Below are positions 1 through 64,000 of a stretch of 64,000 bases of DNA, in pieces. Made by a program: the position numbers and the translations under genes. Under the pieces are notes generated by a model. It made no database searches and was not told the origin of the DNA. It saw only the letters and a program-made list of their open reading frames with translations. This DNA is from Marinibacterium anthonyi (GTDB lineage: Bacteria; Pseudomonadota; Alphaproteobacteria; Rhodobacterales; Rhodobacteraceae), in assembly GCA_003217735.2 (NCBI GenBank), contig CP031589.1, positions 62,001 to 126,000 on the forward strand. Direction: 5' to 3'. The stretch's first letter is position 1. Each line of letters begins with the position of its first letter.

Positions 1-332
1 ACCGGGAAGCTCTGGGGCAGGGTGCCACGTCCATCGAACAGGATGTCGTAGATGCGCCCACCCAAGTTGGTGTTCCCGGCTGGTTGATACGCAACACCCA
101 TGGGGCAACGCCAGATTTGCAGTGGCGGCTCAACGGGCCAGGGCGTGATCCGCCGGATGAATTCGGCCCGGGCACGTGCGCACGGTTCGGAGGCCGGCCA
201 TCCACCTGAGAGGCAGAGGAGGATGGCGCAATCGATCGGGTAGGTTTGTGCCGCGGCTTTGGTGGCTGCGCCCGCGCCGGAAAGAGCTCCAATGACGGCT
301 ACAACAGCGAAACGAACAAGCAATCGACACAT
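1..332 (-). CDS. Small exported conserved protein of plasmid/mobile-element backbone (C-terminus cut by window edge)
   Basis: Reading frame from ATG at 332 runs off the left edge, giving 110 visible codons without a stop. It opens with a hydrophobic stretch (LLVRFAVVAVIGALSGAGA) that looks like a signal peptide cleaved near AAAQ-TY. The mature part begins YPIDCAILLCLSGGWP and has several cysteines plus the stretch RRITPWPVEPPLQIWRCP, a pattern I associate with small proteins carried by alphaproteobacterial plasmids and integrative elements. I cannot give a function. Its frame is separate from the styrene operon, and it fits with the backbone genes at the right end of the window. Confidence 0.65.
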   Translation of the reverse strand, partial: MCRLLVRFAVVAVIGALSGAGAATKAAAQTYPIDCAILLCLSGGWPASEPCARARAEFIRRITPWPVEPPLQIWRCPMGVAYQPAGNTNLGGRIYDILFDGRGTLPQSFP

Positions 333-439
333 GGTTCGGGCTCCTATCAGAAAGGACTCCGTCCCATCATGCGTCGGAAGTATAGTATTGTCACTCAAAA
401 TATAATTCATGTCTGCTCTGCAGCGGGGCAGTGATTGCA

Positions 440-694
440 CTAGCCGCGCATTGTCGGACCGCCCGCCATGAGCCTCTCCAAGAGATCCGTAACGGTGTCC
501 GTGTTCACGTCTTTCGCGCGCGCGAGGGTTTCAGGTGGAATCGGTGGAGCGACTTGCGCGGCTTCACGTTCCTGGCCGATCCAAAGGATCGACAGCTCGA
601 GCGTGTTCCAGAGGTAGACCCAGCCAACAGTTCGCTTTCCATCGGAGGCCAATAGGCGGGCGATAGCGGTTGCTTCTTCCTTGCCATACGTCAC
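440..694 (-). CDS. Hypothetical protein, 84 residues
   Basis: GTG start at 694 and TAG stop at 440. The protein is mixed and globular-looking (ASDGKRTVGWVYLWNTLELS, then LWIGQEREAAQVAPPIPPET and a charged helical tail). Amino-acid usage is plausible for a real small protein, and the other frames here are arginine/serine-rich as expected of shadows. No recognised domain, and no strong ribosome-binding site before the GTG. It lies between the exported protein at 1-332 and the styrene operon, so it is probably plasmid backbone. A chance frame is possible. Confidence 0.45.
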   Translation of the reverse strand: MTYGKEEATAIARLLASDGKRTVGWVYLWNTLELSILWIGQEREAAQVAPPIPPETLARAKDVNTDTVTDLLERLMAGGPTMRG

Positions 695-1036
695 TAGTTC
701 TTATGCTCCATACCCGGTTCTCAAGCGGGCGATTTCGTTCCTGCTTCAAGACCGAATGTAGGCTGGCTGAACCGGCTGGCGTATTGGGTTGATCAGAGAA
801 GGCGCGGAACTGGGGGCATTCGCCTATTCTGCCGAGCAATATTAAACACTACCTTACGGAAGTGGTGCTCAGAAATGGGCGGCACCGGAAATCCCAGCGC
901 CGCCCCTTGCCCGTCTACAGGGAGGATGTAGTGGGCAGGTAGTACACGGGCAGACCTTTCAGGGCTGTAACTTAAAGCTCTGAGTTAACGAAGAAAATAG
1001 AATCTCTATAGCTCTCGAGGGCATGGCTGCTTCCTG
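695..1036. other. Intergenic stretch without a recognisable gene
   Basis: This 342-bp stretch separates the backbone end from styD. Short frames exist on both strands but are arginine/serine-rich shadows. It holds the 3' flank of the styrene operon. I see no clear stem-plus-T-run terminator after styD and no insertion-sequence ends. Confidence 0.4.
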
Positions 1037-2440
1037 CTATGAAAATACAACTTGAATATCCGTATATTCGGCGAGACCTTCTTCGCCAAATTCAACGCCT
1101 ATCCCAGATGCCTTGACGCCGCCAAAGGGCGCGTTCGGCTGGATCGCACCGTGTTTGTTGATCCAAACCGACCCGCATTCCATGCGTGTGGCCAAGTCGC
1201 GGCCCCGCTCGATATCGGAGGTCCAGATCGACCCGCCCAACCCGTTCGGGGAATCGTTGGCCGCGGCGATGGCTTCATCGACGTCGGAATATCGGATCAC
1301 CGGAAGCGCCGGACCGAACTGCTCCTCGACCACGAGCGGGTCGTCCTGCGACAGGTCCGCAATGATCGTCGGCGGGAAAAACAGCCCCTCGCCAGGCGTG
1401 CCACCCAGCAGGACGCGGCCTCTGGATTTGGCGGCTTCGGTCAGGCGGTTGACCTTGTCGAACTGCATCTGGTTCTGGATCGGGCCCAGAATGCTCTGCT
1501 CGCTCATCCCGTCACCAACGGGGATATTGCGCGCGAAATCCACCAGCGCATCGCAGACCGCGTCATAGATGGACGTGTGCACATACAGGCGTTTCATGGC
1601 AGCGCAGGTCTGGCCGTTGTTGATGAACGCGCCCCAGAACAGGCCTTCGGCAATCGCCTTCGGATCGGCGTCGGGCAAGACGATGCCCGCATCATTACCG
1701 CCCAGTTCCAGCGTCAGCCGCTTCATGGTCTCAGCGGCGGATTGCATGACCTTCTGGCCGGTGGCGCAGGAGCCGGTGAACACGATCTTGCGGATGCCGT
1801 CATGGGCGGACATGGCCGCTCCGAGATTCACGTCCTTGTCATCGCCGGTCACCACATTGACGACGCCTTTGGGCAGAACCTCTTGCATGATTTCGACCAG
1901 CCGGATGGTCGAAAGCGGGGTGTTGGGCGAGGGCTTGACCACCACCGTGTTGCCGGTCCGCAGGGCCGGGATGATGTGCCAGATGGCGATCAAGACCGGG
2001 AAGTTCCACGGCGTGATCGACCCCACGACACCCAGCGGTTTGCGATGCAGTTCCACCCGGCCTTCGTTGTTGTCCTGAAGCGTCTTGACCGGCAGGGACA
2101 AGCCGGCGGTATACCCCGCCCAGGCCTGCGCGCCACCCATTTCCCAACGCGATCCCAGACCGTTCAGCGGCTTGCCCTGTTCCTTGGTGATCAGGACCGC
2201 AAGCTCCTCGGCATTGTCGCCAATCGCGCCCGCCAGTTTTTCGCAATAGGCCTGAAGCTCGGCGTCGGGCAGCTTTGACCATGTTTCGAAAGCGGTCTGC
2301 GCGGTGGCGACCGCCTTGTCCAGATCGGCGAGCGTATTATTCGGCGCATAGCCGGCCACCTCGCCCGTCGAAGGGTTCAGGATGGCAAAGAAAGCGCCGT
2401 CGGCTTCGCTTGGAAGCTCGGATGCAGGTGCCGTGGTCAT
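1037..2440 (-). CDS. styD: Phenylacetaldehyde dehydrogenase (aldehyde dehydrogenase family), last step of the styrene upper pathway
   Basis: An NAD(P)-dependent aldehyde dehydrogenase that should oxidise phenylacetaldehyde to phenylacetate in the cytoplasm. Visible family signatures are the TPWNFPV cofactor-binding stretch, TLELGGND (general-base Glu), NNGQTCAA (catalytic Cys) and EEQFGPALPV. The ATG at 2440 follows AAAGGAAAAAG and gives 467 residues beginning where the family similarity begins. An in-frame ATG at 2548 overlaps the stop of the upstream ethD gene as ATGA and would add 36 residues of AT-richer, non-conserved sequence, so the start is uncertain. Last gene of styA-ompW-styB-styC-ethD-styD. 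The specific substrate is inferred from that context. Confidence 0.85.
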   Translation of the reverse strand: MTTAPASELPSEADGAFFAILNPSTGEVAGYAPNNTLADLDKAVATAQTAFETWSKLPDAELQAYCEKLAGAIGDNAEELAVLITKEQGKPLNGLGSRWEMGGAQAWAGYTAGLSLPVKTLQDNNEGRVELHRKPLGVVGSITPWNFPVLIAIWHIIPALRTGNTVVVKPSPNTPLSTIRLVEIMQEVLPKGVVNVVTGDDKDVNLGAAMSAHDGIRKIVFTGSCATGQKVMQSAAETMKRLTLELGGNDAGIVLPDADPKAIAEGLFWGAFINNGQTCAAMKRLYVHTSIYDAVCDALVDFARNIPVGDGMSEQSILGPIQNQMQFDKVNRLTEAAKSRGRVLLGGTPGEGLFFPPTIIADLSQDDPLVVEEQFGPALPVIRYSDVDEAIAAANDSPNGLGGSIWTSDIERGRDLATRMECGSVWINKHGAIQPNAPFGGVKASGIGVEFGEEGLAEYTDIQVVFS

Positions 2441-2544
2441 TGGTCTTTTTCCTTTAATCAGGTTCGAGACGCCCGAGAGGACGCGGTTCAGAGGCCCGAC
2501 GCTATTGACTGACTTCTTATTTACTACATCGGAGTTCAGATCGG

Positions 2545-2865
2545 TCATGCGGCGACCTTTTGGGTGAGATCCACGCGATGATGATAAATTCGGCAACCTC
2601 CGGGTGAGTAGTTGGCCACGTCGCTTGCGACTTCCGCACCGACTTCTGAAAAAAGCGCGCGCTCCATTATTTCCGCTGATGAAAAGTAGCCACGAAAAAT
2701 GCAGAAGGGAGCGTCTGACCTGTCACTCATGGGAGTTGGGTAGGCCACTTCGTACGAGAGTAGGCCTGGCAACTGCTCGGCAAGCGGCAAATGACGAGTG
2801 GTGTAATAGGTGCGAAACTGTTCAGGGTCCGCCGGGGCGGGGTACTCGACGCAAAGACAGTGCAT
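2545..2865 (-). CDS. EthD-family protein embedded in the styrene operon
   Basis: A 106-residue EthD-type alpha+beta-barrel protein. It begins MHCLCVEYPAPADPEQFRTY, followed by the typical TRHLPLAEQLPGL-SYEV segment seen when EthD proteins form dimers around small hydrophobic ligands. ATG at 2865 lies 33 bp after styC. The TGA overlaps an in-frame ATG of styD, so translation may be coupled. EthD proteins often sit beside oxygenases and may act as small-molecule isomerases, lyases or binding proteins. A role in handling a styrene intermediate (epoxide or aldehyde) is inference. The canonical Pseudomonas sty operon has no such gene between styC and styD. Confidence 0.75.
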   Translation of the reverse strand: MHCLCVEYPAPADPEQFRTYYTTRHLPLAEQLPGLLSYEVAYPTPMSDRSDAPFCIFRGYFSSAEIMERALFSEVGAEVASDVANYSPGGCRIYHHRVDLTQKVAA

Positions 2866-2898
2866 AGGATGGCCTTTCGGTAAGTTCGGTGCCGCCGA

Positions 2899-3444
2899 TC
2901 AGGCGACACCTCTCGATGCTGCGTGATTGGATTGGCCAGACTGACGCGCTTTGGCGACGATGATTGCCTGCCGACCAATTGCCACCAGCGCAATCATGTT
3001 CAGGACGCCGAACACGTACGCGGGCGCAAGTCCGATGAAACTGAAAATGTTAGAAGGACCAATCGGCGTGTCGCCGAAGGCCAGCGCGCGGTTCGGCGAA
3101 AAGTTCGAGCCCCAGTAAAAGACCACATTGGACCAGCCGTCGAGCATGACGATCCAGCCCCAGATCTTGCCCCATTTTTCAGAGAAGTTCAGGTGTGGGA
3201 TGACGAAGGCGACGGCGATGGTCATCAGGCCGTTCAGGACGGGGCCGGTATGCGTGCCCCGCCAACCGTGTTCGGTGCCGGGGAGCTGGAATGACACGAA
3301 AAAGCCGGGCACGATCTCAAATCCGCCGAGCAGGTACATCCAATATCCCAGGCCGCCGACCAGCGCGGCGAAAATCATCAAGACGCCGTTCCCTGCCATC
3401 AGGTCGCGCAACGAAAGTTTCCAGGGTTCGAGTTGTTCAGTCAT
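2899..3444 (-). CDS. styC: Styrene oxide isomerase, membrane protein
   Basis: 181-residue membrane protein matching StyC throughout, with four hydrophobic helices. It should isomerise styrene oxide to phenylacetaldehyde in the inner membrane. Landmarks are GFEIVPGFFVSFQLPG, then THTGPVLNGLM, LDGWSNVVFY, GSNFSPNRAL and IFSFIGLAPAYVFGVL. His65, Asn71, Asp102 and Tyr110 here line up, with a constant offset of 7, with residues I recall as the heme-ligating His58 and pocket residues Asn64, Asp95 and Tyr103 of Pseudomonas StyC. ATG at 3444 follows GGGAGGAAAGACC. It lies 59 bp downstream of styB. The N- and C-terminal tails are slightly longer than in Pseudomonas. Confidence 0.93.
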   Translation of the reverse strand: MTEQLEPWKLSLRDLMAGNGVLMIFAALVGGLGYWMYLLGGFEIVPGFFVSFQLPGTEHGWRGTHTGPVLNGLMTIAVAFVIPHLNFSEKWGKIWGWIVMLDGWSNVVFYWGSNFSPNRALAFGDTPIGPSNIFSFIGLAPAYVFGVLNMIALVAIGRQAIIVAKARQSGQSNHAASRGVA

Positions 3445-3503
3445 TGGTCTTTCCTCCCTTGAGTTCAGGTGCGGACGTCACGTGCACCACGAAATTTCCG
3501 CGC

Positions 3504-4007
3504 TTACCCGGTGGCGGATTCATTGAAACGCATCAGCCCCCGGAAGCCGCCAGCGTGATAGACGAGCGGCGCTACACCCTTGACTTCCGCGCCCATGACG
3601 CGGCCGAAGATCACAGCATGGGTGCCGGAATTCACGATTTCGGAGACTTCGCATTCGAGCGCGGTGGCGCCGTTGAGCACGGGCAAGCCTAGTGCCGCGC
3701 CCGCGCTCCACAGCGCGGGCTCAAAGCGGTCGTCGCCTTGAAGGCCGCTGCGACCGGCAAAGGTTTCGGCCGCGGATTGATGCGCGTCAGTGAGGATGTT
3801 CACGGCGAAGGTTCCGGAATCGCGGATCATCTTGAAAGTGCCGGTACTGCGGTTGGTACAGGCCAGTACGGTCGCAGGCTGGGCGCAGACCGAGCACACT
3901 GCGGTCGCTGTGATCCCGCGGCGCTCGCCGTTCAGGCGGGTGGTAACAATATTCACCCCTGCCGCAAGTTCGCCGAGGGCCGCGCGGAACGTTTCGACAT
4001 CTACCAT
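3504..4007 (-). CDS. styB: Styrene monooxygenase, flavin reductase subunit
   Basis: 167-residue NADH:flavin reductase of the FMN-binding split-barrel family that supplies reduced FAD to StyA. The frame starts with ETFRAALGELAAGVNIVTT, the usual N-terminal helix and first strand. It continues with GITATAVCSVCAQPATVLAC and the NRSTGTF-MIRDSGTFAVNIL block, and ends with the H-AGGFRGL segment. The size is that of StyB. ATG at 4007 follows GGAAGGGAGCAAGCC. In Pseudomonas styA and styB are adjacent, but here an OmpW-type gene separates them. The identity as StyB rather than a generic reductase rests on the operon. Confidence 0.9.
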   Translation of the reverse strand: MVDVETFRAALGELAAGVNIVTTRLNGERRGITATAVCSVCAQPATVLACTNRSTGTFKMIRDSGTFAVNILTDAHQSAAETFAGRSGLQGDDRFEPALWSAGAALGLPVLNGATALECEVSEIVNSGTHAVIFGRVMGAEVKGVAPLVYHAGGFRGLMRFNESATG

Positions 4008-4064
4008 GGCTTGCTCCCTTCCTTTCCAAAGTTTTCTGCTTGAATGGACGCGGCATGACCGGTC

Positions 4065-4700
4065 TCAAAACCGCACCACGATGCCCGCGGTCGCGATCAG
4101 CGGATTTAGGGTGATGTCGGCCTCTGCGGGTGCTCCCCCAACGGTCCCGCGTGCCTTGGTTTCGAGCGGGATATATTTCAGGTCGATAAACCAGCCGGTC
4201 CTGTGTCCGAGCGGGCCCTCGACGCCCGCCTGCACGACCGGTGCGAAGGCGTTGTCGACGTCAAAGTCGCTGATTGCGCCGTCCTTGGTGTCGAAGATCA
4301 GCGTATAATTGATCCCGCCACCGACATAGGCCTCAAGGCCATTGCTGAATTTGGGGAAGTGATAGAGGCCGGTGAGCGTTGCCGGCCCATAAGTGACCTC
4401 CCCGAGGGCAAGGCCAGCGAGCGGACCGGTGCCGGTCAAGGCTGCGGTCGGTGGCACACCCACTGTGAGCTCCGCAGAAAACCGCTCCGAGAACCGATAC
4501 CCGATGCCGAATGTCGGCGTGACGTCGTCGCCTGTCGTGAAGCTCGCGCCCGGCACTGGAGCGCCTCCGAGCGAGATGTCCGCGCTCTCGTCCATCTGGA
4601 TATGGGACAACCCGAGCCGCAGCGACCAAGGGCCGCTCTCTTGCGCCTGGGCACAGGTTGCCGTTCCCGCAGCCAAGGCTGCCAAGCAAATCAGTTTCAT
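4065..4700 (-). CDS. OmpW-family outer-membrane protein of the styrene operon
   Basis: 211-residue predicted outer-membrane beta-barrel. An N-terminal signal peptide (hydrophobic to about residue 19, AQAQ cleavage region) is followed by alternating strands and a C-terminal aromatic residue (IVVRF), as expected for barrel assembly. The GIGYRFSERFSAELTVGVP and GLYHF-P-GLEAYVGGGINYT segments are typical of OmpW. OmpW proteins form narrow hydrophobic channels, and relatives such as AlkL aid hydrocarbon entry. It sits between styA and styB, so styrene uptake is the likely role by inference. It would fill the place of the Pseudomonas membrane protein StyE. Confidence 0.85.
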   Translation of the reverse strand: MKLICLAALAAGTATCAQAQESGPWSLRLGLSHIQMDESADISLGGAPVPGASFTTGDDVTPTFGIGYRFSERFSAELTVGVPPTAALTGTGPLAGLALGEVTYGPATLTGLYHFPKFSNGLEAYVGGGINYTLIFDTKDGAISDFDVDNAFAPVVQAGVEGPLGHRTGWFIDLKYIPLETKARGTVGGAPAEADITLNPLIATAGIVVRF

Positions 4701-4754
4701 ATTGTGTTCTCCCGTCAGGGTCCCGTGCAGCGCTGCCGCACGGGGGGTAACCGA

Positions 4755-6005
4755 CTATTCCGCGGCGAGCGCCTGTTGCGAGCGGGTCACCGCAGATCGT
4801 ACTCGCTCGGGGCTTGAGAAAATGTCCCACTGACGTTCGGGGTGATTGAAGCCTTCGGTGAAATCGTCGGTCAAGGACCGGCTTTGCGCCAAGCCACCGA
4901 TAAATTCCAATAGGGTAGGGTTGAGTGACGCGAGGTTTTCAAGCATGTAGTTCGTCCAACGCGTCGCGCTCATGACGCGGTCGTGTCTCCGGGCATCAAA
5001 TTTCTCGAGAAAGCGCTGGTCGAACACATCGTTTTCGACGATTTCCTCTCCAAGAATGACCGCTGCGTACGAGGCCATGTTGGCGCCTTGGCCCAACACC
5101 GGATCGACGACCGCATGGGTATCGCCTAGAGCGATCGCCAGCTTGCCGTTGGCCAGCTGCGTGTGGCTCTTCCGCACTGTTGGGGTGACGCCGCCTTGAA
5201 GGATATCCAGCGGCGAATTGGCCAGATCGAATTCTTCGGGATCGATGCGTTCGTAAAGCGTCGGGTAATGCGCTTTGATTTTTTCCAGCATGAGATCGAG
5301 GAACGCGCGGGGGTTTTCGTCGTATTTCGTCCGGGCCAGGATTTCCAGATCGCCGCCGATATGGTTTTCGAACACCAAAGCCTGGCACATGCCATTGAAC
5401 GACCAGGTCGGGATTTCGATCAGCTCACCCGCGCCGGGAGAGAAATACATGGTTACTGCGCGAGTTTCGGTCTCGGCGATGCCCTTGAAAAGGCCGACAC
5501 AGAGCATCCGTTGGGGGCGCTCGAATGGGGAATAGCGATCATCGCGTCCGAACATCTGTCCGATGGCACCCTTGCCGGTACAGACCACGGTCAGGTCATG
5601 TTGGTCGGAGATGGGTTCGATCTGATCGTGCTCGATCGGTCCGTAAATGACCTCCCCACCCAGATCCAGATAGTCCTGAAGCAATGCGGGTTGATAGATT
5701 CGGTAATCCACCGCACGGCTTGGTTGAACCAAGTCGCCATAGATGTGGATCGGCTCCGGTGTTCCGATGTAGTAGTAATGGCCGAAATAGCCGTATTCAC
5801 TCGACGGCCAGTGATTGCACCCAAGGGCATCTTCTCGCTCAACCGTCACGTGGTGGTGTGCCACCGTGTTCATCAAGCGCGAGCCTGCATAATCCGCAGG
5901 GGTACGGTCCGTGTATAGACGTGGCGTTATCCCATTTTGCAGCAGGTGAAGACCCAGTTGCAAGCCGGCAGTCCCCGCCCCGATGATGGCGATCTTCTTG
6001 GACAT
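4755..6005 (-). CDS. styA: Styrene monooxygenase, epoxidase subunit
   Basis: 416-residue FAD-dependent oxygenase closely resembling StyA along its whole length. The dinucleotide fold GAGTAG is at residues 9-14, followed by RLMNTVAHHHVTVEREDAL, EYGYFGHYYYIGTPEPI and SRAVDYRIYQP. The later FAD site GDTHAVVDPVLGQGANMASY is intact, as is the C-terminal NHPERQWDIFSSPERV block. It epoxidises styrene to styrene oxide using FADH2 from StyB and O2. ATG at 6005 follows TTTGGGAGGAATC. It is the first gene of the operon, divergent from a LysR regulator across a 102-bp gap. No frameshift or missing motif was seen. Confidence 0.95.
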   Translation of the reverse strand: MSKKIAIIGAGTAGLQLGLHLLQNGITPRLYTDRTPADYAGSRLMNTVAHHHVTVEREDALGCNHWPSSEYGYFGHYYYIGTPEPIHIYGDLVQPSRAVDYRIYQPALLQDYLDLGGEVIYGPIEHDQIEPISDQHDLTVVCTGKGAIGQMFGRDDRYSPFERPQRMLCVGLFKGIAETETRAVTMYFSPGAGELIEIPTWSFNGMCQALVFENHIGGDLEILARTKYDENPRAFLDLMLEKIKAHYPTLYERIDPEEFDLANSPLDILQGGVTPTVRKSHTQLANGKLAIALGDTHAVVDPVLGQGANMASYAAVILGEEIVENDVFDQRFLEKFDARRHDRVMSATRWTNYMLENLASLNPTLLEFIGGLAQSRSLTDDFTEGFNHPERQWDIFSSPERVRSAVTRSQQALAAE

Positions 6006-6107
6006 TGATTCCTCCCAAATTCTCCTCGAGACCGAAAATAAGTCGACGGGTCGGTCAAAGAAAGATAAATTATCGCATAGGACTTATCACAAATGGAATA
6101 AATCGAC
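6006..6107. promoter_or_regulatory. Divergent promoter region, styA operon / LysR regulator
   Basis: This 102-bp gap must hold the start sites of both the sty operon (minus) and the LysR gene (plus). It contains GATAA-A-TTATC at 6064-6074, an AT-rich palindrome of the size LysR proteins often bind, and next to it a GACCG-N2-CGGTC-like palindrome at 6045-6056. I could not assign -35 and -10 elements with confidence. LysR regulators normally bind such divergent gaps and control the neighbouring operon. Confidence 0.55.
6045..6056. promoter_or_regulatory. Candidate PaaR-type operator upstream of styA (one mismatch)
   Basis: GACGG-GT-CGGTC matches, with one mismatch, the GACCG-N2-CGGTC palindrome found at 7960-7971 and 19825-19836 upstream of paa operons. 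It sits about 40 bp before the styA start. If functional, it would place styrene oxidation under the same phenylacetyl-CoA-responsive repressor as the lower pathway. This is pattern matching only. Confidence 0.35.
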
Positions 6108-6986
6108 ATGAGCGATCGGCTCCAAGCCTACGAGATCTTTGCGGAACTTATGGATCGCAAGAGCTTTTCCGAGACTTCGCGTGCTCTGAATGTGCCGCAA
6201 GCCACGGTCAGCAAACAGATCGCATCGCTCGAAGCAGCATTGGGTGTGCAGCTCTTCATCCGATCGACCAGACGAATCAGCCCGACAAGTGAGGCAGAGG
6301 AGTTGATTCCCCATGTACGGCACATGCTCGATGCCCGGGCGGAAGTTGTGCGCGTCGCTCGCGGGGAGTTGCCGCGAATTTCTGGCAATATGCGATTGGC
6401 AGCGCCTCATTCCTACGGTCGGCGCGTACTACTTCCTCTTTTGGCGGAATTCATGGACCAGTACCCCGAACTCGTCGTCGATGTTGCGCTTCACCGCAGC
6501 CCCCCCGACCTTCTCGATGCGAAACTCGACCTCGCTATCAGCGGAACCGTCATGCCGGATGGGCCGTACCGCCAGAGGGTCCTGAGCACGCATCGCTGGA
6601 TCGTTGCGGGCGCGCCGTCCTATCTGGAGCAGCATGGTCGTCCGTCCATACCTCTTGATCTTGAGCAGCACTGGCTGGTGGTACCCCGGGTTTACCCATC
6701 GGACGTCCTCACTTTCGATTCTGAAGATGGCCGTCAATCGATCAGCGTTCGGTCACGGCTTCGCGTCAACGACGTTGATTTTGCCGAAGGTGCCGCGTGG
6801 CAGAACACCGGACTTGCCATCTTGCCAGACTGGATGGTCGGGCATAGGTCAGCCTTGGAGCCGGTCCTTTCGGACTATGTCCTTGCTCCGATCCCAATCC
6901 GGCTGGTTTTTCCAGATGCCAAGATCATTCCTCGGCGAGTGCGGGCTCTTATTGAATTCTTAGTGCTTCGCGCAAGCCGAATGTAG
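6108..6986 (+). CDS. LysR-family regulator divergent from the styrene operon
   Basis: 292-residue LysR-type regulator. The N-terminal winged helix-turn-helix is visible (FAELMDRKSFSETSRALN, then PQATVSKQIASLEAALGVQLF), followed by RSTRRISPT and a two-lobe effector-binding domain (RLAAPHSYGRRVLLPLLAEF, DLAISGTVMPDGPY). ATG at 6108. Transcribed away from styA, so it is the likely activator of the sty operon. Canonical Pseudomonas sty clusters are instead controlled by the sensor-kinase/regulator pair StyS-StyR, and no such pair is present here. The inducer is unknown. Confidence 0.88.
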   Translation: MSDRLQAYEIFAELMDRKSFSETSRALNVPQATVSKQIASLEAALGVQLFIRSTRRISPTSEAEELIPHVRHMLDARAEVVRVARGELPRISGNMRLAAPHSYGRRVLLPLLAEFMDQYPELVVDVALHRSPPDLLDAKLDLAISGTVMPDGPYRQRVLSTHRWIVAGAPSYLEQHGRPSIPLDLEQHWLVVPRVYPSDVLTFDSEDGRQSISVRSRLRVNDVDFAEGAAWQNTGLAILPDWMVGHRSALEPVLSDYVLAPIPIRLVFPDAKIIPRRVRALIEFLVLRASRM

Positions 6987-7013
6987 TGTCGAACCAGAGC
7001 TCATGTTTGCGAA

Positions 7014-7871
7014 ATGAATGACGTTATGAACCGTAGTAACCTACCGATCTTCGAAGTCTCGCCACGTGCGACAGATTTTATCGTGACTATCTATGGTGAC
7101 GTTGTTGAGCCGCGCGGCGGCATTCTCTGGATGGGTACCCTCATTGACTGTTGCGCCCAGCACGGCATCAGCGAGAGCCTTGTACGCACTGCTGTATCCA
7201 GGCTCGTGGGCCTGGGACGGTTGCAGGGCGAACGCATTGGGCGGAAGAGCTACTACAGGCTTTCCCGCGCCGCCCGTGACGAATTCCGCGATGCGGCGCG
7301 CATCTTGTTCGCACCACCGCCGGAGCCTTCAGGGTGGCTTCTTGCGCTTAGCTGCGACGGACGCGATCTCAATTGGCCACGAGGGTGGGCACGCTTGGCC
7401 CCGGGGGTCGGGCTGGGTCCTGACAGACCCGATCTGGCGAGGCCTTCCGGAGTTTTGTTTTGCGCACATGCGCTAGAGCGCTCCGGGTTGGAGGAAGTCG
7501 CGGGGCAAAACTGGGATCTCATGAAGGTCGCCGCACGCTATCAAGCATTTACGGAAAGATTTGCTCCTTTTGTCGATTTCGATTTCGGTGGTTTGAGTGA
7601 ACGCGAAGCGCTTGCCATAAGGCTTCGCCTGGTGGACGATTTTCGTCATGCAGCACTGGCCGATCCACGTTTGCCGCCGGAAGCGCTGCCGACGAAGTGG
7701 CCTGCAACGGCGGCGCGACATCTTTTTGGGGTGCTGTACCTCGCCTTGTCGCCGGCCTCTGACCGGTACATCGGACGACACTTCGCGAATTCCGAGGGTC
7801 TGTTGGATCAAGGCTCAGAGGCGACGCTGCGCCGAACCGAGACGCTGAAACGGTCTTTGCCCCAGCCTTGA
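7014..7871 (+). CDS. paaX: PaaX-family transcriptional repressor of phenylacetate degradation
   Basis: 285-residue PaaX-type regulator with the N-terminal winged-helix region (FIVTIYGDVVEPRGGILWMG, then SLVRTAVSRLVGLGRLQGER and GRKSYYRLS) and the longer C-terminal ligand domain of the family (RYQAFTERFAPF, DDFRHAALADPRLP). PaaX proteins repress paa promoters and are released by phenylacetyl-CoA. In Pseudomonas sp. Y2 PaaX also controls the styrene genes. It lies 27 bp after the LysR gene and upstream of the thiolase and paaABCDE operon. A TetR-type PaaR is encoded in the same island, so two repressors are present. The ribosome-binding site is weak. Confidence 0.9.
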   Translation: MNDVMNRSNLPIFEVSPRATDFIVTIYGDVVEPRGGILWMGTLIDCCAQHGISESLVRTAVSRLVGLGRLQGERIGRKSYYRLSRAARDEFRDAARILFAPPPEPSGWLLALSCDGRDLNWPRGWARLAPGVGLGPDRPDLARPSGVLFCAHALERSGLEEVAGQNWDLMKVAARYQAFTERFAPFVDFDFGGLSEREALAIRLRLVDDFRHAALADPRLPPEALPTKWPATAARHLFGVLYLALSPASDRYIGRHFANSEGLLDQGSEATLRRTETLKRSLPQP

Positions 7872-7927
7872 CCGCTGCGTCTGACTTGACCCCACAATAA
7901 AGCATCACACTTTTTTGAGATTTTGAC

Positions 7928-7971
7928 TTAACGAGTGATCCTTTTGGGTCTATATAAGTGACCGAACGGTC
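7928..7971 (+). promoter_or_regulatory. Candidate promoter and PaaR-type operator of the thiolase-paaABCDE operon
   Basis: TTAACG (7928-7933), a 17-bp spacer and TATATA (7951-7956) form a plausible sigma-70 promoter. A perfect interrupted palindrome GACCG-AA-CGGTC lies at 7960-7971, overlapping the expected transcription start, a good position for repression. The same palindrome occurs in the paaG/paaN divergent promoter. Assignment to PaaR is inferred from that shared occurrence and the nearby TetR-family gene. Confidence 0.5.
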
Positions 7972-8010
7972 GGTGAAACGATTCGCCGGCTGCGGGAGGA
8001 GGAAACATTG

Positions 8011-9216
8011 ATGTCCGAAGCATTTGTCTGCGACGCTGTGCGCACGCCGATTGGCCGCTACGGTGGCGCTCTGTCCGGTGTGCGGGCTGACGACCTTGCC
8101 GCGCTGTCGCTTCGCGCGTTGAAAGATCGCAACGCCGCGGTCGACTGGGAGCAAGTGGACGACGTGATCCTCGGCTGCGCCAACCAGGCAGGCGAGGACA
8201 ACCGCAATGTCGCGCGTATGGCAACACTTCTTGCGGGCCTCCCGGTAACTATACCTGGGACCACGGTGAATCGCCTCTGCGGCTCCGGCATGGATGCGAT
8301 CGGTCTAGCCGCGCGCAGCATCCGTGCGGGCGATGCCGACCTCATGCTCGCGGGCGGGGTCGAGAGCATGAGCCGCGCGCCGTTTGTCGTGGCCAAGGCC
8401 TCCAGCGCGTTTTCCCGCAATGCCGAGATTTACGACACCACCATCGGCTGGCGCTTTCCAAACCCGAAATTGCACGCTGAATTCGGTACCCATTCCATGC
8501 CGCAGACCGCTGACAACGTCGCGGCTGATTACTCCATCTCGCGTGAAGATCAGGACGCCTTCGCCGCGCGCAGTCAGGCTCGCTGGGCCGCCGCGCATGA
8601 GGCTGGCATCTTTGCCGACGAGATCGTCCCGGTGGTGATCCCTCAGCGCAAGGGCGACCCCATCGTTGTTGACACCGACGAACATCCGCGCCCCGGCACC
8701 ACCCCGGCGCAACTGGCGAAGCTGCGGGGCGTCAACGGTGCCGACCTCAGTGTGACAGCGGGCAATGCCTCGGGCGTGAACGACGGAGCGGCGGGAGTAA
8801 TCGTTGCCTCCGAGGCGTCCGCCGGTGCCAATGGTTTGACACCGAAAGCGCGCGTGGTCGCCATGGCCGCCGCGGGGGTAGAACCGCGTGTCATGGGCAT
8901 CGGGCCGGTGCCCGCGACCCGCAAGGTTCTGGCGCGGGCGGGGCTTACGCTCGACCAGATTGATGTCATCGAACTGAACGAAGCCTTTGCCTCGCAAGGC
9001 CTTGCCGTCCTGCGTGAGCTTGGGCTTCCCGATGACGCGTCGCATGTGAATACCAATGGCGGCGCGATTTCCATGGGCCATCCGCTCGGAATGTCCGGCG
9101 CGCGTCTGGTCCTGACTGCAACCTACCAGCTTCATCGCACGGGCGGACGCTACGCGCTATGCACCATGTGTGTGGGGGTGGGGCAGGGGATCGCAATGAT
9201 CCTCGAACGCGTCTGA
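8011..9216 (+). CDS. paaJ: 3-oxoadipyl-CoA thiolase
   Basis: 401-residue type II thiolase. The active-site cysteine is Cys90 in VNRLCGSGMDA. The C-terminal catalytic blocks HVNTNGGAISMGHPLGMSGA and MCVGVGQG are intact, as is NEAFASQGLAVLRELGL. It cleaves 3-oxoadipyl-CoA to acetyl-CoA and succinyl-CoA, the last step of both the phenylacetate pathway (PaaJ) and the 3-oxoadipate pathway (PcaF), so it can serve the ben/cat genes downstream as well. No second thiolase is present in the window. ATG at 8011 follows GGGAGGAGGAAAC; a TTG three bases upstream is less likely. First gene of the plus-strand paa operon. Confidence 0.93.
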   Translation: MSEAFVCDAVRTPIGRYGGALSGVRADDLAALSLRALKDRNAAVDWEQVDDVILGCANQAGEDNRNVARMATLLAGLPVTIPGTTVNRLCGSGMDAIGLAARSIRAGDADLMLAGGVESMSRAPFVVAKASSAFSRNAEIYDTTIGWRFPNPKLHAEFGTHSMPQTADNVAADYSISREDQDAFAARSQARWAAAHEAGIFADEIVPVVIPQRKGDPIVVDTDEHPRPGTTPAQLAKLRGVNGADLSVTAGNASGVNDGAAGVIVASEASAGANGLTPKARVVAMAAAGVEPRVMGIGPVPATRKVLARAGLTLDQIDVIELNEAFASQGLAVLRELGLPDDASHVNTNGGAISMGHPLGMSGARLVLTATYQLHRTGGRYALCTMCVGVGQGIAMILERV

Positions 9217-9228
9217 GAGGAGGCCGCT

Positions 9229-10227
9229 ATGTACGCCCAAATGGTCAAATCGGAAAATATGAAATCTGCCGAGGAAATGACGCTCGAGGAGCGCACGTTT
9301 CAAACCCGCGTCGACGCGGGCGAAAAGATCGAGCCCAAGGAATGGATGCCGGAGGGCTACCGCAAGACGCTGATCCGCCAGATCGGCCAGCACGCGCATT
9401 CTGAGATCGTAGGCCAACTTCCCGAGGGCAACTGGGTCACCCGCGCGCCGACGCTCGAGCGCAAAGCCATCCTGCTGGCCAAGGTGCAGGACGAGGCCGG
9501 GCACGGGCTCTACCTTTATTCCGCCGCCGAGACTCTGGGCGTTAGCCGCGACGAACTGATGGAAAAGCTGCACTCGGGCGCGATGAAATACAGCTCGATC
9601 TTCAACTATCCCACGCTGACCTGGGCCGACATGGGCGCGGTGGGCTGGCTGGTCGATGGTGCCGCGATCATGAACCAGGTGCCACTGCAGCGGACCTCTT
9701 ACGGCCCCTACAGCCGCGCGATGATCCGGATCTGCAAGGAAGAGAGCTTCCACCAGCGGCAGGGCTACGCGATCATGATGAAGATGGCGCAGGGCACGCC
9801 CGAGCAGAAGGAAATGGCGCAGGATGCGCTGAACCGCTTCTGGTATCCCTCTCTGATGATGTTCGGCCCGTCCGACAAGGACTCGGTGCACTCCGCCCAG
9901 TCGATGGCGTGGAAGATCAAGATGAACACCAACGATGAGCTGCGCCAGAAATTCGTCGACGAGACGGTGCCGCAGGCCGAGTACCTGGGCCTGACCGTTC
10001 CCGACGAGACCCTCACCTGGAACGACGAGCGCGGGCACTACGATTTCGCCGAGCCCGACTGGGCCGAGTTCTTCGAGGTCATCAAGGGCAACGGCCCCTG
10101 CAACGAGGAACGGCTGGAAGCCCGCCGCAACGCCTGGGACGAGGGCGCATGGTTCCGTGACGGGCTCACCGCCTATGCCGACAAGGCCGCCGCCCGGCGC
10201 GCCATCGGCCGCGTCGCCGCCGAGTAA
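9229..10227 (+). CDS. paaA: 1,2-phenylacetyl-CoA epoxidase, catalytic subunit PaaA
   Basis: 332-residue ferritin-like di-iron subunit of the multicomponent epoxidase that turns phenylacetyl-CoA into the ring 1,2-epoxide. The two helix motifs carrying the iron ligands are visible as [19 protein letters not shown] and [27 protein letters not shown] and [15 protein letters not shown] are further family blocks. ATG at 9229 follows GAGAGGAGG, 12 bp after the thiolase stop. It forms a complex with PaaC and PaaB, with electrons from PaaE. Length is normal for the family. Confidence 0.96.
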
Positions 10228-10252
10228 CCCCCCGTATTGAGGAGCATGTGAC

Positions 10253-10540
10253 ATGACCAAGAAAGAATGGCCGCTCTGGGAGATCTTCATCCGGGGCCAG
10301 CACGGGCTGAACCACCGCCACGTCGGCAGCCTGCACGCACCGGACGCCGAGATGGCGATCAGAAACGCCCGCGACGTCTACACCCGCCGCAAGGAAGGCG
10401 TGTCGATCTGGGTAGTGCCCTCGGCGACGGTCACCGCCTCGGTGCCGTCCGAAAAGGGGCCACTTTTCGATCCGGCCGAAAGCAAGGTCTACCGCCACCC
10501 GACCTTCTTCGACATCCCCGACGAAGTGGGGCACATGTGA
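10253..10540 (+). CDS. paaB: 1,2-phenylacetyl-CoA epoxidase subunit PaaB
   Basis: 95-residue small subunit beginning KKEWPLWEIFIRGQHGLNHR, with AGSLHAPD-like and YTRRKEGVSIWVV blocks characteristic of PaaB. It is thought to bridge the PaaAC heterodimers into the active oligomer and has no catalytic residues. ATG at 10253 follows TTGAGGAGCATGTGAC. Its stop overlaps the start of paaC by one base (TGATG), indicating coupled translation. Confidence 0.95.
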   Translation: MTKKEWPLWEIFIRGQHGLNHRHVGSLHAPDAEMAIRNARDVYTRRKEGVSIWVVPSATVTASVPSEKGPLFDPAESKVYRHPTFFDIPDEVGHM

Positions 10541-11394
10541 TGCCCTCGCTTCCCGATACCGCAACGCCGGATGTCGTCGCGCTTGCCGGACGCGCCGCCG
10601 CCGCACAGGGGCACGATCCGCATGTTGCCGACGTGGCGCTGAAACCCGCCTTCTTCGACTGGCTCTGTCGGATGGGGGACAATTCGCTGGTCCTCGGTCA
10701 CCGCATCTCGGAATGGTGCGGCCACGGCCCGGTGCTGGAAGAGGACATCGCGCTGGCCAACACCGCACTTGACCTGATCGGCCACACCCAGATGTGGCTG
10801 GGCCTTGCGGCCGAGGTCGAGGGGGCAGGGCGCGACGCCGACAAGCTGGCCTTCCTGCGCGACGCGATGAAGTTCCGCAACCTCAAGCTGCTCGAGCTGC
10901 CGAACGGCGACATGGCGATCACGCTGATGCGCGAGTTCCTCTTCGATGCCTTCCACTACGAGCTGCTGACCGCGCTGACCAAATCGTCGAGCCCGCGGGT
11001 CGCCGAGATCGCCGCCAAGGCGCTCAAGGAGGTGTCCTACCACCTCGAGCGTTCGTCGGACCTGGTGGTCCGGCTGGGTGACGGCACCGAGGAAAGCCAC
11101 GCCCGGATGCAGGCGGCGCTGAACAAGCTCTGGCCCTACACCGGGGAGATGTTCGCCGCCGACGCGATGGATGACGCCGTGGCCGAGGCCGGCATCGCGC
11201 CCGCGCTCGCGGACCTGCTGCCGCTCTGGCAGCGCACCGTGGCCGAGGTGCTGGACGAGGCGACGCTGGTGCAGCCCGAGCAGCGCTTCGACGCGCAATC
11301 CGGCGGCAAGCAGGGCCGGCACACCGAGCACCTGGGCTACATCCTTGCCGAGATGCAGTTCCTGCAGCGCGCCTACCCGGGCGCAAGCTGGTAA
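10540..11394 (+). CDS. paaC: 1,2-phenylacetyl-CoA epoxidase structural subunit PaaC
   Basis: 284-residue ferritin-like partner of PaaA. Family blocks include DNSLVLGHRISEWCGHGPVLEEDIAL, LIGHTQMWLGLAAEVEG and FDAFHYELLTAL. PaaC has the ferritin fold but a degenerate metal site and holds PaaA in its active form. It starts in the overlap TGATG with paaB and ends 5 bp before paaD. Confidence 0.95.
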   Translation: MPSLPDTATPDVVALAGRAAAAQGHDPHVADVALKPAFFDWLCRMGDNSLVLGHRISEWCGHGPVLEEDIALANTALDLIGHTQMWLGLAAEVEGAGRDADKLAFLRDAMKFRNLKLLELPNGDMAITLMREFLFDAFHYELLTALTKSSSPRVAEIAAKALKEVSYHLERSSDLVVRLGDGTEESHARMQAALNKLWPYTGEMFAADAMDDAVAEAGIAPALADLLPLWQRTVAEVLDEATLVQPEQRFDAQSGGKQGRHTEHLGYILAEMQFLQRAYPGASW

Positions 11395-11399
11395 GGCCG

Positions 11400-11921
11400 A
11401 TGACCGCGGTTCTGCCATCCACCGAGCAGGTCTGGGACTGGCTGGGCGAGGTGCCCGACCCCGAGATCCCGGTGGTCTCGGTCACCGAGCTCGGCATCGT
11501 CCGCGAGGTCCGCTGGGAGGGCGAGACGCTGGTGGTGGCGGTGACGCCGACCTATTCCGGCTGCCCGGCTACCTCGGTCATCGACCTGATGATCGAGACC
11601 CAGCTGCGCGAGAAGGGCATCAGCGACCTGCGGCTGGAGCGCCGCCTGTCGCCGCCCTGGACCACCGACTGGGTGACCGACGCGGGGCGCGACAAGCTGC
11701 GCGCCTACGGCATCGCCCCGCCGGTCGACGGCACCGCCTCGGACGGTCTGATGCCGGGCCGCGCGGCGCGGCTCTCGGGCCGGTCGAACCTGGTGATCGC
11801 CTGCCCTCGCTGCGGCTCGTCCCACACCGAGCGGGTCAGCCAGTTCGGCTCGACCCCCTGCAAGGCAAGCTACCGCTGCCGCGACTGCCTCGAGCCTTTC
11901 GACTACTTCAAGTGCCACTGA
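11400..11921 (+). CDS. paaD: Phenylacetyl-CoA epoxidase accessory protein PaaD
   Basis: 173-residue protein with an N-terminal MIP18/DUF59-type domain (VWDWLGEVPDPEIPVVSVTELGIV, then TYSGCPATSVID) and a C-terminal zinc-ribbon-like tail with four cysteines in two CxxC pairs (CPRCGSSHTERVSQF, then CRDCLEPFDYFKCH). Members of this family assist iron-sulfur or di-iron centre maturation, so PaaD is believed to mature the PaaABCE complex. ATG at 11400, 5 bp after paaC. Confidence 0.94.
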   Translation: MTAVLPSTEQVWDWLGEVPDPEIPVVSVTELGIVREVRWEGETLVVAVTPTYSGCPATSVIDLMIETQLREKGISDLRLERRLSPPWTTDWVTDAGRDKLRAYGIAPPVDGTASDGLMPGRAARLSGRSNLVIACPRCGSSHTERVSQFGSTPCKASYRCRDCLEPFDYFKCH

Positions 11922-11988
11922 GCCATTCCGGTGCCCCGGGCGGGGCATCGCCTGCGCATTTCCCTGTCCAGACAGGAGGAGGTCTGAC

Positions 11989-13065
11989 ATGCCCCGTTTC
12001 CATCCCCTCGAAGTGACCGACGTCCGCCGCGAGACCCGCGACGCGGTGGTGGTCACGCTCAAGCCGCGCGACGAGGACGCGGAAAAATTCGGTTTCACGC
12101 AGGGCCAGTACCTGACCTTTCGCCGCGAGTTCGACGGCGAGGAGTTGCGCCGCTCCTACTCGATCTGCGCGGGCGTCGGCGAGGGCTGCCTCAAGGTCGG
12201 CATCAAGCGCGTCGACTGCGGCGCCTTCTCGACCTGGGCCAACGAAGAGCTCAGGGCTGGTGACACGCTCGACGCGATGGTGCCGCAGGGGCGATTCTTC
12301 ACCCTGCTCGATGCGTCCAGTGCCAAGAACTACCTCGGTTTCGCGGGCGGCTCGGGCATCACCCCGGTGCTGTCGATTATCAAGACCGTGCTGGCGCATG
12401 AGCCCAACGCCACCTTCACGCTGGTCTACGCCAACCGGCAGGTCGGCTCGATCATGTTTCGCGAGGAACTCGAGGACCTGAAGAACACCTATCTCGGCCG
12501 CTTCTCGGTGATCCACATCCTCAAGAGCGAAGGGCAGGAGATCGACCTCTTCACCGGGCGCATCGACGCGGAGAAGATGGAGATGCTGTTCCGCCTTTGG
12601 ATCGACGCCGAGGGCGTGGACACCGCCTTCATCTGCGGCCCCGAGCCGATGATGCTGACGATCGCGGACAGCCTGCGGCAGGCGGGGCTGGCAGACGACC
12701 AGATCAAGTTCGAGCTCTTCGCCTCGTCGCAGCCGGGCCGGGCCAAGAAGCGCACGGTCTCGCAGCAGGCCACCGCCGCCGGCAACACCTGCGAGGTCTC
12801 GGTCACCCTCGACGGCGCGACGCGGACCTTCCAGATGCCGAAGGACGGCACCGCCGTGCTGGACGCTGCCATAGAGAACAACATGGACGCGCCCTATTCG
12901 TGCAAGGCGGGCGTCTGCTCGACCTGCCGCGCCAAGGTGCTCGAGGGCGAGGTCGAGATGGAGATCAACCACGCGCTCGAGGACTACGAGGTGCGCGCCG
13001 GCTACGTGCTGTCGTGCCAGTGCATTCCGCTATCCGACAAGGTGGTGCTCAGCTATGACGAATGA
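11989..13065 (+). CDS. paaE: Phenylacetyl-CoA epoxidase reductase subunit PaaE
   Basis: 358-residue electron-transfer subunit. The N-terminal FAD-binding and NAD(P)H domains are seen in LRRSYSICAGVGEG, GGSGITPVLSIIKTVL and FICGPEPMM. The C-terminal plant-type 2Fe-2S ferredoxin domain carries CKAGVCSTCRAKVLEG and the last ligand in VLSCQC. It transfers electrons from NADPH to the PaaA di-iron centre. ATG at 11989 follows ACAGGAGGAGGTCTGAC. The gene overlaps the next reading frame by 11 bp. Confidence 0.95.
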   Translation: MPRFHPLEVTDVRRETRDAVVVTLKPRDEDAEKFGFTQGQYLTFRREFDGEELRRSYSICAGVGEGCLKVGIKRVDCGAFSTWANEELRAGDTLDAMVPQGRFFTLLDASSAKNYLGFAGGSGITPVLSIIKTVLAHEPNATFTLVYANRQVGSIMFREELEDLKNTYLGRFSVIHILKSEGQEIDLFTGRIDAEKMEMLFRLWIDAEGVDTAFICGPEPMMLTIADSLRQAGLADDQIKFELFASSQPGRAKKRTVSQQATAAGNTCEVSVTLDGATRTFQMPKDGTAVLDAAIENNMDAPYSCKAGVCSTCRAKVLEGEVEMEINHALEDYEVRAGYVLSCQCIPLSDKVVLSYDE

Positions 13066-13807
13066 CACCGACACCATGCCCATCGCCGATTACCTCGCGC
13101 AGGGCGGCAAGCTGACCTCTCCCGAGAATGTGCCGCCGCGCTACCGCGGCGAGCTCTTGCGGCTGATGTCGTCCTTCGTGGACAGCGAGCTTGCGGGCTC
13201 GGCGGGCTTTGCCGGGGCGATCAACTGGGCGCCCGGCATCAAGGCGCGCATCGCCGCCAGCCGGATCACGCTGGAGAAGGCCGACCATGCCGAGCGCGTG
13301 CTCGACCTGATGGAGGGCTTCGGCACTGATAAGGCGCTCTACGAGCGGGCCCATGACTGGGCCGCGCGCGAGAGTCGCGACAGCACGCTCGAGGCCCGGC
13401 GCCACGGCGGCGACATGCGGCTCTCGGTCTTCCACTACCCGCTGACCGGCTGGACCGACGCGGTGGTGATGAACGTACTCATGGGCCTCGCGACGCAGCA
13501 CGCCGTGGGCGAGCTGGCGCGCTGTTCTTACCAGCCGCTGGCCGAGGTGCTGCGCGACATCCTCCCGCGCGAGAAGCGGCACATGGAGCTGGGCCTTGAG
13601 GGGCTCGAGCGGATCGGCGCGACGGACGAGGCACGGGCTTCGGTCGCCTACTGGCTGCCGCGCGTGGCCGAGACCTTCGGCCCGGCAGTCTCGGAGCGCT
13701 TCGAGAAGCAACGGGCGATGGGCCTGCGCCACACCGACAACGAGACGCTGCGCACCGCGTGGCGCGCCGAGGCGGAGAGCGTGTTTTCCCCCCTCGGCCT
13801 CTGCTGA
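13055..13807 (+). CDS. Additional PaaA/PaaC-like ferritin-type protein in the paa operon
   Basis: 250-residue protein of the phenylacetate-catabolism ferritin-like family, distinct from the PaaA and PaaC in the same operon. Helix motifs of di-iron type remain visible: ITLEKADHAERVLDLMEGF and LPREKRHMELGLEGLE (ExxH). It starts inside the end of paaE (11-bp overlap) and lies 17 bp upstream of paaZ, so it is co-translated with the epoxidase genes. I do not know its function. It could be an alternative catalytic or structural subunit, or act on a later intermediate. The standard E. coli and Pseudomonas operons have no equivalent. Confidence 0.8.
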   Translation: MTNDTDTMPIADYLAQGGKLTSPENVPPRYRGELLRLMSSFVDSELAGSAGFAGAINWAPGIKARIAASRITLEKADHAERVLDLMEGFGTDKALYERAHDWAARESRDSTLEARRHGGDMRLSVFHYPLTGWTDAVVMNVLMGLATQHAVGELARCSYQPLAEVLRDILPREKRHMELGLEGLERIGATDEARASVAYWLPRVAETFGPAVSERFEKQRAMGLRHTDNETLRTAWRAEAESVFSPLGLC

Positions 13808-13824
13808 ACAGGAAGGACGAGCAA

Positions 13825-15894
13825 ATGCTGGATACGGGACGCACCGCGCGCCGCCTTGAGAGCTACGTGCAGGGCGCCTGGCGCGCCGGGCAGGGCGAGG
13901 GCAAGCCGCTCGCCAATGCCGCCACGGGGGAGGTGCACGCCTACATCGGATCGGACGGGCTCGATTTCGCCGGGGCGCTGGACTGGGGCCGCGAGGTCGG
14001 CGGCAAGGTGCTGCGCGGCTACACCATCCACGAGCGCGCGCTGATGCTGAAGTCCATCGGCATGAAGCTGATGGAGATGAAGGACGAATTCTACGCCGAG
14101 AGCCTCGCCACCGGCGCCACCGCCAGGGACGCCGGGCCGGACATCGACGGCGGCATCGGGACGATGCTCACCTTCGCGTCGAAGGCACGGCGCGAGCTGC
14201 CCAACGCCAAGGTGGTGCCCGAGGGCGCGGTCGAGGGGCTGTCGCGCGACGGCAGCTTCGTCGGGCAGCACATCCTCGTGCCGATGCGGGGCGTGGCAAT
14301 CCACATCAATGCCTTCAACTTCCCGGTCTGGGGGATGCTGGAAAAGATCGCCCCCGCGTTGATCGCCGGGATGCCCTGCCTCGTGAAACCCGCCTCGGCC
14401 ACCGCCTACCTTAGCGAGCTGGTGGTGCGGCGCATCCTCGAGATGGGCATCCTGCCGGACGGGGCGCTGCAGATCGTCTGCGGCGGGGTCGGCGATCTTC
14501 TGGACCACGTGACCGGGCAGGACATCGTCACCTTCACCGGCTCGGCGTCGACCGGGCGCAAGCTGAAGACGCATCCGGCGATCGTCGAGAACTCGGTGCG
14601 CTTCACCATGGAGGCCGACAGCCTCAACGCCGCGATCCTCGGCCCCGACGCGGTGCCGGGCACGCCGGAGTTCGATCTCTTCGTCAAGGAAGTGCACCGC
14701 GAGATGACCGCCAAGGCGGGGCAGAAATGCACCGCGATCCGTCGCGTGATCGTGCCCAAGGGACAGGAGCAGGCGGTAATCGCGGCGCTGTCCGAGCGGC
14801 TTGGCAAGACGCCGCTGGGCCTGCCGGACGACGCCGACGCGCGCATGAGCGCGCTGGCCTCGCTGGGCGACCGGGACGGCGTGCGCGAGAAGATCGCCGA
14901 GATCGCCCACGAGGCAGAGATCGTCTTCGGCGATCCCGCAAGGGTAGAGCTGGTCTCGGGCGATGCCGAGACGGGCGCCTTCCTCAACCCGGTGCTGCTG
15001 CACTGTGCCGATCCGATGACCGCCACCGCCCCGCACGACATCGAGGCCTTCGGCCCGGTGGCGACGGTGATGGCATATGACGGCCTCGACGAGGCGGTCA
15101 CGCTCGCGATGAAGGGCAAGGGCTCGCTGGTGTCGTCGGTCTTCACCAACGACCCCGCCGTCGCGGCCGAGCTGGTGATCGGCGTCGCGCCCTTCCACGG
15201 GCGGGTGATGCTGGGCAACCGCGACAGCGCCAAGACCTCGACCGGCCACGGCGCGCCGCTGGCACCGCTGGTGCATGGTGGGCCGGGCCGCGCCGGCGGC
15301 GGCGAGGAGATGGGCGGCATGCGCGGGGTGAAGCACTTCATGATGCGCACCGCCGTGCAAGGCACGCCGCGGCTGCTCTCGGCGGTCACCGGCGAATGGG
15401 TCCCGGGCGCACCGGCCGCGCAGGGCACGCACCCGTTCCGCAAGTCGCTGGCCGAGCTTAACATCGGCGACCAGTTGGTCACCGAGCGTCGGGTCATCAC
15501 CGAGGAGGACGTCGAGCACTTCGCCCATTTCACCGGCGACACCTTCTATGCCCACATGGACCGCGACGCGGCCAAGGCGAACCCGTTCTTCGACGACCGC
15601 GTGGCGCATGGCTACCTTATCGCCTCCTTCGCGGCGGGACTCTTCGTGCAGCCCGATCCGGGCCCGGTGCTGGCCAACTATGGCGTCGACAACCTGCGCT
15701 TCCTGACGCCCGTCTACTTTGGCGACAGCCTGCAGGTGCAGCTGACCTGCAAGCAGATCAACCCGCGCGAGGGCACGGTCTACGGCGAGGTGCGCTGGGA
15801 TTGCCGCGTCACCAACCAGAACGACGAGGTGGTGGCCGAGTACGACGTCCTGACCATGGTGGCCAAGAGCTGGCCGCTGCCGCAGGAGGCCTGA
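13825..15894 (+). CDS. paaZ: Bifunctional oxepin-CoA hydrolase / 3-oxo-5,6-dehydrosuberyl-CoA semialdehyde dehydrogenase
   Basis: 689-residue fusion. An N-terminal aldehyde dehydrogenase domain ([20 protein letters not shown], then [17 protein letters not shown] and [12 protein letters not shown] with the catalytic Cys) covers roughly the first 520 residues. A C-terminal MaoC-type hotdog hydratase ([19 protein letters not shown], then [20 protein letters not shown]) follows. The hydratase opens the oxepin ring, and the dehydrogenase oxidises the reactive aldehyde. ATG at 13825 follows AGGAAGGACGAGCAA. The length matches full PaaZ, so both activities are expected. paaY starts 3 bp after its stop. 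Confidence 0.95.
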
Positions 15895-15896
15895 GC

Positions 15897-16514
15897 ATGG
15901 CGATCTGGTCCTGGGACGGCGTGGTGCCGGTGGTGGCCCCCTCGGCCTTCGTCCACCCCGAGGCCGTGCTGATCGGGGACGTGATCGTGGGGGCCGGCTG
16001 CTACGTCGGCGCCGGCGCTGTGCTGCGCGGCGACTTCGGGCGGATCACACTGGAGCCGGGCTCGAACGTGCAGGAGACCTGCGTCGCCCATGCCTTTCCC
16101 GGCAAGGACGTGGTGGTCGAGGAACGCGGCCACGTCGGACACGGCGCGGTGCTTCACGGCTGTCAAATCGGGCGCAACGCGCTGATCGGCATGAACGCGG
16201 TGGTGATGGACGAGGCGCGGATCGGCGAGAACAGCATCGTCGGCGCCATGGCCTTTGTGCGGGCGGGGATGGAGATTCCGGCCAATGTCATGGCGGTGGG
16301 CTCGCCCGCCAAGATGCTGCGCGAGCTGAGCGAACAGGAAATCGACTGGAAGTCGCGCGGCACGGATGTCTACCGGCAGCTCGCAGTCGACGCTCGGATC
16401 AAGCTCGCCCCGGCGCAGCCGCTGGCGGAGGTGGAGGAGGGGCGCCGCCGTGTGACGGCGCCCGACTACGACCCGCTGGTGGTCGAGCGCGCGGCGCTTA
16501 GCGGACGGCCTTGA
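15897..16514 (+). CDS. paaY: PaaY, hexapeptide-repeat thioesterase/carbonic-anhydrase-like protein
   Basis: 205-residue left-handed beta-helix protein with repeated hexapeptide turns ([20 protein letters not shown], then [20 protein letters not shown]) and a histidine cluster of the gamma-carbonic-anhydrase type ([16 protein letters not shown]). In phenylacetate pathways PaaY is proposed to be a thioesterase that releases CoA trapped in dead-end products. Start ATG at 15897, right after paaZ. The 3' end overlaps the convergent paaR gene by 17 bp. Confidence 0.9.
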
Positions 16515-17097
16515 CCCCTTCGAGGATCAAGGTCGTCGCCATTCGGGCGTAATCCCTACGGCTGATCTTGCCGCCGTCGCGGAACCACATGTAGACCCAG
16601 TTCATCATGCCGAAGAGCGACATTGTGACCGGCATCAGCAACGGCCGGTCCGGCTTGTCGAGCTGCGGGTGGATCTCGTTGAGCACAGCTGAAAAGTGCT
16701 TGACGATCTGCCTTTCCAGTCCAGTGATCAGCGCCCGCTGCTCGTCGGAAAGTGCCTCGCCAGCGTTAAGCTGCACCTTGTGCTGATCGTCTGCGCCCTC
16801 ATAGGCCAGAAGCACCGCAGTCACCAGTTTCTCAAGCCGCTCTCTGGGTGGCAGCGAGGCGTCGTCGGCCTCGGCCAGTTCGGCCTCAAGATCTGTGAGA
16901 TGGGCATAGATGATCGAGAAGATCAGTTCGCTCTTGGACGGGTAGTAGTGATAAAGCAGCGACTTTGACACGCCGGCCAGCGAGGCGATCCCCGCCATAG
17001 ATGCCTTTTCCATGCCCTGCGTTGCAAAGACATGCGCCGCAATCAGCAGAAGCTGATGCTGCTTTTCCTCGAAATCTTTTGCGCGTGTTCGGGCCAT
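16498..17097 (-). CDS. paaR: TetR-family repressor PaaR
   Basis: 199-residue TetR regulator. The N-terminal helix-turn-helix reads [19 protein letters not shown] followed by [14 protein letters not shown], and a C-terminal helical ligand domain ends [19 protein letters not shown]. In beta- and alphaproteobacteria TetR-type PaaR represses paa genes and is released by phenylacetyl-CoA. It lies between the two arms of the paa island. A strong -10 element and a degenerate GACCG-N2-CGGTC palindrome lie upstream, suggesting autoregulation. It converges on paaY with a 17-bp overlap. Confidence 0.85.
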
Positions 17098-17124
17098 AGT
17101 TTTGCAGGTCGTTCAGATATGTCT

Positions 17125-17178
17125 CGGGGGGCGCTCCCCCCGCTTCTAGTATATCTTGGATTGATTGACCAGCCGTTC
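17125..17178 (-). promoter_or_regulatory. paaR promoter with degenerate operator, and GC hairpin in the paaK-paaR gap
   Basis: On the minus strand TATACT (plus positions 17149-17154) is a near-consensus -10. The degenerate palindrome GACCA-GC-CGTTC (17167-17178), related to the operators at 7960 and 19825, covers the expected -35 region, so PaaR could repress its own gene. Downstream, CGGGGGG-CGCT-CCCCCCG (17125-17142) is a perfect 7-bp hairpin in the paaR leader. It lacks a T-run and may attenuate read-through from paaK. Confidence 0.4.
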
Positions 17179-17184
17179 AGTAAA

Positions 17185-18492
17185 TCATCCCTTGCGGTTG
17201 TCGATCACGCGCTTGGCCTTGCCCTCCGAGCGGGCTACGGACTCAGGGTCGCGCACCTCGATCCGCGTCGACACTCCCACGACCGACTTGATGTGATGGG
17301 CAAGTTCCCGGGCCGAGGCGGCGCGGGCGTCCGCATCGCAACGGGCGGGGGTGCATTCCACGTGCACGGTCATCACGTCCATGCGGTCCTTGCGGCCGAG
17401 TTCGATCTGGAAATGCGGCGCGAGGCCCTCGCATTTCAGGATCTGCTCCTCGATCTGGGTCGGGAAGACGTTGACGCCGCGGAGGATGATCATGTCGTCG
17501 CTGCGGCCGGTGATCTTCTCGATACGGCGCATCGAGCGCGCGGTGCCGGGCATAATGCGGGTGAGGTCGCGGGTGCGATACCGAACCATTGGCAGGCCTT
17601 CCTTGGTGAGCGTGGTGAACACCAGCTCGCCCATCTCGCCGTCCGGCAGCACATCGCCCGTCGTGGGATCGATGATCTCGGGGTAGAAGTGGTCCTCCCA
17701 GACGTGCAGCCCGTCCTTGGTCTCGACGCATTCGTTGGCGACGCCGGGGCCCATGATCTCAGACAGGCCGTAGATGTCGACCGCGTGCATGTCGAAGGCC
17801 TGCTCAATCTCTTCACGCATGGCGTTGGTCCAGGGCTCGGCGCCGAAGATGCCGACTTTGAGCGAGCTCTGGCGCGGGTCGAGGCCCTGGCGGCGGAACT
17901 CGTCGAGGATCGAGAGCATGTAGGAGGGCGTGACCATGATGATCTGCGGACGGAAGTCCTGCATCAGTGTGACCTGCCGCTCGGTCATGCCGCCCGAGAT
18001 CGGCACTACGGTGCAGCCCAGTCGCTCGGCGCCATAGTGGGCGCCAAGCCCGCCGGTGAAGAGGCCGTAGCCATAGGCCACGTGGCAGATGTCGCCCTTG
18101 CGGCCACCCGAGGCACGGATCGAGCGCGCCATGCAGTCGGCCCAGGTGTCGATATCCTTCTGGGTGTAGCCCACCACGGTGGGCTTGCCGGTGGTGCCCG
18201 ACGAGCCGTGTATCCGCACCAGCTGCTCACGTGGGACGGCGAACATGCCGAAGGGGTAGGTGTCGCGCAGGTCCTGCTTCATGGTGAAGGGGAACTTGGC
18301 GAGGTCGGACAGCGTCTTGAAGTCGTCCGGATGCGCGCCATGCTCGTCGAAGCGCTTGCGATAGAAGGGCGAGTTCTCGTAGGCGTGGCGCAGCGACCAG
18401 GCCATGCGCTTCTGCTGGAGCGCGGAAATCTCGTCGCGGCTGGCGATCTCGATCGGGTCGAGGATTTCCTTCATCGGGGTCATGTCGGTCAT
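17185..18492 (-). CDS. paaK: Phenylacetate-CoA ligase
   Basis: 435-residue AMP-forming ligase that activates phenylacetate to phenylacetyl-CoA, the entry to the ring-epoxide pathway. The phosphate-binding loop is HGSSGTTGKPTVVGYTQKD. Other PaaK blocks are MARSIRASGGRKGD, AVDIYGLSEIMGPGVA and the C-terminal IILRGVNVFPTQIEEQIL. The ATG at 18492 is favoured because it follows AAGGGAGGAGACACC. It is 21 bp downstream of paaI in a minus-strand paaG-paaI-paaK unit. It receives phenylacetate made by StyD. Confidence 0.95.
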   Translation of the reverse strand: MTDMTPMKEILDPIEIASRDEISALQQKRMAWSLRHAYENSPFYRKRFDEHGAHPDDFKTLSDLAKFPFTMKQDLRDTYPFGMFAVPREQLVRIHGSSGTTGKPTVVGYTQKDIDTWADCMARSIRASGGRKGDICHVAYGYGLFTGGLGAHYGAERLGCTVVPISGGMTERQVTLMQDFRPQIIMVTPSYMLSILDEFRRQGLDPRQSSLKVGIFGAEPWTNAMREEIEQAFDMHAVDIYGLSEIMGPGVANECVETKDGLHVWEDHFYPEIIDPTTGDVLPDGEMGELVFTTLTKEGLPMVRYRTRDLTRIMPGTARSMRRIEKITGRSDDMIILRGVNVFPTQIEEQILKCEGLAPHFQIELGRKDRMDVMTVHVECTPARCDADARAASARELAHHIKSVVGVSTRIEVRDPESVARSEGKAKRVIDNRKG

Positions 18493-18513
18493 GGTGTCTC
18501 CTCCCTTCATGGG

Positions 18514-18972
18514 TCAGCCCTCTACCCGCGTCCCGGGCAGCAGGGGCCTGTTGAGCGTCCGCGAATAGCCGCGGAATTCTGCGATGACGGTCCCGTCCTC
18601 CCGGGTGATCGTCACGTCGTAGATGCCGGACCGGCCCTTGTGCGAGATCTCGCGCGCGGTGGCGGTCAGCTGGTCCCCGAGCGCGCCCGGGGTGATATAG
18701 GTGACCGAGCAATGCTGCGCGACGGTCATCTCGTTGTAGGTGTTGCAGGCGAAGGCAAAGGCGCTGTCGGCCAGCGTGAAGAGATAGCCGCCGTGGGCGT
18801 TGCCGTGGCCGTTGGTCATCGCCGGGCCCAGCTCCATCCCCAGCGTCGCCTCGCCCGGCGCGATGTGCTTCAGCACCATGCCGAGCCGCTGCGAGGCGCT
18901 GTCGGAGTTCCACATCTCGCGGGCGCAGGCCTCGGCGAGTTCTTGGGCGGTCATGTCACGGGTGTCCTTCAT
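18514..18972 (-). CDS. paaI: Hotdog-fold thioesterase PaaI
   Basis: 152-residue PaaI-type acyl-CoA thioesterase. The diagnostic segment is MTNGHGNAHGGYLFTLADSA, with the Asn/His/Asp constellation of this family. It is thought to hydrolyse stalled ring-hydroxylated or epoxide phenylacetyl-CoA intermediates to free CoA. ATG at 18972 lies 3 bp after the paaG stop, so the genes are translationally close. Confidence 0.93.
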   Translation of the reverse strand: MKDTRDMTAQELAEACAREMWNSDSASQRLGMVLKHIAPGEATLGMELGPAMTNGHGNAHGGYLFTLADSAFAFACNTYNEMTVAQHCSVTYITPGALGDQLTATAREISHKGRSGIYDVTITREDGTVIAEFRGYSRTLNRPLLPGTRVEG

Positions 18973-18975
18973 GGC

Positions 18976-19770
18976 TCACTTCCCCCGGAAGCTGGCAGGA
19001 CGTTTCTCGAGAAAGGCCGTGACGCCCTCGGCGTAGTCGTCGGACCGGCCTGCCTCGCGCTGACAGTCTCGCTCACGGTTGAGATGCGTGTCGAGTTCGT
19101 TTGTCGCGGCCTCCTGGATCAGCCGCTTGGTGAGGCCCAGTCCAAGCGTCGGACCGGCGGCCAGCTTCGCCGTCAGCGCCTCGGCCTCGGAGAGCAGCGC
19201 GTCGTCGTCGAGCGCCTTCCAGATCAGCCCCCAGTCGGCTGCGGTCTCGGCCATCAGCGGCTCGGCGGTGAGCGTCAGCGCCTTGGCGCGTGGCTCGCCG
19301 AGGATCCGGGTCAGCGACCAGCTACCGCCGGCGTCCGGGATCAGCCCGATCTTCGAGAAGGCCTGGATGAACTTCGCGGATTTCGCCGCCAGCACGATGT
19401 CGCAGGCAAAGGCGATGTTGGCGCCTGCGCCCGCCGCCACGCCGTTGACGGCACAGATCACCGGCTTCTCGAGCGCGCGGATCAGGCGGAGCGTGGGGTT
19501 GTAGAACGTCTCGATAGTGTGGCCGAGGTCGGGCTTCGGTCCGCCCTTGCGCGGGTCGCGGTCGCCAAGGTCCTGCCCGGCGCAGAAGCCGCGGCCGGCA
19601 CCGGTCAGGAGGACGGCGCGAATCTCCGGCTCGTCATGGGCGCGCTGGATCTGCGCACGCAGCGCGAGATGCATCTCCTCGTTGAAGGAGTTGAGCTTTT
19701 CCGGGCGGTTGAGCGTCAGCTTCAGAACGCCGGAGTCGAGCTCCGCCAGTACGGTTTGCGATGTCGTCAT
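18976..19770 (-). CDS. paaG: Ring 1,2-epoxyphenylacetyl-CoA isomerase (oxepin-CoA forming), crotonase family
   Basis: 264-residue crotonase-fold enzyme. Visible motifs are LNRPEKLNSFNEEMHLALRA, the oxyanion-hole block GRGFCAGQDLGDRDPRKGG and FSKIGLIPDAGGSWSLTRIL, whose Asp corresponds to the PaaG catalytic acid. It isomerises the ring epoxide to oxepin-CoA and can shift double bonds in a later intermediate. ATG at 19770. First gene of paaG-paaI-paaK, divergent from paaN across a shared promoter region. Confidence 0.93.
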   Translation of the reverse strand: MTTSQTVLAELDSGVLKLTLNRPEKLNSFNEEMHLALRAQIQRAHDEPEIRAVLLTGAGRGFCAGQDLGDRDPRKGGPKPDLGHTIETFYNPTLRLIRALEKPVICAVNGVAAGAGANIAFACDIVLAAKSAKFIQAFSKIGLIPDAGGSWSLTRILGEPRAKALTLTAEPLMAETAADWGLIWKALDDDALLSEAEALTAKLAAGPTLGLGLTKRLIQEAATNELDTHLNRERDCQREAGRSDDYAEGVTAFLEKRPASFRGK

Positions 19771-19824
19771 GTGGTCCTCCCGGCCCCCTCCACAGGGCCT
19801 GTGACATTTACTGTTGCATAAACC

Positions 19825-19836
19825 GACCGGACGGTC
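19825..19836. promoter_or_regulatory. Candidate PaaR-type operator in the paaG/paaN divergent promoter
   Basis: GACCG-GA-CGGTC is a perfect interrupted palindrome in the 96-bp gap between paaG (minus) and paaN (plus), the same motif as at 7960-7971. On the plus strand TTGCAT (19814-19819), a 17-bp spacer and AATGAT (19837-19842) would place the operator inside the paaN promoter spacer. TTGACC on the minus strand overlaps it too. One bound repressor could close both directions. Confidence 0.5.
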
Positions 19837-19866
19837 AATGATGCTGGTCAAGCTTTGGGAGGAGCC

Positions 19867-21513
19867 ATGACAGACCTGTTCACCCGCCATCGGCCGTTGC
19901 TGGAGAGTGCCCTGAAGGCACTGGAAACGCGCGAATTCTGGACCCCGTTTCCCGAGGTCCCGAGCGGGAAGATCTATGGCGAGACCGCGAAGGACGAGGG
20001 CGAATCGTCCTATGCCGCGCTGCTTGGCGCGGCCTTCGATCTGCCCGGCCACCCCGAGGAGGGGCGTGTCGGGGCCGAGGTTTCCCCTTGGGGCCCCGAG
20101 CTCGGCATCACCTATCCCGCCGCTGCGCCCGAGACGCTGATCGCCGCCTCCGACGCCGCCGCGCCGGGCCTTGCCGAGGCCACGGTCGAGGCGCGCACCG
20201 GGGCGCTGCTCGAGGCGCTGGTGCGGCTCAACCGGATGAGCTTCCTGCTCGGTCACGCGACGATGCACACCACCGGGCAGGCCTTTGCCATGGCGTTCCA
20301 GGCGGGCGGGCCGCACGCGCAGGATCGCGGGCTCGAGGCGCTGGCGATGGCCTATTCCGAGCTCACCCGCAGCGCCCGCGACGCGGTCTGGGAAAAACCG
20401 CAGGGCCGCCACGTACCGTTGGTGATCGAGAAGCACTGGGCGCTGGTGCCGCGCGGCATCGCGCTCACCGTAGCCTGCAACACCTTCCCGACGTGGAACG
20501 GCTACCCGGGGACCTTCGCGAGCCTCGCCACTGGCAACCCGGTGATCGTCAAGCCGCACCCGCGCGCCATCCTTCCGCTGGCGCTGACCGTGCGCGTCCT
20601 GCGCGAGGTCTTTGCCGAGGTCGGGCTGCCGCAGGACGCGGTGCTGCTGGCCGCCGACGCGCCGGGCGTCGAGATCACCAGGGAGCTGGCGACCCACGAG
20701 CGCGTGGCGCTGATCGACTACACCGGCTCCACCGCCTTTGCCGACTGGATCCGCGCCAATAGCCGTGCGCAGGCCTTCACGGAAGAGGCCGGGGTGAATT
20801 CCGTGACCATCACCGGCACCGACGATTTCGCCGGGATGTGCGCGAACCTAGCCTTCTCGCTGTCGCTCTACTCGGGGCAGATGTGCACCTCGCCGCAGAA
20901 CCTCTACATCCCGCGCGGCGGGATCGAGACCGACGAGGGCCACAAGAGTTTCGACGAGGTGGCCGTAGGGCTGACGGCAGCCATCGACGCGCTGCTCTCC
21001 GATCCGCACCGCGCCGCAGGCGTCTGCGGCACCATCGTGAACCCCGCAACGCTCGAGCGGATCAGCGCGGCGCGCGGCGCGGGCAGGGTGGTGCGTGACA
21101 GCGGCCAGACCGGCCATGGCCGGAGCGCGACGCCGCTTCTGGTCGCGGTCGAGCGCGAGGACGGCCCGCAGACCGACGAGTGCTTCGGCCCGGTCTCGTT
21201 CCTCGTGCCCAGCGATAGCGCCGAGGAGGCCATCGCCCGCGCCGCCGGCATCGCCCGCCGCAAGGGGGCGATCACCGCCGCGCTCTACGCCACCGACGAC
21301 GCGCTCGTCGCGCGTGCCGCCCGGGCCTTTGCGCAGGCCGGCGTGAATCTTTCGGTGAACCTCACCGGCAACATCTACGTGAACCAGTCGGCGGCGTTCT
21401 CCGACTTCCACGTCACCGGGGCGAACCCGGCGGGCAATGCCAGCCTGACCGATGCCGCCTTCGTCGCGCCTCGCTTCCGACGCGTGATGATCCGCTGGCC
21501 CAAGGCGGCCTGA
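19867..21513 (+). CDS. paaN: Phenylacetic acid degradation protein PaaN (aldehyde dehydrogenase superfamily)
   Basis: 548-residue PaaN-type protein of the aldehyde dehydrogenase superfamily. Characteristic blocks are FWTPFPEVPSGKIYGETAK, GHATMHTTGQAFAMAFQAGG, the nucleotide-binding region ACNTFPTWNGYPGTFASLATG and the Cys segment SLYSGQMCTSPQNLYIP. PaaN occurs in paa clusters and is usually regarded as a ring-opening or aldehyde-oxidising enzyme. Since paaZ is intact here, its exact role is unclear. ATG at 19867 follows TTTGGGAGGAGCC. It heads a plus-strand unit continuing into the ABC transporter. Confidence 0.92.
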   Translation: MTDLFTRHRPLLESALKALETREFWTPFPEVPSGKIYGETAKDEGESSYAALLGAAFDLPGHPEEGRVGAEVSPWGPELGITYPAAAPETLIAASDAAAPGLAEATVEARTGALLEALVRLNRMSFLLGHATMHTTGQAFAMAFQAGGPHAQDRGLEALAMAYSELTRSARDAVWEKPQGRHVPLVIEKHWALVPRGIALTVACNTFPTWNGYPGTFASLATGNPVIVKPHPRAILPLALTVRVLREVFAEVGLPQDAVLLAADAPGVEITRELATHERVALIDYTGSTAFADWIRANSRAQAFTEEAGVNSVTITGTDDFAGMCANLAFSLSLYSGQMCTSPQNLYIPRGGIETDEGHKSFDEVAVGLTAAIDALLSDPHRAAGVCGTIVNPATLERISAARGAGRVVRDSGQTGHGRSATPLLVAVEREDGPQTDECFGPVSFLVPSDSAEEAIARAAGIARRKGAITAALYATDDALVARAARAFAQAGVNLSVNLTGNIYVNQSAAFSDFHVTGANPAGNASLTDAAFVAPRFRRVMIRWPKAA

Positions 21514-21576
21514 CCGCAAGACCAAAGCCCCGTCACCCGACTTTCGACGGACACCAATCTGGGAGGAGTTACTATC

Positions 21577-22722
21577 ATGTCCAAGACCACCACCGCGCTT
21601 GCCACCTTCGCCGCGCTCGGCGTCCTCGCCGGCGCCGCGCAGGCCGAGATCCGTCTCGGCGTCAGCGTCTCGGCCACCGGTCCCGCGGCCTTTCTCGGGG
21701 ATCCCGAGGCCAAGACCATCGAGATGCTGGTCGAACAGTTGAATGAGAAAGGGGGGATCAATGGGGAGGAGATCGCCCTGACGCTCTACGACGATGGCGG
21801 CGACCCCAACAAGGCGCGCACCTTCGCCACCCGCCTCGTCGAGGATGACGAAGTCATCGCGATCATCGGCGGCTCAACCACCGGCACCACCATGTCGATC
21901 CTGTCCGTGGCCGAGGACGAGGGCATTCCCTTCATCTCGCTGGCCGGCGCGATCTCGATCGTCGACCCGGTGCGCGAATTCGTCTTCAAGACCCCGCACA
22001 CCGACCGCATGGCCTGCGAGAAGATCTTCACCGACATGCAGGAGCAGGGCATCACCAAGATCGGCATGATCTCGGGCACCGACGGCTTCGGCGCGTCGAT
22101 GCAGGCGCAGTGCAAGGAGGTCGCGGGCGAGTACGGCATCGAGATCCTCGCCGACGAGACCTACGGCCCGCAGGACGCCGACATGACGCCGCAGCTCACG
22201 CGCATCCGCAACACCGACGGCGTGCAGGCGGTGCTGAACCCGGGCTTTGGCCAGGGTCCGGCGATTGTCACCCGCAACGTCGCGCAGCTGGGCTTCGAGA
22301 TCCCGCTCTACCAGAGCCACGGGGTCGCCTCGGACGCCTTCATCGAGCTCGCCGGCGCCGAGGCCGCCGAGGGTCTGCGCCTGCCGGGCACCGCGCTGCT
22401 GATCGCCGACAAGCTGGCCGAGGACGACGCGCAATACGATGTCGTGACCTCCTACACCGAGGCCTACAAGGCCAAGTACGACCAGGACGTCTCGACCTTC
22501 GGCGGCTACGCCCATGACGCCTTCGCGCTGATCGTCGATGCCATCGGCCGCGCCGGTGACAGCGAGGATCCGCAGGCGATCCGCGATGCGCTGGAGGCGA
22601 CCGACGGCCTCGTCGGCACCACCGGCACCTACAGCTTCTCGCCCGAGGATCACCTCGGCCTCGACCTCAGCGCCTTCCGGATGCTTGAGATCAAGGACGG
22701 CGACTGGTTGGCCGTCGACTGA
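21577..22722 (+). CDS. Periplasmic substrate-binding protein of branched-chain-type ABC transporter (phenylacetate island)
   Basis: 381-residue periplasmic-binding protein of the branched-chain amino-acid/aromatic family (type I). The signal peptide (TALATFAALGVLAGAAQAE) is followed by IRLGVSVSATGPAAFLGDPE and the typical LVEQLNEKGGINGEEI-LTLYDDGGDP block. It delivers ligand to the permease encoded just downstream. The ligand is likely phenylacetate or a related aromatic acid by context; the fold alone does not tell. ATG at 21577 follows GGGAGGAGTTACTATC. Confidence 0.92.
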   Translation: MSKTTTALATFAALGVLAGAAQAEIRLGVSVSATGPAAFLGDPEAKTIEMLVEQLNEKGGINGEEIALTLYDDGGDPNKARTFATRLVEDDEVIAIIGGSTTGTTMSILSVAEDEGIPFISLAGAISIVDPVREFVFKTPHTDRMACEKIFTDMQEQGITKIGMISGTDGFGASMQAQCKEVAGEYGIEILADETYGPQDADMTPQLTRIRNTDGVQAVLNPGFGQGPAIVTRNVAQLGFEIPLYQSHGVASDAFIELAGAEAAEGLRLPGTALLIADKLAEDDAQYDVVTSYTEAYKAKYDQDVSTFGGYAHDAFALIVDAIGRAGDSEDPQAIRDALEATDGLVGTTGTYSFSPEDHLGLDLSAFRMLEIKDGDWLAVD

Positions 22723-22790
22723 CCCGCTTCGGCTCCGGGACCAAGCGCCCGGAGCCGCACCCCCATTTCCGCATCGCCTTGGGAGCCCCG

Positions 22791-23663
22791 ATGGACGCCC
22801 TGCTGCAATTCCTGTTCTCCGGTCTGACCGTGGGCGCCGTCTACGCGCTCGTGGCGCTGGGATTCACCATCATCTACAACGCCTCCGAAGTGGTGAACTT
22901 CGCCCAGGGCGAATTCGTCATGCTGGGCGGGATGATCACTGTCTTCGCCTTCGAGGCCGGACTGCCGCTGCCGCTGGCGGCGCTGCTCGCGATCCTCGTG
23001 ACCTCGGCCATCGGCGTGGCGCTCAACAAGCTGGCCATCGAGCCGGCGCGCGGCGCGCCCGTGGTCTCGCTCATCATCATCACCATCGGTGCCTCGATCG
23101 TGATCCGCGGCGCGACGCAGCTCGTCTTCGACAAGCAGCTGCACCGCTTCCCGTCATTCTCGGGCGATGATCCGATCCGGGTGCTGGGCGCCACCATCCT
23201 GCCGCAGAGCCTCTGGGTCATCGGCGGCGCGCTGGCGGTGTTCGTCGGGCTCTGGATCTTCTTCACCCGCACGCTGACCGGCAAGGCGGTGCTCGCCACC
23301 GCCAACAACCGCGTCGCGGCGCAGCTCGTCGGGATCAACACCGGCTGGGTGATGACGCTTTCGTTCGGCCTCTCGGCGGCCATCGGCGCCTTTGCGGGCG
23401 TGCTGGTCACGCCGATCACGCTGGTGGGCTACGACGTCGGCGTCGCGCTGGCGCTCAAGGGCTTCGCCGCCGCCATGCTGGGCGGCATGGGCAACCCCAA
23501 GGGCGCGCTGGTGGGCGGGCTGCTGCTCGGCTGCTTCGAGGCGCTGACCGCGGGCTATCTCAGCTCGCAGTACAAGGAGGCGGTGGCCTTCATCGTCATC
23601 CTCGCCGTGCTCTTCGTAATGCCGCAGGGCCTGTTCGGCCGCAAGTCGACGGAGCGCGTGTGA
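22791..23663 (+). CDS. ABC transporter permease, LivH type (phenylacetate island)
   Basis: 290-residue inner-membrane permease with about eight hydrophobic segments. It starts LQFLFSGLTVGAVYALVALG, followed by IIYNASEVVNFAQGEFVMLG, the hallmark LivH motif. The late FAAAMLGGMGNPKGALVGG segment is the ATPase-contact loop. ATG at 22791. The stop overlaps the livM-type start (TGATG). Confidence 0.92.
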   Translation: MDALLQFLFSGLTVGAVYALVALGFTIIYNASEVVNFAQGEFVMLGGMITVFAFEAGLPLPLAALLAILVTSAIGVALNKLAIEPARGAPVVSLIIITIGASIVIRGATQLVFDKQLHRFPSFSGDDPIRVLGATILPQSLWVIGGALAVFVGLWIFFTRTLTGKAVLATANNRVAAQLVGINTGWVMTLSFGLSAAIGAFAGVLVTPITLVGYDVGVALALKGFAAAMLGGMGNPKGALVGGLLLGCFEALTAGYLSSQYKEAVAFIVILAVLFVMPQGLFGRKSTERV

Positions 23664-24619
23664 TGACCGGTCGCAAGAAATGGATTTCGCTCGGCGTGCT
23701 GGCGCTGCTCATCGCGCTGCTGCCGCTGTTCTTCCCCTCGGGCTACTACTACCGCGTCGGTGCGCTGATCTTCGTCAACGCACTGTCGGTGGTCGGGCTG
23801 GTGATCCTGATCGGCTACGCCGGGCAGATCAGCCTCGGCCACGCGGGCTTTGCCGGGATCGGCGCCTATGCCTGCGCGCTGGCGCCCGAGCATCTCGGGC
23901 TGCATCCGGCGCTGGCGCTGGTGCTGGGGGCGGTGATCTCGGGCGTCATGGCCGCGCTGATCGGCAAGCCGATCCTGCGTCTCAAGGGCTACTACCTCGC
24001 CGTGGCGACGCTGGGCTTCGGCATCCTCGTGTCGATGGTGCTGACCAACGAGCGCGCGCTGACCGGCGGCCCGGACGGGATGAACGTCGCCGACCTCGGG
24101 CTGCGCGACCTGCTGCGCGACATGGGCTGGCGGCTCTCGGGCGGCGAGTTCTGGTACATGGTCTGCGGCGTCGTGCTGCTGGTCGGGGCCTGGCTTGCGC
24201 TGAACCTCTTCGACAGCCCCTCGGGCCGCGCCATGCGGGCGCTGCACGGCTCCGAGGTCGCCGCCGCGACCGTCGGCGTCGACGTGCCGCGCCAGAAGCT
24301 GCGCGCCTTCGTGATCTCGGCGGTCTACGCCTCGGTCGCGGGCTCGCTGCTGGCGCTGCAGAACGGCTACATCACGCCGGACGTGGCGGGCTTCATGCAC
24401 TCGGTCGAGATGGTCACCATGGCGGTGCTCGGCGGCGTGGGCTCGGTGCTCGGCGCCATCTTCGGCGCGGCGATCCTGACGCTGCTGCCGCAGGTGCTGA
24501 CGGTCTTTGCCGAGTACGAGCAGCTGGTGCTGGGCCTTGTCATGGTGCTGGTGATGATCTTCCTGCCGCAGGGGCTTCTGCCCTCGATCGCGCGGCGCCT
24601 GAAGGGGAGGGACGAATGA
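23663..24619 (+). CDS. ABC transporter permease, LivM type (phenylacetate island)
   Basis: 318-residue second permease. It begins with a basic N-terminus and hydrophobic helix (GVLALLIALLPLFFPSGYYY), then the LivM motif GYAGQISLGHAGFAGIGAYA, LKGYYLAVATLGFGI and the C-terminal AVLGGVGSVLGAIFGAAIL. ATG at 23663 overlaps the preceding stop, and its own stop overlaps the next ATG (ATGA). Confidence 0.92.
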   Translation: MTGRKKWISLGVLALLIALLPLFFPSGYYYRVGALIFVNALSVVGLVILIGYAGQISLGHAGFAGIGAYACALAPEHLGLHPALALVLGAVISGVMAALIGKPILRLKGYYLAVATLGFGILVSMVLTNERALTGGPDGMNVADLGLRDLLRDMGWRLSGGEFWYMVCGVVLLVGAWLALNLFDSPSGRAMRALHGSEVAAATVGVDVPRQKLRAFVISAVYASVAGSLLALQNGYITPDVAGFMHSVEMVTMAVLGGVGSVLGAIFGAAILTLLPQVLTVFAEYEQLVLGLVMVLVMIFLPQGLLPSIARRLKGRDE

Positions 24620-25401
24620 GCCTTCTGGATGTACAGGGCCTCGGCATCAGCTTCGGCGGGCTGAACGCGGTCGACGACGTGAGCTTCAAGGTCGCCCCCG
24701 GCGAGATCGTCTCGGTCATCGGTCCGAACGGCGCCGGCAAGACCACGCTCTTCAACATGATCTCGGGCGTCTACCAGCCCGGTCGCGGTTCGGTCACGCT
24801 GAACGGCACCGAGGTGACCGGCATCGCCCCCAACCGGCTGGCCGAGATGGGCCTGTCGCGCACCTTCCAGAACCTCCAGATCTTCCAGGAGATGACGGTG
24901 CTCGACAACGTCCTGGCGGGCTATCACCTCAGCGAGCGCGGCTCGGTCTGGGCCGACCTGCTGTCGCTGCCCGCTATGCGCCGCCGCGCCGCCGAGGCGC
25001 GGGCAGGGGCGCGCAAGCTGCTGGAACGGGTGCGGCTCGACAAGGCCGCCGAGCAGCTCGCGGGCAACCTCAGCTATGGCGCGCTGAAGCGGCTGGAAAT
25101 CGCCCGCGCGCTGGCGCTCAATCCGAAGATCCTGCTGCTCGACGAACCGGCGGCGGGCTGCAACGCCGTCGAGACCGAGGAGATCGACCACCTGATCGCC
25201 GAGCTCGCGGCCTCGGGCATCGCCATCCTGCTGGTCGAGCACGACATGAAGCTGGTGATGCGGATCTCGAACCACATCGTGGTGCTGGACCATGGCGAGA
25301 AGATCGCCGAGGGCGACCCGGCCACCGTGTCGCGCGACCCGGCGGTGATCGCCGCCTATCTCGGCACCGAAGAGGAGGAGCCTGCCCATGCTGACGGTTG
25401 A
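24616..25401 (+). CDS. ABC transporter ATPase, LivG type (phenylacetate island)
   Basis: 261-residue ATP-binding subunit. Walker A is GPNGAGKTTLFNMISG. The LivG-specific loop reads MGLSRTFQNLQIFQEMTVLDN, the signature region NLSYGALKRLEIARALAL and Walker B ILLLDEPAAGCN. The signature is LSYGALKR instead of the usual LSGGQ, which is normal for this subfamily. It overlaps livM by 4 bp and the livF-type gene by 14 bp. Confidence 0.93.
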   Translation: MSLLDVQGLGISFGGLNAVDDVSFKVAPGEIVSVIGPNGAGKTTLFNMISGVYQPGRGSVTLNGTEVTGIAPNRLAEMGLSRTFQNLQIFQEMTVLDNVLAGYHLSERGSVWADLLSLPAMRRRAAEARAGARKLLERVRLDKAAEQLAGNLSYGALKRLEIARALALNPKILLLDEPAAGCNAVETEEIDHLIAELAASGIAILLVEHDMKLVMRISNHIVVLDHGEKIAEGDPATVSRDPAVIAAYLGTEEEEPAHADG

Positions 25402-26089
25402 GGGGCTGCGCTCGCGCTACGGGCGCATCGAGGTGCTGCACGGGCTCGACCTCGAGGTCAGCTCTGGCGAGATCGTGACCGTGGTGGGCGCCAACGGCGC
25501 TGGCAAGACCACGCTTCTGAAGTGCCTCTCGGGCACCCAGCCGGTGAGCGACGGCACCATCGTCTTCCGCGGCGAGAGCTTCAACTCGGTGCCCGCCCAC
25601 AAGCGGCTGAAGCGGGGGCTGGCGCAGTCGCCCGAGGGGCGGCAGATCTTCACCAACCTCACGGTCGAGGAGAACCTGCGCCTTGGCGCCTTCCTCTTCA
25701 CCGACGAGCGCGTGGACCGCGACATGGCCGATGCCTTCGCCATGTTCCCGATCCTCAAGGAAAAGCGCAATCTCGCGGCGGGCGGGCTCTCGGGCGGGCA
25801 GCAGCAGATGCTGGCCATCGCCCGCGCGCTGATGGGCCGGCCGCATTGCCTGCTGCTCGACGAGCCCTCCATGGGTCTGGCGCCGCTTCTGGTGGCGCAG
25901 ATCTTCGACGTGGTGAAATCTCTCAAGGAGCGCGACGTGACTGTGCTGCTCGTCGAGCAGAACGCCTATGGTGCGCTCAAGATCGCCGACCGCGGCTACG
26001 TGATGGAAACCGGGCGGATCACCATGACCGGTGCCGCGCCCGACCTCATCGCCGATCCGCGCATCCGTGAAGCCTATCTGGGACTCTGA
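25388..26089 (+). CDS. ABC transporter ATPase, LivF type (phenylacetate island)
   Basis: 233-residue ATPase. Walker A is GANGAGKTTLLKCLSG, the signature AGGLSGGQQQMLAIARALMG and Walker B LLLDEPSMGLAPLLV. It pairs with the LivG-type subunit. ATG at 25388. Three bases separate its stop from the hydratase/dehydrogenase gene, so the transporter and the beta-oxidation enzyme are one transcript. Confidence 0.93.
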   Translation: MLTVEGLRSRYGRIEVLHGLDLEVSSGEIVTVVGANGAGKTTLLKCLSGTQPVSDGTIVFRGESFNSVPAHKRLKRGLAQSPEGRQIFTNLTVEENLRLGAFLFTDERVDRDMADAFAMFPILKEKRNLAAGGLSGGQQQMLAIARALMGRPHCLLLDEPSMGLAPLLVAQIFDVVKSLKERDVTVLLVEQNAYGALKIADRGYVMETGRITMTGAAPDLIADPRIREAYLGL

Positions 26090-26092
26090 ACC

Positions 26093-28042
26093 ATGACACT
26101 CCTGACTGTCCGCCGCGACGGCGAGATCGCCGTCGTCACCCTCGACAACCCGCCGGTGAACGCGATCTCGGAAGCCGTCCGAAAGGAGCTCTTCGAGATG
26201 GTGGGCCAGCTCGACGCCGACCCCGGGGTGCGGGCCGCGGTGCTGATCTGCGCCGGGCGGACGTTCCTTGCGGGGGCGGATGTGCGCGAGTTCGGCAAGC
26301 CGCCGGTCGAGCCGCACCTGCCCGACGTGGTGGACCGGATCGAGGGCGCCGAAAAGCCCTGGGTCGCGGCGATCCACGGCGCCGCGCTTGGCGGCGGCTT
26401 CGAGATCGCCATGGGCTGCCGCTTCCGCGTCGCGGTCGAGAGCGCCCGGGTAGGCCTGCCCGAAGTCACTCTGGGTGTCATCCCCGGCGCCTCGGGCACG
26501 GTGCGCACGCCGCGCCTCGCGGGCATCGAGACGGCGGTGGATCTGGTTACGAGCGGGCGCCCGACGCCCGCCGGCAAGGCGCTGAAGGCGGGGCTCATCG
26601 ACGCGGTGGTGAGCGATCTCGAGAGCGACGCGGTGGCCTTCGCCCGTGCGGCGCTTGATGCCGAGCTGCCCCAGCCGGTGTCGCGGCGCCCGCTCGCGCC
26701 GATGCCCGAGGATTTCTGGCAGGAGGCCCGCAAGCTTGCCGCCAAGCCCGGGCATCAGGCGCCGCTGCGCGCGCTCGACAGCCTGCGCTTCGCCACCGAA
26801 CATGGCTTCGCCGAGGCCATGGCGCATGAGCGCGAGACCTTCCTCGACCTGCGCGGCTCGGACGAGGCGGCGGCGCTGCGGCACATCTTCTTCGCCGAGC
26901 GCGCGGCGCCGAAACCCGCCGCGCTCAAGGGCATCGAGCCGCGCCCCGTCAGGACCGTCGGCGTGATCGGCGGCGGCACCATGGGCGCGGGAATCGCCGG
27001 GGCCTGCCGCGAGGCCGGGATGGAGATCATCCTCATCGAATGCGACGCCGAGGCGGTCGCGCGCGGGCTGGCAAATGTCGCCAAGATCTTCGACGGCGCC
27101 GTCAAGCGCGGCAAGCTCAGCGAAGAGGCGCGCGCCGGGCGCATGGCCGGCGTGCGCGGCAGCACCGACTACGCCGAGCTTGCAGACGCCGACCTCGTGA
27201 TCGAGGCCGTCTTCGAGGAGATCGGCGTCAAGCGCGCCGTCTTCGCCGAGCTGGGACGGGTATGCCGCGCGGATGCGGTGCTGGCGACCAACACCTCCTA
27301 TCTCGATCCGCGCGCCATCGCCGCAGGGCTGCCGGATCCGTCGCGCTTCATCGGGCTGCATTTCTTCAGCCCCGCCCACATCATGAAACTGCTCGAGATT
27401 GTGCCGACGCCCGACACCGCACCCGACGTGCTCGCCACCGGGTTCGCGCTCGGGCGGTCGCTGAACAAGATGCCGGTGCAGGCGGGCATCTGCGAGGGCT
27501 TCATCGGCAACCGCATCCTCAAGCGCTATCGCGCCGAGGCCGAGGGGCTGGTGACGCAGGGCGTGGCGATTGCCGAGATCGACGCAGCGATGCGCGGCTA
27601 CGGCTTCCGCATGGGCCCGTTCGAGGCACAGGATCTGGGCGGTCTCGACATCGCCTTCCTCCAGCGCGAGGGCGCCCGGGCCGAGGGGCAGGACGTGCCG
27701 GAAACGCACGGCGACATCCTCGTGCGCGCCGGTCGCAAGGGCCAGAAGACCGGCGGCGGCTGGTACGACTACGCCGAGGGCGACCGCACGCCGAAGCCGT
27801 CTGCCTCGGTAGCAGCGCTTCTCGCGGACCGCGTCTCCGGCACCGCCGCGCTCTCGGGCCCGGAGATCGCCGAACGCCTCGTCGGAGCGATGGCTGCGGA
27901 GGGCGACGCGATCCTTCACGAAGGCATTGCGCAGTCACCCCAGGACATCGACCTTGTCGAGGTCCACGGCTACGGCTTCCCCCGCTGGAAAGGCGGCCCG
28001 ATGTTCGCGGCCAGCTTGACGGCTTCCGTTCACAGAGGCTGA
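26093..28042 (+). CDS. Fused enoyl-CoA hydratase / 3-hydroxyacyl-CoA dehydrogenase (PaaF+PaaH role), C-terminus lost
   Basis: 649-residue two-domain protein. The N-terminal crotonase domain (CAGRTFLAGADVREFG, HGAALGGGFEIAMGC) spans roughly residues 1-190. The NAD domain begins near 285 with GVIGGGTMGAGIAG and carries LHFFSPAHIMKLLEIVPTPD and CEGFIGNRI. It should hydrate 2,3-dehydroadipyl-CoA and oxidise 3-hydroxyadipyl-CoA, steps otherwise missing from this island. The family normally continues for about 50 more residues. Here the homology stops after YGFPRWKGGPMF and a short unrelated tail ends at 28042, beside an IS30 relic. Activity may persist because both catalytic domains are essentially complete, but this is not certain. 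Confidence 0.85.
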   Translation: MTLLTVRRDGEIAVVTLDNPPVNAISEAVRKELFEMVGQLDADPGVRAAVLICAGRTFLAGADVREFGKPPVEPHLPDVVDRIEGAEKPWVAAIHGAALGGGFEIAMGCRFRVAVESARVGLPEVTLGVIPGASGTVRTPRLAGIETAVDLVTSGRPTPAGKALKAGLIDAVVSDLESDAVAFARAALDAELPQPVSRRPLAPMPEDFWQEARKLAAKPGHQAPLRALDSLRFATEHGFAEAMAHERETFLDLRGSDEAAALRHIFFAERAAPKPAALKGIEPRPVRTVGVIGGGTMGAGIAGACREAGMEIILIECDAEAVARGLANVAKIFDGAVKRGKLSEEARAGRMAGVRGSTDYAELADADLVIEAVFEEIGVKRAVFAELGRVCRADAVLATNTSYLDPRAIAAGLPDPSRFIGLHFFSPAHIMKLLEIVPTPDTAPDVLATGFALGRSLNKMPVQAGICEGFIGNRILKRYRAEAEGLVTQGVAIAEIDAAMRGYGFRMGPFEAQDLGGLDIAFLQREGARAEGQDVPETHGDILVRAGRKGQKTGGGWYDYAEGDRTPKPSASVAALLADRVSGTAALSGPEIAERLVGAMAAEGDAILHEGIAQSPQDIDLVEVHGYGFPRWKGGPMFAASLTASVHRG

Positions 28043-28153
28043 AACTGGAGGAGGTCTCTCGGTTTGGGAACCGAGGAGGAGAAACCGTAAACCCGCGGGT
28101 ATGCGTTGACCCGTGCGGGCTCGCTTCGACTTGCAGCTATTTGGCAATGAACA

Positions 28154-28723
28154 CTAATCAACGGATATCGCCTCTGCCAAAAATCTGTCGCGGAAGACCT
28201 CAACCGGCGTCCGCCGTCCGTGGCACTTCCGCGGTGCTGTGTTGAGCCGATCGCAAATCGACTTCGGCTTTCGATTTGTGAGCGGCGTCGGGTCGGCCGT
28301 GCGGGTAGATAGCGCCGCAGCCACTAGTTGGTGTTCTCGACCATGCGCTTCTGCCATGGCCAGGCCCGCCTGCTGCCGGCCCACTTCAGCGTCCAGCAGG
28401 CCCGGATGGATCACCAGCCTTCTGTGGACGGCCTGACGGGTATCGTACATGCCTTGCGCTGTCATGTTGTGGCAGCCGTTCAGCTCGGGCAGTTCCGCAT
28501 CGTGGTAGTGAATCCGCCTCAGTTCGCAGTAGCGTCGACGTGGTATTGCGACCGAGCCGTTCGGCGATCTCACGGACGGGGATCTTTGCCAGACGCATTG
28601 CACTATGAGCCTGCATTCGCCAAGATTAAGATGGGTGTAGGGCCTTACGATTCCACACCCTCCATTCAACCGCCTGTTTTCAGGCTGAAATTGCATTTTA
28701 GAATAGCGCGCTCCCGGGTACAT
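28154..28723 (-). pseudogene. IS30-family transposase relic (frameshifted, internally deleted)
   Basis: Pieces of an IS30-type transposase lie on the minus strand in different frames. The N-terminal helix-turn-helix (RLAKIPVREIAERLGRN) and a following segment (NHYHDAELPELNGCHNMTAQ) are present. The central catalytic part is missing. The C-terminal parts WQKRMVENTN (then an in-frame TAG), WLRRYLP and RKPKSICDRLNTAPRK-RRTPVEVF are recognisable. The element is dead. It lies between the truncated hydratase/dehydrogenase and benE, so it probably marks the join between the phenylacetate and benzoate segments. Terminal inverted repeats were not located. Confidence 0.75.
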
Positions 28724-28749
28724 ATATAAATCGCATAAGGTTTATTATG

Positions 28750-29956
28750 TTAATTTTTGTTCTTAAATGGATTAGTCCACGAGTTTACAGTTTTCGTTAG
28801 GAAGTGAAAACTGACACCGACAACAATCCCCCAAAATGCCGCGCCAATGCCAAAAAGCGTGACGCCCGAAGCCGTGAACATGAAAGTCATTAACCCGGCT
28901 TGGGCATTGTCAGAAGCCAACATCGCCGCAGTGAATTTCAGGGTTGGTTGCAACAGCGCCAGACCCGCAAGCAGGGTTATTAGCGACGAAGGCATTAGGA
29001 TCAGGATATCGACGATACTTACTGCAAGAACGCCTCCGACACAGAAGAAAACACCGCAGACGACGCCAGAAACATAGCGCCGGCCCGGCTCTTCATGACT
29101 ATCGGGTCCAGCGCAGAATGCTGCGGTGATTGAGGCAAGCGCGGTCGTGATGCCACCGAAGAGCGCGGCCCCGACTGACGCGATGCCGCCTATGACGAGG
29201 ATCGGGTTCGCCGAAATCGTGTAACCATGGGACCGCAGGATCGCAATGCCCGGAAGGTACTGGCCGCTCAGTGTGGTGATCAGCAAAGGGAGGGTAAGAC
29301 CAAGCATGGCTTCTGCCGAGAAGTCCGGGGCCGTGATCTCAGGACTTGCAAGTTCGAACCCTACGCTCCCCAGAGACGCGCCGTGGAAAAAGGCACTTAT
29401 AACAATGGCGGCGCCAAGTAATAGCAACATTGCGTGGCCCGGGAGAACGACTGTGCAGACGCCAAATATGGCTATTAACAGCACGACTGTGACCGGGTCC
29501 GTCGACAGCCCGCTCGCGGCTTTCATACAGAAACCGAAGAGAATACCGGCCATCATTCCGTTAGTGACCGAGGGCGGAAGAAACCGCACAAGCCGCTCGA
29601 ACACGCCTGATACGCCAATGACGACCAACACCAAAGCGACAATGATATATGCTCCTACGACCTCGGAGATCGACAACGACGTGCCGAGCGAAATCAGAAG
29701 AACCGTTCCCGGCGCCGACCAAGCCATCGCGACGGGAGCACGATAACAAAGACTAAGAACGATGCTGGAAATGCCGGCAGCGATCGAAATCGCGAAGATC
29801 CAGGACGAGAATGTCTCCGTCGAGATTGCATTGGAGTCCGCAGCGCTGAGATAGATCAGAAGTGGGCCTGCATAGGATACGACAACAGCGAGGAATCCGG
29901 CTCCGATAGCGGAGCCGGAGATGTCCTTCAGGCGTGCCCCACAATATTCAGCTGCG

Positions 29957-29964
<8 letters not shown>
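28750..29964 (-). CDS. benE: BenE-family benzoate/H+ symporter
   Basis: About 404 residues and about 12 hydrophobic segments. Family features are SGSAIGAGFLAVVVSYAGPLL near the N-terminus, FERLVRFLPPSVTNGMMAGIL and ASVGAALFGGITTALASITAAF. It should import benzoate with protons. No ATG exists at the expected start. A TTG at 29964, overlapping the pcaJ stop by 8 bp, gives the expected N-terminus (LPDAAEYCGARLKDISGSA), but a CTG slightly downstream is also possible. Last gene of the minus-strand unit starting at 33606. Confidence 0.85.
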
Positions 29965-30579
<615 letters not shown>

Positions 30580-30580
<1 letters not shown>

Positions 30581-31284
30581 CACACGTCCTCCTTCTTGCG
30601 CACGGTGCGCTGTTCGATCCGCTTCTCGTGATCGCCCTGGATCAGGCGGTGCACATAGATGCCGGGCAGGTGGATGCAGTCGGGATCGAGCGAGCCGGTC
30701 GGCACGATCTCCTCGACCTCCATCACGCACACCTTGCCGCACATCGCGGCCGGCGGGTTGAAGTTGCGCGCGGTCTTGCGGAAAATCGCGTTGCCGGTCT
30801 CGTCGGCTTTCCATGCCTTGACGATTGAGAGATCGGCAAAGATCCCTTCCTCAAGGATATAATCCTGACCGTTCCAATTCTTGACTTCCTTGCCCTCGGC
30901 AATGACCGTGCCCACACCGGTCTTGGTGTAGAACCCCGGAATGCCGTGACCCGCCGCGCGCATCCGTTCGGCAAGCGTGCCTTGCGGGTTGAACTCAAGC
31001 TCCAGTTCGCCCGAGAGATACTGTCGCATGAACTCGGCGTTTTCACCGACATAGGACGACATCATCTTCTTGATCTGCTTGGTGTCGAGCAGTTTGCCCA
31101 GACCGAACCCGTCAACGCCGCAGTTGTTGGACGCGATGGTCAGGTCTTTTACGCCGCTCTCCACAATGGAGTCGATCAGCAACTCGGGGATGCCACACAG
31201 GCCAAAGCCCCCCGCCGCGATGAGCATGCCGTCTTCCAGAAGCCCGTCGAGGGCTTCGGCTGCAGAGCCGTAAACTTTTCTCAT
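30580..31284 (-). CDS. pcaI: 3-oxoadipate CoA-transferase subunit A
   Basis: 234-residue alpha subunit. It contains [19 protein letters not shown], the CoA-transferase signature region, followed by [19 protein letters not shown] and [23 protein letters not shown] at 31284 overlaps the stop of the BKACE gene (ATGA), so the two are translationally coupled. Substrate assignment to 3-oxoadipate rests on context with catA, catB and benABCD; acetoacetate-type transferases look similar. Confidence 0.9.
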
Positions 31285-32141
31285 GCCGCTTCTCCCCCTG
31301 TTTTGCCGTTGGGCAGAGAAAGTCCGAGCATTTGGCGCGCTTCTTGCCACGTCGCGACCGGGCGCTCGTTCTTGTCGCAGATGTCGACGGCTCTGCGAAC
31401 CAAGGCTGCATTGCTGGGCGCGAGCGTGTCGCGGTCGAGGCGCACGTTGTCTTCCAGACCGGTGCGCGCGTGGCCGCCCGCAGCGATGGCCCATTCGTTG
31501 AGCTTGAACTGGTTGGCGCCGATCCCGGCCGCGCACCAGGGCGCGTCCGGGCCAAAGAGCCGATGCATGGTGTCGATATAATAGTCGAACACGTCGCGAT
31601 CGACGGGCATGGCATTCTTTACGCCCATGACGAATTGGACGTAGGGTGTGCCCGCCAAAAGCCCCTGGTCGGCCATGTCCCTGGCCTTGAGTATATGGCT
31701 CAGGTCGAAGGCTTCGATTTCCGGTTTGACGCCATATGTGAGCATCTCGCTTGCCAGCCAGTCCACCAGATCAGGCGGGTTCTCGTAGACCCGCGAAGGG
31801 AAATTGTTGGAACCCACCGAGAGAGAGGCCATGTCCGGCTTCAGGTGAAGCATACCGCCGCGCGTCTGACCGGCACCCGACCGACCGCCGGTCGAAAACT
31901 GGATGATCATTCCGGGGCAATGTTTTTCCAGCCCTTCCTTCAGACGGGAAAATTTCTCCGGGTCTGAAGACGGTGTCTCATCGTCGTTGCGCACATGCGC
32001 ATGAACTATGGTTGCACCGGCTTCGAAGGCTTCCTGGGTCGACTCCACCTGTTCTGAAACGGATATCGGAACGGCAGGGTTATTGGCCTTCGTGGGCAAG
32101 CTGCCCGTGATCGCCACGCATATGATGCAGGGGGTGGTCAT
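31281..32141 (-). CDS. BKACE-family (DUF849) beta-keto acid cleavage enzyme
   Basis: 286-residue TIM-barrel protein of the beta-keto acid cleavage (BKACE) family. The metal-binding HxH is seen in [30 protein letters not shown] and the late [28 protein letters not shown] are family blocks. BKACEs condense a beta-keto acid with acetyl-CoA to acetoacetate plus a new acyl-CoA. Coupled to pcaI, the likely substrate is 3-oxoadipate, offering a second route beside the CoA-transferase. That is inference. ATG at 32141. Confidence 0.88.
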
Positions 32142-32197
32142 GGTCGATGTCCGTGTTGATTGTTGCAGGCGTGACGCCGGATTGGCCGGACCGGAAC

Positions 32198-32341
32198 TCA
32201 GCGAGGGGCGTCCGCCTGGGGTGCCGCCTTGCCGGATTTCCCGAGCGTCTGCCGCTCGTCTTCAGTGAAGAACATCAAGGCATCGTCGGTCGTCTTGGTG
32301 TTCTTGCATCCCGGACAGGGACTCTGGACGTTCTTGCACAT
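32198..32341 (-). CDS. 47-residue cysteine-motif mini-protein
   Basis: A small frame preceded by a strong ribosome-binding site (CAGGAGGAGGAGCC before ATG at 32341), with a TGA stop at 32198. It begins MCKNVQSPCPGCKNTKTTDD, with Cys2, Cys9 and Cys12 (a CPGC pair), and has an acidic middle and a basic tail. It lies 30 bp downstream of the alpha/beta hydrolase stop and upstream of the BKACE gene in the same operon. The cysteines could bind zinc or an Fe-S centre. I recognise no family. Confidence 0.7.
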   Translation of the reverse strand: MCKNVQSPCPGCKNTKTTDDALMFFTEDERQTLGKSGKAAPQADAPR

Positions 32342-32371
32342 GGCTCCTCCTCCTGAGTGCAGATCGGTGGT

Positions 32372-33229
32372 TCAGGCTGCTTTTGGCTTTGCCCCCGGCA
32401 TCTTTTTCAACGCCTCGACAAAGAACGGGCGGAACCCCTCGGGGTGTTCACTCATCGGGAAATGGCCCAACTCATCCATTACTGCGAGCGTGGCACCCGG
32501 AATCGCCCTGGCGGTACGTTCGGCATCCTCAGGCGTGCAGGTTAGATCATAGGCGCCGACGATGATGTGCACCGGTGTCGCCGCCGTGTTGATGGTCGGC
32601 AAACGCGGGATCAGGCTATCGTCGCGGGTGTAAAAGCTCAGATCGCCCCGGAACACGCCCGGCCCGCTCTGCATGAACATCCACAGGGTATTCCAGCGCT
32701 CGGCATTGGGTGCGTAGGGCGAGATATTGGCTGAAACCAGAGCCGCGCCCATCTCGCCGCCATGGGCGTCGGGGCGGTGGAACCAGTCGATGTCGTACCA
32801 GGCGGGTTGGAAATCCGACGCTTCGATTGCGATGAAACCACTGAACTTGTCGCCATGCAGCGCGGCCAACTGCAACGCGATGCGCCCGCCCATCGAGCAG
32901 CCTGCCAGCACGGGCCGATCGAGCCCAAGCCCGTCGATCACGGCAAGAACGGTCTCGACATAGGCTTCCGTCGTGAGCAGATATTCCTCGGTTTCGAAAC
33001 CTTCCGGCGGCAAGGACTTGCCGTGCCAGGGCATGTCGAAGGCGATCATGCGGTTTTCGGCCGTCACCTCGGCATCGTTCATCAGGTGTCGCCACTGGCG
33101 GGTGTCGGCTCCCGCTGTATGCAGGCACAGAACGGGCCGGCCCTGCCCCGCCTCTTCGAAATAGATGCGACGCGGCGCGCCGCCGATATTGACCGTCAGA
33201 TAGCGGCCGGTGATTGGCTCGATGCTCAT
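32372..33229 (-). CDS. Alpha/beta hydrolase, candidate 3-oxoadipate enol-lactonase
   Basis: 285-residue alpha/beta-hydrolase. The nucleophile elbow is AGCSMGGRIALQLAALHG, the oxyanion region VLCLHTAGADTRQWRHL, the acid probably lies in IIVGAYDLTCTPEDAE and the histidine in DELGHFPMSEHPEGF. Its place between catA and the 3-oxoadipate CoA-transferase genes suggests hydrolysis of 3-oxoadipate enol-lactone (PcaD/CatD role), but sequence alone does not fix the substrate. ATG at 33229 overlaps the stop of the upstream gene (ATGA). A second candidate hydrolase is at 46434. Confidence 0.8.
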   Translation of the reverse strand: MSIEPITGRYLTVNIGGAPRRIYFEEAGQGRPVLCLHTAGADTRQWRHLMNDAEVTAENRMIAFDMPWHGKSLPPEGFETEEYLLTTEAYVETVLAVIDGLGLDRPVLAGCSMGGRIALQLAALHGDKFSGFIAIEASDFQPAWYDIDWFHRPDAHGGEMGAALVSANISPYAPNAERWNTLWMFMQSGPGVFRGDLSFYTRDDSLIPRLPTINTAATPVHIIVGAYDLTCTPEDAERTARAIPGATLAVMDELGHFPMSEHPEGFRPFFVEALKKMPGAKPKAA

Positions 33230-33606
33230 GCGGCGGCCTCCTTTTCGCTGCGCGTCAGCGCCAGCACTTCCTTGAAAAAGCGCAGATTCTTGACCAGACA
33301 CAGAATGTCGCCGTCGATCCGGCCGCGCCCGATCTTCACCAGGCCGAAGATATCGTGGAAGCCCGGTTCGGGAAGCGGTTGCCAGAACTTGCCAAGGGCC
33401 TCGGCATCGGTTCGGAACGCGAAACGCCAGGGTGTCTTGCGGCTCGGACCTTCGGCGATTGTCACGATACGCCCCTTTTCGAAGGTCAGATAATACTCGT
33501 CGCCGCTCACCTCGACCAAAACCGTCTCGGAAAACAGCCGGCCCAACCGTTGGAGATGCATGGATCGGTCGAGCTGTCGTTGGATATTCTCGAAGGTTTC
33601 GAACAC
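33226..33606 (-). CDS. 126-residue SCP2-like/hypothetical protein, first gene of the 3-oxoadipate operon
   Basis: The GTG at 33606 follows GGGAGGCTCAG and is preferred; no better start lies upstream in the 5' part of the frame. The protein is a small alpha/beta domain (SETVLVEVSGDEYYLTFEKG, RIVTIAEGPSRKTPWRFAFR, then a helical tail LVKNLRFFKEVLALTRSEKE). The overall look is that of sterol-carrier-type (SCP2-like) ligand-binding domains, but I am not certain. Translationally coupled to the alpha/beta hydrolase. Function unknown. Confidence 0.65.
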   Translation of the reverse strand: MFETFENIQRQLDRSMHLQRLGRLFSETVLVEVSGDEYYLTFEKGRIVTIAEGPSRKTPWRFAFRTDAEALGKFWQPLPEPGFHDIFGLVKIGRGRIDGDILCLVKNLRFFKEVLALTRSEKEAAA

Positions 33607-33676
33607 CTGAGCCTCCCTTTCCCGGTTCGTCCTGAAGTCTTGCCATGATCGAACGCGCTCCGGCGATGCTCGGGGA

Positions 33677-33692
33677 GGTATGGCCTGATACC
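33677..33692. promoter_or_regulatory. GGTAT-N6-ATACC palindrome, site 1 (catA / 3-oxoadipate divergent promoter)
   Basis: A perfect 5-6-5 inverted repeat 71 bp upstream of the minus-strand operon start at 33606 and in the gap shared with catA (33878). A second perfect copy lies 65 bp away, centre to centre, at 33742-33757. It is probably a LysR-type or other dimeric regulator site. Related copies occur at five other places in the window. Confidence 0.5.
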
Positions 33693-33741
33693 AATGAGTT
33701 CGGGGTTTGGCTGGCGGTTCGGCGGATATTTGGCCGTGGCC

Positions 33742-33757
33742 GGTATCACTCAATACC
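33742..33757. promoter_or_regulatory. GGTAT-N6-ATACC palindrome, site 2 (catA / 3-oxoadipate divergent promoter)
   Basis: Perfect inverted repeat (spacer CACTCA) in the same 271-bp divergent gap as site 1, 120 bp before the catA start. The pair spacing of 65 bp resembles the 61-bp pair upstream of the LysR gene at 52652, a layout consistent with a tetrameric regulator touching two sites. Confidence 0.5.
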
Positions 33758-33877
33758 GCACGAGGCATTGGTTGGGTGACTGTATTTCGCGATGGTTTTG
33801 TCGGCGGGGTGAACGGAGCGCCCCAGGTTCACACTGCGCCGAACTCTAACGGAAGGCGCGCGGAGGAGGAAAAGCCC

Positions 33878-34753
33878 ATGGGCATCGTCAATCAAGACAA
33901 CATCACGGACGTGGTCATCGCCAGCCTTGGCAAATACGGTGATATCACGGATCGCCAGCGCGAGATCATGACGTCGCTGATCAAACACATGCATGGCTTC
34001 GTCAAGGACGTAAAGCTTCAGCACAGTGAGTTTCTGGAAGCCTGTGCCTACCTCGTCCGCGCGGGCAAACTCAGCAATGACAACCGGCAGGAGTTCATCC
34101 TTCTTGCCGACATCCTCGGCGTCGAAGTGCTGGTCGACATGATGACCAATCCGGTCGACGGTTCGGCGAGCGAATCCACCGTTCTGGGGCCGTTCTACCG
34201 GGAGAACCCCCCCGTTCTGCCAAAGGGCGCGTCCACGATCCAGAAGCATTACGATAACGAGGAAACCGCCTATTACGAGGGCTATGTTCGGGATGCGGCC
34301 GGCAACGGCATCGCGGGTGTCACCATGGATGTCTGGGAAGACGCCCCGAACGGTATCTACGAGAATCTCGATCCCGATCAACCTGAGTACAACCTGCGTG
34401 GCCGCTTCGAGACGGACGAGAACGGTCACTATGCCTTTGTCGCGGTGCGGCCGGTGCCCTATCCGATCCCAGAGGATGAGACCGCGGGCGAACTCCTGCA
34501 CTACATGGGTCACCACCCGAACCGCCCCGGCCATATGCACTTCATCATCTCCAAGGATGGATACCGCCCGCTGATCAGCCAGATCTATGACGGTGAAAGC
34601 GAATGGCTCGAAAACGACAGCGTGTTCGCGGTCAAGGAAAGCCTTATCGGGACGTTCAAGCCGGCACCCAAAAATCTCGGCACCGACCTGCATTTCGAGT
34701 TCAATTTTGTGCTGAAGGCGGAGGCGAACGACCAGACTGTCGCCGCCGAGTGA
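33878..34753 (+). CDS. catA: Intradiol ring-cleavage dioxygenase, catechol 1,2-dioxygenase type
   Basis: 291-residue intradiol dioxygenase. The N-terminal helical linker domain contains DNRQEFILLADILGVEVLVD and ESTVLGPFYRENPPV. Iron ligands appear as Tyr161 (NGIYENLDPDQPEYNLRGRF), Tyr195 (RPVPYPIP), His219 and His221 (RPGHMHFIIS). It should cleave catechol to cis,cis-muconate. The N-terminal domain also resembles hydroxyquinol 1,2-dioxygenases, so a hydroxylated catechol is an alternative substrate, but catB and benABCD nearby favour catechol. ATG at 33878 follows GGAGGAGGAAAAGCCC. A strong terminator follows. Confidence 0.88.
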   Translation: MGIVNQDNITDVVIASLGKYGDITDRQREIMTSLIKHMHGFVKDVKLQHSEFLEACAYLVRAGKLSNDNRQEFILLADILGVEVLVDMMTNPVDGSASESTVLGPFYRENPPVLPKGASTIQKHYDNEETAYYEGYVRDAAGNGIAGVTMDVWEDAPNGIYENLDPDQPEYNLRGRFETDENGHYAFVAVRPVPYPIPEDETAGELLHYMGHHPNRPGHMHFIISKDGYRPLISQIYDGESEWLENDSVFAVKESLIGTFKPAPKNLGTDLHFEFNFVLKAEANDQTVAAE

Positions 34754-34770
34754 CTTTTGTTGCTCCCACA

Positions 34771-34797
34771 AAAAGGCCCTCGTTTCGAGGGCCTTTT
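34771..34797 (+). terminator. Rho-independent terminator after catA
   Basis: Perfect 12-bp stem AAAAGGCCCTCG / CGAGGGCCTTTT around a TTT loop, ending in a T-run, 17 bp after the catA stop. It separates catA from the LysR gene at 34845, which therefore needs its own promoter. The symmetric A/T ends could work in both directions. Confidence 0.9.
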
Positions 34798-34844
34798 CGC
34801 GTTTGGGCCTGTGGCTTATAATGCTTCGCGGGGAGGAAATAATT

Positions 34845-35744
34845 ATGAACTTCAAGCAGTTGACCTATTTTGTGGCGGTCGCCGAGGAGCTCCATTTCGG
34901 ACGCGCCGCCGAACGTCTGGACATGGCACAACCTCCGCTCAGCCGGCAGATCAAGCAGATCGAAGAGGAACTGGAGGCGGTTCTCTTCAATCGCGGCCGG
35001 AACGCGATCACGCTGACGCAGGCTGGCGAGCGACTTCTGGTGCGTGGCAAGGCAATCCTCGCGCAGCTGGAGGATACTCGCCTGGAGGTTCGCCGGCTGG
35101 GTCAGGGTGCCGAAGGGCGCCTGCGTATCGGTTTCGTCGGTTCTGCGACCTTCGGCATCCTTCCGAACATCATCAGGTCCTACCGAACGAATTACCCCGA
35201 AGTGAACCTGAGCCTGAACCCTATGAACAATGCGGAACTTTACCGCGCACTCGTTTCGCGAGAGCTTGATGTCGCTTTCGCGCGGCCAACGCTCAAGGAC
35301 CCTGAGTTCCTGTCCAAACATCTAATGGAAGAAAAGCTCATCCTGGCATTGCCAAGTATTGTCGATACCGGGACACGCACAGTTGCGATGCTTGAGCGAT
35401 TGGAGACTCACAATTTGATTCTATACCCCGAACGGCCGCGCCCCAGCTATGCCGATATGGTGCTAAATGCGCTCGAAGGCGCTGGTTTCAAGGCTCCGCT
35501 CCGCCTTTGGTGCATGGACCTTCAAACGGCGCTGAGTCTGGTCGCTGTCGGTGAAGGGGTTTGCATCGTCCCTGAATCAGTTGCCAACGCACCGCGGAAG
35601 GGACTGAAGTTTCTTGATATTGAGCCCGAAATCGGCCGAACGGAACTTTCTGTGAATTACCGCCTCGACGAACAGGGTGTCCATGTAAAGAACTTTGTCA
35701 CCATGGCACAGAAAGTCGCACGAAAAAGCCCAATCAACAAGTAA
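34845..35744 (+). CDS. LysR-family regulator, CatR/BenM type
   Basis: 299-residue LysR protein. The helix-turn-helix part reads FGRAAERLDMAQPPLSRQIK, typical of the CatR/BenM/CbnR group that responds to muconate or benzoate, followed by GRLRIGFVGSATFGILPNII and LDVAFARPTLKDPEF. ATG at 34845 follows GGGAGGAAATAATT. It sits directly after catA. A close paralogue is encoded at 52652. It probably activates the catechol genes through the GGTAT-N6-ATACC sites; this is inferred. Confidence 0.88.
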   Translation: MNFKQLTYFVAVAEELHFGRAAERLDMAQPPLSRQIKQIEEELEAVLFNRGRNAITLTQAGERLLVRGKAILAQLEDTRLEVRRLGQGAEGRLRIGFVGSATFGILPNIIRSYRTNYPEVNLSLNPMNNAELYRALVSRELDVAFARPTLKDPEFLSKHLMEEKLILALPSIVDTGTRTVAMLERLETHNLILYPERPRPSYADMVLNALEGAGFKAPLRLWCMDLQTALSLVAVGEGVCIVPESVANAPRKGLKFLDIEPEIGRTELSVNYRLDEQGVHVKNFVTMAQKVARKSPINK

Positions 35745-35901
35745 ACTACGCCGATGCTCACGGGGAGGCGCATCACTTTCAGGCAGCACACTGCGTTCCG
35801 AAAACGATAGGTGGAGCTTGCCAAACAGGATCATGCCGGGCCTCTGCAACATAATTCTCTTCGATCAAGCACCAACCCCGGGATCGCCCATAAACGGTTA
35901 T

Positions 35902-36600
35902 TCAGACGCCGAGCCACGTATGCTGGGCCTCCTGGTCATTCCGGATCCCATCGGCACTACCAGTCCAGACGATCTGTCCCTTGCCGACAACAACCACATC
36001 GTCTGCGAGCGATGTTGCAAAACCGAAGTTCTGTTCCACGATGATCATCGAAAGGCCTTCCGCCTTTAGTTCTTGCAACTTGTCGTGGATCAGCTTCACG
36101 ATGATCGGCGCCAAACCTTCGGTGGGTTCGTCGAGGATCAGAAGGCGCGGGTTCATCAGCAAGGCGCGGGCGATGGCCAGCATCTGTTGCTCGCCGCCCG
36201 AAAGCTCCGCGCCGCCATTTTGCATCCGCTCGCCCAGTCGCGGGAAAAGCTCGACCACGCGCTCGATGGTCCAGCCATCCGGTCCGGCGCGAAAGCGTTT
36301 CGCCGTGATTTCAAGGTTTTCGCGTACCGACAGCGACGGGAAAATGTCGCGTGTCTCGGGCACATAGGCGATGCCGGATTTGGCGACATCGAAGGGCCGT
36401 GCAGAGATCGGCGCGCCCTCGAACGTCACCGTACCCGCGCGCAGCGGCAACAGCCCCATGATCGTTTTCAGCGTCGTGGACTTTCCCGCGCCGTTACGGC
36501 CGAGGATCGCCAGCACGCGACCGGCTTTCGCCTCAAGCGACATGCCATAGAGGACTTGGGTTTCGCCATAACCGGATTCGACCGCAGAAAGTTCAAGCAT
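35902..36600 (-). CDS. ABC transporter ATPase, LivF type (benzoate operon)
   Basis: 232-residue ATPase with Walker A GRNGAGKSTTLKTIMG, signature GAELSGGEQQMLAIARALLM and Walker B LLILDEPTEGLAPIIV. Last gene of the minus-strand catB-benABCD-transporter series. It starts 8 bp inside the LivG-type gene. It converges on the LysR gene at 34845, with 157 bp between the stops in which I see no gene. Confidence 0.92.
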   Translation of the reverse strand: MLELSAVESGYGETQVLYGMSLEAKAGRVLAILGRNGAGKSTTLKTIMGLLPLRAGTVTFEGAPISARPFDVAKSGIAYVPETRDIFPSLSVRENLEITAKRFRAGPDGWTIERVVELFPRLGERMQNGGAELSGGEQQMLAIARALLMNPRLLILDEPTEGLAPIIVKLIHDKLQELKAEGLSMIIVEQNFGFATSLADDVVVVGKGQIVWTGSADGIRNDQEAQHTWLGV

Positions 36601-37336
36601 CTTCCCAGCTCCCCAGATAGATGTCCTTCAGGAGTTTCGAGCCGCGCGCCTCTTCGGGCAGCCCGTCGAATACCACCTCGCCATAGTTCAGAACGGTGAT
36701 CGTGTCGGCCACGTCGAAGGCAAGGTCCATGTCGTGCTCGATGATCAACATCGTCAGATCGCGCGGCAGGTTGTTCAGCAAGTCGTGGAATCCTTTGGAC
36801 ATTTCCGGGCCGACGCCGCTGGTCGGCTCGTCCATCAGCAGTACCAGCGGCCGCGTGGCCAGCGCCACGCCGACTTCGAGCTGCCGCCGCACGCCATAGC
36901 TGATCTCGGACACGGTGGCGTGGATATAGGGCATCAGATTGACCTGTTCGGCCACGTCACGGACGATCTCGCGCACGTCCGGCTTCGAAAGGCTGTCCGA
37001 CCAGAGCCGCGTCGCATGTCCGGTCTGTACAGACGCTGCGAGGCCGAGGTTCTGCTCGACCGTCAGGCCGTCAAACAGTGTGTTTTTTTGATAGCTGCGC
37101 GACAGACCCTGACGCGCGCGTTTGGCGACCGAGAGGGCGGTGACATCCTCGCCCGCAAGATGGATTGACCCGCTGTTGGGGGTGAGTTCCCCCACGAGTT
37201 GGTTGAAGAGCGTCGTCTTGCCCGCGCCGTTCGGACCCAGGATCACCCGTCGCTCGCCGCGTTCGAGCTTCAACGACACATTACGGGTGACATGGATGGC
37301 GCCAAAGCTCTTGTCGAGATTGCGTGTCTCAAGCAT
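36593..37336 (-). CDS. ABC transporter ATPase, LivG type (benzoate operon)
   Basis: 247-residue ATPase. Walker A is GPNGAGKTTLFNQLVG, and the LivG loop reads GLSRSYQKNTLFDGLTVEQN. The signature region is EISYGVRRQLEVGVALATRP, and Walker B is LVLLMDEPTSGVGP. Overlaps both neighbours by 8 bp. Partner of the LivF-type subunit. Confidence 0.92.
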   Translation of the reverse strand: MLETRNLDKSFGAIHVTRNVSLKLERGERRVILGPNGAGKTTLFNQLVGELTPNSGSIHLAGEDVTALSVAKRARQGLSRSYQKNTLFDGLTVEQNLGLAASVQTGHATRLWSDSLSKPDVREIVRDVAEQVNLMPYIHATVSEISYGVRRQLEVGVALATRPLVLLMDEPTSGVGPEMSKGFHDLLNNLPRDLTMLIIEHDMDLAFDVADTITVLNYGEVVFDGLPEEARGSKLLKDIYLGSWEDA

Positions 37337-38333
37337 CGTTCAGACCCTTTTCCGATTCCTGCTGGCGCGTTGCGTCGGTCACGCGGCGTTCCAGAGATGC
37401 GCCCCAGCGGGCTTCGATCCAGCCGAAGATGCCGTTGGCGCGGCTCATGACGACGCCGATCAGCACGACCCCGACTACGAGGTGCCAATGGCTCGTAATG
37501 GCGCTTAGCTCGTGCTTGAGCATGACGAACGCCACAGCCCCCACCAGCGGGCCGACAAGTGTGCCCAAACCGCCAAGGATCACTACGACCAACGCTTCGC
37601 CCGACACGGTCCAGCTCAGAAGACCGGGCGAGATATACATGGTGTGCTGGGCCGCGAGCGCCCCGGCGAGTCCGGCGATCATGCCCGAGAGGCCAAAGAC
37701 ATCGGCCTTGACCCGCCAGACCGTCAGCCCGAGCGCGCGCATCCGTTGTTCGTTGTGCATCACGCCCGAAAGCGACCGCCCGAGCCCCGAGCGCAAGATC
37801 AGCACCGCCGAGCCATAAACAGCGCCAAGCAACGCGAGGCAGAAGAAGGCAAAGCTGCGGCTGTCGTTCAGGTCGATGCCGACGAGGCTCAGATCGAGCC
37901 GAGAGATCCCGCCAAGCCCGTCGTCGCCGCCAAGCGTGGGCGCGTCGAACACATAGGAATAGGCCATCTGGCCGAAGGCGAGCGTGGCCATGATGAAATA
38001 GATGCCGTGGCTGCGCGAACAGATCGCGCCGATGATCCAGGCGGCGACGCCAGTAACGGCGACCGCACCGCCCATCGAGATCAGCGGCGAGATCCCCGCC
38101 TGCGTGGAGAGCAGGGCAAAGGCATAGGCCCCCACGCCCATCAGCGCGCCGTGGCAGAGTGAGACCATGCCGCCGAAGCCGGCGACAATGTCGAGGGCAA
38201 GAACCAGCATGGCGAGGATCAGGATTTCGGTCAGCACCTCCAGACCGAAATATCCGGCGGTCAGGGTCTGAAACAGGGCGGCGGCCGCCAGAAGGGTCAG
38301 GACGCCGTAGCGAAGCGGAGTGTGGCGAAACAT
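37329..38333 (-). CDS. ABC transporter permease, LivM type (benzoate operon)
   Basis: 334-residue permease. MLVLALDIVAGFGGMVSLCH followed by GALMGVGAYAFALL is the LivM hallmark, SHGIYFIMATLAFGQMAYS follows, and the C-terminus has VVILGGLGTLVGPLVGAVAF. ATG at 38333 follows AAAGGATAACACCG, 5 bp after the LivH-type stop. Confidence 0.9.
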   Translation of the reverse strand: MFRHTPLRYGVLTLLAAAALFQTLTAGYFGLEVLTEILILAMLVLALDIVAGFGGMVSLCHGALMGVGAYAFALLSTQAGISPLISMGGAVAVTGVAAWIIGAICSRSHGIYFIMATLAFGQMAYSYVFDAPTLGGDDGLGGISRLDLSLVGIDLNDSRSFAFFCLALLGAVYGSAVLILRSGLGRSLSGVMHNEQRMRALGLTVWRVKADVFGLSGMIAGLAGALAAQHTMYISPGLLSWTVSGEALVVVILGGLGTLVGPLVGAVAFVMLKHELSAITSHWHLVVGVVLIGVVMSRANGIFGWIEARWGASLERRVTDATRQQESEKGLNDA

Positions 38334-38338
38334 CGGTG

Positions 38339-39208
38339 TTATCCTTTCGCCGGAAAGAGGCCCACAGGCCGGATCACCAGCACCGCGGCGAGCAGCGCAT
38401 AGATCAGGACCGAGGCGAGTTGGGGCGCGAGCACCGCGCCGAAGGTCTGCACGATGCCGTAGATCAGCGAGCCCGCGATGGCGCCTTTCAGCGAGCCCAG
38501 CCCGCCGATCACGATCACGATCAGCGTGGGGATGAGGATCTGAAGCCCCATGTCGGGGGTGACGCTCAGCAGCGGCGCGGCGACCGCTCCGGCAAGACCG
38601 GCCAGCGCGCAGCCGACGCAGAAAACGATGAAGAACATGCGCTCGACATTGATCCCCAAGCAGGCCGCCATGGCATCGTTGTCGACGCCCGCGCGGATCA
38701 TCGCACCGATCTGGGTGCGCCCGAGCACGAAGGCGAGCGTACCGAAGATGGTGAGGCCAAGCAGGATGATAAACAGCCGGTAGGTGGGATATTCGACCCC
38801 GAAGATCGCCATCCGTCCGGCCAGAAGCGTGGGCACTTCGATCGCCAGCGCCAGATCGCCCCAGAAAATGCGGGTCAGATCCAGAAGCGCGAAGATCAGG
38901 CCAAATGTGACCAGAACCTGCGCCATCGGACCCGATTTGCGCATCCGCCGGATCAGGCCGGAATAGAGAAGGACACCGACACCAGCGACCGCGACGGGGG
39001 CGAGGAAAAATCCGGCCCAGTATCCGCCGACCGCGGCCAGCGAGGCTGCGAAGTAGGCGCCGAGCGCGTAAAGTGACCCATGCGCCAGATTGACGAAGTG
39101 CATCAACCCGAAGATGACGGTCAAGCCGATCGACAGCAGAAAAAGCAGCATGGACAGTTGCAGCGCATTGAGCGCCTGCAAGGTCCAAAAACCGAGATCG
39201 TGTGCCAC
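38339..39208 (-). CDS. ABC transporter permease, LivH type (benzoate operon)
   Basis: 289-residue permease starting with GTG at 39208 (GAGGGAATTTCT upstream). It has QLSMLLFLLSIGLTVIFGLM, HFVNLAHGSLYALGAYFAA (the LivH motif) and IVIGGLGSLKGAIAGSLIYG. It works with the other four transporter subunits of this operon. Confidence 0.9.
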   Translation of the reverse strand: MAHDLGFWTLQALNALQLSMLLFLLSIGLTVIFGLMHFVNLAHGSLYALGAYFAASLAAVGGYWAGFFLAPVAVAGVGVLLYSGLIRRMRKSGPMAQVLVTFGLIFALLDLTRIFWGDLALAIEVPTLLAGRMAIFGVEYPTYRLFIILLGLTIFGTLAFVLGRTQIGAMIRAGVDNDAMAACLGINVERMFFIVFCVGCALAGLAGAVAAPLLSVTPDMGLQILIPTLIVIVIGGLGSLKGAIAGSLIYGIVQTFGAVLAPQLASVLIYALLAAVLVIRPVGLFPAKG

Positions 39209-39265
39209 AGAAATTCCCTCCCCAGATTGGACCCGGCCGCGTTGTGACGGCCGGGCCGATGCGCG

Positions 39266-40438
39266 TTAATTGCCGACGGGCGCCATTTCACAGCCGTTGG
39301 CCGGGTCCTGTTCGGCGGGAAGCTGCGCCAAGACCGTTTGGGTAAGGCCACCCTCGCCGGCCACGGTCTCGTAGACGTAGATCGGCTGGACGATATTGTT
39401 GGTCGCCGGGTCGATCGAGGTCGTGCCGCGCGGCCCTTCGAAGCTGACCTGGCGCAGCGCATTGGCGAGGCTTTCGCGGTCGGTGGCGCCCGACTTAACG
39501 GCTTCGGTCAGAGCGCGCGCGGCGTCGAAGCCTTGAACAGCATACTCCGAAGGCGCATGGCCCGCTTTGGCCTCGAACGCGGCCACGAACGCGGCGTTGG
39601 CGTCGCTTTCGATGGTCGGCACATAATGCAGCGCGGTGATCACACCCTCGGCTGCGGGGCCCTCGGCGTTGACGTAAAGCGGAGAGGTCAGAAAGCCCGA
39701 ACCGTAAAGCGGCAGCTCGGCCTTGAGCCCGAAGCTGTCATATTGCTTGACGAAGGAAATCGCCTCGCCGCCGGCGTAGAAGACAAAGACCGCATCCGCG
39801 CCGCTGGCCTGTGCCTGCGCAAGATAGGGGCCGAAGTCCTGCGTCTTCTGGAACGGCGTGAACTCCTGCCCGACGATCTCGCCGCCAGCGGCGGTGAAGG
39901 TCGACACGAAGCCATCGATCATCTGACGCCCGGCGGCATAGTCGGGGGCCAGCGTATAGACCTTGCGGATGCCCTGCTCGTACATCCAGGTGCCCATCGG
40001 TCGGTTCACCTGACCGTTCGAGAAGGACATGCGGGTAATATAGGGCGAACAGGCGGCACCCGTCGCTTCGTCGTTGCCCGCATTGGCCACGATCAGCGGC
40101 ACGCCTGCACCGTGAACCATGTCGCGCACCGCGCCAAGCACACCCGAGCTGACGATGCCGACCATCACATCCACTTCATCTTGCAGGATGAGCTTCTTGG
40201 CTTTGGCCAGCGCGACCGGGGGTTTGACCTCGGTGTCTTCGCGCGCAATCGTGAAAGTGGCGCCGCTGTCGCCGCCAAACTGTTCCAGACCTAGCATGAA
40301 GCCGGCCTCGATCTCATTGCCGAGGGCGGCATAGACGCCCGAGAAGGGCAAGAGCAGCCCGACCTCGATGTCTTCCGCGGCGGCGGGTGTGACAATAGCC
40401 GTGGCGAGCCCCATGGCTGCCAGAATAGTGCGTTTCAT
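39266..40438 (-). CDS. Periplasmic substrate-binding protein of branched-chain-type ABC transporter (benzoate operon)
   Basis: 390-residue binding protein. The signal peptide MKRTILAAMGLATAIVTPAA is followed by EDIEVGLLLPFSGVYAALGN and FGGDSGATFTIAREDTEVKP. The family has members for aromatic acids such as benzoate and hydroxybenzoate derivatives, and benD lies 41 bp upstream, so benzoate or a related aromatic acid is the likely ligand by inference. ATG at 40438 follows TGGAGGAGTTCAAGA. Confidence 0.92.
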   Translation of the reverse strand: MKRTILAAMGLATAIVTPAAAEDIEVGLLLPFSGVYAALGNEIEAGFMLGLEQFGGDSGATFTIAREDTEVKPPVALAKAKKLILQDEVDVMVGIVSSGVLGAVRDMVHGAGVPLIVANAGNDEATGAACSPYITRMSFSNGQVNRPMGTWMYEQGIRKVYTLAPDYAAGRQMIDGFVSTFTAAGGEIVGQEFTPFQKTQDFGPYLAQAQASGADAVFVFYAGGEAISFVKQYDSFGLKAELPLYGSGFLTSPLYVNAEGPAAEGVITALHYVPTIESDANAAFVAAFEAKAGHAPSEYAVQGFDAARALTEAVKSGATDRESLANALRQVSFEGPRGTTSIDPATNNIVQPIYVYETVAGEGGLTQTVLAQLPAEQDPANGCEMAPVGN

Positions 40439-40479
40439 TCTTGAACTCCTCCAGTTGGTAATTGGCCCCTCCTCAGGGC

Positions 40480-41259
40480 CTAGCCGAGATCTCCGCCACC
40501 GACCGGCACCGTGACGCCGGTGATGTAGGACGCGTCGTCCGACGCCAGGAACAGGATTGGACCTGCCTGCTCGTCGAGCGTTCCGTAGCGTTTCATGAAA
40601 GAGGACTGGATCGTCTGGTCGACGATGGTCTTGTACCAGTCCTCGCGTTGTTCTTCTTCCGCATTTGGATTTCGCGGAACCACGCGCGGCGGTGCCTCCG
40701 TGCCGCCCGGCGCCGTCGCGACGACCCGGATGCCGCGCTCCGCGACCTCCCAGGCAAGGCTCGCGGTCAGGGCGTTGACGCCCCCCTTGGCCGCGGCATA
40801 GGGTATGCGGTTGAGCCCGCGCGTCGCGATGGACGAGACGTTGACGATCACACCCGCACCCTGCGGCAGCATCCGCTCGATGGCCGCGCGGCAACAATAA
40901 AGCGTCGGAAACAGCGATCTGCGGACCTCTGCGTCGATCTGTTTCGGCTCGTAATGCTCATAGGGCTTTGCCCAGATTGTACCGCCAACATTGTTGATCA
41001 GCACGTCGATGCGGCCCCACAGGTCCACCGCCTTTGCGATGGCCTTGTCGCACCCCGTCCAGGTTTCGAGATTGACTGAGACTGCCTCGGCCACACCACC
41101 TGCCGCGCGGATCGCCGCGACCACGTCCTTGCGGGCGGGCGAGCGGTCCACGATCAGCACACGGGCGCCTTCGGAAGCGGCGCGTTCGGCCACGCAACGG
41201 CCAATGCCCTGCGCTGCGCCTGTCACCACCATCACCTTATCGTCGAAACGCCCGTTCAT
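40480..41259 (-). CDS. benD: Benzoate cis-diol (1,6-dihydroxycyclohexa-2,4-diene-1-carboxylate) dehydrogenase
   Basis: 259-residue short-chain dehydrogenase. The nucleotide-binding motif is VVTGAAQGIGRCVAERAASEG, and the catalytic Ser region and YxxxK appear in IVNVSSIATRGLNRIPYAAA followed by KGG. It oxidises and decarboxylates the benzoate cis-diol to catechol with NAD. ATG at 41259 overlaps the benC stop (ATGA). Function follows from the benABC context; the fold alone is generic. Confidence 0.92.
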   Translation of the reverse strand: MNGRFDDKVMVVTGAAQGIGRCVAERAASEGARVLIVDRSPARKDVVAAIRAAGGVAEAVSVNLETWTGCDKAIAKAVDLWGRIDVLINNVGGTIWAKPYEHYEPKQIDAEVRRSLFPTLYCCRAAIERMLPQGAGVIVNVSSIATRGLNRIPYAAAKGGVNALTASLAWEVAERGIRVVATAPGGTEAPPRVVPRNPNAEEEQREDWYKTIVDQTIQSSFMKRYGTLDEQAGPILFLASDDASYITGVTVPVGGGDLG

Positions 41260-42278
41260 GCTGCGTCGGACTCCGCTTCGGTCGGGTTGAACTTTTCGTA
41301 GAAGAAGTTTTTCGGTTCGAGCCCGAGCTCTCCGAAATGGCGGCGCACGGCATCGACCATTGGCGGCGGGCCGCAGAGATATACGTCACAATCGCCTTCA
41401 TGCAGGTCCTTGGCGGAAATATGATCGGTCACATAGCCCTTACGATCATGGACCTCATCTTCGGAAGCGAGGATCGTGATGAGGGTGACGTTGCCGGCCT
41501 TCGCGGCCAGTTTTTCGAGGCGGTCGAGCTCGACCAAGTCAGCGGAACGCGTCACCGCGTAGTAGAGCACGATGGGGTGATCCAGCCCCTGTTCCGCAAC
41601 CTGCTCCAGCATCGACAGGAAAGGCGCAAGGCCCGTGCCCCCTGCCAGCCAAAGCTGGGCGCGTTCGATGGGCCGCAGGTAGAACGCTCCCATGGGGCCG
41701 GTCAGCGTTACTGCATCGCCTGGATTGGCGCGCTCGCCCAGATATGAGCTCATTACCCCACCGGGCAGGTTGCGGATCAGGAACGTCGCCTCTTCCGCGC
41801 CGGGCGCCGAGGAGAACGAATAGGACCGGTGCTTTCCCGTGCCGGGCACCGTGACATTCACATACTGGCCCGGCAGAAAGGCGATCGGCCGCGAAAGCTG
41901 CACCCTCAGCCCGAACGATGTTTCCGACAGGTTGTCCACAGCGAGCACTTCGCCGTGGACGGCCTCGGGCGCCGTCTTGCAGACCGCCGAGGATGCCGGC
42001 ACCCGCAAGACGCAGTCGCTTTCGGGGATCATCTGGCAGGTGAGGACGTAGCCCTCTTCTGCCTCTTCGTCGGACATGGACTCGTCCATGTAGAATTCAA
42101 GTTCGTATTCGCCTTTCTCGGCGAAACACTTGCAGGTGCCGCAAACCCCGTCGCGGCAGTCCATCGGCAGGTTGATCTTCTGGCGAAAGGCGGCGTCCGT
42201 CACCTTTTCGTCGTCATCGCACTGGATGACGCGGGTGACGCCGTCTTCGAAATTCAGGGCGATATTGTAGGTCGTCAT
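41256..42278 (-). CDS. benC: Benzoate 1,2-dioxygenase reductase (electron-transfer) component
   Basis: 340-residue reductase with an N-terminal plant-type 2Fe-2S domain (CRDGVCGTCKCFAEKGEYEL, then the last ligand in VLTCQM) followed by an FAD domain (GKHRSYSFSSAPG) and an NADH domain (LAGGTGLAPFLSMLEQVAEQ, CGPPPMVDAVRRHF). It passes electrons from NADH to BenAB. ATG at 42278. This ferredoxin-first order is the normal BenC layout and the reverse of PaaE. Confidence 0.95.
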   Translation of the reverse strand: MTTYNIALNFEDGVTRVIQCDDDEKVTDAAFRQKINLPMDCRDGVCGTCKCFAEKGEYELEFYMDESMSDEEAEEGYVLTCQMIPESDCVLRVPASSAVCKTAPEAVHGEVLAVDNLSETSFGLRVQLSRPIAFLPGQYVNVTVPGTGKHRSYSFSSAPGAEEATFLIRNLPGGVMSSYLGERANPGDAVTLTGPMGAFYLRPIERAQLWLAGGTGLAPFLSMLEQVAEQGLDHPIVLYYAVTRSADLVELDRLEKLAAKAGNVTLITILASEDEVHDRKGYVTDHISAKDLHEGDCDVYLCGPPPMVDAVRRHFGELGLEPKNFFYEKFNPTEAESDAA

Positions 42279-42351
42279 GGCAAACTCCTCCCTTGGCCGC
42301 GCACCCGAACCCCGGGTGCGCGGATATGCGCGTCCAGCATCCAGCGCGGGA

Positions 42352-42879
42352 TCAGATGTGGTAAACGTCGATCACGTGGTGGATGTGGTCGTTCTTGAGC
42401 ACCACTTTCTTCGACGTGATCAGCGGCTTGTGGCCACTCGTATCGATGGTGTAGTAGGACGTGCCCCAATGCTGGTCCGTCGCGCCGTAGCGATAACTGA
42501 GTGTCAGCCAGTTGAAGCGTAGTTCTATCTGGGCACCCTCATGGCGCAGCACCTCGATATTGGAGAGGTTGTGATTGGTGCGCGGCTCTGGCAGCGACGT
42601 CGCGGACGAGCGGTCGGTCTTGATGCGGAACACGCGGTCTTCGATGCCCGCCCGGTCGGGGTAGTACATCAGCGACACTTCGTTTTGCGGGTCCTCGGTC
42701 AAGGTGTCATAGTCGTCCCAAGCGGGCATCCAGAACGGGCAGTCCTTGTGATAAAAGGTCAGCCAGGTATCCCAGTCGCGGTCATCAAGCGCGCGTGCCT
42801 CAGCAAAAAGAAACGCTTCGATATCGGCGAAACTCATCTCCGTCTCGCTCCCGGCGCGTTCAAGTGTTGCAGTCGTCAT
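42352..42879 (-). CDS. benB: Benzoate 1,2-dioxygenase small subunit
   Basis: 175-residue beta subunit of a ring-hydroxylating dioxygenase, a cone-shaped structural subunit. Family blocks are IEAFLFAEARALDDRDWDTW, FYHKDCPFWMPAW and SLMYYPDRAGIEDRVFRIKT. ATG at 42879 lies 10 bp after the benA stop and follows GAGGAAAAC. No catalytic metal residues are expected. Confidence 0.94.
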   Translation of the reverse strand: MTTATLERAGSETEMSFADIEAFLFAEARALDDRDWDTWLTFYHKDCPFWMPAWDDYDTLTEDPQNEVSLMYYPDRAGIEDRVFRIKTDRSSATSLPEPRTNHNLSNIEVLRHEGAQIELRFNWLTLSYRYGATDQHWGTSYYTIDTSGHKPLITSKKVVLKNDHIHHVIDVYHI

Positions 42880-42889
42880 GTTTTCCTCC

Positions 42890-44278
42890 TCATTCCGCAG
42901 CAGTGCGCATATCGGCCGCATCGGCACGTTCTTGGTCGATCGCCTGCTTCATACGCGTGGACCAGTTGGTGTGCTGGATAACGAAGAGGCCCTCATCCTC
43001 GGTCCGTGCGCCTGACAGGACCGGGTTGATGCCGAGCGCCTTGGCGTCTTCGTCCGGGCCTTCGATCCACTGGGTCGCCCCGCGAGTCAGGTCGTTCCAC
43101 TTGGCGTGCGACGATCCGGCGTAACCGCGCTGCGTGGCACGGAATTCTTCGGTGTCGTCCGGCGTCGCCATGCCCGAGGCGTTGAAGAAATCCTCGTATT
43201 GGCGGATGCGGCGCGACCGGGCCTCCTGGCTTTCGCCCTTGGGGGCGATGCAGTAGATCGTCACTTCGGTCTTATCGACGCTGACCGGGCGGAACACCCG
43301 GATCTGGCTGGAAAACTGGTCCATCAGGAACACGTTGGGATAAAGGCAGAGGTTGCGCAACACACCGACCATCCATTCGGCCTTGGTCTTCCCGTGCTTC
43401 TCGGTCCATTCCTCCAGGCGCGGAAAGCCGGGGCGGTTCGTTGGGTCGGCCCATTCGGTCCACAGCAGGATGTGCCCGTTCTCATAGGCGTGGAAGCCGC
43501 CGCGCTGCTTTGCCCATTTGGACGCGTCGGTCGCCTTGATCTTGTCTTCCTTGCCGTCGTCGTTGCGGTGCGCCGTCGTGGCGACATAGTTCCAGTGCAC
43601 GGCCGACACGTGATAGCCGTCGGCGCCGTTTTCGGCCTGAAGCTTCCAGTTGCCGTCATAGGTGTAGGTCGAGGCGCCGCGCAGCACTTCGAGACCGTCA
43701 TCGGCCTGATCGACGATCATGTCGATCATCTTGCGGGCCTCGCCCAGATAGTCCTCCAGCGGCTTCACATCCTCGCTGAGCGAACCGAACAGGAACCCGC
43801 GATAGTTTTCAAAACGCGCGACCTTGGTCAGATCGTGGCTGCCGTCCTTGTTGAACTGCTCTGGGTAGCCCGCGCCTTTGGGGTCTTTCACCTTCAATAG
43901 CTTGCCGGTGTTCGAGAAGGTCCAGCCGTGGAACGGGCAGGTAAAGGTCTTTTGGTTGCGGCGCTTGAAGCGGCACAGCATTGCGCCCCGGTGCGAACAG
44001 GCATTGACCAGCGCATGCAATTCACCGTCCTTGTCGCGGGTGATGACGACCGGCGTGCGGCCCATGTGCAGGGTGAAATAATCACCCGGCTCGGGGATCT
44101 GGCTTTCATGCGCCATGTAGATCCAATTGCCTTCGAAGATGTGCTTTATCTCCAGTTCAAACAGCTCTTCGTCGGTGAATATATCCCGGCGGCACCGGAA
44201 GATGCCGTTTTCGGGCTCGTCCTGAATCGCTCCGGAGACCCGACCGCTGAGTTCGTCGAGGTTAGATTGGGTGAACAT
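42890..44278 (-). CDS. benA: Benzoate 1,2-dioxygenase large subunit
   Basis: 462-residue catalytic subunit. The Rieske centre ligands are Cys94 and His96 ([11 protein letters not shown]) and Cys114 and His117 ([10 protein letters not shown]). The mononuclear iron site includes His223 and His228 in [16 protein letters not shown]. It adds both atoms of O2 to benzoate at C1/C2. Length and motifs match BenA/XylX-type oxygenases, so substituted benzoates may also be used. ATG at 44278 follows GGAGGAAAACC. Preceded by catB at 60 bp. Confidence 0.95.
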
Positions 44279-44338
44279 GGTTTTCCTCCTCCGCTACGCC
44301 CCGGTCTATGTCGCCGGGGCAGATTGCTTGTGTTTCCG

Positions 44339-45496
44339 TTATTCGCCAGCAACCGCTTTAATCGCCCGGCGCGCATCCCGGCTGAAATAGTCGACTTTGT
44401 CGGGGTCGAGCGTCACGCCGATCCCCGGCCCGCTCGGGATCTCGACGCAGAAATCACGATAGCCGATCGGTTCTGCGAGAATTTCATCTGTGAGCAGCAA
44501 TGGGCCGAAGAATTCTGTGCCCCAATGCAGTTTCTCTACGGTCGCGAACAGTTGTAGTGCAGCGGCGGTACCAAGGCCGGTTTCCAGCATCGTTCCTCCG
44601 TAAAGCCCGATCCCCGCCGCCTGGGCGATAGCGACCACTTCTGCGCCGCGTTTGAGGCCGCCCGACTGCGCCACTTTCACCGCGAACACATCCGCCGCCC
44701 GCGCGCCAGCAACCGTCAGCGCGTCCTCGGGACCGCCCAGCACCTCGTCGGCCATCACCGCGATCTCGTGGCTGCGGGTCAACTCGGCCATCCCGGCGAT
44801 GTCATGCGCCTCAACCGGCTGTTCGACCAGTTCGCAGCCGATCTCCTGCAATCCCTTCAGGCCCCATCGCGCCTCGGCCAGTGACCAGGCCTGATTGACA
44901 TCGACGCGGATGCTCGCCGCGTCGCCCAGGGCCTGACTGATCCGCGCCACATGCTCGACGTCCTCGCGGACCGTGCGCTTGCCGATTTTCAGCTTGAAAA
45001 TGTTGTGACGACGCGTTTCGATCATCTGCTGCGCCTCGGCGATATCGGTGTCCGAATTGCCCGAAGCCAAGGTCCATGCCACCGGCAAACGGTCGTGAAC
45101 CGCGCCGCCAAAAAGTTGCGAGACCGACACGCCAAGACGCTTGCCCAATCCATCCCACAGCGCAATCTCAACCGCCGTTTTCGCGATGTTGTTGCCACGC
45201 ACGGACTTGTCGATCAGTTGCAACGCGCCGTTCACATCGTCGGCGTCGCGTCCGGTCAGCGCGGGCGCAATATATACGTCGATGGCCGAGCGGATGCTTT
45301 CGGGGCTTTCCGCGCAATAACTCAGCCCACCAATCGTAGTGCCTTCGCCTAGCCCTTCGGAGCCGTCGGAAAAGCGGATGGTCACCAGAACGGCGGTCTG
45401 GGTGCGCATCGTCGCCATCGACAACACATGCCCGCGGATCGTCGGGATATCGAGAATTCGAGTCTCGATCTTGTCAATCTTGGTCACGTGGATCAC
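44339..45496 (-). CDS. catB: Muconate cycloisomerase
   Basis: 385-residue enzyme of the enolase superfamily, muconate-lactonizing subgroup. Visible features are the KxK catalytic pair (FKLKIGKR), metal ligands in RVDVNQAWS, LVEQPVEAHD and VMADEVLGGPEDAL, and KVAQSGGLKRGAEVVAIAQA. It turns cis,cis-muconate into muconolactone. First gene of the minus-strand catB-benABCD-transporter series. A GGTCT-N6-ATACC site lies 67 bp upstream. The following enzyme, muconolactone isomerase (CatC), was not found in the window. Confidence 0.92.
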   Translation of the reverse strand: MIHVTKIDKIETRILDIPTIRGHVLSMATMRTQTAVLVTIRFSDGSEGLGEGTTIGGLSYCAESPESIRSAIDVYIAPALTGRDADDVNGALQLIDKSVRGNNIAKTAVEIALWDGLGKRLGVSVSQLFGGAVHDRLPVAWTLASGNSDTDIAEAQQMIETRRHNIFKLKIGKRTVREDVEHVARISQALGDAASIRVDVNQAWSLAEARWGLKGLQEIGCELVEQPVEAHDIAGMAELTRSHEIAVMADEVLGGPEDALTVAGARAADVFAVKVAQSGGLKRGAEVVAIAQAAGIGLYGGTMLETGLGTAAALQLFATVEKLHWGTEFFGPLLLTDEILAEPIGYRDFCVEIPSGPGIGVTLDPDKVDYFSRDARRAIKAVAGE

Positions 45497-45562
45497 CAGT
45501 CTCGAGTTTCAGGTTGCTTTTCACAATGCGTAAAACGCGGGCCCTGAGTCGATGACGGGGTG

Positions 45563-45578
45563 GGTCTCGGGTGATACC
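45563..45578. promoter_or_regulatory. GGTAT-N6-ATACC-type site upstream of catB
   Basis: GGTCT-CGGGTG-ATACC, one mismatch from the perfect palindromes at 33677 and 33742, 67 bp before the catB start. The spacer CGGGTG is identical to that at 46400-46415. Probably a regulator site for the catB-ben operon. Confidence 0.45.
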
Positions 45579-45696
45579 CGAAACCGACATCGGCTCAGCC
45601 CCGCCCGGCTTCGATGAGTTTGCGCACCAGCCCTTTCGGGGCTGGTCGCAAAGTTCGACTGGTGTTGTTGGACATCCCGACCAAGCGAAACCAGCT

Positions 45697-46293
45697 TTAC
45701 CGGCAGGCGCGGGCCTTGGCGTCGAATGGGGTATACCGGTGTCTCGGCGCACCACCGTTGCTCTTGCCGATCTCGAATGCGGCCGGTTCGCGGCTGAGCA
45801 AGATTGGATCTGCGAAGGAGCGGTAGGATTGTGGCACCAGCGTCGTGAAACGCGCGGCGGCGGTCTCACTCGGCGGAGGCATCGTTCATGAACTCCTCAC
45901 TGAACACCGGTTCGGGAAAGCCCACTGTGCCTGTCGCCGCCCTCATCTGATCGAACATGACACGGCAATTCGGCGGACAGAGATCCATCAGGCTCTCGCC
46001 GGTAGTGGGTACGAACGCGCTATGATAGACTAGCCGCCGCAGCTTGCCGGGCGCGAGCCGGTCTGCCGCGCCCGTGATCACCATGCCGCCCCAGCTGTGC
46101 CCGCCCAGCACCGCGTCCTAGATCGCTTCGGCGTCGAAAAAGTCCACGATGAACGATATGGCGTCCTACAGCGTCGTCTTGCTGGCATCGTCGCCATTAC
46201 GGATTCCCACTGTCGTTGGGCACCATGGCTAGTGCCCGTCGGCACGCCACCGCGTCGATAGCGCGCTGCACCGTGAACCAGAACAAGTTTCAT
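45697..46293 (-). pseudogene. Broken alpha/beta hydrolase
   Basis: Starts MKLVLVHGAA at 46293, then frame shifts. The next frame reads ISFIVDFFDAEAI, a TAG stop, DAVLGGHSWGGMVITGAADR with the nucleophile elbow GHSWGG, and on to PEPVFSEEFMNDASAE. Another shift leads to FTTLVPQSYRSFADPILLSR. An earlier TAG lies in the same frame near 46167. At least two frameshifts and two amber codons show it is not functional. A regulator-type palindrome (46400) still sits upstream. The rest of the 45497-46433 gap shows no intact gene. Confidence 0.75.
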
Positions 46294-46399
46294 GCCGTCG
46301 TCCCAATACCCCGTCCGGAACGCTTTCCCAACGGGGGCGGCCCGCCTCGGATGGTTCTAAAGGTGCGAAAGCGGAGGAAATTTTGTCGATGAGCGCGAA

Positions 46400-46415
46400 G
46401 TTATCGGGTGATACC
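46400..46415. promoter_or_regulatory. GGTAT-N6-ATACC-type site upstream of the broken hydrolase
   Basis: GTTAT-CGGGTG-ATACC, one mismatch in the left arm, with the same spacer as the catB site. It lies between the stop of the hydrolase at 46434 and the start of the hydrolase pseudogene, so it probably controlled the latter. Confidence 0.35.
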
Positions 46416-46433
46416 TTTCGACGCGTACCATAC

Positions 46434-47279
46434 TCACTTGTGGTCGATATCCGCGAGAAAGGCACCCAGATCGGCGTTGAAGCGGTCCTTGTGTTCCAAC
46501 TGCGGCAAGTGCCCGCAACGGTCGTAGAGTTCCTTGCGCGCGACTTTCGTGCCCTGTTCGATAAAGTGCAGATGATGGGCCGGGGCCAACTTGTCCTGCG
46601 CCCCCCAGATCGCCATCAGTGGCAGGTCGATCTCGCCCAGCCACGAGTGCAGGTCGCGCACCAGATCGGGGCGAAACCCCTGAAGCGTTGCCAACCCGCG
46701 CAAGGTACGCAGAAAGGCACGCTGAGCGCCTGGCAACCGGGCGAAGGCCCACCGCTCGCGGACGATCTCGTCGGTGATGACACTCTTGTCGTAAACGACC
46801 TCACGCATCAGGGTTCGCATCCCGAATCTGTTGGGCCAGGTCAGAAGCTCGCCCAGCACCGGCAGGGTCGAGAGCCGGAAAAGAATATAGGTCTCGTAGC
46901 CGATCACCGCTGGCGAGACGAGGGTAAGCGAACGAACCCGAGCCGGCTCCGCGCGCGTGAGCCCCAATGACAGCCGTCCGCCCATCGAGTGCCCCACGAG
47001 GTGGAAACTTTCGAGCCCGAGTTCCGCCACGAAAGCCCGCAGAAACGCGACCTGCCCATCGAGCGACAGGTCGAAATCGGCAGGCTTGTCGGTCCGTCCG
47101 CAGCCCGGCAGGTCCACCGCCCAGACCCGGTATCGCTCGGCGAGCGGGCCGATATTGCCCTGCCAGTCCTCGATGGACGAATAGATGCCGTGGACGAGGA
47201 GCACCGCCGGACCGGACGCGCCCACCTGCCGGTAGCGCGTCCTCAGCCCCATGATGTCGACGTAGCGATCTTCGCTCAT
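46434..47279 (-). CDS. Alpha/beta hydrolase (MhpC/PcaD-like)
   Basis: 281-residue alpha/beta-hydrolase. The oxyanion HG lies in LLVHGIYSSIEDWQGNIGPL, the nucleophile in HLVGHSMGGRLSLGL, the acid in IWGAQDKLAPAHHLHF and the catalytic His in YDRCGHLPQLEHKDRF. The cap-domain size fits ring-cleavage-product or enol-lactone hydrolases. ATG at 47279 follows AACGAGGAGCATTG. Last gene of the ALDH-GMC-OmpW unit. It could act as an esterase for benzyl-type esters or as the enol-lactonase; sequence does not decide. Confidence 0.8.
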   Translation of the reverse strand: MSEDRYVDIMGLRTRYRQVGASGPAVLLVHGIYSSIEDWQGNIGPLAERYRVWAVDLPGCGRTDKPADFDLSLDGQVAFLRAFVAELGLESFHLVGHSMGGRLSLGLTRAEPARVRSLTLVSPAVIGYETYILFRLSTLPVLGELLTWPNRFGMRTLMREVVYDKSVITDEIVRERWAFARLPGAQRAFLRTLRGLATLQGFRPDLVRDLHSWLGEIDLPLMAIWGAQDKLAPAHHLHFIEQGTKVARKELYDRCGHLPQLEHKDRFNADLGAFLADIDHK

Positions 47280-47299
47280 GCAATGCTCCTCGTTTGTCG

Positions 47300-47974
47300 T
47301 CAGAACCGATACGACACACCCAGCGTGACCGTGACCGGATCGAGCGTGAGCTTTGAGCCCCCCGCCACCGGTCCGGCCCCAGTGGGCGCTGTGAAACCTG
47401 TTTCGGTTTCCAGCCAGGATTTCTTGATCTCCGCAAAAGCGCCCCATCTGTCGTCGATGGCATAGTCGACACCGGCGACCAGCACCGTGCCCCAGCCGTT
47501 ATCGACCGACACGTCGGCAAGCGCCCCATCTTCTTCGTCGAGGATCAGCCCATAGACCGCACCTGCTCCGATATAGGGCGATACCCTGCCGTCGGTGTTG
47601 AAATGGTAGCGCAGGGTCAGGCTCGGGGCGCCATAGGTGACATCGCCCAGATGCCCGAACGCCTCAAGCGAACCGGCACCGTAAAGGCTTGTTGTCGTGG
47701 GGAGGCCGAGGCCCAACCAGACCGAAATGTCCGGGCGAAAGAAGTACCCGACCTCGAAAATGGCTGTGACATTGTCGTCGATCCGAGCATCACCGCCTGG
47801 CACTTCCACGCCGCCTATGCTGACGGTCGCGGTCTCGTCAAAGAACACACCCGTCAGGCCGGCCTTCAACTCGATCTTGCGATCCGAAAAGTCCTGCGCC
47901 TGAGCGCTCTGGAGCGTCGCCACCAACGCAATCGCGGCCACAGCGGGCGGGGTCACTATCGCTTGCAGAGTCAT
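47300..47974 (-). CDS. OmpW-family outer-membrane protein (second copy)
   Basis: 224-residue predicted beta-barrel with a signal peptide (VAAIALVATLQSAQA, then QDFSDR) and a C-terminal SYRF. Segments GYFFRPDISVWLGLGLPTTT and LRYHFNTDGRVSPYIGAGA are typical of OmpW. Its ATG overlaps the GMC stop by one base (TAATG). It resembles the OmpW of the styrene operon at family level. Likely a channel for the hydrophobic substrate of the alcohol/aldehyde oxidation genes, by inference. Confidence 0.85.
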   Translation of the reverse strand: MTLQAIVTPPAVAAIALVATLQSAQAQDFSDRKIELKAGLTGVFFDETATVSIGGVEVPGGDARIDDNVTAIFEVGYFFRPDISVWLGLGLPTTTSLYGAGSLEAFGHLGDVTYGAPSLTLRYHFNTDGRVSPYIGAGAVYGLILDEEDGALADVSVDNGWGTVLVAGVDYAIDDRWGAFAEIKKSWLETETGFTAPTGAGPVAGGSKLTLDPVTVTLGVSYRF

Positions 47975-49707
47975 TAGATCGCTCCGACCAGGATGTCGGC
48001 CATCCGCTCGCCGATGATCACGGTTGGGGCCATCGTGTTGCCGGTCGAGACCTGCGGCATGACCGAGGCGTCAGCAATCGACAGGTTTTCGATGCCATAA
48101 ACTGACAGCGACCCATCCACGACCGACATCTCGTCCGTGCCCATCTTGCAGGTGCAGCTTTCGTGGAAATAGGTCCCGGCAGCGTTGCGGGCGAAGTCCT
48201 TGAGGTCTTCGCCCGGCAACGCGCCGGGCATCACCTCGCGTTTCACGAACTCGGCCAACGGGGAGGAGTTGCCGATTTCGCGGCACAGTTCAATGCAGCG
48301 GGTGAGCGCGGTCAGGTCGGCCTCTTCCTTGAGGAAGCCGCCGTCAATCGAGAGGGGATCGCCGAGGTTCGGCCCGGTCAGCCGCACCTCGCCGCGCGAT
48401 TTCGGCTTCACGATGCCGGGCGCGATGGTCCACGACCCCGCCGGAACCTCGAAGGCCGGGCCATGGACTTCCGAGGCATAGGGAACCTCGATCTGGAAGG
48501 GCTGAAGATCAGGTGTGTCGAGGCTTGAGTCCGATTTCCAGAAGAATGTCGCCTCGGCGGCCGAATTGTGCGGCGGCAACGGTGTGTTGTATTCCCAGAC
48601 GCAGCCTGCCGCGAGGATATGGTCCTGGAAGTTCTGGCCGATGCCGGGCAAATCATGCGCCACCTCGACGCCGACCTCGCGCAGATGGGCCGCCGGGCCG
48701 ATGCCCGATTGCATCAGGATCCTGGGCGTATTGATCGCACCCGCCGACAAGACGACGCGCTCCGTCGCGCCGACGGTGATGACCTCGCCGCCCTTCTCGA
48801 AGGTTACGCCTGTCACAGTGGTCCCGTCCAACTCAAGACGATGCACCGTTGCCCCTGTCAGCAACGTGATGTTGGGGCGCTTGAGCGTCTCCCACAGGTA
48901 GTCGGCGGGCAGATTACGGCGCATACCGTCCTTGATCCGCACATTGGCCAGCGCCGCGCCGCCTTCGCCTTCCATCATTTCGCCGTTCATGTCGGCATAG
49001 GCCGGGATGCCGACGCTTTCGCAGGCCGACAGGAAGGCCGGCGCGATCGGGTTGGGATCCTGCACCTCGGTCATAAAGAGACGCCCGCCCGTGCCGCGGC
49101 GGCTGTCATCGGCAGGGCCATGCCAATCTTCGATCCGCTTGTAGATCTTCAGCACATTGTCATAGCTCCAGGCCGCATCGCCGGTCTCCGCTGCCCAATG
49201 GTCGAAATCGTTCTTGTGGCCGCGCGCCCAGATCATTACGTTGATCGACGAGCCGCCGCCCACGACCTTGCCCATGGGCAGGATCAGAGAACGCCCATTC
49301 ACCTTGTCGGATGGCTCTGCCGAATAGCCCCAGTCGCGTTCGGAGCGGATGTTTGTGGGCCACATCAGCGGGTTCAGCACCGCGTCGATCTGATCGGTAT
49401 CGCCCGCCTCAAGGACGAGCACGCTGGCATCGGTTTCGGCTGCCAGACGCCCGGCAACCACCGCGCCGCCCGAGCCGGAACCCACGACGATATAGTCATA
49501 GGCCCCCGCAAGGTTTTGCGCGTTGTAACGCTGGGTGATCGCGGCATCGCCAAGTTCCTGCGCCCAGACCTTTGCCGTTGCCATCGACGCGCCAGCCGCC
49601 ACGGCCATCTGGATAAAGGCCCGCCGCCCGATCCGCCCGTGCACCAGCCCGGCCTGAAGCGTCATCAGCCTGTCGCCCTTTTCGAGCGCTTTCGAGAAAG
49701 TTCTCAT
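47974..49707 (-). CDS. GMC-family FAD-dependent alcohol dehydrogenase with Tat-type signal
   Basis: 577-residue glucose-methanol-choline oxidoreductase. The N-terminus has a twin-arginine motif (GRRAFIQMAVAAGASMA, RR at 28-29), suggesting folded export to the periplasm. The FAD fold YIVVGSGSGGAVVAGRLAAE begins near residue 70, and the GMC signature is GGGSSINVMIWARGHKNDFD. The C-terminal VSTGNTMAPTVIIGERMAD is conserved. It likely oxidises a benzyl-type or other aromatic alcohol to the aldehyde, passed to the dehydrogenase encoded upstream. Substrate inferred. ATG at 49707 follows GGGAGGACAACC. Confidence 0.88.
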   Translation of the reverse strand: MRTFSKALEKGDRLMTLQAGLVHGRIGRRAFIQMAVAAGASMATAKVWAQELGDAAITQRYNAQNLAGAYDYIVVGSGSGGAVVAGRLAAETDASVLVLEAGDTDQIDAVLNPLMWPTNIRSERDWGYSAEPSDKVNGRSLILPMGKVVGGGSSINVMIWARGHKNDFDHWAAETGDAAWSYDNVLKIYKRIEDWHGPADDSRRGTGGRLFMTEVQDPNPIAPAFLSACESVGIPAYADMNGEMMEGEGGAALANVRIKDGMRRNLPADYLWETLKRPNITLLTGATVHRLELDGTTVTGVTFEKGGEVITVGATERVVLSAGAINTPRILMQSGIGPAAHLREVGVEVAHDLPGIGQNFQDHILAAGCVWEYNTPLPPHNSAAEATFFWKSDSSLDTPDLQPFQIEVPYASEVHGPAFEVPAGSWTIAPGIVKPKSRGEVRLTGPNLGDPLSIDGGFLKEEADLTALTRCIELCREIGNSSPLAEFVKREVMPGALPGEDLKDFARNAAGTYFHESCTCKMGTDEMSVVDGSLSVYGIENLSIADASVMPQVSTGNTMAPTVIIGERMADILVGAI

Positions 49708-49793
49708 GGTTGTCCTCCCATCCACATCACAGCCCGCCCCAAACGGCTCCTCATCGCGTGAGGGGCGGACCAATTCACAACTGCGGCGAGTGC

Positions 49794-51290
49794 CTAGAAC
49801 GGCAGCGGATGCGCCTGGCGCTGAGTCGAGATCCATCGCTGCGTGGTGAAGGCCTCGATGGCGCCTTTTGGCCCCCATTTGCCACCACCACCCGAGGCGC
49901 CAAGCCCCGAGAACGGGCAATGAGGTTCGTCATGGACGGTCGAGTCGTTGACATGGACCATGCCTGCCTGGATGCGCTCGGCAAGAAGTTCGCCTCGCAG
50001 CACATCGCCGGTGACGACCGAGGCCGACAGGCCATAAGGCGTATCATTGGCCATCGCGATCGCCTGATCCTCGCTGTCGAAGGGTGTCACGGTGGTCACG
50101 GGGCCAAAGATCTCGTCCCGCCAGACATCCATGTCCGGGGTCACACCGGTCAGCACCGTTGCAGTGTAAAACGGGTCTTGCGCCGTGCCGCCGCATTCCG
50201 CCTTGGCACCGACCTCAAGCGCCGCATCCACCGTGGCTTCGATCCGGCGCAACTGCCGTGTGTTGATGATCGGGCCGACCACGCAGGTTTGCTCGTCGGG
50301 GTTGGTGGGCACGAAATTGACGGTCTTGGCGACCAGCTTTTCGACGAAGGCATCATAAAGCGGTCGCGCCACAAGGATCTTGTCGCAGGACATGCAGATC
50401 TGGCCCTGATGCAGGAACGAACCGAAGAACGCCAGATCGACCGCCCGGTCGAGATCAGCGTCGCCCAGCACGATCATCGGGTTCTTGCCGCCGAGCTCCA
50501 GCACGATGGGCTTGAATGCCTTGGCACAAGCGGTTGAGAGCAGCTGACCCACGCGGGTCGATCCGGTGAAGCTCATCACTGCGATACGCTTGTCACTGAC
50601 AAAGGCGTCACCCACCATGGCCGCGCCATCGCGTGAGGTGGTCACGACATTGAACACGCCGGGCGGGAAACCTGCATCCTTAAACAGTTCCGCCAGCATC
50701 AGCCCACCCGACAACGGGCTGTCCTCCGACGGTTTCAAGACGGCGGTGTTGCCAAGTGCCAGCGCATAGATAAAGCCCCGCAGCGACAGATAGAGCGGGA
50801 AATTCCACGGGCTGATCGTGCCGACCACGCCCGCGGGTGCCCGCATGGTGCGGTTGATCTTGCCCGGCACCTGGCTGGGATAGATCTCGCCGATCTCGCG
50901 GGTGGCCAGGCCCGCGGCCTCCGCCATTGCCAGCGGCACGAGCGAACATTCGAACATCGCTTTACCAGAACCCGAGCCAGTCTCGGCCACGAGCATGTCG
51001 ACGAAATCCTGCTGGCGTTCGACGAACAGAGCTGCCGCACGGTGGAACAGGCCCGCACGCGCGGCAGGCGGCAGGGCCGCCCACCCTGGCTGCGCCGCCG
51101 TTGCGGCATCGATCGCCGCCGTCACATCGCCAGAGGTCGCGTCAGCCACCTGCGCGATCGTCTCGCCGCTGGTGGGATTGTCCGTCGCAAAGGTCTTGTT
51201 TCCGCTGGCCGCGCACCATGCGCCACCGATAAACATCTCGCGGGTCGGCAGTTCAGCGCCGCCGCCGCCACGCTTGAGCCAATCGAGCAT
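49794..51290 (-). CDS. Aldehyde dehydrogenase, probably aromatic (benzaldehyde-type)
   Basis: 498-residue NAD(P)-dependent aldehyde dehydrogenase. Motifs: TISPWNFPLYLSLRGFIYAL, the Glu in IVLELGGKNPMIVLG, the Cys in HQGQICMSCDKILVA and DEIFGPVTTVTPF. The overall layout is that of XylC/benzaldehyde dehydrogenases. With the GMC enzyme it would turn an aromatic alcohol into a carboxylate such as benzoate for benABCD. ATG at 51290 follows GGGAGGAAAGAAA. First gene of the unit. An AraC regulator starts upstream on the same strand. Confidence 0.9.
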   Translation of the reverse strand: MLDWLKRGGGGAELPTREMFIGGAWCAASGNKTFATDNPTSGETIAQVADATSGDVTAAIDAATAAQPGWAALPPAARAGLFHRAAALFVERQQDFVDMLVAETGSGSGKAMFECSLVPLAMAEAAGLATREIGEIYPSQVPGKINRTMRAPAGVVGTISPWNFPLYLSLRGFIYALALGNTAVLKPSEDSPLSGGLMLAELFKDAGFPPGVFNVVTTSRDGAAMVGDAFVSDKRIAVMSFTGSTRVGQLLSTACAKAFKPIVLELGGKNPMIVLGDADLDRAVDLAFFGSFLHQGQICMSCDKILVARPLYDAFVEKLVAKTVNFVPTNPDEQTCVVGPIINTRQLRRIEATVDAALEVGAKAECGGTAQDPFYTATVLTGVTPDMDVWRDEIFGPVTTVTPFDSEDQAIAMANDTPYGLSASVVTGDVLRGELLAERIQAGMVHVNDSTVHDEPHCPFSGLGASGGGGKWGPKGAIEAFTTQRWISTQRQAHPLPF

Positions 51291-51383
51291 TTTCTTTCCT
51301 CCCATAGAGCCTTTTAGGCCAAAGAGAATGCGGAAGGTGCCCTTGCGCCATGAACAAAACAGGCAATCTTTGGAACCTGGCGA

Positions 51384-52316
51384 TCAGACCAAACCGGCTG
51401 GTGGGTGCTGGCGGCGCTTGCGGTATTCCGCCGGCGTCTCGCCAGTGGTTCTGCGAAAGGTCCTGCCGAAATGGCTTGCATCGGAAAAGCCGAGCTCGAA
51501 GGCGAGGGTCTCGATCGGCATTGCGGATTTGCGCAGCTGACGCTTGGCCTCGGCGATGCGGACCTTGTTGGCAAAGCGCGCGGGCGTCGTGCCAAAGAAC
51601 TTCTTGAACTGGCGGTTCACGGACGATTCGGACGTCGCGGCAGCACGTGCCAGTTCCGAGATTGGCACATGGCGGTGCAGATTGTCACGGATCAGACTGG
51701 CCGCCGCTGCAATGCCGAAATCGTCCGATCCGAGATTGCTGACAAGCAGCGAACGCCCGCGAAGCTGAAATAGCCGTAGAAGGAGTTCATCAATCTTGGT
51801 GTCAATACGCAGATCGGAAAACACATCTCTTTCAGTCTGGAACAGGCGCATCAAGTTCGGCAGATCAAGCTCATCCGCCTCACTACCCCGCAACACAGAG
51901 AACGCTGTCCAGTCAAGCGACGTCACGACCGGGTTGCCGCCGCGCGTCATGGTCTCGTTCAGCCGTCCGAGCACAGAGTCGACGCGCTCGTTTTCGATCT
52001 CGATGCAATCGCATTCGATCGGCGCATCCACGCGTGCAACGCTTAGATCTATATCGATATCCAGCCCCGGCGGCACGAACATGACGTCACCGGGTGTAAA
52101 ATCGAATGTATCGCTGGCGGCTACGCTCATGACCTTGTGCCCACTAACGAGGCGGCAAATGATTGGATTGGCAAAGCGAAACCGCACGCGCGCGGGCGTG
52201 TTAGTGAAATATCTTGCTGCTTCAGAATGCGAGGCATAGTGAGCGGTCCGGTACTCGACCAATTTGTCCACCGCACGCACGGCTTGGACGTTGTTGCGTA
52301 CTTGTACTTGGCTCAT
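51384..52316 (-). CDS. AraC-family transcriptional regulator
   Basis: 310-residue regulator. The N-terminal cupin-like sensor region includes FDFTPGDVMFVPPGLDIDID. The C-terminal double helix-turn-helix reads VPISELARAAATSESSVNRQ, FKKFFGTTP and then IETLAFELGFSDASHFGRTF. It lies 93 bp upstream of the aldehyde dehydrogenase gene on the same strand and probably controls the ALDH-GMC-OmpW-hydrolase unit. Divergent from the LysR gene at 52652. The inducer is unknown. Confidence 0.88.
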   Translation of the reverse strand: MSQVQVRNNVQAVRAVDKLVEYRTAHYASHSEAARYFTNTPARVRFRFANPIICRLVSGHKVMSVAASDTFDFTPGDVMFVPPGLDIDIDLSVARVDAPIECDCIEIENERVDSVLGRLNETMTRGGNPVVTSLDWTAFSVLRGSEADELDLPNLMRLFQTERDVFSDLRIDTKIDELLLRLFQLRGRSLLVSNLGSDDFGIAAAASLIRDNLHRHVPISELARAAATSESSVNRQFKKFFGTTPARFANKVRIAEAKRQLRKSAMPIETLAFELGFSDASHFGRTFRRTTGETPAEYRKRRQHPPAGLV

Positions 52317-52461
52317 CGCTCCTCCTCGCGCTAGATTGGGCAGTCCAATAGCCGCTCTTGCCGTTTGCCCGGCTTTGCGGCGGCAGTGACCTCAGTAACC
52401 CGTCCGTCCTCCCGGCGCGTCCGCTCTGCTCCACTGTAGCCTTGATCAGGCACAGAAGGCC

Positions 52462-52477
52462 GGTATCGCTTGATACT
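52462..52477. promoter_or_regulatory. GGTAT-N6-ATACC-type site in the AraC/LysR divergent gap (site 1)
   Basis: GGTAT-CGCTTG-ATACT, a single mismatch in the right arm. It lies in the 335-bp gap between the AraC gene (start 52316) and the LysR gene (start 52652), which otherwise shows no gene. A second copy is 61 bp away. Autoregulation by the LysR protein is the simplest reading. Confidence 0.45.
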
Positions 52478-52522
52478 TTTTGCAGCGCGGATCGCTCAAA
52501 AGCTCCACGATCTTCCGGAATG

Positions 52523-52538
52523 GTATCGCTCGACACCG
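52523..52538. promoter_or_regulatory. GGTAT-N6-ATACC-type site in the AraC/LysR divergent gap (site 2)
   Basis: GGTAT-CGCTCG-ACACC, one mismatch. Centre-to-centre distance to the site at 52462 is 61 bp, similar to the 65 bp of the catA pair. It lies 114 bp before the LysR start. Confidence 0.45.
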
Positions 52539-52651
52539 TCGGCGACATTGGGTTCGCACACGAACTCGGCGACAACGCAGGACCCGTCACTTCTCGACAA
52601 ACCGGAGCGGGCCCTCGAACCGACTGCCACGATGTTGCCCCAAGAATCGCC

Positions 52652-53572
52652 ATGAACAGCAAGCAACTGGAATATTTTATCGCAGTTGCCCAAGAGCAGC
52701 ATTTTGGCCGTGCTGCCGAGAGGTTGGGAATGGCGCAACCCCCGCTCAGCCGACAGATCAAACAGCTTGAGGATCAACTCGGAGCCGTTCTGTTTGATCG
52801 CGGCAGGGCGTCCATTGGCCTTACACAAGCCGGCGCGCATCTGCTCGAAGAGGGACAATTCATTTTGCAGCGGATCGAGCAGATCAAGCTCGAAGTCAAA
52901 CAGTTTGGAACAGGCGCATCCGGGCGGTTGCGTATCGGACATGTCGGCTCCGCGGTCTATGGTGCCCTTCCTCTGGCCGTGCGGGACTTCCGCGAGAAGT
53001 ATCCTGATGTTTGGACCAGCCTCTTGCCTATGAACAACTATGATCTCCGCGAAGCGCTTGTGCAGCGACAGATCGACGTGGCGATTTCCCGCTCGAAGCT
53101 CACAGACAGCGCGTTCCGATCGCGGCTTTTCCATAGTGAAGACATGAACCTTGTGGTGCCGAAAGCATTTTCTCCGCCAACAAATAACGTTGTGCGGCTG
53201 GAGGATCTCAGCGACTGTCGCTTCATCCAGTATCCTGAGTTTCCCCGTCCGAGCCTCGCTGATCAGATTTTCAACCTCTGCGCCGAGCACGGGTTCGAAG
53301 TGCGGCGAAAGGGCTTCACACAGGACATCCATACCGCGCTCAGTCTGGTCGCAGCGGGCGACGGTGTTAGCATCGTTCCCGCCTCGATCGGTGTTCACTG
53401 TTGGCCGGGATTGCGGGCGTTGACCATCGAGCCTGATCTTGGCGTGACTGAACTGTACCTGAATAGCCGCCTGGACGATCAGGGACCGCACGCCAACAAT
53501 TTCATCAAGAGCGCCCTAAGCGTGTCGCGGCGACTTGGAGAGCAGACGGGCTATGACCGTGCGTCGGCCTAA
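52652..53572 (+). CDS. LysR-family regulator, CatR/BenM type (paralogue of 34845)
   Basis: 306-residue LysR protein strongly resembling the one at 34845. The shared block FGRAAERLGMAQPPLSRQIK is nearly identical, and ASGRLRIGHVGSAVYGALPL, PMNNYDLREALVQRQIDVAI and TALSLVAAGDGVSIVPASI align too. ATG at 52652; the upstream ribosome-binding site is weak. Paired GGTAT-N6-ATACC sites lie upstream. It probably controls the neighbouring alcohol oxidation or monooxygenase genes, with muconate or an aromatic acid as effector; this is inferred. Confidence 0.88.
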   Translation: MNSKQLEYFIAVAQEQHFGRAAERLGMAQPPLSRQIKQLEDQLGAVLFDRGRASIGLTQAGAHLLEEGQFILQRIEQIKLEVKQFGTGASGRLRIGHVGSAVYGALPLAVRDFREKYPDVWTSLLPMNNYDLREALVQRQIDVAISRSKLTDSAFRSRLFHSEDMNLVVPKAFSPPTNNVVRLEDLSDCRFIQYPEFPRPSLADQIFNLCAEHGFEVRRKGFTQDIHTALSLVAAGDGVSIVPASIGVHCWPGLRALTIEPDLGVTELYLNSRLDDQGPHANNFIKSALSVSRRLGEQTGYDRASA

Positions 53573-53586
53573 GACCCGACGCACGG
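53557..53586 (+). terminator. GC-rich inverted repeat across the LysR stop codon
   Basis: Perfect 11-bp stem CCGTGCGTCGG / CCGACGCACGG with an 8-base loop that includes the TAA stop at 53570-53572. There is no T-run after it, so it may be a weak terminator or an mRNA 3'-end stabiliser rather than a strong Rho-independent terminator. Confidence 0.5.
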
Positions 53587-53660
53587 CCACTCTGTCCAAG
53601 GAGTTTGCGCAGTGTGTGATTTGACCTTGAGTGAATAGTTAGGTCAAAGTTTAAAATGCC

Positions 53661-54590
53661 TCAGGCAGAGACCGGCAGGGTTTCGGCTAGAAACGCGGCG
53701 ACCGCTTGTGTTGCTTCCTCATGCGAGGCAAGTGCCGGAATGGTCAGAAAGCCATGCATATCGGCATCGAAATGCCGGTGCAGGACATCCACGCCTGCCG
53801 CTTTCAGCGCTGTACCGTAGGCAATCGCCTCGTCCCGCAGGGGGTCGTGCCCTGCGGTCAGCAATAGCGTTCGTGGCAGACCGGCCCAACCTGCTACCGC
53901 AAGCGGTGCGGCTTCAACCGAAGTCCGGGCCGAACCGGGCGCATAATGCCCCCAGAAGTAGTCCATATCAGCCTGCGACAGTAGCAACTGGCATTCCGGT
54001 TGGGTTTGTGACGGAAATTCTCGGCCGTCGCTGGTCGGCGGATAAGCAAGGACTTGAGCGGCCAGATCGGGGGCGCCCCGGTCCCGTGCGCGGATGGCCA
54101 AAATCGCCGCCAGCGTGCCCCCGGCACTATCGCCCGCGACTGTGATCGCCAGGTCCGGCCCGACGAGATCGTCAATATTTTCTGCCAACCAGGTTAGCGC
54201 CGTCCAGCTATCCTCCAGTGGTGTTGGAAACGGGTGTTCCGGCGCCAGTCTGTAGTCTACCAGTGCGACGGCCTGCCCGGTCGCGACGACCAGGCGACGC
54301 CCGAAGGCATCATAATCCTCGACCGACCCGATCACGAAGCCGCCACCGTGTAGATAGCAGATGACACCCGAAGCCGATTCCGCTGGAAACAGAAGCCGGA
54401 CAAGGATCGTGCCGTTCTCGACTGGAATCACATGGTCCTCGGACCGGCCGATCTCTGGTCCCGGACCAAAAGCTTTGGACAGGTTGGTAAACAGCGCGCG
54501 GCAATCTGCGGGGCTGTAGGTGTGGAACGGCCGAACGCCCATTTCCGCCGCCTGAACCAGAAACGCGTGGGTACTTTCGTTGATTGTCAT
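53661..54590 (-). CDS. Esterase/lipase of the hormone-sensitive-lipase family
   Basis: 309-residue alpha/beta-hydrolase. The HGGG oxyanion motif is YLHGGGFVIGSVEDYDAFGR, the nucleophile is in VAGDSAGGTLAAIL, the acid in AGHDPLRDEAIAYG and the histidine in DMHGFLTI. ATG at 54590 lies 1 bp after the monooxygenase stop, with its ribosome-binding site (GGGGAGG) inside that gene. Such esterases usually follow Baeyer-Villiger enzymes to hydrolyse the ester formed, e.g. phenyl acetate to phenol plus acetate. The exact ester is inferred. Confidence 0.88.
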   Translation of the reverse strand: MTINESTHAFLVQAAEMGVRPFHTYSPADCRALFTNLSKAFGPGPEIGRSEDHVIPVENGTILVRLLFPAESASGVICYLHGGGFVIGSVEDYDAFGRRLVVATGQAVALVDYRLAPEHPFPTPLEDSWTALTWLAENIDDLVGPDLAITVAGDSAGGTLAAILAIRARDRGAPDLAAQVLAYPPTSDGREFPSQTQPECQLLLSQADMDYFWGHYAPGSARTSVEAAPLAVAGWAGLPRTLLLTAGHDPLRDEAIAYGTALKAAGVDVLHRHFDADMHGFLTIPALASHEEATQAVAAFLAETLPVSA

Positions 54591-54591
54591 T

Positions 54592-56208
54592 TCAAACCTC
54601 CCCGAAGACAAAGCCATCATAGCCGTTCGAGACCACAGTCTTGCAGGTCTCCTTGTAGGCCTTGAACCCGCCGAGATAAGGCATGATCACCCGCGGTTTT
54701 CCAGGGACATTGGCGCCCAAATACCAGGAATTCGCCTTTGGAAACAAGGTCATCGCGCCGATTTCGTTCACGGTTTCCACCCAACTGTCCTCGGCGGTCT
54801 CGCTGGGTTCTACCGTGTCTAGCACCTCACGGCGCAGATGCTCGATACAGTCTGTAATCCATTCGATGTGAAATTCGTTGCCCAGCACCATGTTGTAGAG
54901 CACCGAGGGCGATTGCGGGCCGGTCGTGATGAACATGTTCGGGAAGCCAGAGGTCATGATCCCCAGATAACTACGTGGGCCGGCTTCCCATTTGTCTTTC
55001 AGCGACAGCCCGTTGCGCCCCCGGATATCGATCCGCGCCAGCGCACCTGTCATCGCATCGAAGCCGGTAGCAAAGACAATGACATCGAACGCGTGGTGGA
55101 CCCTTTCCGTCTGGATGCCTGTGGCTGTCATCGCCGTGATCGGATCAGAACGCACATCGACGAGCGATACGTTCTCACGGTTGAAGGTCTCGTAATAATT
55201 GGTGTCCGAACAGATCCTCTTGGCGCCGAAGGGATGGTCTTTTGGGACCAGTAATTCGGCGACCTCCGGGTCGTCAATTTTGGCGCGGATCTTGTCCCGG
55301 GCAAATTCCGACAGGGCATCGTTGGCTTCGCCGTTCACGAAAAGATCGGTGAAAGAGGTATAAAAATAGAGCCCGCCTGCCTGCCAGCGCCGCTCGAACT
55401 CCGCGATGGCTTCGTCTTCGCTGACATCTGCAAAGGCGCGCTCTTCGGGGTCGAGGATCAGGTCTATGCCGAGGTTCGAGTTGCGTTCCTTTTTACGCAA
55501 TTCACGATATTTGTCGCGCAACGCATCCAACTCTCCGGCATCGAGACTTCGGTTGCCGGCGGGTACGCTGAAATTCGGAGTGCGCTGGAAGACGGTCAGG
55601 CTTTCGGCCTCCTGTGCAATAATCGGGACGCTCTGGATCGCCGAGGATCCGGTGCCGATTACCGCCACGGCTTTTCCGGCAAAATCGACACCGTCCTTAG
55701 GCCATTTCCCGGTGAAGTAGACCTCACCCTCGAACTCCGCGAGCCCCGGGTATTCCACGTCTTTTGGCGCGGACAGGCACCCCGTCGCCATGATGACGTA
55801 TTTGGCCGAGAACTCTTCGTCAGATTCGGTCTTGACCGCCCAGCGGCCTGAGGCACTGTCGAAATGTGCGGATTTTACCCGCGTCTCAAGCTGTATGTCG
55901 CGCCGTAGATCGAACTTGTCAGCGACGAAATTCATGTATTCCAAGATCTCCGGCTGCGGAGCGAACCGGCAGGACCAGTTCCATTCGTCCTGTAATTCCT
56001 CGGAAAAGGAATACGAATACTCGACGCTCTCGATATCGCAGGCCGCGCCGGGATACCGGTTCCAGAACCAAGTGCCGCCAATGCCGTCGCCGGCTTCGAG
56101 GACACGGCAACTATAGCCCATGCCGCGCAGGCGATGTAGTCCGTAGAGCCCGGCGAAACCGGCCCCGACGATGATTACATCATAGGTTTCAGGATTGGTT
56201 GGTGTCAT
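54592..56208 (-). CDS. Baeyer-Villiger-type flavin monooxygenase with altered fingerprint
   Basis: 538-residue class B flavoprotein. The FAD fold is GAGFAG (15-20), the BVMO-specific GGTWFWNRYPGAACD is at 44-58, and the NADPH fold GTGSSA starts near 185. The type I fingerprint FxGxxxHxxxWP appears at 159-170 as FEGEVYFTGKWP, with Phe165 where the family His normally sits. It likely inserts oxygen beside a ketone such as acetophenone to make an ester. The esterase downstream supports this. Substrate inferred. ATG at 56208 follows GGAGGACTACTC. Confidence 0.88.
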   Translation of the reverse strand: MTPTNPETYDVIIVGAGFAGLYGLHRLRGMGYSCRVLEAGDGIGGTWFWNRYPGAACDIESVEYSYSFSEELQDEWNWSCRFAPQPEILEYMNFVADKFDLRRDIQLETRVKSAHFDSASGRWAVKTESDEEFSAKYVIMATGCLSAPKDVEYPGLAEFEGEVYFTGKWPKDGVDFAGKAVAVIGTGSSAIQSVPIIAQEAESLTVFQRTPNFSVPAGNRSLDAGELDALRDKYRELRKKERNSNLGIDLILDPEERAFADVSEDEAIAEFERRWQAGGLYFYTSFTDLFVNGEANDALSEFARDKIRAKIDDPEVAELLVPKDHPFGAKRICSDTNYYETFNRENVSLVDVRSDPITAMTATGIQTERVHHAFDVIVFATGFDAMTGALARIDIRGRNGLSLKDKWEAGPRSYLGIMTSGFPNMFITTGPQSPSVLYNMVLGNEFHIEWITDCIEHLRREVLDTVEPSETAEDSWVETVNEIGAMTLFPKANSWYLGANVPGKPRVIMPYLGGFKAYKETCKTVVSNGYDGFVFGEV

Positions 56209-56415
56209 GAGTAGTCCTCCCTTGATGGTAAACCATTGAAATGACTGCGCCGTAACGCCCTATCCCTCCCGGCATCGCGGCATGTCGGTATTGAGCGTGG
56301 CTCGAAGGTGTCAGCAGTGCGCGTCTAACTTCGCGTGGAACTGAGGCTTGGCCCGATGCGGTGCGCGCTGGTCAACCGTGCCGCCCGGATCGGGGAGGTC
56401 GGTCCGGGCGGCGCG

Positions 56416-56889
56416 TCATCTGGCGAGCGCTCCGAAGCGGCCCGCGCAGAAGGTCAAAGGCAGGGCATCGGGGTTCCGCTCCAGATGCGTCACCTTTCCG
56501 ATGAAGAGCGTGTGATCGCCTGCATTTACTTCTTGCGCGACGTCGGCGAGGAAAATCGCACTGGCATCGCGAATGACCGGCATCGTTCCGCGTCTGTCGA
56601 AAATCTCGGATAGGGCCGGATCGGGGCGCCCAGCGAAGTGAAGTGCGACGTTCTCCATCTGCTCGGGAAGGATACTGACGGCATAGCGACCCGAGGCGCG
56701 TATCCGGCCGAGCATCTTGCATTTGCGGTCTAGCGAAATGGACACCATCGGCGGGTCGAGTGAAACAGACATGAAGGCATTGGCGGTCATACCATGATCC
56801 CCGTCCTCGCCGGTGGTTGTAATTACTGTGACGCCGGTCGCGAAACTTCCGCAGGCATCGCGCATGTCACGCATGTCAAAGCCAAGCAT
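56416..56889 (-). CDS. Flavin reductase component of two-component monooxygenase
   Basis: 157-residue split-barrel flavin reductase (HpaC/PheA2 type). Family blocks: RDACGSFATGVTVITTTGED, HGMTANAFMSVSLDPPMVSI and GRYAVSILPEQMENVALHFA, ending TFCAGRFGAL. It should supply reduced flavin to the HpaB/PheA-type oxygenase at 57572. ATG at 56889 lies inside the end of the FAD-synthetase-like gene (14-bp overlap). The 207 bp to the monooxygenase at 56208 hold no gene I can support. Confidence 0.88.
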   Translation of the reverse strand: MLGFDMRDMRDACGSFATGVTVITTTGEDGDHGMTANAFMSVSLDPPMVSISLDRKCKMLGRIRASGRYAVSILPEQMENVALHFAGRPDPALSEIFDRRGTMPVIRDASAIFLADVAQEVNAGDHTLFIGKVTHLERNPDALPLTFCAGRFGALAR

Positions 56890-57505
56890 CGTTGCTCTCT
56901 CCGAATCGATTGTCGACCAACCGCAAATTGGCGCTGAGCCGGACCATGGGGTCGGGGCTGGACAGGAGAACCTGCGCCGACGAAAGGTTTCCGGACTCGC
57001 TCAGGTCCCGTATGCGTGTCGATGAGATGGTTTCACCCGCGTCACAGCGCACCGGTGTGGCTGTGTGGACGTCGAAATGCCGGCTCAACAACGCGATGTC
57101 GCCGCCTTGTTTCACGCCGAACCGGAAATCGCCGCCGACATGGATACGCTTAGGCTTGATCCGGTCCAGATCGGCAATGAACGTCTCGGCGCTACGGGCG
57201 GCGTAGGCCCGGGTGAACGAGGAAACGACGATGTGATCGGGGCCAAGACTCGCGAGACGCGACAGCTTTTCGTTGAGGCTGCAAAGCTGGTGGACGCAGC
57301 CGAAAACCACTTTTGGCGGGGGGTCGAATGTCCAGACGACCGAGGGCAGACCGCGCCCCCGTGCATCTTCGATCATCGATAAGATCAGAGCCTGATGACC
57401 CCGGTGAACCCCGTCAAAGGCACCGATGGCCAGAACACTTTGGTCAAGTTCGATTTGATGGTCGGTCGTGACACGGACCGGAGCGCCGGAAAAATCCAGG
57501 CACAT
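56876..57505 (-). CDS. FAD-synthetase-like protein (RibF adenylyltransferase domain only)
   Basis: 209-residue protein equal to the N-terminal nucleotidyltransferase half of RibF. The HxGH-type motif is AIGAFDGVHRGHQAL (about residues 26-40), with the later ISSTRIRDLSESGNLSSAQV block. The riboflavin-kinase domain, normally another 120-150 residues, is absent, and the frame ends naturally with the next gene overlapping, so it is not an obvious truncation. It could adenylate FMN to FAD for the flavoenzymes of this operon. ATG at 57505 follows GGAGGGACGACC. Confidence 0.85.
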   Translation of the reverse strand: MCLDFSGAPVRVTTDHQIELDQSVLAIGAFDGVHRGHQALILSMIEDARGRGLPSVVWTFDPPPKVVFGCVHQLCSLNEKLSRLASLGPDHIVVSSFTRAYAARSAETFIADLDRIKPKRIHVGGDFRFGVKQGGDIALLSRHFDVHTATPVRCDAGETISSTRIRDLSESGNLSSAQVLLSSPDPMVRLSANLRLVDNRFGESNDAWL

Positions 57506-57571
57506 GGTCGTCCCTCCTCCATGTTGCAGAATTGTGCCGGGCCCGACGGCCGGACCCGGAGCCGGGCACCT

Positions 57572-59128
57572 TCAGTTCTGGAAGCCGGCCTTCAGGCGGT
57601 TGATGTCCCAAGGGTTGATCATGTCGGGTACAGTCCAGCCGCCGAGGTCGTATTCCGACATGTATTGCTCGACGAGTCCCTGCATCATCTCCATCTCGCC
57701 GCTGGCCTGCGCGGTGAGCATGGTCTCGATGCGGATGTTTTCGTAGTTCCCCGCGTAGTTGCTTTCATAAAGCTCGTGACGCCCGCCGAATTCGGAGCCC
57801 ATAGCGTCCCAGAGCAATTTGAGCAGCTTGACCCGGTCCACAGCGACCATCCCGTTCGAGCCGCGCACGAAGCGGTCGAGATAGGGCCGGACATCATCGG
57901 AGCTGAAATCCAGCGTCGAGCTAGGCAGATAGATCAGGCCTGAGGCCACATGCCGTTCTATCAGTTCCTTGATCCGGCTATAGGCCATCGGTGCGAACAC
58001 ACGGTAGGCTAGGCCGTAGTTGATGTTGGGCAGGACATAGCCGTCCGTACCCTCCCATGGCACCGGGGATTTGACCATCGCGTCGGACAGACCCCAGAAC
58101 AGGTTGCGCCAGGCAATGACTTCGCCAACCGCAGTTTGCGGCCCGCGGAACACCCCCGATCCCGTCGCCTCCAAGGCTTTGGAAAACAGTCCGGAAATGA
58201 AGTCCAATTTCACCGCTAGTCGCGTGCATCCATGCAGCGTGAAGCGCGGCACAAAGCCCGAGGCCGGAAAGAATGCGTTGATCTTCTCGATGTCCCCGTA
58301 GACAAAGATGTTTTCCCACGGCACCAGCACCTTGTCGAAGACTAGAATACTGTCGTTTTCGTCCAGCCGGCTCGACAGCGGATAGTCAAACGGCGTTCCC
58401 ATCACGGTGGCGTTCAACTCATAGCTGGCGCGCGAGATCAGCTTGACGCCGGGGCTATCCATCGGCGCGGTAAAGATCAGTGCGAACCTCTTTTCCTTGA
58501 TCGGAATGCCGTAGTGAGCGATGAAATTGTAATGCGTCAGTGCAGAGCCGGTTGCGACGACCTTAGCGCCCGAAACCACGACACCGGCGTCGGTTTCCTT
58601 CTCGACCTGCATATAGATATCGCCGGTCTCCTCGATCGGCAGGTGGCGGTCGATCGGCGGATTGACGATCGCGTGGTTCCAGTAATCGAGCCGTTGCTGC
58701 GTGCGGGCATACCAGGTTTTCGCATTCTCAGAATATTCGCCGTAGAAGCCGTGATTGGCCCCGAGCGTGCCGAGGAACGCGGCCTTGTAATCGGGCGCAC
58801 GGCCCATCCAGCCATTGGCAACCCGCTGGGTTTCGGCGATGGCGTCGCGACCGGCGATAAGGTCCTCGGCGGATTTGGTCCCCTTGAAAAACGGATGCGT
58901 CCAGCCGCCAGACCCGGTATCGGTCGGACAACCCAGAACCTCCTTCCTACTGTTCAGCGTTTCGTACCAGCGGGCGACCATCCGAGCTGAGTTGCGGAAT
59001 GCCGGATGTTCGGTCACGTCCTTGACGCGCTCACCGTGGACATAGATCTCGCGGCTGTCGCGGATGCTTTCGAGGTACTCGTCACCGGTATAGGGCGCGG
59101 TTGCAGTGGTTTTTGCCTGAAGATTCAT
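57572..59128 (-). CDS. Two-component FADH2-dependent aromatic monooxygenase (HpaB/PheA1 family)
   Basis: 518-residue oxygenase component of the 4-hydroxyphenylacetate 3-monooxygenase/phenol hydroxylase family. Conserved blocks: [60 protein letters not shown] and [20 protein letters not shown]. It ortho-hydroxylates a phenol using FADH2 from the reductase at 56416. Phenol to catechol is the substrate pair that would join this operon to catA; 4-hydroxyphenylacetate-type phenols are possible. ATG at 59128 follows GGGAGGAACCG. First gene of the minus-strand unit, divergent from an IclR regulator. Confidence 0.88.
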
Positions 59129-59199
59129 CGGTTCCTCCCTTTGGCCGTACAGTTGAACGGGCTGATGGGAACGCTATGCACGCAGAAAAAATACCGAAA

Positions 59200-59215
59200 G
59201 GTTACGGATGATACC
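59200..59215. promoter_or_regulatory. GGTAT-N6-ATACC-like site in the monooxygenase/IclR divergent gap
   Basis: GGTTA-CGGATG-ATACC, with the right arm perfect and two mismatches in the left arm. It lies in the 145-bp gap, 72 bp before the HpaB-type start. The weakest of the seven sites. Confidence 0.35.
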
Positions 59216-59273
59216 TAGACTTTTTGCGGCAATACCGGAAAACTCCTGACAAACGAACGAGGGAAAAACTTCT

Positions 59274-60059
59274 TTGCGCTCTATTCGGAAAGTAGGTAGT
59301 GTATTAAGGATGTTTTCCGCCGAAACGCCGGAACTGACCCTGACGACCATCCAGAGCGAACTCGCGTGTTCCAGCAGCAGCGCCTTCGACATCGTGGATT
59401 CGCTTTGCAAGATCGGGTTGTTGCAGCGGATCGACCGGGGGCGCTATCGCCTTGGGCCATTCGTGGCCACGCTGAACCGCTCGCTCCGAGACACATCGAT
59501 GCTGATTGAGGCAAGCCGCCCCGAACTGGAAAGGCTTCTCGCCGACCACGGCGAGACTCTCCACGTCTCGGTTCTTGACCACATGCAGATCACGATAGCG
59601 GAATCGCGGGAAGGCACACGACCGCTCAAAATCTCGCGGGACTTTCTCGGCGCCCGGATGCCCCTACACGAGGCTCCGACTGGACTCTTGCATCTCGCAT
59701 TCGCCAGCATGGCCAGGCGGGACGCCTATTGGGCACAGGCTAAGGGAAGCGCGATGCCGCTACTACCGGTGGACCGCCGCGAGGCCGATCTGGCCAGCTA
59801 TGCCGAAGCGGGCTTGTGCGTCGGTTCATTTGCGAGCGAACGCGACATAGTCGGGATTGCCGCCATTATCCGTAACCACGCCGATGTCCCACATGCCGCA
59901 CTGACCATGAGCGTTCCCAAAAGCCGATATGACACGCAGCCACGCGCGTTTCAGGCAACCGTAGTTGAAGCTGCGCAAAAAATCAGTAACCGCATGGGTG
60001 GCGTCGTGACCATTTCGCGCAATAGTCAGGCCTTCACGATGGATACCGAGGAAGGGTGA
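59274..60059 (+). CDS. IclR-family transcriptional regulator
   Basis: 261-residue IclR regulator. The N-terminal winged helix-turn-helix (RSIRKVGSVLRMFSAETPEL, CSSSSAFDIVDSLCKIGLLQ, RGRYRLGPFVATL) precedes the ligand domain (GETLHVSVLDHMQITIAESR, EAPTGLLHLAFASM). A TTG at 59274 preceded by GAGGGAAAA is the only start that keeps the conserved N-terminus; the next ATG (59310) would remove part of it. Divergent from the HpaB-type gene, so it likely controls the BVMO/monooxygenase operon. Confidence 0.85.
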   Translation: MRSIRKVGSVLRMFSAETPELTLTTIQSELACSSSSAFDIVDSLCKIGLLQRIDRGRYRLGPFVATLNRSLRDTSMLIEASRPELERLLADHGETLHVSVLDHMQITIAESREGTRPLKISRDFLGARMPLHEAPTGLLHLAFASMARRDAYWAQAKGSAMPLLPVDRREADLASYAEAGLCVGSFASERDIVGIAAIIRNHADVPHAALTMSVPKSRYDTQPRAFQATVVEAAQKISNRMGGVVTISRNSQAFTMDTEEG

Positions 60060-60099
60060 GTCACCGACTGGTTCGAACGGCGCCCCCGTCTTGCAGCGC

Positions 60100-61335
60100 C
60101 ATACTTTCTCTACGAGCGCGTGCAGTTGCGACATGCGCTCGGTGGCATACCCCGCTGCCGTTGCCGCCGTCGCGACCCGTACCCAGGCGGCGCGATACCG
60201 TGAGGCGACGGGAACAACGGCGACTGCCCTGACCGTAGAGCGCACTGATCGCAACGTTGGCGATACTTCGCGACGCCGCAATATGGCAACCTAGTCGACC
60301 TGCTGCAGCAACGGCTTGGGTCGGGCACACTCCTGGAAACGCTGCGGGAGGCCCGGTCCTTTCTCAGCGAGGCCCCCTACCCCACCGTGACTCGAAAACC
60401 CGAAACCCTAAGCGCCCGGATACGGACCCCGCCAAACGCATCGCGCGGGCGCGGAAACTCTTTGTCGTTGGCAAGCTTGTTCTCTGCCCTCTGGCGGACC
60501 CTATCTGCAGGGGTGTGGCATCTCGCGTTTCGGCCTTGCCATCAGCTATCATCCTCGGCTCTTTCTGCGACAGGGCGAGGTCGACCCCGATCAGCCACAA
60601 AAGACCCCTGCCCTGCACGCGAGGATCACCGACAACCTAGGCCAGATCACCGGATGCGCGCGCTTACATCTCGACCCGTCCAACGGCAGTATGGCCGAGA
60701 TCGCATGCCCGAAACGGATCCTCGGACAGCTCCATGGCCATGCCATCCGCTTCTGGTCCGGCATGGCGCGCTCCGATCTCATCGTCGGCGAAGGTCTTGA
60801 GAGTACCCTTTCGGTCGGCATGGCTCTGCCCGAGTTCGACCTAGCCTCCTGTCTCACCGCCGCCCATCTTGGCCTCTTCATCCCAACGCCGGGCGTCAAA
60901 CGTGTCTGGATCGCCACGGACAATGACGCTGCTGGACGCAACGCTTCCATGAGATTGCGTAACCAACTAGAAGTCCTGGGAATTGCCTGTGGTGATCTCG
61001 TGCTGAGCATGGGCGATTTCGACGACGATCTGCAGGCTTTCGGCAAGGATGCGCTGCGCCGGTCCCTGCTCAAAGCCAAGAAGGGCAATGTCTGGAGATC
61101 GGGGACGAATGACCGCCTGCCTCCTCTCGTGATGACTGAGGGGGCAAAGGTTCCGCGGGCTCGATCTGATCCCGTTTGGATAAGGGGAGCGATGGACCGG
61201 CGGGTCCGGGCAGAGCGCCCCTCGTCCGGGCAGCAATGCCCCCCGAACCAGAAAACTCCCCTGAGCCTTTGGCTCATTCCTCGCGGGACCAATTTTCCGG
61301 CCCGCGGCGCATTCCCCGCTGCGCTCCGATCCTAA
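60100..61335 (+). pseudogene. Toprim-domain (DUF7146-like) mobile-element protein, frameshifted
   Basis: Segments of a plasmid/ICE toprim protein are readable only by changing frame: RWRYFATPQYGNLVDLLQQR and LGSGTLLETLREARSFLSEA in one, NPKRPDTDPAKRIARARKLF in another, then GPYLQGCGISRFGLAISYHP and on through ATDNDAAGRNASMRLRNQLE, the toprim acidic region. At least two frameshifts lie between 60390 and 60510. The final frame stays open to 61335, but its last 70 or so residues look like read-through. The gene is probably inactive. The start is uncertain. Confidence 0.7.
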
Positions 61336-61411
61336 GGGATGCGGCCCGGTCGCCGCTGGTCCTGTTATCGCCCCATCCAAATCGGGTCAGATCAAACAAA
61401 GGAACCAGACA

Positions 61412-62346
61412 ATGCCCCATCAGACAGACATCCAAGAGGAGACCGCCGTAACCTCGGCCATCTTCGACCACCTCGCGCTTCACGGCGCAACGCCCGGACC
61501 CGGCGAGACCGATCACCGCCCCCTGCCCCAGCCCGACGAGGTCGAGGTCGCAATGGCGACGCTTTTTGACACCACCATCGGCCTCCTCACCGGCAGCCAG
61601 TTGGGAGACAATCTCGAAGAGATGCTCTGGTCCCTCACCTCGATCTTCCACCGCCGGCTCACCCATATCCAGAGCTCCTCGATGACAACGAATTCGAGGT
61701 CCGGGAAAGTCTGGCCATACAGGACGGCTCCGAGGTCGCCTCGGTCGAGCTCGAGCGCCTCCAGTTGATCGGGTTGAAGCTCTGGGACCATCGCGACGCG
61801 TTCGAGCAAATGCGCGATCTGGCCGTGGACCACTTCTCGGCCGCCACCGGCTCGCCCTGGCTGCCTCGCACCGGATCCAAGGTTTCGCATCGCGGCCTGA
61901 CCTCCGCCGTGGTGGACAGCCGGGCCTATCTCTCGGCCAAGCGCCGCAAAGAGACCGAGGTGCATTGCCCCGAAGGTACGCGGATTGCGTTTTCCGGCGG
62001 GGACTATCAGGCCTACGATCTGATCTGGTCCGTCCTCGATGCCACCCACGCCAAATACCCCAATATTGTGCTCCTGCACGGCGGCACGCCCAAGGGTGCC
62101 GAGATGATCGCGGCACGCTGGGCAGATACCCGTGGGGTCACCCAAGTGGTCTTCAAGCCCGACTGGAAGAGCCACGGCAAGGCCGCTCCCTTCAAGCGCA
62201 ACGACAAGATGCTCGAGACCATGCCCCAGGGTCTGATTGCCACCCCCGGTTCGGGCATCACCGAGAACATCGTCGACAAGGCCCGCAAGCTCGGGATAGG
62301 CATGGTCCATGCGTGCGACGATGCAGGATCACCTTCAAAATGGTGA
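61412..62346 (+). pseudogene. DUF2493-type mobile-element protein, frameshifted, altered C-terminus
   Basis: ATG at 61412 (AAAGGAACCAGACA upstream) opens a frame with AIFDHLALHGATPGPGETDH typical of this family. Near 61672 the homology moves to another frame (LLDDNEFEVRESLAIQDGSE, then LWDHRDAFEQM), which carries the DUF2493 core (TRIAFSGGDYQAYDLIWSVL, LLHGGTPKGAEMIAARWAD, PGSGITENIVDKARKLGI). The last residues after KLGI are replaced by sequence from a LysR fragment, with a stop at 62346. A frameshift plus a 3' junction make it a pseudogene, unless the shift is a sequencing error. Confidence 0.75.
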
Positions 62347-62486
62347 GTTGGAGCCGGTGCTTGATGGCCACGCGAGCGAGCTGCCCCCATTTTCTGTATT
62401 TTCCAGAGCAGAACGCCGACCAAGAACCACTCAAATCGTTCATCTCCGCAGTGAACCAGCACATGAGCAAAGACACGAAGAGCTGA
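62309..62486 (+). pseudogene. C-terminal fragment of a LysR-family regulator
   Basis: In one frame MQDHLQNGELEPVLDGHASE followed by LPPFSV, and after a shift near 62395 YFPEQNADQEPLKSFISAVN, match the usual C-terminal end of a LysR effector domain (strand, then YP/FP-x-R-x-P...FIDF). No N-terminal part is present. The fragment abuts the end of the DUF2493 pseudogene, so a deletion or recombination joined them. Confidence 0.6.
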
Positions 62487-63026
62487 CGTTCGCTGCGCGC
62501 TGACGAATAGGCAAGTTGGGCTCGGAGCCGGCGTTGGCCGCACGATCACTTAGTCGCCGCTTCGGACCCGAGGGTTTTCACCAGGCATATCCTCCCGAGC
62601 GGTACCCCTGCCCCATGGCTCCATCCAGATTGCTACGAACCTCACTTCTTCGGTCATTTGGCCAGGGTCGCTTCGCTGAGGCTAGTTTTTTCCCGACAGT
62701 GCGACCTGTCGGCCCCTCTGGGACAAAAAGTCGGCTTCACGCTAGATCGCCAACCGGCGGCATCTCGTTCGGCTGTTCCTTCAGTTTCCTTCGCGGCCAC
62801 CGCACTTCTCTCGATTTCTGAGTTGCATGACATGCTGGTCGCTGCTGTCGTCCCGTCCGCAAAGGTTGTCGCCGATCTTTTTCCCCTGTCCCTGCCCCTG
62901 CGCGCCATCCCTCGCGAGGCAAAAAGACCGGCGCCTGCCCCTCTCCGCTGCGCTTCGCCTTCGGTGTGACCGGGCCTTGGCCAGCTGCGTGTGACCATCG
63001 TTGCAACGCAAATATGGAGAAGAGCA
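62487..63026. other. 540-bp stretch without a supportable gene
   Basis: Between the LysR fragment and the DUF736 gene. Frames on both strands are arginine/serine-rich and lack start signals. The last 150 bp probably act as leader for the DUF736 gene, whose ribosome-binding site is at about 63014-63022. I see nothing else certain. Confidence 0.4.
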
Positions 63027-63365
63027 ATGACCACAAACTGCATCAAATTCACCAACGCCGACATCGAAACCGCCAAGGGCGTCGGCTCAATCGCGACCCT
63101 GACATTCGACCTCGACATCACGGTCGAGCCCATCGCAAGCACGAACCCGATGGCCCCCACGCACCGCGTCCTCGGCCGCTCCCCGCGCGGGAAGCTGGTC
63201 GAGTGCGGTGGCATCTGGAAGAAGCAGAACAAGGAGACCGGCGCGAACTACTACACGCTGACCATCCGCGACCACGGCTTCAAAGCCAACCTTGGCAAGG
63301 CCGCGAACCAGGACGACCTGTCCCTGCAGGCCGTCATCCCCTGGGGTCCGACAGACGCTGCTTAA
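63027..63365 (+). CDS. DUF736-family protein
   Basis: 112-residue DUF736 protein: IATLTFDLDITVEPIASTNP, THRVLGRSPRGKLVECGGIW and KQNKETGANYYTLTIRDHGF are the family blocks. ATG at 63027 follows GGAGAAGAGCA. The family is widespread beside toprim, DUF2493 and conjugation genes of alphaproteobacterial plasmids. Its molecular function is not established. It is the only intact gene in the three-gene backbone set here. Confidence 0.9.
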   Translation: MTTNCIKFTNADIETAKGVGSIATLTFDLDITVEPIASTNPMAPTHRVLGRSPRGKLVECGGIWKKQNKETGANYYTLTIRDHGFKANLGKAANQDDLSLQAVIPWGPTDAA

Positions 63366-63372
63366 GCGAACG

Positions 63373-63396
63373 GCCAGACCGCTCCGGCGGTCTGGC
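63373..63396. terminator. GC-rich hairpin after the DUF736 gene
   Basis: Perfect 10-bp stem GCCAGACCGC / GCGGTCTGGC with loop TCCG, 7 bp after the DUF736 stop. No T-run follows, so termination would be weak or factor-dependent, but the position suits a transcription end. Confidence 0.6.
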
Positions 63397-63414
63397 TGCA
63401 CCAGGCTTCGAGGT

Positions 63415-63432
63415 TTTTGCACGCGTGCAAAA
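63415..63432. promoter_or_regulatory. 18-bp perfect palindrome upstream of parA (candidate centromere or operator)
   Basis: TTTTGCACGCGTGCAAAA reads the same on both strands and lies 162 bp before the ParA start, in a 228-bp gap with no gene. Plasmid partition systems usually keep a parS site or autoregulatory operator in this place. Assignment is by position and symmetry only. Confidence 0.5.
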
Positions 63433-63593
63433 TCACCTCGGCGGCTCAGGTTGCCGTCCGTATTTTCAATCGGTGTAGCCCATATTGTGCGCCGGAAATC
63501 CTGTAGGCGTACAATATCTGTACATTCTCTCAAAAACCGTGCTATTTACAACTCGGAGCGATTCCGTGAGAGAGTCGAAATGAGAGCGGTGCA

Positions 63594-64000
63594 ATGGGCG
63601 GCAGTATAGAACAGTTCCTTCAAGAGCTCGAGCGGGGCCTTGGCCGGACTATGGTCTCGGTCAACAAGGAGTTGACGATGCGTGAGCGCATCAAGCGCTC
63701 TTGGTCGATGCGCCAATGTGCTCGCTTCCTGAACATCAGCCATCAGCATCTGACGAAGTTCGCTAAGGACAATGAGGATTTTCCTGCCGGCAAACATGTA
63801 GGGCGCGAGCGTGTTTTCACGCTGACGGAGCTGACGCACATCCGGGCTTTGATGGCTGCCTCAGCAAAGCGGCCTGATCACTTTCTTGCTTGGCGTAAAC
63901 CCGACGATCCTTTGCCCGTCATTTCATTTGCAAGTCAGAAAGGTGGGACGGCCAAGTCGCTGAGTGCCGCGCACTTCGCTCAGTACCTGAGTCTGCACTA
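63594..64000 (+). CDS. ParA/RepA-family plasmid partition ATPase (cut by window edge)
   Basis: 135 codons are visible from ATG at 63594 to the edge. The N-terminal part is a helix-turn-helix-like DNA-binding region (SMRQCARFLNISHQHLTKFA, then GRERVFTLTELTHIRALM), as in type Ia ParA and RepABC RepA. It is followed by the deviant Walker A FASQKGGTAKSLSAAHFAQY (Lys116 to Ser122), where most relatives have KGGxGKT or KGGVAKT. It would segregate the plasmid together with a partner beyond the window. It supports the view that the window is from a plasmid. Confidence 0.88.
   Translation, partial: MGGSIEQFLQELERGLGRTMVSVNKELTMRERIKRSWSMRQCARFLNISHQHLTKFAKDNEDFPAGKHVGRERVFTLTELTHIRALMAASAKRPDHFLAWRKPDDPLPVISFASQKGGTAKSLSAAHFAQYLSLH

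Follow-up and report, generated by a model that had tools for sequence, protein, structure and literature searches.

Our analysis indicates that the window (the whole 64,000-nucleotide stretch of DNA that was analysed) very probably contains an alphaproteobacterial-type operon for the side-chain oxidation of styrene (sty) and a complete phenylacetate (paa) island, brought together from separate histories on a roseobacter plasmid with conjugation genes. The sty operon consists of six genes: styA, ompW, a flavin reductase gene, styC, ethD and an aldehyde dehydrogenase gene. They are divergent from lysR and lie about 2 kb from the island. A sequence-only reading of this DNA had placed the upper pathway beside a full phenylacetate island, and styA, styC, the aldehyde dehydrogenase gene and the paa genes are indeed found in this arrangement. 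All of the genes that it named are present, but the reductase is not StyB and two of the paa assignments fall below their model cut-offs (see below). The gene content supports a predicted route from styrene to central metabolism, complete at the gene level and carried by a single plasmid-like replicon in a host of Roseobacteraceae type, and we infer that the host may grow on styrene. By its sequence matches, the route appears to differ from the textbook pathway in that two enzyme slots, the reductase and the aldehyde dehydrogenase, are filled by other enzymes. Few roseobacters are known to have a complete styrene route that also appears to be transferable, and the window adds one more; for these organisms, the styrene that comes from plastics, plants and microbes is a possible carbon source.

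Replicon and host

The contig is plasmid-like in size (128,223 bp, versus 5.56 Mb for contig C1), and stretches of it resemble genes for RepC and type IV secretion from roseobacter plasmids. At the DNA level the same contig matches annotated RepC, relaxase, VirD4-type, VirB4 and VirB10 genes, a replication and conjugation set that agrees with the earlier claim that the pathway is plasmid-borne; the VirB4 at C5:56460-58703 reaches 509 bits, short of the 643 required by its model. The contig begins at the ATG of a 426-codon open reading frame within the RepC match and has no shared ends. Since a 16S search gave no match in any of five genomes, RpoB was used for typing the host. The host RpoB is 88-91% identical to those of Donghicola and Tropicibacter and 70-72% identical to those of Sphingobium and Zavarzinia, and these identities support the proposed placement in the Rhodobacteraceae/Roseobacteraceae. 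The element also bears benzoate and 4-hydroxyphenylacetate-type genes, and can thus be viewed as a general aromatics plasmid.

Styrene monooxygenase and styrene oxide isomerase

The styA gene (4755 to 6005, minus strand) scores 704 bits with the styrene monooxygenase model NF045732 (cut-off 550), and its product matches PDB entry 3ihm at 3.8e-170. It keeps all six residues of the fingerprint N46-V48-H50-Y73-H76-S96, which separates styrene monooxygenases (SMO) from IMO in the available part of PMC13101512. A StyA tree was built from 40 of 44 rows, counting the window (L033, L037, L046 and L047, on cut contigs, were omitted); in it the window StyA groups with those of Donghicola, P88 and Tropicibacter with support of 100/100. 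The styC gene (2899 to 3444, minus strand) scores 220 bits with the styrene oxide isomerase model NF045734 (cut-off 150). Its product conserves the haem ligand, H65, together with the catalytic residues N71, D102, N106 and Y110 (5/5), which correspond to H58, N64, D95, N99 and Y103 in the VLB120 numbering given in the accessible text of PMC11374702. On the other side, T20 of VLB120 StyC, a residue in contact with the haem ligand, is replaced by alanine in 10 of the 33 StyC copies compared, the window's included.

StyA and StyC are therefore recognisable, as had been claimed, with both over curated cut-offs and the published key residues kept. We reject the possibility that they are unrelated look-alikes on the evidence of the curated models, the key residues, the StyA tree and the PDB matches. 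These lines of evidence support a match of StyA to true styrene monooxygenases and of StyC to styrene oxide isomerases; styrene epoxidation itself is predicted. The combination is rare, as StyC shows: of 394 family genomes sampled, the window's own alone exceeds the cut-off, and any match (E <=0.001) occurs in three; in another sample of 385 genomes, four exceed it, again counting that of the window, and 23 have any match at the same threshold.

Enzymes of the StyA family also act on indole and on alkenes other than styrene. Given this breadth, and the general aromatics character of the element, StyA could serve mainly for another aromatic alkene or for indole, in a host that does not live on styrene. 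We consider this unlikely, as the window StyA bears the SMO rather than the IMO fingerprint, styC lies within the same operon, and the aldehyde dehydrogenase and the paa island come next. In the styrene pathway that we favor, styrene would enter through an OmpW channel and be epoxidised by StyA with reduced FAD that, judging from operon position, probably comes from a dedicated non-StyB flavin reductase. The haem enzyme StyC, whose key residues are in place, would then convert styrene oxide to phenylacetaldehyde, and a non-StyD aldehyde dehydrogenase would presumably yield phenylacetate. PaaK, PaaABCDE, PaaG, PaaZ, the thiolase and the fused hydratase/dehydrogenase, the genes for all of which are present, would complete the route.

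A different flavin reductase in the place of StyB

The gene in the styB position (3504 to 4007, minus strand; PF01613) had been labelled StyB. It encodes a flavin reductase, but the label cannot be retained: the protein scores 70 bits with the StyB model (cut-off 200), is 26-29% identical to four StyB proteins and does not group with known StyB in a tree. It is distantly HpaC/RutF-like, with 113 bits for RutF and 109 for HpaC, both also below cut-offs. Such a non-StyB flavin reductase occurs near styA and styC in all nine loci, window included, of one alphaproteobacterial StyA clade (support 88/87, not starred). At the thresholds used, the 43 loci other than the window contain this reductase in eight cases, StyB in 31 and both in none. 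Reductase type changes once on the StyA tree, as counted over 38 labelled rows of the 40 (L043 and L044, which have neither reductase, were omitted). In the reductase tree (nine non-StyB flavin reductases, StyB of 29 of the 31 loci and one HpaC-like row), the two types fall on opposite sides of the third, HpaC-like reductase, although this last row is a long branch of unsure placement.

StyA might instead obtain reduced FAD from some other reductase, such as the HpaC-like protein encoded at 56416 to 56889 or a chromosomal one. The 56416 reductase scores higher with the StyB model than the operon reductase does (126 versus 70 bits), and the genome contains seven matches to this model, none over the cut-off. 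The 56416 gene, however, has an HpaB-type gene nearby that is likely to encode its partner, and the recurrence of the operon reductase near styA and styC in every locus of the clade also argues against an external source, which we regard as improbable. With the apparent replacement of the reductase, nature has in effect tested how strictly StyA depends on its partner, a case of use for biocatalysis.

Other genes of the styrene operon

The aldehyde dehydrogenase in the phenylacetaldehyde dehydrogenase slot (1037 to 2440, minus strand; PF00171, 1.9e-143) likely starts at the ATG at 2440 rather than at the TTG at 2596, and its translation contains GQTC and ELGG. It scores 381 and 335 bits with two StyD models, both below the respective cut-offs of 850 and 800. 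By these models it is not StyD, and phenylacetaldehyde oxidation is its predicted function.

Between this gene and styC lies a gene for a small EthD-family protein of alpha/beta-barrel fold (2545 to 2865, minus strand; TIGR02118, 62 bits, cut-off 30.5). Its AlphaFold model has a pLDDT of 90, and the best PDB match is 2ftr, a member of the EthD family. The EthD-fold protein recurs in styrene clusters, with 13 copies found, ten of which were aligned (L009, L031 and L036 were omitted), and is a testable component of styrene operons. We tentatively propose, as a reading with nearly as much for it as against it, that alphaproteobacteria have a second kind of two-component styrene monooxygenase, the StyB of which was once replaced by an HpaC/RutF-like reductase from a different lineage. 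The same reading holds that an EthD-fold component with the motif D-[VI]-x-x-[YF]-S-P-x-G, hitherto unrecognised, is common to the styrene operons of several proteobacterial lineages (roseobacters, Zavarzinia, Marinobacter and relatives) and may aid the reactive aldehyde/epoxide step. A literature search found no report of reductase replacement or of EthD in styrene operons; for Exiguobacterium, PMC9416434 mentions a gene of the EthD family within a paa cluster.

The operon also contains an OmpW-family outer-membrane protein gene (4065 to 4700, minus strand; PF03922, 1.4e-24), presumed to function in styrene entry. On the opposite strand, a LysR-type regulator (6108 to 6986; PF00126, PF03466) is divergent from styA across a shared 102-bp promoter region (6006 to 6107) and is the likely activator of the operon. 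The ompW, ethD and lysR genes were absent from the earlier gene list. A lysR gene upstream of and divergent from styA is found in 20 of the 43 other loci, and its presence changes once on the StyA tree (L023 omitted). The promoter region is conserved among four roseobacters and holds a candidate LysR operator that is weak in the window, where the dyad is degenerate, with a best score of 8/10 that is equalled in 36% of shuffles. A strong palindromic LysR site was thus not found in the window; by eye, a degenerate copy occurs at the aligned place. No match to VLB120 StyS or StyR, the two-component regulators of the classical stySRABCD arrangement, was found within the window's first 30 kb, and an Rfam search of the window gave no match.

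The phenylacetate island

The paa genes follow lysR. On the plus strand, a PaaX-like regulator (7014 to 7871; PF07848, PF08223) is followed by the module junction (7872 to 8007), the 3-oxoadipyl-CoA thiolase gene paaJ/pcaF (8008 to 9216; TIGR02430, 690 bits, cut-off 597), paaA (9229 to 10227; TIGR02156, 531 bits, cut-off 280), paaB (10253 to 10540; TIGR02157, 141 bits, cut-off 85), paaC (10540 to 11394; TIGR02158, 291 bits, cut-off 133), paaD (11400 to 11921; TIGR02159, 185 bits, cut-off 108) and paaE (11989 to 13065; TIGR02160, 440 bits, cut-off 421). Next come an additional PaaA/PaaC-like protein (13055 to 13807; TIGR02156, 44 bits, far below the cut-off of 280), paaZ (13825 to 15894; TIGR02278, 977 bits, cut-off 563, scored on a longer open reading frame from 13759) and a paaY-like hexapeptide protein gene (15897 to 16514, with a start chosen to match the Alloyangia gene in length). 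The minus strand encodes a TetR-family regulator of the island (16498 to 17097), which matches TetR-family models weakly, always below their cut-offs, and has the same place in loci L009 and L010, as well as paaK (17185 to 18510; TIGR02155, 726 bits, cut-off 646), paaI (18514 to 18972; TIGR02286, 141 bits, cut-off 119) and paaG (18976 to 19770; TIGR02280, 403 bits, cut-off 345). Next, again on the plus strand, are paaN (19855 to 21513; TIGR02288, 722 bits, cut-off 579), five genes for a branched-chain-amino-acid-type ABC transporter with a putative role in aromatic acid uptake (21577 to 26089; matches below equivalog cut-offs) and a fused enoyl-CoA hydratase/3-hydroxyacyl-CoA dehydrogenase gene in the PaaF+PaaH role (26093 to 28042).

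The island was claimed to be full, and all of its named genes were found, with the reservation that PaaX (TIGR02277, 198 bits, cut-off 265) and PaaY (TIGR02287, 287 bits, cut-off 320) fall short of their models. The catabolon is complete, with PaaK, PaaABCDE, PaaG, PaaZ and the thiolase over cut-offs; the exception is the FadB/FadJ/PaaH-like fused hydratase/dehydrogenase, which fails the cut-offs of all 25 models listed and was assigned by sub-cut-off matches and place. The plasmid paaA is the only PaaA over the cut-off genome-wide.

Separate histories of the two modules

DNA identity and trees show that the sty module has a history other than that of the paa island and that the border of the two runs between paaX and the thiolase gene. 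The island is closest to styrene-less islands: from 7994 to 28009 it is 88-91% identical in DNA to plasmid NZ_CP022193 of Alloyangia pacifica YSBP01, a stretch that, unlike the window, is without sty genes and has an indolepyruvate ferredoxin oxidoreductase gene before paaX. A PaaZ tree was built from the 22 best among 184 genomes of the family with a match, the window's own not counted (sample of 388 genomes), seven sty-linked rows including the window, and Alloyangia; its 'no sty' labels rest on the StyC search of 394 genomes, a sample that has genome labels in common with that of 388. In this tree the window PaaZ is placed with those of two styrene-less islands (100/99) and not with P88 and Donghicola. 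An AU test against a single PaaZ clade of window, P88 and Donghicola gives p 0.0004 for a group picked after the tree was seen. A single origin of the sty-linked paa islands is thus unsupported by the PaaZ tree. The mosaic junction illustrates how a lower pathway can acquire an upper pathway of different ancestry.

The order of events at the junction is less certain. The sty module may have newly joined a free-standing island; alternatively, sty and paa may have been linked once in a roseobacter ancestor, the paa half here being swapped later by homologous recombination with an Alloyangia-like island. The order lysR-(paaX)-thiolase-paaA, common to P88, Donghicola and the window, favors ancestral linkage. 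In Tropicibacter, however, paaK rather than the thiolase gene adjoins the operon, and paa genes, found near StyA in 16 of the 43 other loci, change adjacency seven times on the 40-row StyA tree (cut contigs scored as without paa). Neither point is decisive, and we take ancestral linkage followed by a swap to be quite possible, if somewhat the weaker prospect.

Related systems

The sty-paa linkage on a roseobacter plasmid is rare but not new. The same operon, in the same gene order, is found in Donghicola tyrosinivorans, in Phaeobacter inhibens P88 and in Tropicibacter naphthalenivorans. The Tropicibacter styC has an internal deletion in which the catalytic part is lost, and not every carrier therefore has an intact operon. 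The P88 plasmid pP88_d (NZ_CP010729) resembles the window in StyA (82%), StyC (73%), the thiolase gene and paaABCDEZ that follow, and the type IV secretion genes nearby; it differs in lacking paaX at the junction, in its paa DNA (about 78-80% identity) and in its plasmid backbone. A common insertion site was considered and rejected, since the operon lies near type IV secretion genes in both but at opposite ends, and the backbones differ.

Celeribacter baekdonensis LH4, another roseobacter, was reported in 2018 to have plasmid-borne styA and styC and plasmid-borne paa genes (PMC5958252), as does the window; that report gives neither the gene order nor whether one plasmid carries both. The sty cluster of Sphingopyxis fribergensis Kp5.2 is similar to the window in the parts of the published descriptions available: a LysR regulator is proposed, and the aldehyde dehydrogenase gene lies beside paa genes (PMC5874493). 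It differs in that this enzyme is of the FeaB type (PMC7910268). Finally, pSTY of Pseudomonas sp. VLB120, typed as conjugative, also has styABC beside paa genes, but differs from the window in its StyS/StyR, in a gene annotated as StyB, and in StyA and StyC that are 62% and 55% identical to those of the window.

The styrene and phenylacetate gene set

The sty operon (window 1037-6005) consists of styA, an OmpW gene, a flavin reductase gene, styC, ethD and an aldehyde dehydrogenase gene, in that order on the minus strand; lysR (6108-6986, plus strand) is divergent from styA, with 102 bp between them. StyA and StyC both pass the NCBIfam equivalog cut-offs. StyA contains the N46-V48-H50-Y73-H76-S96 fingerprint of styrene monooxygenases, and StyC conserves the haem ligand H58 as well as N64, D95, N99 and Y103 (numbering of the isomerase from Pseudomonas sp. 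VLB120), residues whose replacement, in the variants described in PMC11374702, impaired or abolished activity. D95 is kept in 30 of the 33 StyC copies compared, and each of the other four in 32. Counter-evidence comes from VLB120 T20, which contacts the haem ligand and is alanine in the window (10 of the 33 copies have alanine, the window's included). In the StyA tree, the window, Phaeobacter inhibens P88, Donghicola and Tropicibacter form one clade (support 100/100). Cut-offs, fingerprint, key residues and tree thus bear out the sequence-only reading of StyA and StyC as true family members.

The only StyC copy lacking all five residues is that of Tropicibacter naphthalenivorans (L016:12569-12904), a 111-codon open reading frame that has lost them to an internal in-frame deletion, either true or an assembly fault. 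StyC-like proteins under the cut-off also occur in other Alphaproteobacteria (L070-L085), some with several copies per genome and some with genomes of 1.7 Mb.

The lower pathway follows in the paa island. PaaK, PaaABCDE, PaaG, PaaZ, PaaI and PaaN score over their cut-offs, as does the thiolase. The cut-off is missed by PaaX, PaaY and the fused hydratase/dehydrogenase, but for these family and gene place fit. The paaA gene of the island is the only one over cut-off in the host genome, and the host is the only one of three genomes in its genus to have one. A complete upper and lower pathway on one element is confirmed at gene level, as a predicted route by which the host may grow on styrene. The island also holds an extra PaaA/PaaC-like protein (13055-13807), annotated in the styrene-less island of the Alloyangia pacifica YSBP01 plasmid and not in P88. 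Beside the island (28750-45496) lie benzoate/catechol genes: a BenE transporter, a CoA transferase and an intradiol dioxygenase (under model cut-offs), together with an ABC transporter, benzoate 1,2-dioxygenase-type genes, of which BenA reaches 798 bits against a cut-off of 781, and a mandelate racemase/muconate-lactonizing-type gene.

Replicon, host and rarity

The host genome (6.81 Mb) includes a 5.56 Mb contig, C1, and the 128,223-base contig C5, which carries the window at bases 62001-126000. Matches to roseobacter plasmids in the first 60 kb of C5 cover RepC replication, plasmid housekeeping, relaxase, VirD4-type and VirB genes, including a VirB4 match (C5:56460-58703) that scores under its model cut-off. 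C5 begins at the ATG of a 426-codon open reading frame within the RepC-matching region, which points to a rotated circle, yet no sequence is common to its two ends. In RpoB, the host shares 88.4% identity with Donghicola and 90.5% with Tropicibacter, versus 70-72% with Sphingobium and Zavarzinia. The most likely reading of C5 is a plasmid, equipped with conjugation genes, in a Roseobacteraceae-type host. The roseobacter-plasmid matches, and an RpoB nearest to Tropicibacter and Donghicola among those compared, agree with the earlier placement of the replicon in a probable Rhodobacteraceae.

Of the 394 family genomes sampled, 1 has a StyC over cut-off, and of the 385 class genomes, 4 do; both counts include the window's own genome, and 23 of the 385 have any match. 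StyC is matched in 6 of 72,556 plasmid records (a set from which records very close to the window's genome may be missing), one of them from a roseobacter, P88. The comparison took in 43 other StyA loci, of which named plasmids supply 5 and genome contigs 38; 16 of the 43 have PaaA, PaaK or PaaZ genes in the fetched flanks, Pseudomonas pSTY among these. The sequence-only reading had called plasmid-borne sty genes with their own lower pathway unusual in a probable Rhodobacteraceae. Such styrene genes are rare in the family, but already known from P88, Donghicola and Tropicibacter, and from Celeribacter, a roseobacter case announced in 2018. The observation stands and so does its principal interpretation, yet it is a variant on a known theme.

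Separate histories of the sty and paa modules

At third codon positions, GC spans 0.58-0.78 across the six sty operon genes plus lysR and paaX. Seven of the nine paa island genes measured have 0.87-0.93, the other two being the thiolase (0.74) and TetR (0.75). The tract at 7994-28009 shares 88-91% DNA identity with the Alloyangia island (NZ_CP022193); paaX, ahead of that tract, has only 56% protein identity. The PaaZ tree joins the window's copy to those of Alloyangia and of one styrene-less member of the family (support 100/99), and P88 and Donghicola are placed elsewhere with a different styrene-less copy (100/99). A single clade of the three sty-linked roseobacter PaaZ proteins, a group picked once the tree was seen, is rejected (AU p 0.0004). 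Because PaaZ of the window, P88 and Donghicola is split while their StyA proteins form one clade, the sty and paa modules have separate histories, whether they were newly joined or one half was exchanged for another.

Regulation

Regulators near styA in the 43 other loci include an upstream divergent LysR (20 loci), StyS (6) and AraC (4); LysR and styA are about 1.7 kb apart in L028, L029 and L048. The LysR state requires one change on the StyA tree, and a LysR regulator was proposed earlier in Sphingopyxis, as described in PMC5874493. Conservation of the 102-bp styA/lysR region is strong across the four roseobacters. A dyad, ATTCC-N3-5-GGAAT, reaches 8/10 or more in 19 of 21 regions (in shuffles, 5.8 on average and 11 at most) and 10/10 in 8 of 21, where it lies within 3-7 bases of the aligned lysR start. 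A LysR operator at the window locus can be inferred only weakly, because its best score, 8, is also reached in 36% of shuffles.

Reductase, aldehyde dehydrogenase and EthD components

Three parts are worth following: the reductase that replaces StyB, the dehydrogenase that is not StyD, and EthD. The operon reductase had been taken for StyB, an assignment that does not hold: it scores 70 bits against a StyB cut-off of 200, is 26-29% identical to four StyB proteins and is set apart in the reductase tree. Among the 43 other loci, 8 have this reductase type, 31 have StyB and 4 have neither; by the thresholds applied, no locus has the two together. The nine loci with this type, the window's included, form one StyA clade of roseobacters, Sphingobium, two Rhodospirillales MAGs and one Rhizobiales MAG (support 88/87); the reductase state changes once on the StyA tree. 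The reductase tree puts another reductase of the window, an HpaC-like one, on the side of StyB and the nine operon reductases beyond a 100/99 branch, although it is midpoint-rooted and the HpaC-like sequence has a long branch. This arrangement favours probable replacement of StyB over fast StyB evolution. Elsewhere in the window (56416-59128), an HpaB-type oxygenase (under cut-off) accompanies a flavin reductase whose StyB-model score, 126 bits against the cut-off of 200, exceeds that of the operon reductase.

The operon aldehyde dehydrogenase stays under the cut-offs of both StyD models. In its tree, where long branches make deep placement unsure, it groups with roseobacters, a Rhizobiales MAG, Marinobacterium, Marinobacter and others, apart from StyD. 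For the phenylacetaldehyde step in soil bacteria, PMC7910268 tells StyD and FeaB types apart.

An EthD-family protein is present in 12 of the 43 other loci, and eight whole genomes, each picked for ethD at its locus, contain only 1 to 4 copies apiece. The motif D-[VI]-x-x-[YF]-S-P-x-G, read off the alignment, is found in nine of ten aligned copies, the exception being that of Sphingobium, which lies 5 kb from styA. Structure prediction (pLDDT 90) gives a fold closest to the EthD-family protein 2ftr, followed by olivetolic acid cyclase, 4-methylmuconolactone methylisomerase and hydroxynitrile lyase. Our guess is that EthD may have an isomerase-like or aldehyde-handling role. The window contains a further aldehyde dehydrogenase, paired with a GMC oxidoreductase (47974-51305) and adjoining an AraC-type regulator gene.
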